IMG/VR virus record: IMGVR_UViG_3300040815_001101
Span: 1 to 25,503 of that record
Source: a virus
Length of the DNA stretch: 25,503 nucleotides
Reading direction: 5' to 3' (one strand)
Shown: piece after piece, positions 1 to 25,503 of the stretch
How positions within the stretch are numbered: the first letter of the stretch is position 1
How the letters are laid out: each line of letters opens with the position of its first letter
Made by a program: the position numbers and the translations under genes
The notes under the pieces: generated by a model
Database searches by the model: none
The model's input: only the letters and a program-made list of their open reading frames with translations
What the model was told of the DNA's origin: nothing

Positions 1-105
1 ATAGAACGCAGTTGGAAAACAACAGGCTGTGATAACGGAAAGTTAAAAGTTTGCTCAATGAAGTGCGGTGTTGAGTTTGATCCATTTTCTGAACAATTTA
101 AATAA
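1..105 (+). CDS. C-terminal end of a Cys-rich protein, possibly another radical SAM enzyme (5' end outside window)
   Basis: Frame 1 is open from the first base to TAA at 103-105, giving 34 residues of a protein that begins outside the window. It has three cysteines in the pattern C-x7-C-x3-C (residues 10, 18 and 22 of the fragment). The C-x3-C element resembles the terminal C-x3-C of the radical SAM proteins at 125 and 6079, where it follows a CC pair and is likely part of an auxiliary Fe-S cluster domain. Position at the head of a run of radical SAM genes supports that reading, but no catalytic CxxxCxxC is visible in this fragment. The next gene starts 19 bp downstream. Confidence 0.5.
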   Translation: MERSWKTTGCDNGKLKVCSMKCGVEFDPFSEQFK

Positions 106-117
106 TGGTGCTATAAA
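89..117 (+). promoter_or_regulatory. Candidate promoter for the radical SAM gene at 125 (also reads as a late TATAAATA motif)
   Basis: The extended -10 GGTGC-TATAAA (TATAAA at 112-117) has a poor -35 (CTGAAC, 89-94) 17 bp upstream. The 10-mer AATGGTGCTA at 104-113 recurs exactly at 7701-7710, at nearly the same distance from the start of another radical SAM gene. TATAAATA at 112-119 also matches the T4-type late promoter consensus exactly. In either reading transcription would begin at or next to the ATG at 125, giving a near-leaderless mRNA. The weak -35 lowers confidence. Confidence 0.4.
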
Positions 118-124
118 TAATTAA

Positions 125-1183
125 ATGTTAAAAGATTTGAAAAAAATCGAGCTTGAAATTACAAGTGATTGTAATGCTGCTTGTCCAGGGTGTGCTAGAA
201 CAATAAACATAGACAAACTAGTAGTAAATAGTTTTTCATTGCAAGATTTGCAAAGACTATTTCCTGTTGATGACTATTCAGGGGTAGAATTTAAATTTTG
301 TGGAGTGCTGGGAGATCCTATTGTAAATCCTGATTGTTTAGAAATGACACGTTACCTTGTAAGCTGCGGCGGCTTTGTGCATTTTAGTACCAATGGCGGA
401 TATAATACTGCTGAATGGTGGGAAGAATTAGGACGCATTTCAGCAGAAAATCCAGATAATATTTTTATTCATTTCTGTATAGATGGTCATAAAGAAACAA
501 ATCATATATATCGTGTGAATACAAAATGGAATATTGTAAAAAGAAATATTGAAGCATATGCAAAAGTTGCAGCTAAAAAAACTGGTGCTTGGATCTATAT
601 TGTATTTGATCATAATGAACACGAACTTGAAATTGCAAAACAACATGCAGCATCTTTAGGATTTGAATTTGCAACACGTACTGGTATGCGTAACAGTTAT
701 CATGATTGGATTGTTAAATTAGGCAAAAAAAATAAACAGGAAGAAAAAACAATTACTACAACAGGTAAAAAGCAACATAGTAAAGTAAATGTAGTAAAAG
801 AATTAGACGATTTTATCGAAGAATACAAATCTACAAAAGTCGAAGAAGAAAAAATAACTTCTGTGACTAATAGTATTGTTTGTAAATACATACACGAGGG
901 AGAAATCTTTATAGCTAATGATTTAACTTTGTGGCCTTGTTGTTTTCTTTGGGATAATACACTTGAAAACAAAGATAAAATATTAGAAAAATTATCTACA
1001 CAAGGCGATGGATGGAATAGTTTAAAAGACAAAAGTATAGATGAAGTTCTAGAACATCCGTGGTATAAAAAACTTTTAGTCGAAAGTTGGCATCCTTATA
1101 ATGATTTACATTTACCTAGATGTATAAAAACATGTGCAAAAAATAAAGCGTATCACAACGAAATTTTGTGGCAAAAGGATTAA
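125..1183 (+). CDS. Radical SAM protein with SPASM/twitch-like C-terminal Cys cluster
   Basis: 352 aa. The radical SAM [4Fe-4S] motif C-x3-C-x2-C is at residues 16, 20 and 23 (CNAACPGC), very near the N-terminus. A glycine-rich FCGVLGDP stretch near residues 58-65 corresponds to the SAM-binding GGE-type motif. A second Cys set at 253, 272, 273, 333 and 337 (C-xn-CC-xn-C-x3-C) looks like an auxiliary-cluster domain of the SPASM/twitch type. Family members bind SAM and generate a 5'-deoxyadenosyl radical; the substrate here is unknown. It is a clear paralogue of the gene at 6079 (shared HNEHxL segment and the same C-terminal Cys layout). The ATG has no convincing Shine-Dalgarno site, and a promoter-like sequence ends 7 nt before it. 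Confidence 0.85.
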   Translation: MLKDLKKIELEITSDCNAACPGCARTINIDKLVVNSFSLQDLQRLFPVDDYSGVEFKFCGVLGDPIVNPDCLEMTRYLVSCGGFVHFSTNGGYNTAEWWEELGRISAENPDNIFIHFCIDGHKETNHIYRVNTKWNIVKRNIEAYAKVAAKKTGAWIYIVFDHNEHELEIAKQHAASLGFEFATRTGMRNSYHDWIVKLGKKNKQEEKTITTTGKKQHSKVNVVKELDDFIEEYKSTKVEEEKITSVTNSIVCKYIHEGEIFIANDLTLWPCCFLWDNTLENKDKILEKLSTQGDGWNSLKDKSIDEVLEHPWYKKLLVESWHPYNDLHLPRCIKTCAKNKAYHNEILWQKD

Positions 1184-1185
1184 TT

Positions 1186-2157
1186 ATGAACGATCTTAAT
1201 AAAATAAACGACCTTTACAATAAGATTCCATATAGTAACTTAGAGTTTGACTGCTTTGAATTTCTTGAAAAAAATTTAAAAGAACATTATAAAAATATAG
1301 ATCCTCAAAAAGATAAAGAAAATAATTATAATGATTATGAAAAAATGGTAGAAGATAGAAGTTCTATCTTTAGTAAGATACAGGATAATTCTTATCAAAA
1401 AGGATTAAAAACTCATAACATAAATGGATTGCTTATTCCGTTTAATCCTGAGTGGTCAAGAGTAGCAATCAATTTAAGTGGAGGCGCAGATAGTGCTTTG
1501 CTTACATACATATTAGCAACGATTATAGAATCTAACAATTATAATAGCACAATAGATATAATTAATTACAAAAGATGTTGGGATAATAAACCTTGGCAAG
1601 AAGATGTTGCAGATAATGTTTATAAATGGTTAAAGAATAGATTTCCTGGTATTATTGGTAAAAAAGAATCTGCATATATTCCGCCAGAATTAGAACATGG
1701 AACTATTGGTGACATAATAGAAGGACGTAGTGCCGATCAAATTCTTGTGGCTTCATTCAATAGATATATAGCATTTAAAAACAAATATTATGCGTGTTTT
1801 AACGCAACTACAAAAAATCCTTCGTCTGATGATATCACAAGTGGAATGACAAACAGAGACAATGTACCTTATCTTATAAAAAAATTATGTTTTGTCAGAA
1901 CTGATTCTGCACACTGGGTTATAGAACCATTTACATTAGTTGAAAAAGATTGGATAATCGAGCAATATAAGAATTTAGATATTATGGAATTATTTAATAC
2001 TACTAGAAGTTGCGAAGGTGATGCAGATGACTTCAAACCATTAGGAATGGATCATATGTGGTATTCTTATGTAAATGATAGGAATATTGAAGAATGTGGA
2101 AAATGTTTTTGGTGTCTTGAAAGAAATTGGGCAAAAGAAAAGGCTGGCATAGAATGA
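1186..2157 (+). CDS. PP-loop ATPase, QueC/ExsB-like
   Basis: 323 aa from the ATG at 1186, chosen because AAAGGA lies 6 nt upstream and the start falls just after the previous stop; an in-frame ATG at 1168 is less likely. SGGADS at residues 98-103 is the PP-loop of N-type ATP pyrophosphatases, which adenylate a substrate carbonyl or carboxyl. The C-terminus has C276, then C304-x2-C307-x2-C310, like the zinc site of QueC (7-cyano-7-deazaguanine synthase). It differs from QueC in its roughly 95-residue N-terminal extension and a 27-residue gap before the Cys triplet. I see no recognisable QueD, and the radical SAM neighbours are larger than QueE. It could therefore be a preQ0-type enzyme, or a relative adenylating another substrate of this cluster. 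Translationally coupled to the next gene by ATGA. Confidence 0.75.
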   Translation: MNDLNKINDLYNKIPYSNLEFDCFEFLEKNLKEHYKNIDPQKDKENNYNDYEKMVEDRSSIFSKIQDNSYQKGLKTHNINGLLIPFNPEWSRVAINLSGGADSALLTYILATIIESNNYNSTIDIINYKRCWDNKPWQEDVADNVYKWLKNRFPGIIGKKESAYIPPELEHGTIGDIIEGRSADQILVASFNRYIAFKNKYYACFNATTKNPSSDDITSGMTNRDNVPYLIKKLCFVRTDSAHWVIEPFTLVEKDWIIEQYKNLDIMELFNTTRSCEGDADDFKPLGMDHMWYSYVNDRNIEECGKCFWCLERNWAKEKAGIE

Positions 2158-3452
2158 GCAAGCAGTATATCTGCAGTGAATTATTTAAAAGTATGGATTT
2201 AAGATTTATACAAAATAGTATAACGAACTGTTGCAAAGCAAACAAAGTTAGATTGAGTATAGAAGATTTTAAAGATCCTAATATTTTATTTAATAATAAA
2301 GAATTAAAAAGCCGCAGAGAATCTATGGTACTTGATAATAAGCTGCCAGAATCTGGATGTAATGGATGTATTAAATTTTTACCTCATAGTTTTTTTGATA
2401 ATAGAAATCACTGGACAAATACATTTTTAAACGAAGAGTTTAAAGAAAAATTATTAACCGAAGACATTGTCAATAGATTTACTATTAATCTTAGCAGTGC
2501 ATGTGATTTAAAATGTGTGTATTGCGCACCTAAAGATAGTTCAAGTTGGGCAAAAGAAGTAGGCGTTCCTACCATAAGACCTAACAATGAATGGTTTAAT
2601 GCAGCGTTTGCTAATTTTATTACCTATTTAAAAAATAAAAAGTATGATCCTAATACGCCTTATTTCTTTATAATATCCGGCGGCGAGCCTACATACAATC
2701 CTCATAATCTTGAACTAATAAAACAAATTATTAGCATTGTACCTAATAAAAATTTAGAAATTTTGCTCCATACAAATTTTAACACTAAAGAAAAAGTTTT
2801 TAACGAATACATTAAATTATTTAGAGATAATAAAGACGTACAATGTGGATTTATTGTTAGCCTTGATTCTGTAGAAGGTAGATCTGAAGCAATTAGACAC
2901 GGCTTAAATTGGGAACGTGCTATGAAAAATTTAAACTTTGTTTTAGATAATAATTTTAGCAATATTAATGTTAGAATTGCTAATACTTTGAGTGTATATA
3001 GTGCTCCATATTTTAAAGATGACATAGAATTTTACCTAGACAATTTTGGAGAAGAAAAAACAAAAGGGTTTTTTCGACCGGGCGAAGGATTTAATTATGC
3101 AGTAGAACCTGGTATGCATATTATGGGAATGCCCGAACATTTTAAAGAAGATCAAAATAAAGCTATAGATTTTTGTAGCAAAAATAAATTAAATTATCTA
3201 ATACCGCACCTAGAACAAATTCAAAATTTGATTGGTACAAAGATAAATGATTCTACAGCGTATGATTATGATCTAGCATATTCATACTTTAAAATTAAAA
3301 GACCAGAAACTGACTGGGATGGGCTATTTCCCCATATGCAAGTTATGATAGATGAATTATATGATATGTATCCTAACAAAGAACGTTATGTACCTAATAC
3401 ATCAAACCTTAGCCGTCCAGTAAATAGCTACGCAATTGGAAAAAAAGAATAG
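2154..3452 (+). CDS. Radical SAM protein with N-terminal twitch-like Cys motifs
   Basis: 432 aa from the ATG at 2154, which overlaps the previous stop as ATGA and has AAAGG 10 nt upstream. The radical SAM C-x3-C-x2-C is at 117, 121 and 124 (CDLKCVYC), followed by an SGGEPT SAM-binding motif near residue 174. Before the radical SAM domain lie CC at 26-27 and GCNGC at 68-72. The same order (CC, then C-x2-C, then radical SAM core) is seen in the next gene and fits the class of radical SAM enzymes whose twitch cluster domain is N-terminal rather than C-terminal. The segment is strongly AT-rich. Substrate not determinable. Confidence 0.85.
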   Translation: MSKQYICSELFKSMDLRFIQNSITNCCKANKVRLSIEDFKDPNILFNNKELKSRRESMVLDNKLPESGCNGCIKFLPHSFFDNRNHWTNTFLNEEFKEKLLTEDIVNRFTINLSSACDLKCVYCAPKDSSSWAKEVGVPTIRPNNEWFNAAFANFITYLKNKKYDPNTPYFFIISGGEPTYNPHNLELIKQIISIVPNKNLEILLHTNFNTKEKVFNEYIKLFRDNKDVQCGFIVSLDSVEGRSEAIRHGLNWERAMKNLNFVLDNNFSNINVRIANTLSVYSAPYFKDDIEFYLDNFGEEKTKGFFRPGEGFNYAVEPGMHIMGMPEHFKEDQNKAIDFCSKNKLNYLIPHLEQIQNLIGTKINDSTAYDYDLAYSYFKIKRPETDWDGLFPHMQVMIDELYDMYPNKERYVPNTSNLSRPVNSYAIGKKE

Positions 3453-3459
3453 AATTCAC

Positions 3460-4860
3460 ATGAAACATGTATCAGACACATTTTGTTTATTACCTTGGGT
3501 GCATCTAAGCACAAGACCAGACGGAAGTATGCGTGTATGTTGTACAGCAAACGCAAGTTCAGTTGGACCTACTAATGATAAAGAACACGGCGGACAAGTT
3601 GGAATACTTAAAACTGAAGATGGTAAGCCTAACAATCTAAATGTAAGTGATTTTGAAACTGCGTGGAATAGCACATATATGAAAAATGTGCGTAAGCAAA
3701 TGCTTGCAGGCGAAATGCCTCCTAGTTGTTTAAAATGCTACAAAGAAGAGGCAGCAGGACATCGTAGCAAACGTATGTGGGAAACAAATTATTGGAGCAA
3801 GCGTGTTGATATAGATAAAATACTTGCAGATACAAATGAAGACGGGAGTGTTCCACCTAATCTTGCATACATCGATTTGCGGTTTGGTACTAAGTGTCAA
3901 CTTGCCTGTGTAATGTGTAGCCCACATGATAGTAGTGGATGGATCAAAGACTGGAAAGCAATGTTCCCTGCTGTAAAAAATGAAAGTCTCAAAGAGATTA
4001 TGGGCTGGGCAGATAAAGGCAGTACTAATGGCAGTAGTTATAATTGGCATAAACAAAATCCTACATTTTGGAAACAGTTCTATGAACAAATGCCAAGTAT
4101 GCAACAAATTTATTTTGCCGGCGGCGAAAGTCTTATTATTGAAGAACATTACGAGATTCTTGAACATGCTATTAAAATGGGATATGCAAAGGACTTAGAG
4201 CTACGTTACAATTCTAATGGTGTAGAGTGGAGAGAAGATTTATTTGACCTATGGAAAGAATTTAAATTAGTACGCTTTCACTATTCAATAGATAGTATTA
4301 AAGAAATGAACGATTATATTCGTTATCCTAGCAAGTGGTCAAGGCAAGAAGAAGTATTTCATTTGCTAGATACGCAGACTAGCGACAATGTAGAAGTAAC
4401 TATTGCTGCCGCCGTACAAGCACTTAATGTGTATTACTTGCCAGACTTTATACAATGGAAACTAGAACAAAAGTTTAAGAAGATTAATATGTGGCCATTT
4501 GGTGCAGGCGGCATTAGTCAGCACTTTGTATATTGGCCGGCACATCTAAACGTAAAAGTATTACCTAAATGGTTCAAAGAAGAATGTAGAGCAAAATACG
4601 AAGCCTGGTATCCATGGTGGGAAGAAAACTGGGAGTTGGGTATTCCTAGCTGGCACAAGGGTAAAGTTACTAAAGAGGATTTTATGCAAGCTGAATATGG
4701 TATAAAAAGACTAGACGGAATACTTAGTTTTATGGAAAGTGAAGACTGGAGTAGACGTTTGCCAGAGATGCAAGAATTTTTAGGCTTATGTGACAAACAA
4801 CGTGGAATTACTTTTGCGGAAACATTTCCAGAAATGAAGGATATATTTAATGAGTTTTGA
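3460..4860 (+). CDS. Twitch-domain (N-terminal) radical SAM protein
   Basis: 466 aa from the ATG at 3460, 7 nt after the preceding stop; an in-frame TTG at 3436 is possible but overlaps the previous gene. The N-terminal domain begins with a C-x-LPW element (C9), an RPDGSMRVCC segment (CC at 27-28) and SCLKC (90, 93), which together read as an N-terminal twitch domain. The radical SAM core follows with C146, C150 and C153 (CQLACVMC) and a GGES motif. This matches the architecture NCBI calls twitch domain-containing radical SAM protein, recalled from memory. It is a paralogue of the gene at 2154. Its base composition is less AT-extreme than that of the two genes before it. Confidence 0.88.
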   Translation: MKHVSDTFCLLPWVHLSTRPDGSMRVCCTANASSVGPTNDKEHGGQVGILKTEDGKPNNLNVSDFETAWNSTYMKNVRKQMLAGEMPPSCLKCYKEEAAGHRSKRMWETNYWSKRVDIDKILADTNEDGSVPPNLAYIDLRFGTKCQLACVMCSPHDSSGWIKDWKAMFPAVKNESLKEIMGWADKGSTNGSSYNWHKQNPTFWKQFYEQMPSMQQIYFAGGESLIIEEHYEILEHAIKMGYAKDLELRYNSNGVEWREDLFDLWKEFKLVRFHYSIDSIKEMNDYIRYPSKWSRQEEVFHLLDTQTSDNVEVTIAAAVQALNVYYLPDFIQWKLEQKFKKINMWPFGAGGISQHFVYWPAHLNVKVLPKWFKEECRAKYEAWYPWWEENWELGIPSWHKGKVTKEDFMQAEYGIKRLDGILSFMESEDWSRRLPEMQEFLGLCDKQRGITFAETFPEMKDIFNEF

Positions 4861-6079
4861 TACAGTAGATTTACTTACCGGTAATGTTTTTCAAGTTACA
4901 TGGGATGTTGGAAGAAGATGCAATTACGATTGTTCTTACTGTCCTGCACATAGGCATGACAATTTTAGCAAACATGCAACTTTAGATGAATTAAAAGCTA
5001 ATACCGATTTCTTATTTGAGTATATTGATACATACATGGAGCATAGAAATCATAAAGAAACTAACATAAGTTTTACAGGAGGAGAGCCTACTGTAAATCC
5101 TAATTTTATTCCTTTCCTACAGTATCTACAAAAGACATATGAAGAAAAATATTCTGATAAGTGGATTGCAGGATTTGCGCTTACTACTAATGGTGCAATG
5201 AGTGAAAAGATGGCAACTGCTGTAATGAAGCATGTATCACATGCAACTATAAGTTATCATTCTGAAAGTGATAACAAATTAAAACAACAAGTGCGTGATC
5301 GCATAATGCAATTTCATACGCAAGGTCCTGACAATGATTGTTCAGTAAGTGTAAATGTAATGTTTCATGCTGCATATTTTGATGAGTGTAAAGAACTTTG
5401 TGATTTTTTGCATGAAAATGGTGTTGCATATGTTCCTAGAGTAATTGGTGAAGAAGCAGGTAGTAGAAGTAATTTTTCACACTTATACACAGACGAACAA
5501 CTTGACTATATGAAAAATTATTGGAAATATAAAAATGCCAAACTAAATGACGAAAAAGAAGTTGCAGCAACTCTTAGTGCAGCAGGAGAAGCACAAAATG
5601 AAAAGCACAAAGTAGAAAAGAAAGATGGCTGGGCTATCGGAAGACCGTGTTGTGGCAGTAGAGAAATGTGTTTAAGTGCAAAAGGTGAAGAACGTAAAGG
5701 CACATTTGTAGATTTTAGAAACTTCAAAGGATGGAATTGTAGTGTCAATTGGTTCTTCTTACACCTAGAGCAACAAACTGATAGTGTATTCCATCATCAA
5801 ACCTGCCAAGCAAAATTTGATCAGACAAGAGGACCTATAGGAAAAATAAGTGAAGGTAAAAAAATTATTGCTGATTTGAAAGAAAAACTTGCTAGCGGTA
5901 CTATGCCTACAGTAGTATGTCCTAAACATACATGCGGTTGTGGCCTATGTGCTCCTAAAAGTGTTCATCTAGCAAATTATAAAACTACACTAGCAAGACA
6001 TGTCGATATGAAAGTTTTTGATAATGCAGAATTTCAAGAACCGAACGGTACTCCTATAAATCCTACAGAGGTTGTGTAA
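4850..6079 (+). CDS. Radical SAM protein with C-terminal Cys-rich region
   Basis: 409 aa. AAGGA 8 nt before the ATG, and an 11-nt overlap with the upstream gene, support this start. C24-x3-C28-x2-C31 (CNYDCSYC) and TGGEPT near residue 76 define the radical SAM domain. The C-terminal half has a GWNC segment, a later isolated Cys and a compact THTCGCGLC-like cluster that could hold auxiliary Fe-S or zinc. It is paralogous to the gene at 7721: both have GR-x-CNY-x-CSYC at the core and FKGWNC followed by a distant Cys in the C-terminal part. Reaction unknown. The stop overlaps the next start as TAATG. Confidence 0.85.
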   Translation: MSFDTVDLLTGNVFQVTWDVGRRCNYDCSYCPAHRHDNFSKHATLDELKANTDFLFEYIDTYMEHRNHKETNISFTGGEPTVNPNFIPFLQYLQKTYEEKYSDKWIAGFALTTNGAMSEKMATAVMKHVSHATISYHSESDNKLKQQVRDRIMQFHTQGPDNDCSVSVNVMFHAAYFDECKELCDFLHENGVAYVPRVIGEEAGSRSNFSHLYTDEQLDYMKNYWKYKNAKLNDEKEVAATLSAAGEAQNEKHKVEKKDGWAIGRPCCGSREMCLSAKGEERKGTFVDFRNFKGWNCSVNWFFLHLEQQTDSVFHHQTCQAKFDQTRGPIGKISEGKKIIADLKEKLASGTMPTVVCPKHTCGCGLCAPKSVHLANYKTTLARHVDMKVFDNAEFQEPNGTPINPTEVV

Positions 6080-7029
6080 TGTGGTCAATGGACACTATAG
6101 AATGGATTGATATCGAACTTACTAGTTTTTGTAATATACAATGCAAAGGCTGTTTTAGAGTTATATCTAATCAAGCAGATAAAATTTTAAACAAAAGTTA
6201 TATCGACTTGGAAACAATAAAAAATAGATTTAAAAAAGATCAATTTCCTAATATCAAGATAATCAACTTTTGTGGAAGTGTAGATGAGCCTACAACTCAT
6301 CCTCAGTTCTTTGAAATAATAGATCATTTTGCCGCATGGGATTGTCATATCAACATTGCTACTAATGGTAGCTTGCGTACTACAAAATGGTGGGCAGAGC
6401 TTGCTGAAAGATTACCGAATAGTCATAGAGTGACATGGGGCATTGATGGTAGTGATGAATTAAGCGAAATATATAGAGAGGGTTCGAGCTTTAAAAAAGT
6501 AGAACAAAATTACAAAGCATTTATCGCTGCCGGCGGCAAAGCTGTTTGGCAATTCATTGTATTTGAACATAACGAACATCAATTAGACACTGCAAAGGAG
6601 TTAGCAAAGTCTGAAGGGTTTAAGGATTTCAAAACTATTATAAGTCATAGAAAAGACACAAAGTCTGTTACTCCTAAGCAAGAACAAATTGATAATGTTC
6701 AAGAAGAATCTTATATAAGTTGTAAGTATAAAGACCAAAAAAGAATTTTTATTAATCATACAGGCAATGTAATACCTTGCTGTCATTTGAATAGTAAAAT
6801 GCTAGAATATAATGCAAGTGGTATAATCAAAGATAATTTTGAACAATTATTAAATGATCACAATTATAAAAAAACAATTAATCTAAATGAAGTAGATATC
6901 GACGAAGCAATATCTAGCAACATATGGAATGAGATTATAAGTTCATGGAATACTGACTCGCCCCTGCCGAGGTGTGAGCAAGTTTGTAAAAAATTAAAGA
7001 GAGATAAATTTATAAAAGAATCTTTATAA
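6079..7029 (+). CDS. Radical SAM protein with SPASM/twitch-like C-terminus, paralogue of the gene at 125
   Basis: 316 aa. The start ATG overlaps the previous TAA, with GAGG about 7 nt upstream. C18-x3-C22-x2-C25 (CNIQCKGC) is the SAM-cluster motif, and FCGSVDEP at residues 64-71 is the variant glycine-rich loop. Auxiliary Cys residues at 215, 234, 235, 299 and 303 match the spacing pattern of the 125 gene, and both share an F(D/E)HNEHxL segment, so the two arose by duplication or are old paralogues. Its TAA abuts the stop codon of the oppositely oriented nitroreductase gene, forming TAATTA at 7027-7032. Confidence 0.85.
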   Translation: MWSMDTIEWIDIELTSFCNIQCKGCFRVISNQADKILNKSYIDLETIKNRFKKDQFPNIKIINFCGSVDEPTTHPQFFEIIDHFAAWDCHINIATNGSLRTTKWWAELAERLPNSHRVTWGIDGSDELSEIYREGSSFKKVEQNYKAFIAAGGKAVWQFIVFEHNEHQLDTAKELAKSEGFKDFKTIISHRKDTKSVTPKQEQIDNVQEESYISCKYKDQKRIFINHTGNVIPCCHLNSKMLEYNASGIIKDNFEQLLNDHNYKKTINLNEVDIDEAISSNIWNEIISSWNTDSPLPRCEQVCKKLKRDKFIKESL

Positions 7030-7644
7030 TTATCTACTTACTACAACTTCAATAGTCTCTTTTATTCTACGTCCCATCATTTCGCCTGTTAAATGATGCT
7101 CTCTACGATTACGTGTTTCGTCCTTGAATCCTATACCCATCATAAGTAATGGATCTTTTTCAAATCCTATTTTTTCTTTTACTTCGTTGTAATCGTAACA
7201 AGCACAGCATCCTGTGCCGTAACCGAGCATACTTGCAATAACATTCAAATAACCAGCAGCTACACCGATAGCTGTTTGCTGATCTCTTTTTAGTGTTTCT
7301 ATATTTGAATGATCACGTAGTTTCCACTTTTCTATAAGTTCAGGACTAGGATCTACATCTTCAAATACAACTAATAAATTTGCAAGAGTTTGACTATTAG
7401 TACTCATATCACCTTTCATGTTTCTAAGACCCTCTGTTAGAGAATGAATAGATTCTATTTTTTCTCTATTGGTAATAAAATGAAGTTTATAAAAAGCAAA
7501 ATTTTGTTTGCTCGGGCAATTTGTAGCAGCATGAATTAAAAGTTCTAGGTCGTCTTCTGGAATATCTTTTGTTAAGTCCCAGTTGCGCTGTACGTGTTGG
7601 CTTCTAATAACAGCCTTTTTAAGTTCTTTGTGTGATTCAAACAT
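7030..7644 (-). CDS. Nitroreductase-family FMN oxidoreductase
   Basis: 204 aa, with GGGAGG about 6 nt before the ATG. The N-terminal SQHVQRNWD-like stretch, then a CPSKQN segment about 25 residues later, fit the FMN-binding region of nitroreductases (typically RRSVR-x-F, then AP-S-N). The middle GVAAGYLNVIASMLGYGTG helix with CCAC, and the late GIGF segment, also fit. Family members are NAD(P)H-dependent flavoproteins that reduce nitroaromatics, quinones or other acceptors, or act in cofactor pathways. It is the only - strand gene inside the island. It could supply electrons to the Fe-S or oxygenase neighbours, but that is inference. It is probably expressed from its own late motif at 7665-7672. 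Confidence 0.75.
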   Translation of the reverse strand: MFESHKELKKAVIRSQHVQRNWDLTKDIPEDDLELLIHAATNCPSKQNFAFYKLHFITNREKIESIHSLTEGLRNMKGDMSTNSQTLANLLVVFEDVDPSPELIEKWKLRDHSNIETLKRDQQTAIGVAAGYLNVIASMLGYGTGCCACYDYNEVKEKIGFEKDPLLMMGIGFKDETRNRREHHLTGEMMGRRIKETIEVVVSR

Positions 7645-7664
7645 CTCAGTCCTCCCTTATAGTG

Positions 7665-7672
7665 TATTTATC
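7665..7672 (-). promoter_or_regulatory. Candidate T4-type late promoter (GATAAATA) for the nitroreductase gene
   Basis: The - strand reads GATAAATA, matching the NATAAATA late motif of T4-like marine phages. It ends about 20 nt before the ATG at 7644, leaving room for a short leader carrying GGGAGG. Its position in a 76-bp divergent intergenic region strengthens the call. Confidence 0.5.
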
Positions 7673-7675
7673 TTT

Positions 7676-7683
7676 TATAAATA
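7676..7683 (+). promoter_or_regulatory. Candidate T4-type late promoter (TATAAATA) for the 7721 operon
   Basis: Exact TATAAATA on the + strand, 37 bp before the ATG at 7721 and directly before a sigma70-like -35. With transcription starting 6-7 nt downstream, the leader would be about 30 nt. Together with the early-type promoter at 7686-7714 it would let the operon be read in both phases. Confidence 0.45.
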
Positions 7684-7685
7684 TC

Positions 7686-7714
7686 TTGACAGAATGCTAA
7701 AATGGTGCTAATAT
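7686..7714 (+). promoter_or_regulatory. sigma70-type promoter for the 7721 operon
   Basis: A perfect TTGACA (7686-7691), a 17-bp spacer and TAATAT (7709-7714) preceded by GGTGC. AATGGTGCTA at 7701-7710 is identical to 104-113. The -10 ends only 6 nt before the ATG at 7721, so transcription would start at about the A of the ATG and the mRNA would be essentially leaderless. No Shine-Dalgarno is visible before that ATG. Confidence 0.6.
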
Positions 7715-7720
7715 AAAGAT

Positions 7721-8833
7721 ATGATTGAAGATTTAAAATGGAGCAACTACGACTTTACAAAGATCCCGTTTGACGACATTGTTAGTGTTGGTCAGCGTAC
7801 CCTGTTGTATCGTGATATATTTACTGTCAGCTGGCTCCTTGGAAGGTTCTGCAACTACAAATGCTCCTACTGTTGGCCTTATGCCCGCAGTGACCGTAAA
7901 GACCACCGTCCTACAGAACTATGCTTACGGACCATAGATGAAATAAAGAGGCAAGCACGTGAAAACGGATTTAATAGTTATCATTTTAGTCTTAGTGGCG
8001 GCGAGCCTACTTTCCATCCTGGCTACTTGGATATTCTACAGCATTTGGCTGATGACGTAGACAACACCAACTATACAAGTGTGCATATGACATCAAACTG
8101 TAGTCGCAACATGGCATGGTTTGAACAATATGTAGAAGCAGTTAAACCATTCCATCGTGCTAGTATAACAGCAAGTTTGCATACAGAACACTTAAATACA
8201 GTTGAGAAGATGCAAGACTTTGCAGACAAACTAATCTTCTGTCAGGAGCACGATGTTCAAGTTACAATCAATATGGTTATGGTTCCAGACTGGTTCGAAA
8301 GAGACTGGGAAAACGCCCTGTTCTTCCATGAGCAAGGAATCAATGTTACTCTTAAGCCGCAATCAGATCCTACTGCGAGCCGCGTGGTTGATGGTTACAA
8401 ACCGGAGGACCTAAAGCGTTTACACAACGGTATGCCACAACGTGCATATACAGAAAGCAAACGCAAGTGGGAAGGAAGACCGAAGCCTAATTTTGAAATA
8501 CCTTCCGGAGTTGACGGAAAGTTAGATACAAGTATACCATGGCACATGCAAGTAGAATTTAAAGATAAGTACGGCAAGAAATGGTTTATGGATCAAGCAG
8601 AACGCTTTAATGCGTTTAACTTCAACAAGTTCAAAGGTTGGAACTGCAATGCTGGATATCAAGGTATCATCATACGTGAACCAGATGGTAGTGTAAAGCG
8701 CAGTTATAGTTGCCACGATGTGCCTTTAGGGAACATTGAAACAGGATTCAAATTGTTTAATAAACCCATGCCGTGTATGACTGATAGTTGTGTAAGTTCG
8801 GCAGATTCTAAAATTCCAAAAAGTAAATATTAA
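7721..8833 (+). CDS. Radical SAM protein, paralogue of the gene at 4850
   Basis: 370 aa. C44-x3-C48-x2-C51 (CNYKCSYC) and LSGGEPTFHP near residues 90-99 are the radical SAM cluster and SAM-binding motifs. The C-terminal part has FKGWNC, then a Cys about 25 residues later (SYSC), then a C-x5-C (MPCMTDSC), likely an auxiliary metal site. It heads the second + strand run. Its composition is clearly more GC-rich than the radical SAM genes at 1186-3452, which suggests a different history. The ATG has no Shine-Dalgarno and lies directly behind the promoter. Its stop overlaps the next gene as TAATG. Substrate unknown. Confidence 0.85.
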   Translation: MIEDLKWSNYDFTKIPFDDIVSVGQRTLLYRDIFTVSWLLGRFCNYKCSYCWPYARSDRKDHRPTELCLRTIDEIKRQARENGFNSYHFSLSGGEPTFHPGYLDILQHLADDVDNTNYTSVHMTSNCSRNMAWFEQYVEAVKPFHRASITASLHTEHLNTVEKMQDFADKLIFCQEHDVQVTINMVMVPDWFERDWENALFFHEQGINVTLKPQSDPTASRVVDGYKPEDLKRLHNGMPQRAYTESKRKWEGRPKPNFEIPSGVDGKLDTSIPWHMQVEFKDKYGKKWFMDQAERFNAFNFNKFKGWNCNAGYQGIIIREPDGSVKRSYSCHDVPLGNIETGFKLFNKPMPCMTDSCVSSADSKIPKSKY

Positions 8834-9531
8834 TGCGTACATTAGAACAAATTGAAGCAATTAAAAGAACTAAAAGTAACCCTGTTCAGCATTGGGATAT
8901 AATTACTTCTGATGATATTAGTAATTTATTAAAATTTTATAATACAAGCGATAATGTTGTAGAAAAAGTTACTGGTCCGAAAGTATTGAAGGTTAATGAA
9001 GACGAAGGAATTATTAATAATATTCTATATAAGTTAAGGCAACTATATGGAGAATTTAATTTACGTGATGCACATTTTTTTGATGTAGAAAAGCCACATA
9101 TCATACATAATGATGATAGTTTTGATTATCCACAATGTTATAAAGCATTTGTAATTCCACTGTACGTTGAAGGCAATATCTGCGATAAAGCAAAATTTTT
9201 TGTATTTGATCAAAGTTATTATGGCGGCCCTGCAAAATTTGTAAATGAAGAAGATGTATCAGGATATTCTGTACATTATAATAAATTCTTAACTAATTAT
9301 AACGAAGTAGAAAACAAAAACAACACAGGTATAGATAAAATACATTTGAAATATCTTTCGCACTTAAAGAGTCATTGGCTTAAAGGATTAAGTGTAAATG
9401 CTTATTTTCCTTGGAAGATCGGTAGTGTTATTTCTTTTGATAGTTTAGATCTTCATAGTGCTAGTAATTTTAACGATGTTGGCATTACAAGAAAAATTGG
9501 ACTAAGTATATTTACAAAGGTAGGAAAATAA
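8833..9531 (+). CDS. Putative 2-oxoglutarate/Fe(II)-dependent oxygenase
   Basis: 232 aa. A facial triad is readable as H92-x-D94 (IHND) and H208 (LDLHSA), with R220 in TRKIGLSIF as the likely 2-oxoglutarate-binding arginine. Spacing fits a double-stranded beta-helix oxygenase with a roughly 110-residue insert between the two iron-ligand motifs. Such enzymes hydroxylate or otherwise oxidise C-H bonds using O2 and 2-oxoglutarate. The sequence is divergent and I cannot name a subfamily. The start overlaps the preceding stop by 1 nt, and the next gene begins 1 nt after the stop. Confidence 0.6.
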   Translation: MRTLEQIEAIKRTKSNPVQHWDIITSDDISNLLKFYNTSDNVVEKVTGPKVLKVNEDEGIINNILYKLRQLYGEFNLRDAHFFDVEKPHIIHNDDSFDYPQCYKAFVIPLYVEGNICDKAKFFVFDQSYYGGPAKFVNEEDVSGYSVHYNKFLTNYNEVENKNNTGIDKIHLKYLSHLKSHWLKGLSVNAYFPWKIGSVISFDSLDLHSASNFNDVGITRKIGLSIFTKVGK

Positions 9532-9532
9532 T

Positions 9533-10099
9533 TTGATATTTTTATATGGATATATTGCATACTGGATTGTAGCTTTAATAGGTATTACCTATGGATATCA
9601 TAGATACTTTTCACATAAGTCTTATAATGCAAGTCCAATGGTTGAAATTTGGTTACTATATATAGGTTTATTATGCGGTGGACGTAGCGCACTTACATGG
9701 TCGGGTGTGCATCGTATGCATCATGCATATGCTGATACACCTAAAGATCCACATAGTGTAAAGAATCATCCTTGGTATGTAATATTGTTCAGTCTGTGGA
9801 GTGTAGATAGTATACCACGAAAGTTTCTCATAGACTTGATACGTAATCCTAGAGTTATGTTCTTCCACAAATACGGAACATATATTTTTATTACACATTG
9901 GGTTATTTCTTTCTTGACTTTTGGATTAGATGCTGTTATAATTAATGCAATGCTAGTAGTGTTATCCTATCTTGGATTTGGTATATTGAACCTGTTTGGA
10001 CATGATTTAGAAGGTCCTATAAACAATTTTTGGATTAACCTAATAGCACCGTTAGAAGGTAATCATAAAGACCATCATGAATATTCACAAAGAACTTGA
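9533..10099 (+). CDS. Minimal acyl-lipid/acyl-CoA-type fatty acid desaturase, TTG start
   Basis: 188 aa. All three histidine boxes of membrane di-iron desaturases are present: HRYFSH (23-28), HRMHH (60-64) and HKDHH (178-182). Hydrophobic segments near 5-20, 38-50, 82-92 and 118-155 fit a membrane protein inserting a double bond into a fatty acyl chain. The start is TTG at 9533 with AGGA 7 nt upstream; no ATG gives all boxes. It is much shorter than the usual 300 or so residues. The N-terminal part before box 1 is only 22 residues, and the protein ends 6 residues after box 3, inside the next gene. It may be a reduced but working enzyme or a truncated one. Confidence 0.8.
   Translation: MIFLYGYIAYWIVALIGITYGYHRYFSHKSYNASPMVEIWLLYIGLLCGGRSALTWSGVHRMHHAYADTPKDPHSVKNHPWYVILFSLWSVDSIPRKFLIDLIRNPRVMFFHKYGTYIFITHWVISFLTFGLDAVIINAMLVVLSYLGFGILNLFGHDLEGPINNFWINLIAPLEGNHKDHHEYSQRT
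9914..9942 (+). promoter_or_regulatory. Possible internal sigma70 promoter inside the desaturase gene
   Basis: TTGACT (9914-9919), a 17-bp spacer, then a perfect TATAAT (9937-9942). It lies within coding sequence about 135 bp before the TauD-like gene at 10077. It lacks the GTGY element of the other early promoters, so it may be a chance match in AT-rich DNA. Confidence 0.3.
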
Positions 10100-11054
10100 T
10101 ATAGATTTAAAAAAATGCACAGATGAACAGATTAAGAATGTAGCAAAATTAACTGCATATCATTCTAATGTATTGTTACGTAATCAAGAACTTACAAAAG
10201 ACGACTATGCTAGAATACTTGCTCTATGGGGAGATAAGACACAGCATCATGCTTGGTATGAAGATCCTGATTATCACCAAATACAATATGTAACAAACCG
10301 TGCTATGCCCGAATTAGGAGGCAAGCGTGGGATATTTCCACAAGGCGAACTTGAATGGCATTGTAACGGCACACTTGCACTTGATCCAGAAGACTGTGTA
10401 ACATTGTATTGTGTTGTTCCTACAAAGGATAGATGCGATACTATATTCTTAAACGGCGTTGAAGCATACAACGACTTGCCCAATCATGTAAAGAAAACAA
10501 TTGACAATACTATGCTAATGATTACAAGTGATGTAAGAAGTTTTCATAGAAGCGACTTTGAACATTTAATTACACGTACCGAACAGCCTCGTATACTTAA
10601 TGACAACAGAGCATATACTATAAGCGAAGATCAAGTTACTGCGGATGAAGCAAAAGATCTACACAACATACAAGGACGTAAGCGTAGTAATGGTCCTATC
10701 TATCAAGAGATGATGCGTAGGAAACAAGAATTTAGCGTAGAAGGTCGATGGAAGTATACCTACAAAAAACTAGTTCATGAGCATACAGTAACAGGGCAAA
10801 AAGGATTATATTTTCCTTTCTTAAATGTAGCAGGACTACATGATATTCCAAAAGATGAACAAAAAGAATTATACGACTATCTAGTTAAACATTACTTAAC
10901 GTATGAATATAGTCACGATTGGAAAACTGGAGATTTGATGTTGTTTGATCAAACACAAGCACTACACAAGCGTCAGCCCTTTCCTGAAGTCGACGGTGAA
11001 CAGCAAGATAGACTGTTGTGGCGAGGAGCATTTTACTATGACGGTGTACAGTAG
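10077..11054 (+). CDS. TauD/TfdA-family 2-oxoglutarate oxygenase with HxN instead of HxD
   Basis: 325 aa. The fold signature is TauD-like: an N-terminal LLRNQELT segment (the family's FR-Q-L), EWH at 93-95, then AYNDLP, and a C-terminal GDLMLFDQTQALHKR with H297 and the R312/R316 pair (RLLWRG). Family members oxidise small molecules such as taurine, 2,4-D or gamma-butyrobetaine. The expected H-x-D metal-binding pair is H95-C96-N97 here, so the carboxylate ligand is replaced by asparagine (codon AAC at 10365-10367). It is paralogous to the gene at 14488. It overlaps the desaturase by 23 nt and the next gene by 17 nt. Confidence 0.75.
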   Translation: MNIHKELDIDLKKCTDEQIKNVAKLTAYHSNVLLRNQELTKDDYARILALWGDKTQHHAWYEDPDYHQIQYVTNRAMPELGGKRGIFPQGELEWHCNGTLALDPEDCVTLYCVVPTKDRCDTIFLNGVEAYNDLPNHVKKTIDNTMLMITSDVRSFHRSDFEHLITRTEQPRILNDNRAYTISEDQVTADEAKDLHNIQGRKRSNGPIYQEMMRRKQEFSVEGRWKYTYKKLVHEHTVTGQKGLYFPFLNVAGLHDIPKDEQKELYDYLVKHYLTYEYSHDWKTGDLMLFDQTQALHKRQPFPEVDGEQQDRLLWRGAFYYDGVQ

Positions 11055-11613
11055 AGATAGTGATGTAGAATATGTACACATGAACTGGCAAGTTCCTGTT
11101 GACATTATCGAACAAGAATACCTAGCAGTAAAAGATTCAATAATCATACATCGTCCTGAAGACGGCCACAAGGACTGGAAAGCAGTTACACTATACGGCG
11201 TTGGATCAGATAAAACAAACAGTCATTGGGAATACGGAAAGCGTGAACGCAAGACTGTAACAGACATAGGCGCACAGTGTCCTAAGACAATGGAATGGAT
11301 AAACACACTACCATTAGCACGTATTGACGATGTACGTTTCTTAGTTATTGAGCCAGGCGGATACATTGCTCCACACATTGATGTACCAGATCGTAACTGG
11401 TTAGAGCCTATAAACATTTGTATTACATGGCCTGAAGGAAGTGTGTTTACACACAACGGAAAACAGTTGCCCTACGCACCCGGAGTGCCGTTAGTACTTA
11501 ATATACATTATGAACATGATGTAAAAAACAATTCAGACAAGCAACGATTACATTTATTAATACATGCTAAAAAATCAAAAGAGTTTTGGAACGATGTCTA
11601 TACATTTTCCTGA
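11038..11613 (+). CDS. Aspartyl/asparaginyl beta-hydroxylase-like 2-oxoglutarate oxygenase
   Basis: 191 aa from the ATG at 11038, chosen because GAGGAG lies upstream with 9-nt spacing; a longer frame from 10945 would overlap the previous gene by 110 nt. EPGGYIAPHID gives H113-x-D115. NGKQLPYAPG followed by H160 and R170 (spacing H-x9-R) matches the AspH-type core, where a short N-rich turn separates H and R. Catalytic residues therefore look complete. Substrates in the family include Asp/Asn side chains and lipid A, but none can be assigned here. It overlaps the sulfotransferase by 20 nt. Confidence 0.7.
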   Translation: MTVYSRDSDVEYVHMNWQVPVDIIEQEYLAVKDSIIIHRPEDGHKDWKAVTLYGVGSDKTNSHWEYGKRERKTVTDIGAQCPKTMEWINTLPLARIDDVRFLVIEPGGYIAPHIDVPDRNWLEPINICITWPEGSVFTHNGKQLPYAPGVPLVLNIHYEHDVKNNSDKQRLHLLIHAKKSKEFWNDVYTFS

Positions 11614-12277
11614 TATTAAAGCAACTTTTATCCACATCCCTAGAACAGGCGGCACCAGCTTACTTCATTGGGCAACTTCAACTAGCATAGATTTCGACGC
11701 ACCTAAAAAATATAAGCATTGTACATTTAGTGAAGCAACAAAACTTTGGAAAACTTTAGGTACAACTTTTACATTTGTAAGAAATCCATATGATAGAATG
11801 GTAAGTTTATTTCACTATATGGGGCAAAATGCAAAAAACAGAGTGGAGGTATGGAATAGAGGACATACCCCAACTACTCTCGACGGAATACAAAATTCTA
11901 TCTATAATGATGATATAGCAATGTCTAATTATTATGACTTAGGATTTGAAAATTGGCTAATTGATTATAGTAACGAATCTAGCAGTCCTTATAATTCTTA
12001 CACTAATGTACGCAATCCAGAAATATTTAATAATTGGTATAGCACGCCAAGGACAATAAATTATTGGATTGAAGATAGTATCGATATTATAATAAAAATA
12101 GAAGAACTTAAAAATAAAATAGGATTATTAGAAGAAGTATTTAACACATCAATACATATGTCACATTCTAATAGCTCGACTAGAGATAATTACAAAAACT
12201 ATTATAATAATAACACAAGAAATATTATACAAACAATGTTTAAAGACGATTTAGAAAAATACGGATATGAATTCTAA
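11594..12277 (+). CDS. Sulfotransferase-family protein
   Basis: 227 aa from the ATG at 11594 (AAAGAG upstream); an ATG at 11564 is possible. FIHIPRTGGTS at residues 12-22 is the 5'-phosphosulfate-binding loop. FVRNPYDRMVS at 61-71 is the 3'-phosphate-binding motif of the Sulfotransfer_2 type used by carbohydrate sulfotransferases. These enzymes move sulfate from PAPS to hydroxyls. This one could act on a hydroxyl made by a neighbouring oxygenase, or on a host or phage glycan; both are inference. The C-terminal third is Asn/Tyr-rich and of low complexity. No PAPS-synthesis gene is in the window. It ends directly before the next ATG. Confidence 0.75.
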   Translation: MSIHFPDIKATFIHIPRTGGTSLLHWATSTSIDFDAPKKYKHCTFSEATKLWKTLGTTFTFVRNPYDRMVSLFHYMGQNAKNRVEVWNRGHTPTTLDGIQNSIYNDDIAMSNYYDLGFENWLIDYSNESSSPYNSYTNVRNPEIFNNWYSTPRTINYWIEDSIDIIIKIEELKNKIGLLEEVFNTSIHMSHSNSSTRDNYKNYYNNNTRNIIQTMFKDDLEKYGYEF

Positions 12278-12811
12278 ATGATGAAATCTCCTAAAAAAAA
12301 CATGGCAGGCGTTATTAGTTTTTATCCTAGCGAACGTCCTGACCTAATAGAACAACTAAACAACCTACAGTTTAATGACAATGATCCTTTAAACACAAAT
12401 TATAAAAATATTGATTGGCATGAGTTTCAAGTTATTAGTGTTTATGAAAACGATGGCATTGTACAAGGATTTAGTGTAGCATGGCACAGACCAGAATACT
12501 ATGCAGAAAATGAAGTAAGGATTCTATCACGCTACTGGAAAGATACTAGCATTAGATTAACATGTACACATACTGAACTAAGTATGCCGCACTTGATTGA
12601 TATGATTACACATCAAATGACCATGTGTAAAGAATTAGGATTTACTAGTGCATTTATAAGCCGAGAAAAAAGTCCAAGATACTTTCGCAAGCTAATTACT
12701 AGTATACAAGAAAAAACAAGCACACAATGGCATTTATATGATGATAGACAATGTGTGTGCATACCAGAAGCGCCGAGTTGTTGGCAATATAAAGCGAGTA
12801 CCGAACTATGA
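12278..12811 (+). CDS. Hypothetical protein, weakly GNAT-like
   Basis: 177 aa. The TAA of the sulfotransferase is followed immediately by ATGATG; the Shine-Dalgarno is weak. The order of elements (an N-terminal strand with ISFYPSERP, a central GIVQGFSVAW strand, then an amphipathic helix MITHQMTMCKELGFTSAF and a terminal WHLYDDRQ strand) recalls small N-acyltransferases that give each other a beta-alpha-beta core. I see no clear R/Q-x-x-G-x-G/A acetyl-CoA loop, so function is open. Tight packing between the sulfotransferase and an oxygenase (ATGA overlap) suggests it belongs to the same pathway. Confidence 0.55.
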   Translation: MMKSPKKNMAGVISFYPSERPDLIEQLNNLQFNDNDPLNTNYKNIDWHEFQVISVYENDGIVQGFSVAWHRPEYYAENEVRILSRYWKDTSIRLTCTHTELSMPHLIDMITHQMTMCKELGFTSAFISREKSPRYFRKLITSIQEKTSTQWHLYDDRQCVCIPEAPSCWQYKASTEL

Positions 12812-13473
12812 AACGTAGAGAAGAACTTCCATTTTTTAAAAAATTACCTTATACATTTGATGTAGACCGCATTTTAAAAGATTTTAATTTAATTAAAGAT
12901 AAAAATGATGATCTAACCATTGAAGGCGGTTACGGAGACTTAGTAGGTAGTAAAGCACCCAAGTTAGAAAATGCGTTTAGTATTGGCAAGTATACAGAGT
13001 ATGTAGATGGAATGGTTAAAGGTGATTATACACAAGTTGGTATGACACAGTATAATCCAGATGCTGTAAACAGAGAATACAATATTAAAATCAGCAATAA
13101 ACGCCCAGACGAACGTCATTATAATTCACTACGTCCTGAACTTGAAGGCAGTTATATACAAGAAGTTATGAATACATTTCGTGGAGAAGCAACTAGAACA
13201 CGCATTGCTATTCTAAAACCAGGTGCTGCTATCAAACCACACATTGACTATAACACTGATTATAGTGTGAGATATCATATACCTCTTAAAACAAATGATC
13301 TTTGTGGGTTTGATAATGTAGACAAGGCAGGTAACAGAGAAGAAATACACATGGGGTTAGGCGAGTGCTGGTTTTTAAATCAAGGATTCAGACACAGTGC
13401 CTGGAACAACGGTGATACTGAAAGATGGCATTTGATTGTTAGTGTGCTAACACAGGAAGATCTTAATGATTAA
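12808..13473 (+). CDS. Aspartyl/asparaginyl beta-hydroxylase-like 2-oxoglutarate oxygenase
   Basis: 221 aa. KPGAAIKPHID gives H145-x-D147, followed by VRYHIPLKTN (residues 154-163), a typical AspH-family strand. FLNQGFRHSAWNNGDTER supplies H196 and R206 with the family spacing of 10. All three iron ligands and the 2-oxoglutarate arginine are present, so this is one of the best-preserved oxygenases in the set. The N-terminal 120 residues have no recognised domain. ATGA overlap with the upstream gene and an 8-nt overlap with the next gene point to coupled translation. Confidence 0.75.
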   Translation: MKRREELPFFKKLPYTFDVDRILKDFNLIKDKNDDLTIEGGYGDLVGSKAPKLENAFSIGKYTEYVDGMVKGDYTQVGMTQYNPDAVNREYNIKISNKRPDERHYNSLRPELEGSYIQEVMNTFRGEATRTRIAILKPGAAIKPHIDYNTDYSVRYHIPLKTNDLCGFDNVDKAGNREEIHMGLGECWFLNQGFRHSAWNNGDTERWHLIVSVLTQEDLND

Positions 13474-13975
13474 AAATAAAATAAAAAATAGTTTTATAAC
13501 CACTGACTATCGTATAGATCCGGCATTCTGGAAAACATATATGACCGGCGAATGGCAAGACAGTAATAAATTATATTCAGAATATGTAAGTGATGCAACT
13601 GGCGGCAAAGAAATGAATAAGTTCTTTGTACAAGAAATTCATAACTTTGATAGACCTTTACTAAAATTAATCAAAAGTCTTTGGAATGAGTTTGGTATTC
13701 GTCCGCGAGATTTTAGATGTAACTTCTTTAGAGTGTTAGAAGGCGGCAATCTTCCTGTACATGTAGATGTCAAAAGTGAATGTAGTTTTCTTATTCCTGT
13801 AACAAAAAACACAGGTGCATTATATGTAGAAGAACAAGGCACTGAAAGTATTGTGTATGATACACTTACAGTGCTTAACACAAAACTACCACACGGTGTA
13901 GAAGCACCAGCACAAGAACGTATAGTGTTTCATATGGGAATACACGATATAAAATTTGGAGAATTAAATGTATAG
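13466..13975 (+). CDS. Small 2-oxoglutarate/Fe(II) oxygenase
   Basis: 169 aa, with AGGA about 8 nt before the ATG. NLPVHVD gives H99-x-D101. LPHGV supplies H143 and ER(152)IVFHMG the probable 2-oxoglutarate-binding arginine. The GALYVEEQG turn between them fits the beta-hairpin of the double-stranded beta-helix. The catalytic set looks complete despite the small size, close to the minimum for this fold. Substrate unknown. Confidence 0.7.
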   Translation: MIKNKIKNSFITTDYRIDPAFWKTYMTGEWQDSNKLYSEYVSDATGGKEMNKFFVQEIHNFDRPLLKLIKSLWNEFGIRPRDFRCNFFRVLEGGNLPVHVDVKSECSFLIPVTKNTGALYVEEQGTESIVYDTLTVLNTKLPHGVEAPAQERIVFHMGIHDIKFGELNV

Positions 13976-14498
13976 GTTAGATAAACAATACGATATAAAA
14001 AAAATTAAATCTGAATATCACGAGCTTGTAAAAAAAGTAGGCTGGACGCCAGGGTTACCAGATCACTTTGATGCAATTACTTTGCAAACTGATGGTACTG
14101 AAGATTACCATTTACATTATGAAATTGATAAATTCTATATCCGACACTGGGACGATAATGATGTAAAAGAATGGACTGAACAAAATGAATCTTTCAAACA
14201 GTTATTAATTCCACCAGAATGGGAAATGTCAAAATTTATAATTGAAAATAATTTAACAAGAACAAGAATATTACGAATAGCACCTCGATTTGTTTATAAT
14301 ACTCATAAAGACTGGACAGATAGATGTCAATTAGGAATTATTACAAATGAGTATTGTTATTATATAGAAGAAGGTGTTGCGTATAATATACCAGATGATG
14401 GCTACGGTTATGTTACTGAAACAACAAAAATGCACAGTGCAGCAAATGCTAGCACAGAATACAGAGTAAATTTAGCAGGATGTATAAATGTGGCATAA
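13968..14498 (+). CDS. Putative 2-oxoglutarate/Fe(II) oxygenase
   Basis: 176 aa, with GGAG 6 nt before the ATG. In the C-terminal half, APRFVYNTHKD gives H113-x-D115. MHSAANASTEYR gives H156 and R166, the same H-to-R spacing of 10 as in the gene at 12808. The N-terminal half (about 100 residues) has no motif I recognise. It overlaps its neighbours by 8 and 11 nt. Confidence 0.6.
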   Translation: MYRLDKQYDIKKIKSEYHELVKKVGWTPGLPDHFDAITLQTDGTEDYHLHYEIDKFYIRHWDDNDVKEWTEQNESFKQLLIPPEWEMSKFIIENNLTRTRILRIAPRFVYNTHKDWTDRCQLGIITNEYCYYIEEGVAYNIPDDGYGYVTETTKMHSAANASTEYRVNLAGCINVA

Positions 14499-15294
14499 AG
14501 AATATAATGTAGATATTAAAAAAATGTCTAACGAAGAACTAAAACAAGTTGCAAGAGACATTAACAAACATTTAGTTGTAGTATTTAGGAATCAAAGTCT
14601 TACACCTGAAGATGAACTTAGAATTGCTAGTGTAATGGGCAATGTAAAAGCAAATACAGGTGAAAGCACAAGTTCTAAGGATAATTTAAGTCTTGTTCCA
14701 GGCGTGCTAAGAGTCACTGGAGAACTTAATGATAAAGGTGTGCCGGGTCTATTCGGGCACGAAATAGAATTAGATTGGCATACGCACCATCCTACAGAAA
14801 AAAATAGATGGCCTTTTGTTTGGTTATATAGCGAACGTGGTAGTAAAGGAAGTAGAACTAGCTGGATCAATCAAGTTTTTGCTTACAATGATCTGCCAGA
14901 AGATATAAAACAAAAGGTAAATGGTATAACTGTTGCTTGCGGACATAAAGTAGGTAATTTTAGTCCAAGTGAAATATTTCAAAATAATGTTGTTTATAAT
15001 AATCCACAAAAAATTGTAAGAACAAATATTGAGAATCTCACAGGATTATACTTTCCTTTTCTACAAATATTTGATGTAATTAATGGTGCTACTAAAGAGG
15101 AATGGCCTGATTTATTTGAATATCTTAAAAATCATATCTTACAAGAGAAATATATAATGCATCATGATTGGGAAGATGGCGATCTTGTTATAAGCGAACA
15201 GTGGTTAAGCATACATAAACGCTGGACATTTGCAGATATGAAAACGAGAGTATTACATAGAATAGCATTAGATTATGAACACAGTTACGTATAG
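14488..15294 (+). CDS. TauD-like 2-oxoglutarate oxygenase with HxH instead of HxD
   Basis: 268 aa. It aligns by eye with the gene at 10077: the same start region (HKE-x-x-VDIKK, then VVFRNQSLT), a shared AYNDLP, GLYFPFL and HDW-x-x-GDL. LDWH at 95-98 is the family's first iron ligand, but the residue two further on is H100 rather than Asp (codons at 14779-14787). H243 and R258 supply the distal histidine and the likely 2-oxoglutarate-binding arginine. Either metal binding has changed to a three-His type, the chemistry differs, or the protein has lost activity. The reading frame is intact and conserved in style, which argues against simple decay. Confidence 0.7.
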   Translation: MWHKEYNVDIKKMSNEELKQVARDINKHLVVVFRNQSLTPEDELRIASVMGNVKANTGESTSSKDNLSLVPGVLRVTGELNDKGVPGLFGHEIELDWHTHHPTEKNRWPFVWLYSERGSKGSRTSWINQVFAYNDLPEDIKQKVNGITVACGHKVGNFSPSEIFQNNVVYNNPQKIVRTNIENLTGLYFPFLQIFDVINGATKEEWPDLFEYLKNHILQEKYIMHHDWEDGDLVISEQWLSIHKRWTFADMKTRVLHRIALDYEHSYV

Positions 15295-15757
15295 CAAACT
15301 AAATTTACCTAGGTTAGATTTACCAAAAATATGGCATACAAATGATGTACAACTGAAAGCAAAAGTTGGAGGGTATATTGCGTATTATGTGACTGACGAA
15401 GTTGATAAACAAATAAGGAGCTTATTTCCGAAAGAGTTTTTTCCTAAAAAAACTCATATAATTGCACAGTTTATTGATCCTCAATTAAACGGACTTATAC
15501 ATATGGATAGGCGTGAGTTTGCTATTAACTATGTGCTTAATAAAGGTGGCTTAGACGCTCATACAAGCGTTTACAGCAGTGATAGTGTGCTAGAGAGTAC
15601 ATATACGCAACAGGAGCAAGAATGGTACTTGTTAAATACATATAAGAACCATGCAGTACATAATATAACAGATACACGAGTTGCAATTAGTATAAGTTTT
15701 TATGAATTTGGAGACACACAATGGAGGTTTATAAATGAAAAATATGAAAGCAAATAA
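15275..15757 (+). CDS. Small 2-oxoglutarate/Fe(II) oxygenase
   Basis: 160 aa. LIHMD gives H76-x-D78; NHAVHN (H126) and TRVAISISF (R135) complete the set with H-to-R spacing of 9. Between them the chain has the Tyr/Ser-rich strands expected of a jelly-roll core. The start lies 20 nt inside the preceding gene with no strong Shine-Dalgarno, so translation probably depends on coupling. Substrate unknown. Confidence 0.65.
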   Translation: MNTVTYSKLNLPRLDLPKIWHTNDVQLKAKVGGYIAYYVTDEVDKQIRSLFPKEFFPKKTHIIAQFIDPQLNGLIHMDRREFAINYVLNKGGLDAHTSVYSSDSVLESTYTQQEQEWYLLNTYKNHAVHNITDTRVAISISFYEFGDTQWRFINEKYESK

Positions 15758-16625
15758 ACCATTTGATGATGAAACACTAAAGAACATGGATATTATACAT
15801 GATCCTAACACTAAGTTCTTTAAGGATCAATACGAGCCTAGTTACAGCATAGATAACTTTATTACAGAACAAGAACGTGTACAGTTGCTTGACTTTTGGT
15901 ATAAAGAGTACAACAATGTTGGCTGGGAAATAAATGGACATATTGTAAACATTCCGCACCCTATACGCTACAGCGTAATAAATGATATTTTACGGTCTAA
16001 AGTATATGAACACTTTGGAGAAGATACTATATTTTATAGCGAAGTTTCGAATGATCCTATAAGTGTTGGTGATCAGATGTTTAAAAGTATTAGACCTTAT
16101 GGATTACATACAGACAGTGTTACACATATTCCCGGCTATCGTCCTTATAAAGACATTATTTTACCATTAGAAATACATAATAATGTATCAATAGATTATG
16201 TAACTTTTAATCAACGTTATCGCGGAAGAGCTACACATTTTATGAAAAATAGACATATTTCTAATTTTAGCGGTTATAGTAATACCTTTAGATTATTACC
16301 ATATGAGCAGTACGGAGTTGAAGGTATAGAATACAATAAACTAGACTGGGCATGGATGGAACGTGAAATGCCTGAACACATACCTATGAGTATATACGAA
16401 GGATTAAGTATAGAAGAAGTGTTGCCCTGGAAATTGTGTAGTGGCATTGTACAAGATACAAGTGTATTACACGCACCGACAGATTTTAGAAAAAAAGGTT
16501 GTGAATGGAAAATAGCAATAACATTTCATTTAATGAAAAAGGATGAAACTTATAATAATGCTATAGAAGGATATCCTACATCTTTTAGCAGATATACTCT
16601 TAATCCGCCTTTACTGGAGAAATAA
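15735..16625 (+). CDS. Putative 2-oxoglutarate/Fe(II) oxygenase with long central insert
   Basis: 296 aa, with GGAGG 7 nt before the ATG, inside the end of the upstream gene. RPYGLHTD gives H125-x-D127. DTSVLHAP supplies H246 near the C-terminus, followed by FRKKG (R252) and K259 as candidate 2-oxoglutarate ligands. The roughly 120-residue stretch between the two motif regions is much longer than in neighbouring oxygenases and rich in Tyr, Asn and Arg, so it may form a lid or substrate-binding domain. The C-terminal arginine assignment is uncertain. The TAA stop is followed immediately by the next ATG. Confidence 0.6.
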   Translation: MKNMKANKPFDDETLKNMDIIHDPNTKFFKDQYEPSYSIDNFITEQERVQLLDFWYKEYNNVGWEINGHIVNIPHPIRYSVINDILRSKVYEHFGEDTIFYSEVSNDPISVGDQMFKSIRPYGLHTDSVTHIPGYRPYKDIILPLEIHNNVSIDYVTFNQRYRGRATHFMKNRHISNFSGYSNTFRLLPYEQYGVEGIEYNKLDWAWMEREMPEHIPMSIYEGLSIEEVLPWKLCSGIVQDTSVLHAPTDFRKKGCEWKIAITFHLMKKDETYNNAIEGYPTSFSRYTLNPPLLEK

Positions 16626-17336
16626 ATGGAAGATAGATTTAAAAAATATATTAGGCACAATTTTATAGGTGGACATGAAAACGATCCTAAAATGTTTGTT
16701 CCTACTGACGAACAAATTCATTGCGAACAGCAACTAGCAATGTTAGGTGATTATGCTAAGTTAAACTTTAGTTTAGATATAGATAAATTTAATAGTGAGT
16801 TAGAACCATATAACGATAAATGGGTTGATTATCTTCCTAGAAAAGGCGAATACGATCCTAGATACGGGTTAATGTTATGGGGACTAGAAGGTGATGACTG
16901 TAATGATAGTTTAAGTTTGCCAGAAGCTAGAAAACGTATAGGCCACAAAGTAATGGAAGCGGATTTTAATTATCCTACTCAGTTATACAAAGATCTTACT
17001 AGTATCCATGATTTATGTGATTATTTTTCTCCACTAGGAAGAACATTTTTAGTTAAAGCAGACGCAGGAGCATATTTTCCACCACATAGAGATCATCAAT
17101 ATTTAACTAGAGATTGTTTTAGAGTGTGTGCATTCTTTGATAATACAGGTGACGAAGCATTCGAATGGGAACAAAACGGAAGAAGATTGCCGATTACTCC
17201 TGGAAATGTAATTTACATTGACACAACTAAAGTACATCGCACTCACTCTTGGGCAAATGGAAGTATTCATTTAATAATGAATATTCCAAAAACTTGGGAT
17301 AATGTAATAAAATTAATAAGTGTTCTAGGTGTTTAG
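16626..17336 (+). CDS. AspH-like 2-oxoglutarate oxygenase, last gene of the + strand run
   Basis: 236 aa, with GGAG 7 nt before the ATG. AGAYFPPHRD gives H154-x-D156; FRVCAFF, then EQNGRRLPITPGNV, then H204/H207 follow the AspH-type order also seen at 11038. Where relatives have Arg about 10 residues after the distal His, this protein reads WANGSIHLIM, so that arginine is missing; R166 on the earlier strand may take its place. The stop codon TAG (17334-17336) overlaps the stop of the convergent fibre gene, and no terminator is visible between them. Confidence 0.65.
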   Translation: MEDRFKKYIRHNFIGGHENDPKMFVPTDEQIHCEQQLAMLGDYAKLNFSLDIDKFNSELEPYNDKWVDYLPRKGEYDPRYGLMLWGLEGDDCNDSLSLPEARKRIGHKVMEADFNYPTQLYKDLTSIHDLCDYFSPLGRTFLVKADAGAYFPPHRDHQYLTRDCFRVCAFFDNTGDEAFEWEQNGRRLPITPGNVIYIDTTKVHRTHSWANGSIHLIMNIPKTWDNVIKLISVLGV

Positions 17337-18619
17337 TTTAAATTAACCCAACTAGATCCGTCATATCCTTGGAATTTTGCAACATCAGTTACAAAAACCA
17401 TTTCGCCGGCTGTTGGAGCAGTAATAGCTGCATCTCTTGCAGTAGCATCTGCATAAACACCTGGTTTAATTGATCCACCGACTTCTAACCCTGCTGTTGG
17501 TTCTGTGCCGATTGCTCCAGGAACACTAATTTGCATTTTACCATTGGAGTGTAGTTTAAAATAGTTATTAGCGTTGCCTGAACCGCCTGGCTGTGGGAAG
17601 TAGATTAATTGATCATTTGTAACATCTAAAGTACTAATAGTTGTAGTTGTTGGTCCAGTTGAGTCTGTTTTAGCAAAAGTTAAACGAGCTATTTGCACAT
17701 TATCTGCAATTGCACTTGTATCTGTTCTATTAAAAACTAGTCTATTGATATCACCTGTGCCAGTAAATTGTAATGAATTATCAGGTGCAGAAATAAAATC
17801 AGTCTCTACACTTTCCGTTGTAACAGATGAACCTGCTCCGCCTATAACATTACCACTAACGTCACCGGTTACATTACCACTAACGTCACCGGTTACATCT
17901 CCAGTTACATTACCAACTACTAACCCAGTGTGTGTACCTTCTGTGTCGCCAGTTACATTGCCTGTTACATTTGCAAATAAAGTGCTATCTGTATCACCGA
18001 TACCCACTGAAAGTACAACACTACTATCTTCAGAAAGGACATCACCACGCAAAGCGCCATTAAACTCGGCTAAGTTTGCATCTAATATTGTAATACCATT
18101 TTCATCTACAATATTATTATTCAGAGATTGTGTTTGATTAAATGTACCTGCTACATTATCATATACTAATACAGAGTTAGTTAAGTTAGTAAAATTAACA
18201 TCACGTAATTTTTCTAATCGGAATGTTTCTCTTTCAAATGCTGAAGTTGCGCTATTATACACAAGAACATCATCGTTTAAAACACCTGTTGTATCTGCAT
18301 CAGTTAATTCGCCTAGTGTTGCTGCGCCGCCTGCGGTTGAACTTGCTCTCCAGTCTCCTGAACTAGCATCATATGCTAGTACATCTCCATCACCTGGAAT
18401 TGTACTATCTGAATTAACATCACCGAAGCTATCAATACTTAATTCGCCTAATGCTGCTTCTAAACTAACTTGTGTGTTAGTATCTACTGCGTTACCGCCT
18501 ACTGTAACACCGTCACCTACAAAAAGTAGTTTTGTATCTGTTGCATATATTAATTCACCTTCTGCTGGTGTAATTAATAATCTTTCTGAATCTGTTCCTC
18601 GTCTTAGACGTAAAGCCAT
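17333..18619 (-). CDS. Phage tail fibre-like structural protein with tandem repeats
   Basis: 428 aa, with AGGAG about 8 nt before the ATG. The N-terminus (RRGTDSERLLITPAEGELIY-like, residues 5-35, then LLFVGDG) resembles the N-terminal domain of phage fibre and tropism-determinant proteins. The middle (about residues 205-260) is a run of short GNVTGDV/SGNVTGD units typical of fibrous beta-structure. The C-terminal 60 residues (AGLEVGGSIKPG, then GEMVFVTD, then GYDGSSWVNL) are a common end module of marine phage fibre proteins. No chaperone or adhesin domain is visible. It is probably a late gene, as a CATAAATA motif lies upstream. Exact virion location is inference. Confidence 0.7.
   Translation of the reverse strand: MALRLRRGTDSERLLITPAEGELIYATDTKLLFVGDGVTVGGNAVDTNTQVSLEAALGELSIDSFGDVNSDSTIPGDGDVLAYDASSGDWRASSTAGGAATLGELTDADTTGVLNDDVLVYNSATSAFERETFRLEKLRDVNFTNLTNSVLVYDNVAGTFNQTQSLNNNIVDENGITILDANLAEFNGALRGDVLSEDSSVVLSVGIGDTDSTLFANVTGNVTGDTEGTHTGLVVGNVTGDVTGDVSGNVTGDVSGNVIGGAGSSVTTESVETDFISAPDNSLQFTGTGDINRLVFNRTDTSAIADNVQIARLTFAKTDSTGPTTTTISTLDVTNDQLIYFPQPGGSGNANNYFKLHSNGKMQISVPGAIGTEPTAGLEVGGSIKPGVYADATARDAAITAPTAGEMVFVTDVAKFQGYDGSSWVNLN
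17847..17894. repeat. Perfect 24-bp tandem duplication in the fibre gene
   Basis: Two identical 24-bp units, 17847-17870 and 17871-17894, encode repeated 8-residue units of the type NVTGDVSG on the - strand. Weaker copies flank them to about 17970. Such units can expand or contract by slippage in frame and change fibre length. Confidence 0.85.
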
Positions 18620-18650
18620 CTCGTAACTCCTGGGTATGCTGCGCTACATG

Positions 18651-18658
18651 TATTTATG
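18651..18658 (-). promoter_or_regulatory. Candidate T4-type late promoter (CATAAATA) for the fibre gene
   Basis: The - strand reads CATAAATA, ending 31 nt before the ATG at 18619, in the 54-bp gap after the upstream gene. This matches NATAAATA and suits a structural gene. Confidence 0.55.
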
Positions 18659-18673
18659 CCTTTTACGCATTTA

Positions 18674-19042
18674 TTATTTTCTTTTCTTAAGGAAATACTT
18701 TGTTCTTTTAGTAATATCATGTTTTACTTTAGCGACATTTAGTTCAAAATCTACATTAACTATATGATCATCGTATTCGTATAGTATTTGTTCTATACTA
18801 TCTTCTATTTCTTCTGACGTCAAATTTTTATTTTTTGGTTTCGTCATATCAATGTCCCATACATTACCGTCTTTAAAATATATGAGTACTGACCTGAGGT
18901 ATTTCATAGGGACTGTATTAATCTCTATATTATCAAATACTTCAGGCCAGCTATCTATAACATCCTTAGGGAGATTATTCTTTTTGTTTTTAGGCACTCT
19001 CTTCGGTCTTTTTCGTTTTCTTTTTGGTAGGAGATATTTCAT
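18674..19042 (-). CDS. Hypothetical basic protein, conserved-phage type
   Basis: 123 aa from the ATG at 19042. A longer frame from 19120 would overlap the upstream gene by 131 nt, and a GTG at 18997 with a GAAGAGA-like site upstream is a real alternative. The first 25 residues are almost all Lys/Arg/Pro. The rest reads as a small alpha/beta domain (DVIDSWPEVFDNI, then LRSVLIYFKDGNVWDIDM, then a Glu-rich helix and a basic tail). No known catalytic motif is seen. The basic N-terminus could bind nucleic acid. Tandem stops (TAATAA) end the gene. Confidence 0.6.
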   Translation of the reverse strand: MKYLLPKRKRKRPKRVPKNKKNNLPKDVIDSWPEVFDNIEINTVPMKYLRSVLIYFKDGNVWDIDMTKPKNKNLTSEEIEDSIEQILYEYDDHIVNVDFELNVAKVKHDITKRTKYFLKKRK

Positions 19043-19592
19043 CCGCTTGCTCACGTAACCGTTTTGCTTCTTTAAAAAGCCTATCAGCATCGCTACGATA
19101 TTTAGCAGCGATTTCGTCATCAGAAAGTACAGCGTTATCTGTACTCGCTGTTGGTGTTACAGGATCTGCAATTACTTCGTTGCTTGTAGTTTTCTTTTTT
19201 CCTGAACCATCATCTATTGCAAGGTCTCCAACTGTTACTCCTCGTTGTTGAGCTATAATGTCATTTAGCTCACTTAACAAAATTACAGTATTTCGATCAG
19301 GCGTCATTTCTATTTGGTTTGTTGGCATTTTTACCATCTTGCCTTGTGTGTGAAAGGCAGCAAGCATATTTCTTCCATCTGGCAAATATGTACGTTGCAT
19401 AACAGTGGCAAATTCAAATGCTTCTTGTCCTGATGAAGATTCAAGTGTACGCATTAACGTATCGTGTTGATCAGCATCGAGATTTTCTGTAGTTACTACT
19501 ACACAGTTTTCCGGTTCTCCAGGCACAACTTTGTACGCTACTACTACTTTTCGTTGATTGCCTTTTAGTCTTCCAGTATGTTTTAACATCAT
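18990..19592 (-). CDS. Hypothetical protein with Lys-rich coiled C-terminus
   Basis: 200 aa from the ATG at 19592. The start is chosen because AAGGAG lies about 6 nt upstream, inside the end of the previous gene; an in-frame ATG at 19643 has no such site. The N-terminal half (residues 10-110) looks globular, with VVVAYKVVPGEPENCVVV and a DRNTVILLSELNDIIAQQ segment. A Thr/Ser/Asp-rich linker leads to a charged helix (DEIAAKYRSDADRLFKEAKR) and a Lys-rich end. Function not recognised. Confidence 0.65.
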   Translation of the reverse strand: MMLKHTGRLKGNQRKVVVAYKVVPGEPENCVVVTTENLDADQHDTLMRTLESSSGQEAFEFATVMQRTYLPDGRNMLAAFHTQGKMVKMPTNQIEMTPDRNTVILLSELNDIIAQQRGVTVGDLAIDDGSGKKKTTSNEVIADPVTPTASTDNAVLSDDEIAAKYRSDADRLFKEAKRLREQADEISPTKKKTKKTEESA

Positions 19593-19593
19593 A

Positions 19594-19839
19594 TTACGCT
19601 CCTTGAGCACTTCCTTGTGCAGGCTGCGATTGTGCAACAGCACCTAAAAATGCTTCTAACTTACTGTAGGTTTGTCCTACAGTCATCATTTCATTTGGTT
19701 TAAAAGCACCACGTTGACTAGCAACATCAATAATTGATTTTAGTGCGTTAAGGTCATTGATTGTTAATTCTGGACCTTGCTCTGCTGCCGGTGCTTGTTC
19801 TTGAACTTGTGATTCTTGAACTTGATCTTCTTTTGTCAT
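19594..19839 (-). CDS. Hypothetical small protein, helical
   Basis: 82 to 84 residues depending on start. GGAG is 9 nt before the ATG at 19839 but only 3 nt before the ATG at 19845, so 19839 is preferred. A Gln/Glu/Ala-rich disordered N-terminus precedes a compact helical region (LTINDLNALKSIIDVASQRG, then a helix ending LEAFLGAVA) and a Gln/Ala/Gly tail. The form is familiar from marine T4-like phages, but I know no function. It is followed after 1 nt by the 200-aa gene, whose ribosome site lies inside this one. Confidence 0.65.
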   Translation of the reverse strand: MTKEDQVQESQVQEQAPAAEQGPELTINDLNALKSIIDVASQRGAFKPNEMMTVGQTYSKLEAFLGAVAQSQPAQGSAQGA

Positions 19840-19879
19840 AGACATTTTCTCCTTTAGTATAGTATATATTAGTTTTTTA

Positions 19880-20158
19880 CTAATTATATTTTAAATGTGG
19901 ACAAGCTAACATAAAATATGATAGCTCTTTTGCCTCTTCAAATCCTATTTTTAGAGAATAGGAAATAGAGTTTTCGTCATTTAGCATTACATGTCTGCCT
20001 ACATAGTATCTACTTTTTAGATTATTATCTATCCATTTAGATATAGCAGATTGCATATTGTAATTAAGTGGAAGCTCTGCATATTCAAATGTATCAGGTG
20101 GAAATTCTGTTCGCCTTACATTAAATACATTATAGATATTAGGTTTAAACTTTTTCAA
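19880..20158 (-). CDS. Hypothetical protein, TTG start coupled to the VWA gene
   Basis: 92 aa. The start is TTG at 20156-20158, overlapping the VWA gene's TGA as TTGA, with GAGG 7 nt upstream. The first in-frame ATG would remove 34 residues. The mix of aromatic and charged residues (IYNVFNVRRTEFPPD, then an amphipathic helix SAISKWIDNNL, RYYVGRHVML, and a Cys-His end) suggests a small alpha/beta protein. No motif recognised. Confidence 0.65.
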   Translation of the reverse strand: MKKFKPNIYNVFNVRRTEFPPDTFEYAELPLNYNMQSAISKWIDNNLKSRYYVGRHVMLNDENSISYSLKIGFEEAKELSYFMLACPHLKYN

Positions 20159-21483
20159 GCCGCTTCCTCATAGTGAGCTGTAACACCAAACGGTGCCTCA
20201 AGATTCTTGTCATGGTGGCTGTGAACAACAAATACTGTTTCGCACCATTCTGGATCACCCCAGCTATCCCATGCATATCCGTCTGTAAACATAATAAACT
20301 TTTTAGGCTGGATATCATGTTCTTTCATGTAAGTCCAGTTCGCCATAAAGTCAGTGCCGCCGCCGCCCATAATCTCGTAGTCTAACAAGTCTTCACCGTC
20401 ATCTGCTGTAAAGTCTTGCTCATTATATACTTTAGTGTCAAAGCACCATACTTTAATTTTGTAATCTTGATATTCGTCCATAATACCTTTAACTTCGCCT
20501 AAGAAGTCTTCACCTTGTTTACTACCGATTGATCCGCTCATATCAATTGCTACACAAATATCAATAGTATCTTGAAAACTCATACCTGGCAAAATGGCAC
20601 CGCTTTGATAGCCTTTACGTGAAGGACGACTAAATGTATAATCACTTTTAATAGTTGATTGTATTTGTTGACGTAATAGTTCACGCCAGTTCATTTTAGG
20701 TTCAGTAAGCTCTTTAATCATACGCTGTACGCCTGCAGGTGTATTACCCGCTCCGGCGCTTTGCGCACTAGCAATCATTGCTTCTTTTACTTCGTCACGT
20801 ATTTGATCCATTTCGGCTTTACTATACTTAGGACGACTACTTTTACCGTCTTTGCCCTGTCCGTTGCCTTCGTCACCGTCTTCGCCTTCTAAGTCTAAAT
20901 GTTCGTCTAACATTTCTCCTAGTTGTTTTACAAACTCTTCACCATTCTTTTTAGCTTCATCAAATAGTTCGTCGTATACAGCTTCTGATGACCAACCTTC
21001 GTATTTGAAGTCTTGATAACAATCAATAAAGCTAGGCTTAGTACCGATTCGATCACGTACAAGTGTATTATTTACAATATAATCTGCGGCAATATTGTAC
21101 AGCATAGGATTACGAGATTCACGTCTGCCTAAGTGATCAAATACCATATGCAAAATTTCGTGTGCAATAACAAACTCAATTTCTTTATTATTCATTGCAT
21201 TAAAGAACTGAGTATTAAAATACAAGTTACGTCCGTCTACAGCCGCAGTCATCAACCAGTCATCGGCAGCAATAATCTTTAGACGTGTTGCCATATTACC
21301 AAAAAATGGATGTCTTAATAACAGTCCTACTCGAGCGGTAATGATACGATCGAGCACATCTTTCTGCATCGTTTCGAGTTGATCTTCGGTGATATCAGGA
21401 TCAGGAGCCCAGTGTTTTAGTTTAGTTTGAGTATCTTTTGCAGACATTTGCATTGCTACGTATGATGGTAAAAAGTCTAACAT
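20155..21483 (-). CDS. VWA-domain protein with N-terminal HExxH metallopeptidase-like domain
   Basis: 442 aa from the ATG at 21483, which has AAGGG upstream; an upstream in-frame ATG at 21522 would lie within the promoter transcript start region. The N-terminal domain has AHEILHMVFDH (HExxH at 108-112), as in zinc-metallopeptidase-like domains fused to VWA (DUF2201-type). A Glu/Asp/Gly-rich linker near 190-215 is followed by the VWA domain with the metal-ion-dependent adhesion site DMSGS near residue 310, a GGGGTDF loop and an FTDGY element. With the MoxR ATPase upstream it forms a MoxR-VWA pair, which in bacteria works in protein or complex assembly and metal insertion. The phage role is unknown. 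It has its own strong promoter. Confidence 0.85.
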   Translation of the reverse strand: MLDFLPSYVAMQMSAKDTQTKLKHWAPDPDITEDQLETMQKDVLDRIITARVGLLLRHPFFGNMATRLKIIAADDWLMTAAVDGRNLYFNTQFFNAMNNKEIEFVIAHEILHMVFDHLGRRESRNPMLYNIAADYIVNNTLVRDRIGTKPSFIDCYQDFKYEGWSSEAVYDELFDEAKKNGEEFVKQLGEMLDEHLDLEGEDGDEGNGQGKDGKSSRPKYSKAEMDQIRDEVKEAMIASAQSAGAGNTPAGVQRMIKELTEPKMNWRELLRQQIQSTIKSDYTFSRPSRKGYQSGAILPGMSFQDTIDICVAIDMSGSIGSKQGEDFLGEVKGIMDEYQDYKIKVWCFDTKVYNEQDFTADDGEDLLDYEIMGGGGTDFMANWTYMKEHDIQPKKFIMFTDGYAWDSWGDPEWCETVFVVHSHHDKNLEAPFGVTAHYEEAA

Positions 21484-21510
21484 TGTTTGCCCTTTATTAC
21501 TTATAATGTT

Positions 21511-21538
21511 ATTATAACACACTTATAACATTTGTCAA
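21511..21538 (-). promoter_or_regulatory. Consensus sigma70 promoter for the VWA gene
   Basis: On the - strand: TTGACA (21533-21538), a 16-bp spacer ending in GTGT, and TATAAT (21511-21516), all consensus hexamers. The -35 contains the TGA stop of the MoxR gene. Predicted start is near 21504, giving a leader of about 20 nt to the ATG at 21483. Confidence 0.75.
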
Positions 21539-22617
21539 GCTGATTGTGCTGCCTTAATGTACTTACCATATTTTTCGTGGAATTCGTCAAAACAATCTAC
21601 TTCGTCTGGATCAATTGGAAGAGCATACTGCGTAAGAGCAAGTTTAATACCCATAACAACTAGTTCAGTTTCAAAGTTATCCATAGCAAAACGTAGGAAG
21701 TTATTAACTTTTGAATCAAACTTCTTATCGTTTGCATCTGCTGATTCTTTTAATTCATAACATAGACTTACTGTAAGAGAATATTTTGCACTAATTTCGT
21801 CTGTCTTTAGCTCTTTTACTTTGCCTGCTAGAATGTCAGTTGGGTTAGGCATACTGGACGCAACTTTACGGTGTGCCATAAACTTCACTGCAAGACCTTC
21901 GCCTACAGCGCCTGCAACTAAGTCTGTTGTTGTACCGGCATCTAACTCGTCGTCTAGTAGTTCACTAACAAACGACCATGAACGAGGTGTTGCAAACGAA
22001 CGTGATGCACTTTTAGGATCAAAATCGTAAAGATCCTGTTTTGCAAATTGTAGGTAACCAACAACGTCGGTATTAATTTTATTATCAACTGCCCAGTTAA
22101 ACCAGTCATCAAATGCAACACCCATTTCAATATGTATGAAACGATTAGCTAACGGAGCAGGCATTCTGTATGTAACACCTTTGTCAGCTTCACGGTTACC
22201 TGCCGCAATTATAGTAACATTGTCTGGAAGCTTATATGTTCCAACTTTACGATTAAGAATTAACTGGTATGCTGCCGCTTGTACGCTAGGCGCTGCCGAG
22301 TTCATCTCGTCTAAGAATAGTGTAATGTGATCGAACTGTGCCGCAAATTCTTCTGTTGGAAGTTCGCTAGGTGCACCCCAGACCATTGTACCTGAGTTGC
22401 TGTCAAAGTATGGAATACCTTTAATATCTGTAGGTTCCCATAATGACAAGCGAATGTCGATTAAGTGTGAATTTGTAAAACTATTTGTAATTTGTGCTAC
22501 AATATCAGATTTACCAATACCTGGAGGCCCCCAAAGAAAAATTGGACGTTTCTTTTTCATTGCAACACGCAATGCATTTTTTGATTTACTCGGACTAAGT
22601 GTACGTGCTTCTGACAT
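21535..22617 (-). CDS. MoxR-family AAA+ ATPase
   Basis: 360 aa, with AAGGA 7 nt before the ATG. Walker A GPPGIGKS is at 30-37 and Walker B TLFLDE at 99-104. Sensor 1 AAGNREADKG and the arginine-finger region ANRF follow at about 140-165. MoxR ATPases remodel or activate partner proteins, usually with a VWA protein; here that partner is the next gene downstream. Marine T4-like phages are known to carry such a pair, from memory. The C-terminal domain is helical with no extra motif. Confidence 0.88.
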   Translation of the reverse strand: MSEARTLSPSKSKNALRVAMKKKRPIFLWGPPGIGKSDIVAQITNSFTNSHLIDIRLSLWEPTDIKGIPYFDSNSGTMVWGAPSELPTEEFAAQFDHITLFLDEMNSAAPSVQAAAYQLILNRKVGTYKLPDNVTIIAAGNREADKGVTYRMPAPLANRFIHIEMGVAFDDWFNWAVDNKINTDVVGYLQFAKQDLYDFDPKSASRSFATPRSWSFVSELLDDELDAGTTTDLVAGAVGEGLAVKFMAHRKVASSMPNPTDILAGKVKELKTDEISAKYSLTVSLCYELKESADANDKKFDSKVNNFLRFAMDNFETELVVMGIKLALTQYALPIDPDEVDCFDEFHEKYGKYIKAAQSA

Positions 22618-22649
22618 AATCTATTCCTTATATGTTACCCTATACACTT

Positions 22650-22677
22650 AATATAACACAAGTACTGTAGAAGTCAA
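22650..22677 (-). promoter_or_regulatory. sigma70-type promoter for the MoxR gene
   Basis: On the - strand: TTGACT (22672-22677), a 16-bp spacer ending in GTGT, TATATT (22650-22655). The -35 overlaps the TGA stop of the Smr gene, the same arrangement as the promoter at 21511-21538. The leader to the ATG at 22617 is about 27 nt and contains AAGGA. Confidence 0.65.
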
Positions 22678-22904
22678 CCTTTTTTCTTTAACTTTATACT
22701 AAAACTTCCAGGATTATGTTTTGTCTGAACACATTCTCGTACACGTGGATGATTGCTTGCCCATATCGGTAACTCACGCATCATAGCACCTTGTCCGGTT
22801 ATTACGTGGCATTTTTTATAACCTAAGAAATAAGCTTCATTTATTCTTTGATTAAATTGTTGCCATCCGTTATGAATATAATATCCGTGTAAGTCAATCC
22901 GCAT
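22674..22904 (-). CDS. Stand-alone Smr-domain protein
   Basis: 76 aa. DLHG at residues 4-7, followed by a helix with the spacing of an Smr (small MutS-related) domain, then HVITGQG (TGxG at 36-39) and a later P-x-W segment, give the whole Smr signature. Smr domains are often nicking or RNA-directed nucleases. This one is almost exactly a bare domain without the usual N-terminal extension. The start overlaps the 129-aa gene by 11 nt. It likely has a nucleic-acid role, since the strand also carries RNase H, but the target is unknown. Confidence 0.8.
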   Translation of the reverse strand: MRIDLHGYYIHNGWQQFNQRINEAYFLGYKKCHVITGQGAMMRELPIWASNHPRVRECVQTKHNPGSFSIKLKKKG

Positions 22905-23283
22905 CTTTTTTCTGACGTGATAGTGCTTTTGTTAATCCGTACTTGCGCAAGTCTCCGCTAAAAAGAGTAAGTTCGACAGCTTTCTTTTCGTTTGTAACCG
23001 TTATACTTCTATTTGTTAAAAAATACGGACAATCAATAAATTGATCTAAAAAAATTATTACCTGAGTAGTAAGGGGCATGTCCTTTGGATAAGGCACATC
23101 ATACACTGCTATTTCTATTTGACTGAGCATTTGATAGCCTTCTTCGGTTAATCTTAACCCGCCTACATCTTTTGCTCTAGTATTTTGCCACCAAATAGGC
23201 ATGTACTGTTTTATATTAGGTTCAGTTAATGCCATACCTAATTGTTTTAAGAATATTTTAGTATATGTTTCTTTCCAGTTCAT
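22894..23283 (-). CDS. Conserved-type phage hypothetical protein
   Basis: 129 aa. The ATG overlaps the preceding TAA as TAATG. The sequence has an aromatic N-terminus, then PIWWQNTRAKDVGGLRLTEE, a FLDQFIDCPYFLT segment and FSGDLRKYGL near the end. The order of short strands and helices resembles a winged-helix or small regulator fold, but I have no firm family. Proteins with this kind of GGLRLT and SGDLRKYGL text occur in T4-like marine phages from memory, without known function. Confidence 0.65.
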   Translation of the reverse strand: MNWKETYTKIFLKQLGMALTEPNIKQYMPIWWQNTRAKDVGGLRLTEEGYQMLSQIEIAVYDVPYPKDMPLTTQVIIFLDQFIDCPYFLTNRSITVTNEKKAVELTLFSGDLRKYGLTKALSRQKKDAD

Positions 23284-23567
23284 TATTCTATAAGTTCGCC
23301 AGTAGAAAGTTTGTATACTGCAAACTCTTCACTTTTAAACGTATCATTTAACTTTTTTGCAAGATTATGTGCGTGACCCGGGTTTGAAAAACTAACTTTC
23401 TTATATTTTGGACCTGGATAACTTGTTAACGCATTAGAACTTTTAAGATTAAAAGGCTTACCTTGATAGAACACTGCCCAAATTGCATTAGCTTCTAAAA
23501 TTTGTTCACATTTATAAGTTTTATTATTTACATGTTCTAATAATATGTTCGGCTTTGGTCTACTCAT
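23283..23567 (-). CDS. Hypothetical protein
   Basis: 94 aa. The ATG has AAGGA 8 nt upstream. It appears to be a small alpha/beta protein (YKCEQILEANAIWAVFYQG, then YPGPKYKKVSFSNPGHA, a basic helix and a terminal strand). No motif recognised. A late-type GATAAATA lies 31 nt upstream, so this gene and those after it (129-aa, Smr) may be read as a late or middle unit. Confidence 0.6.
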   Translation of the reverse strand: MSRPKPNILLEHVNNKTYKCEQILEANAIWAVFYQGKPFNLKSSNALTSYPGPKYKKVSFSNPGHAHNLAKKLNDTFKSEEFAVYKLSTGELIE

Positions 23568-23584
23568 ATGCGTGATCCTTTTAA

Positions 23585-23627
23585 TTAACTACGCATATAT
23601 TTATCTTTTTAAAACATTAACTACGCA
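23585..23627. repeat. 11-bp direct repeat flanking a late-promoter motif
   Basis: TTAACTACGCA occurs at 23585-23595 and again at 23617-23627, 32 bp apart. The GATAAATA motif lies between them. All of it is in the 61-bp gap between the 80-aa and 94-aa genes. Confidence 0.6.
23598..23605 (-). promoter_or_regulatory. Candidate T4-type late promoter (GATAAATA) for the 94-aa gene
   Basis: The - strand reads GATAAATA, ending 30 nt before the ATG at 23567, in an intergenic gap; the spacing nearly equals that of the fibre-gene late motif. Fits NATAAATA. Confidence 0.5.
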
Positions 23628-23628
23628 C

Positions 23629-23871
23629 TTAAAACTTAGATCCGCCATCTAAATTAATTTGTATAACTTCATCATCAGAATTTTTAGATTCTGCAACAAG
23701 TTTTTCTAAGTCGCCGTGCATTCTGCTCATTACAATACCTAAAGCAAAAGCAAGATTTTTTGCTGCATTGATTTCTAGCTTAACTTCTTTTGCTCTACTT
23801 GCATCTGCTGACTTTACTTGTTGTAAAAATTGTTGTAAGGGTATAGTATTTAATGGTTCTATTTTAGACAC
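23629..23871 (-). CDS. Hypothetical small helical protein, GTG start
   Basis: 80 aa. The start is GTG at 23869-23871 with AGGAG 7 nt upstream, overlapping the preceding gene by 8 nt. It is predicted mostly helical (PLQQFLQQVKSADASRAKEV, then NLAFALGIVMSRMHGDLEKL) with an acidic, Gly-ended tail. T4 places small DNA-binding and late-transcription factors after RNase H, so a regulatory role is possible by position only; I see no motif to support it. Confidence 0.6.
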   Translation of the reverse strand: MSKIEPLNTIPLQQFLQQVKSADASRAKEVKLEINAAKNLAFALGIVMSRMHGDLEKLVAESKNSDDEVIQINLDGGSKF

Positions 23872-24319
23872 GTGATAACTCCTGCCGCATTTCTAACTCA
23901 GTTTTAAATGGCCCTCTATACTCATAGCGTTCAACAGTAATCAGTTTAGGACAAAAACTCTTAACCCAACCCTTTTCAAAACGAATAATATAATACCCTG
24001 CACAATAAAGACTTTTACTTTTATTACTTTTTGTAAATAAAGGCAATTTGCGTTTTATATCGTACATGCTATTGTAAGGTATAACACTTGTTGAAAAGTT
24101 ATATATCTCTTTATTAGGGTCTATTGTATGTTCAGTATCTTCTGTAATACTAATGTCTAACCCAAAGGTATTTTTAATCTCTTTTTTATTCTCAAAAAAT
24201 AATGTTTTATTTTTGCCAGAAAACATATATCTATCATCGCCCCAAGACAATGTTCCGATATTATTTCCTTCTTCTTCTAAGATCCAAAATTTATCTTTTA
24301 GGATTGTTTTTGCTTTCAT
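23864..24319 (-). CDS. Conserved-type hypothetical protein next to RNase H
   Basis: 151 aa. The start overlaps the RNase H stop as ATGA, with GAGG 8 nt upstream. The second half has VIPYNSMYDIKRKLPLFTKS, then YCAGYYIIRFEKGWVKSFCP, and ends with a YRGPFKTELEMRQEL helix. That block looks strongly constrained and is familiar from marine T4-like phages beside the RNase H gene (memory, not searched). No catalytic motif is evident. Coupling to RNase H suggests a replication-linked role. Confidence 0.65.
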   Translation of the reverse strand: MKAKTILKDKFWILEEEGNNIGTLSWGDDRYMFSGKNKTLFFENKKEIKNTFGLDISITEDTEHTIDPNKEIYNFSTSVIPYNSMYDIKRKLPLFTKSNKSKSLYCAGYYIIRFEKGWVKSFCPKLITVERYEYRGPFKTELEMRQELSRV

Positions 24320-25299
24320 TTAATATACCTCGCAGATAACGGTGTAGAATATAAAGCAGCTTGATCTGCAATACGCTGCATATCCCATTTAGCACAAAAT
24401 TTCATTAATCGCATGCCAACTTGTGTAATATTTTTACTTTCAACTGATTGAATAACATTATCAATTTCTGTACGAATGTGCTCAGGTTGTGCAGTTAAAT
24501 CACATAGTGTAACATTACGTGTGTAATCATCTAACACACGATGCTCTACACCTTCATGATCTACCCAACGCTGTAACATCATGTTGTTCCAACTAAAACC
24601 TTTTGTAGTTTTATCTTCAAACGCTTCAATCAGTCCAACTTTGTTTTTTGTGCCTTTTTTTCTAACACCTGGATAGGCACTAAACACATTGTCACTAGTG
24701 TCGCCACGCATACACTTTTCAAACAACATGAATTCAGGCTCTGGAGCAGGCTTTGGCTCTCCTGTCTTCTTATCCAGCACGGGTTTGCCTTTGTCATCAA
24801 AATATCCTTCTACTGTAATAGTAGTATTACTTACCCCATTGTACTGCCTACAGTTAGGCGCAATAAGTTGTGCAAAGTCACCGTCAGTGCTAATAATAAC
24901 ATGATTATCGTTAGGATGATTTTGCACCCAGCCAGCAATAAGATCGTCTGCTTCTAGTACAGGGTTTTGTATTACAGTACAATTAGTTTTTTCATATAGA
25001 AAATTCTTAAACTCGTCAAAGATTTCAAAGAACACTTTATCTTCTTCTGCTTGCACAGGAGTCATTGCATCTCTATGTTCTTTACGATTGCGTTTGTAAG
25101 GCTCATAAAAGTCTTTACGCCAGCTACGACCTTCTAAACAAAACACAACATGATCTGCATCAAAGTCTTGCCATGCTTTCTTAACACTATTAAGTGTAAT
25201 ATGTAATGCCATGCCTACTTTAGTATCAATGTCTCCACGTACAACATGTCGAGCTCGAAAGAAGGTATTAAGTGTATCTACTAGGATATAAGTTGCCAT
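24316..25299 (-). CDS. rnh: RNase H / 5'-3' flap exonuclease, T4 Rnh type
   Basis: 327 aa (T4 RNase H is 305). The conserved acidic sites of the FEN/T4 RNase H family are visible: ILVD (D8), the SWRKDFYEPYKRNR helix near 59-72, EADD (116-119), STDGDF (D139, D141) and RGDTSDN (D200, D203), followed by the helix-hairpin-helix region SAYPGVRKKG. The enzyme removes RNA primers from lagging-strand fragments by 5'-3' hydrolysis. An insert around 168-188 (Lys/Pro/Glu-rich) is unusual. AAGGC precedes the ATG. Expression is likely early from the promoter at 25329-25357. Confidence 0.85.
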   Translation of the reverse strand: MATYILVDTLNTFFRARHVVRGDIDTKVGMALHITLNSVKKAWQDFDADHVVFCLEGRSWRKDFYEPYKRNRKEHRDAMTPVQAEEDKVFFEIFDEFKNFLYEKTNCTVIQNPVLEADDLIAGWVQNHPNDNHVIISTDGDFAQLIAPNCRQYNGVSNTTITVEGYFDDKGKPVLDKKTGEPKPAPEPEFMLFEKCMRGDTSDNVFSAYPGVRKKGTKNKVGLIEAFEDKTTKGFSWNNMMLQRWVDHEGVEHRVLDDYTRNVTLCDLTAQPEHIRTEIDNVIQSVESKNITQVGMRLMKFCAKWDMQRIADQAALYSTPLSARYIK

Positions 25300-25328
25300 T
25301 AGTTTGCCTTTGTGTAATTTATAATAAT

Positions 25329-25357
25329 ACTATAGCACCGAATCTGGCTTGTGTCAA
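25329..25357 (-). promoter_or_regulatory. sigma70-type promoter for the RNase H gene
   Basis: On the - strand: TTGACA (25352-25357), a 17-bp spacer ending CGGTGC, TATAGT (25329-25334). It shares GGTGCTATA with the promoter before the gene at 125. Predicted start near 25322, a leader of about 23 nt. Confidence 0.7.
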
Positions 25358-25363
25358 GCACTA

Positions 25364-25503
25364 TTAATCCCATAAGTTTTCATAGTATTGGCCAAATAAT
25401 TTAAATGCGTTTGTCATGCGTTCTTGTGTTTCTGTTAAACATGCTTTACAAACTGGATCACCAAAGTTAGAACATTTATCATGACATGCATCGAGTGGAT
25501 CAA
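25364..25503 (-). CDS. C-terminal part of a Cys-rich protein (5' end outside window)
   Basis: The - strand is open from the right edge to TAA at 25364-25366, giving 45 residues of the end of a protein. It has four cysteines as C-x3-C and C-x2-C (residues 6, 10, 18 and 21 of the fragment), which could bind a zinc ion. A helical FKLFGQYYENLW tail follows. Family not recognised; the start is outside the window. Confidence 0.55.
   Translation of the reverse strand, partial: DPLDACHDKCSNFGDPVCKACLTETQERMTNAFKLFGQYYENLWD

Follow-up and report, generated by a model that had tools for sequence, protein, structure and literature searches.

The host recognition cluster (HRC) of pelagimyophages, a large variable region at the T4-type tail fibres with glycosyltransferases and occasional radical SAM (rSAM) cassettes (Zaragoza-Solas 2020, PMC7029224), resembles the phage island described here, which is likewise a variable island within a tail-fibre module. 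However, the HRC as described has neither a conserved rSAM core nor a bacterial counterpart, and that of HTVC008M harbors 2-oxoglutarate (2OG) oxygenases beside gp14 with no annotated rSAM. The flanks also differ, being VrlC and gp14 in the HRC, whereas the island is bordered by fibre repeats and a VWA/MoxR side. A marine T4-like phage genome, TARA_ERS488813_N000010, carries 12 rSAM genes (Nishimura 2017, PMC5332604), a number comparable to that of the island; the likeness is one of description, as the passage concerning this genome reports Fe-S gene content, without island, core, position or function. Mycobacteriophages use glycosyltransferases of their own to glycosylate the virion (cited in PMC12619734, ref. 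45), which resembles the reading proposed below in that phage virion proteins can bear glycans. The likeness is meant as an analogy, and the model, as cited there, involves no rSAM or oxygenase tailoring.

At the level of individual enzymes, NF033640 (twitch domain-containing radical SAM) defines a subfamily with no named reaction, compared with which the present phages have several paralogues per genome inside one conserved cluster. QueC and Cap9-type PP-loop enzymes share their fold and Cys motif with the PP-loop protein of the island, which differs by having no adjoining QueD or QueE and by having homologues fused to a twitch rSAM. In polytheonamide-type RiPP clusters, several rSAMs, a 2OG oxygenase and a methyltransferase act on one product; the island is likened to them by description and not by sequence, and no precursor peptide was found in it. 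In the literature, phages with multiple rSAMs appear only in passing, and we found no description of the common core, of where it lies or of its counterpart in bacteria. The published account of the "moraphages", other large aquatic phages, does not concern the island.

Gene content of the window and extent of the island

The window, that is the whole stretch of 25,503 nucleotides analysed (IMG/VR record IMGVR_UViG_3300040815_001101), contains at positions 125-17336 a block of 20 genes on one strand and one nitroreductase gene on the opposite strand (Table 1). The block comprises six rSAMs, a PP-loop ATPase, a nitroreductase, a desaturase, a sulfotransferase and ten oxygenase-like genes, and the tight packing reported in a preliminary description is confirmed: 15 of the 19 neighbouring same-strand pairs overlap and three are spaced by 0-1 bp, the sole large gap between same-strand genes being the nitroreductase site. 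That description had considered an island of about 17 kb. Its genes are real, but the window holds only the right half of an island that spans ~33 kb (4852-37961) in a near-identical contig of 48 kb (G002), which matches the window at 99-100% over the genes in common and has 11 rSAM matches. Close relatives have 6-23 rSAM matches each.

Table 1. Coordinates of the genes in the block and of neighbouring genes in the window
Feature	Position	Strand	Evidence
rSAM1, radical SAM with SPASM-like C-terminal Cys	125..1183	+	PF04055 25.1 bits (cut-off 29.5); CxxxCxxC at residue 16
PP-loop ATPase, QueC-like, core	1168..2157	+	SGGADS; C-terminal CGKCFWCLER
rSAM2, N-terminal-twitch radical SAM	2127..3452	+	PF04055 40.6 bits
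rSAM3, N-terminal-twitch radical SAM, core	3436..4860	+	NF033640 422.3 bits (cut-off 170)
rSAM4, radical SAM with Cys-rich C-terminus, core	4850..6079	+	PF04055 44 bits
rSAM5, radical SAM/SPASM, family rS1/5	6079..7029	+	PF04055 46 bits; SPASM 24.8 bits
Nitroreductase, accessory	7030..7644	-	PF00881 34.6 bits
rSAM6, core, best conserved of the island's radical SAMs	7721..8833	+	PF04055 55 bits
Probable non-haem iron oxygenase, HND...H...R	8833..9531	+	motif only; hhalign 100% to 15735 family
Fatty-acid-desaturase-like di-iron protein	9533..10099	+	PF00487 29.6 bits (cut-off 29.7); HRYFSH, HRMHH, HKDHH
TauD-like protein 1	10077..11054	+	PF02668 106 bits; HCN in place of HxD
Asp/Arg-hydroxylase-like 2OG oxygenase 1	10945..11613	+	PF05118 57 bits
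Sulfotransferase	11564..12277	+	PF03567 36.5 bits
Accessory protein without assignment	12278..12811	+	no Pfam match; 28-36% homologues in L089, L101
Asp/Arg-hydroxylase-like 2OG oxygenase 2	12808..13473	+	PF05118 61 bits
2OG oxygenase, Asp/Arg-hydroxylase family	13466..13975	+	hhalign 97-98% to PF05118-matching families
Asp/Arg-hydroxylase-like 2OG oxygenase 3	13968..14498	+	PF05118 22.5 (cut-off 22.6); hhalign 100%
TauD-like protein 2	14488..15294	+	PF02668 90 bits; HTH in place of HxD
Probable 2OG oxygenase, HMD...H	15275..15757	+	hhalign 72% to AAH1 over 30 columns
Probable non-haem iron oxygenase, family of 8833-9531	15735..16625	+	hhalign 100% to 8833 family; H125, H246 conserved
2OG oxygenase, Asp/Arg-hydroxylase family	16626..17336	+	hhalign 100% to AAH1/AAH2
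Putative tail fibre protein bordering the island on the right	17333..18619	-	fibre-like by eye; weak matches, unnamed PHROGs only
VWA-domain protein and MoxR-type ATPase, backbone outside the island	20155..22617	-	phrog_1314, phrog_1297

The six rSAMs proposed previously all harbor the CxxxCxxC motif and match PF04055 (rSAM1 below the cut-off), and all six have further Cys residues, mostly positioned to suit auxiliary clusters. rSAM1 belongs to the core family rS1/5, with orthologues at 50-68% across many phage loci. rSAM2 is present in 7 loci only; its score against NF033640 (144.6 bits) is under the cut-off of 170, though the alignment spans nearly the full profile. rSAM3 is a full-length member of that family (profile positions 1-398 of 398) with orthologues 78-91% identical in most phage loci, and the same cut-off is exceeded by rSB and rSC, from sister islands. 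rSAM4 was identified in 63 IMG/VR loci, its C-terminal Cys being invariant in the alignment. PDB profile searches with rSAM4 and rSAM1/5 retrieved generic rSAM relatives only. Finally, rSAM6 has a mean column identity of 82% (18 sequences) and occurs in at least 586 viral stretches. The viral rSAM6 sequences form a single clade in the tree (support 100/100), which argues for long retention; the predicted structure is poor (pLDDT 59), so that its fold search carries no meaning and its pocket is not judgeable.

Seven of the announced "about ten" HxD...H oxygenases, including both TauD-like proteins, can be firmly assigned to a family by sequence comparison, but two of these seven lack the triad Asp: the HxD/E...H facial triad is absent in both TauD-like proteins, which have WHCN and WHTH in place of WHxD. 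The distal LHKR/IHKR is retained in both, and WHCN is also present in the close homologues of TauD-like protein 1 that were inspected. HxD is conserved at 94-100% in the Asp/Arg-hydroxylase group (its Asp in 34 of 36 members of the oxygenase 1 family), and homologues of the 16626..17336 oxygenase are found in several Bdellovibrionota clusters. The proteins at 8833 and 15735 constitute one family with conserved His, and Asp in most members; the former has no Pfam match, and hhalign gave no profile link between this family and known oxygenases.

The sulfotransferase, the nitroreductase (on the minus strand, a correction) and the di-iron desaturase were all recovered, the last just below the Pfam cut-off. 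Motifs, which bear on the intactness of the cofactor pockets in part, are complete in the six rSAMs and in the desaturase, with its three His boxes, but not in the TauD-like proteins, which have lost the triad Asp. The mix of O2-sensitive and O2-requiring enzymes and the iron demand are expected from the enzyme classes. Relatives of the unassigned protein at 12278..12811 occur in Bdellovibrionota clusters. The QueC-like ATPase also stands: SGGADS and CxxCxxC are invariant in the PP-loop alignments, and the best Foldseek match of the predicted model is QueC of B. subtilis (3bl5, E 4.6e-6), followed by NcsA and Cap9. The window protein itself gives no PF06508 (QueC) match at E 0.01, only ATP_bind_3 (0.0078).

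A conserved core and a variable layer at the tail-fibre locus

Comparison of 39 dereplicated loci separates a conserved core from a variable layer. The core contains a GT-like protein (F8), a methyltransferase-like protein (u323), p74 (74 aa) and the rSAM1-type, rSAM3, rSAM4 and rSAM6 families, often joined by the QueC-like PP-loop ATPase, and the variable layer contains 2OG oxygenases, desaturases, sulfotransferases, nitroreductases and methyltransferases. A twitch-type rSAM is present in 51 of 52 fully flanked rSAM6 loci (median of 7 rSAMs within 21 kb), and all 30 p74 loci carry the GT-like protein, an rS1/5 member and a twitch rSAM. Moreover, the core genes are tied together by fusions (GT-GT-u323, double twitch rSAM, and twitch rSAM-PP-loop in L009 and L013). 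F8 is only weakly assigned as a GT, with a PF13641 match (E 1.7e-5) below the cut-off and no solved relative, and u323 is methyltransferase-like by eye only, with no Pfam, PHROG or PDB relative; PDB profile searches with both returned nothing credible. As scores of contigs show the same arrangement, a chance origin is excluded.

The idea of an undescribed modification pathway is supported for the rSAM core by syntenic phage records, bacterial chromosomes and gene fusions; its homologues are not scattered singly. By contrast, a single fixed pathway of this size finds no support, the 2OG/desaturase/sulfotransferase half consisting of variable cassettes. IMG/VR relatives number 7 for TauD-like protein 1 versus at least 586 for rSAM6, the former search having a shorter reach with its single query sequence. 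According to Pfam matches of 138 representatives, the accessory families are tailoring enzymes and not replication genes. They include nitroreductases (7/138), AMP-binding enzymes (rare, 2/138), an aminotransferase, a P450, an aldehyde dehydrogenase and a desaturase.

Tail-fibre genes lie on both sides of the island in all three records read through (G001, G002 and G018). The right-border fibre protein has the same position in G001 and G002 and a similar protein in G018, a homologue of the border fibre proteins lies within 10 kb upstream in 21 of 31 fully flanked p74 loci, and F77 matches the tail fibre family phrog_19602. Unlike the HRC of pelagimyophages, the locus is not flanked by VrlC and gp14. 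A pelagimyophage identity was rejected following the VWA search and the comparison with HTVC008M, which pointed to another backbone, one nearer to that of jumbo phages (best isolate matches of VWA/MoxR, 40-44% identity). When isolate phages were searched at near identity and at the protein level, the whole window, rSAM4, the PP-loop protein and rSAM6 had no match; the only matches of rSAM3 were at 21%, in two Vibrio phages. The carrier lineage looks like large, uncultured aquatic phages, hundreds of them.

The core is also present on Bdellovibrionota chromosomes, where it often adjoins glycosyltransferase-2 genes (PF00535, E 1e-21). In G047 it is reduced to the GT-like protein and three rSAMs (rSAM3, rSAM6 and rS0), a minimal core without PP-loop, while the G037 chromosome has a richer mix of rSAM, TauD, hydroxylase and desaturase genes. 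Identification of paired membrane proteins in these clusters as SdpA/SdpB-HTTM was dropped for want of a Pfam match, and small Tat-signal proteins near the clusters, considered as substrates, were plausible in only two of the genomes scanned (G037 and G038) and have no common core.

Possible product of the pathway

We propose, with a probability of about 0.4, that the island is a dedicated scaffold-plus-tailoring pathway whose product is a glycoconjugate on the virion or infected cell. We infer the order of steps, chemistry, substrate and purpose as follows. The conserved core would make a common intermediate: the GT-like and methyltransferase-like proteins would prime the molecule, the twitch/SPASM rSAMs would abstract hydrogen, leading to oxidation, epimerisation or bond formation, and the PP-loop enzyme may activate a carboxylate at the expense of ATP. 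Oxygenases and the sulfotransferase would complete the molecule, the fast-changing tailoring enzymes decorating the core product differently in each phage. Displayed on the virion (tail fibres) or the infected cell surface, this variable glycoconjugate may alter the way in which hosts, rival phages or predators recognise its bearer. The phage island has no recognised flippase, polymerase, ligase or exporter, and a glycan at the host surface would depend on host export; nor is any flippase, polymerase or ligase among the matches listed for the 138 accessory representatives (25 of 49 Pfam families). More tentatively still, and with more doubt than confidence, the core (GT-like protein, u323 and twitch and SPASM rSAMs, with rSAM6 almost unchanging in sequence) may make a new class of molecule by chemistry outside known pathways, in a system common to the widespread phage lineage and Bdellovibrionota; the phages would keep it at the tail fibres as a coat for recognition or shielding that can be diversified. 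If the proposed pathway is right, hundreds of aquatic phages would spend a large share of their genome on a single route to host contact that is sensitive to oxygen and costly in iron. Many new rSAM enzymes would be available in one testable context, with a route to the function of the NF033640 family, and phages and predatory Bdellovibrionota might be linked chemically.

SPASM/twitch rSAMs have peptides as more frequent targets than sugars, being mostly peptide maturases, and characterised PF05118 enzymes hydroxylate protein residues. Both facts favor peptide or protein modification, in which the rSAMs and Asp/Asn-hydroxylase-like oxygenases would act on a phage peptide or the tail fibres, giving RiPP-like or hypermodified structural proteins. 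The named NCBIfam families nearest rSAM4 and rSAM5 also include peptide maturases, and soluble enzymes adjoining fibre genes fit a cytoplasmic protein target. We nevertheless regard this reading as unlikely: all peptide-maturase matches of the island rSAMs are far below the NCBIfam cut-offs, and a search for a gene encoding the precursor was negative. The window block has no free small ORF, and p74, the sole small conserved ORF, is uniformly conserved without a variable core, has no Cys in its consensus and does not occur in the Bdellovibrionota clusters. A diffusible small molecule or lipid made during infection (signal, competitor toxin, metal chelator or membrane lipid) would agree with the desaturase, AMP-binding and other metabolic enzymes of the accessory layer and with the occurrence of the counterpart in predatory lineages. 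It is rather improbable given the conserved tail-fibre position, the rarity of AMP-binding proteins and the lack of any recognised carrier protein, synthetase or exporter.

Extension of a 7-deazaguanine base in phage DNA by the QueC-like PP-loop enzyme and rSAMs appears very improbable, despite the fold nearest QueC and a QueE-like protein encoded in 13 of 14 records of these phages, with a QueD-like one in G018. Both lie outside the island, the QueE gene among those of the RNaseH/MoxR backbone, and in several records a further match of QueC size is located at a distance from the island. The transglycosylase-like candidate F136 has no Pfam or PHROG match, and QueE, QueD, QueC and a transglycosylase do not share one locus. 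In addition, the PP-loop is missing from the bacterial minimal core, and the assigned oxygenases are of TauD and Asp/Arg-hydroxylase types, not TET/JBP. Equally remote is a passive hot spot where unrelated metabolic genes accumulate beside tail fibres without a common pathway. The highly variable oxygenase half and the comparable region of pelagimyophages (PMC7029224) would suit it, but for the core it is already contradicted by genes that are nearly always together, fused, recurring jointly on bacterial chromosomes and, as in rSAM6, changing very slowly. Even with an ordinary product, the division into core and variable layer accounts for a class of "auxiliary metabolic genes" hitherto listed gene by gene.

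Extent and surroundings of the island

The entire IMG/VR record is the 25,503-bp window, and comparison with two longer contigs shows that only half of the island lies inside it. The shared-stretch window genes are matched at 99-100% in G002, a contig of 47,971 bp, and most window genes at 82-99%, with two at 60-66%, in G001 (85,585 bp). The preliminary description, a block of radical SAM (rSAM) enzymes and other modification genes with about ten oxygenases of HxD...H type, agrees with the gene content, but the HxD triad does not hold for either TauD-like protein of the window: HCN and HTH, respectively, replace it and the distal His is kept. Most TauD-like relatives in other islands and in the bacterial genome G037 similarly have HxN (HSN, HCN, HAN) or HTH for HxD with the distal His kept, and relatives in phages and a Bdellovibrionota chromosome have mostly HSN or HAN. 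Judging from these motifs, the TauD-like proteins may be inactive, or their iron site may be non-standard.

Coordinates of the island and neighbouring features
Record	Feature	Position	Strand
Window	Island genes	125-17336	
Window	TauD-like protein 1 (TauD1)	10077-11054	
Window	TauD-like protein 2	14488-15294	
Window	Phage backbone: putative tail fibre, VWA protein, MoxR-type ATPase, exonuclease/RNaseH-like protein	17333-25299	minus
G002	Island	~4852 to 37961	
G002	Left portion of island, preceding window genes: GT8-like proteins, F8 GT-like proteins, more rSAMs, u323, p74, UDP-glucose-dehydrogenase-like, SGNH-like (GT8-, UDP-glucose-dehydrogenase- and SGNH-like assigned by eye)		
G018	Island	about 79-112 kb	

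The island is bordered on the left by the tail-fibre repeat proteins F76 and F77, the latter matching phrog_19602 (tail fibre), and on the right by the putative fibre F72. In G001 the left flank also holds a giant protein of 5,248 aa, whose counterpart in the 146-kb record G018 adjoins a baseplate wedge subunit; the arrangement in G018 is the same. Counting fully flanked loci only, a homologue of the flanking fibre proteins lies within 10 kb upstream in 21 of 31 loci carrying p74, a 74-aa core protein. The nearest relatives of the window VWA protein are found in jumbo phages, for example PA5oct, Phosso and Atu_ph07 (~37-44% identity).

A conserved core and a variable gene layer

Searching with rSAM4 recovered 63 viral loci, and in 39 dereplicated loci and larger records four families (rSAM4, rSAM1/5, rSAM3 and rSAM6) are nearly universal. 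The QueC-like PP-loop ATPase, p74, the methyltransferase-like u323 and the GT-like F8 were found in 22-28 sets, a count partly limited by contig ends. An independent rSAM6 query gave at least 586 encoding stretches; the 52 loci with 10 kb on either side contain a median of seven rSAM genes per 21 kb and include an N-terminal-twitch rSAM in 51, the rSAM1/5 family in 41, the PP-loop protein in 25 and rSAM4 in 21. Moreover, p74 (~70% mean identity, e.g. L075:16003-16239) retrieved 435 viral stretches, and all 30 full p74 loci have the GT-like protein, the rSAM1/5 family and a twitch rSAM. Because loci were fetched via core genes, co-occurrence is somewhat favoured in these counts, a concern lessened by the agreement of three different queries. 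The phage data are IMG/VR contigs, none demonstrated to be complete, with genes called by a simple longest-ORF method.

In contrast to the core queries, TauD1 retrieved seven relatives. Among 138 representatives of accessory families, Pfam named eight Asp/Arg hydroxylases, seven nitroreductases, four desaturases and four QueC proteins, together with methyltransferases, other 2OG oxygenases, AMP-binding enzymes, sulfotransferase, P450 and others. Within the core, two F8 domains and u323 are fused in one 854-aa protein of G018, fusions of a twitch rSAM with the PP-loop protein occur in two loci (L009 and L013), and another locus (L064) has two twitch rSAMs joined to each other. The rSAM6 protein has long invariant stretches and 82% mean column identity over 18 phage sequences. 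These fusions and the conservation of rSAM6 are signs of a functional coupling of the core.

PF04055 searches of whole viral records, including matches below the curated cut-off, gave 23 matches in G342 (180 kb), 22 in G016, 21 in G341, 20 each in G022 and G338, 18 in G337 (275 kb), 14 in G336 (382 kb) and 11 each in G001 and G002. The remaining close relatives have 6-18 each, and three records linked solely via distant rSAM4 relatives (29-33%) have 2-4. Such distant relatives (29-33%) occur in the viral contigs L057, L061-L063 and L065, where the other core genes are missing apart from rSAM1/5-like matches in L057. Twelve rSAM genes were reported in a T4-like marine viral genome by Nishimura and colleagues (PMC5332604), and Zaragoza-Solas and colleagues (PMC7029224) mention pelagimyophages whose host recognition cluster has rSAM cassettes. 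In the literature covered, with subscription papers and preprints largely outside its scope, we found no account of the conserved core, of its fibre-side place across the lineage or of a Bdellovibrionota counterpart.

A bacterial counterpart in Bdellovibrionota

A genome-wide search with a twitch rSAM alignment gave 71 loci, and the close, apparently chromosomal ones are nearly all from Bdellovibrionota; L089 is titled only "bacterium", its genome having come up in the Bdellovibrionota search. These loci combine rSAM3 (51-64%), rSAM6 (56-67%), the further rSAM family rS0 (40-49%), F8 and u323 in differing ways, with rSAM4, an SDR, the PP-loop protein and a second twitch rSAM as frequent companions. 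Contigs were judged chromosomal by length and by genes recognised by eye: the G040 cluster lies on a 937-kb contig with housekeeping genes on either side (gatA/gatB-, prfA- and murA-like), and that of G037 adjoins ribosomal protein and rpoB/rpoC-like genes. The G037 cluster contains TauD, Asp/Arg-hydroxylase and desaturase relatives like the phage island, and that of G047 is pared down to F8, rSAM3, rSAM6 and rS0. In five bacterial loci a glycosyltransferase-2 protein (PF00535, E 1e-21) lies within the cluster. rSAM6 is present in 17 of 291 sampled Bdellovibrionota genomes. In several clusters (L158-L168, L171-L173) recurring pairs of putative membrane proteins, of ~160 aa and ~270-330 aa, adjoin the rSAM genes; neither of two pairs tested had a Pfam match.

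p74 was not found in the Bdellovibrionota loci. Three contigs of MAGs named Neisseriaceae, Rickettsiales and Gammaproteobacteria (L087, L097, L098) carry it together with high-identity core genes, and are more probably phage contigs that were placed in bacterial bins. When 93 rSAM6 sequences were arranged in a maximum-likelihood tree, one clade (100/100) united 81 viral sequences with L098, and the 11 other bacterial sequences fell outside. Since the tree has only a midpoint root and its bootstrap did not fully converge, the direction of transfer cannot be read from it.

Possible function and relation to deazaguanine genes

rSAM3 is a full member of NF033640 (twitch domain-containing rSAM), and for every family whose reaction is known all rSAMs scored below the cut-off. 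The labels GT-like for F8 and methyltransferase-like for u323 come from weak or visual evidence. QueC is the nearest match to the model of the PP-loop protein (pLDDT 73.6, exceeding 80 over much of the catalytic domain), followed by NcsA, Cap9 and other PP-loop enzymes, and activation of a carboxylate by ATP, or sulfur transfer, is therefore plausible from the model. Because of the tail-fibre position and the bacterial glycosyltransferase neighbours, the balance tips toward a displayed glycoconjugate as the product.

The deazaguanine pathway seems distinct from the island: a QueE-like gene lies outside it in 13 of 14 large records, QueD is present in G018, and a further match of QueC size lies away from the island in several records. 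The one QueE-like protein read (L070:16738-17631) has CNFRCMNF, missing the third Cys of CxxxCxxC. In addition, the same locus encodes a 509-aa protein (L070:9058-10587) with the DSGGFQ motif of tRNA-guanine transglycosylases or DpdA and no match in Pfam or PHROG, as well as a carbamoyltransferase (L070:617-2113; PF16861, PF02543) with a counterpart at 40% identity in pelagiphage HTVC008M.
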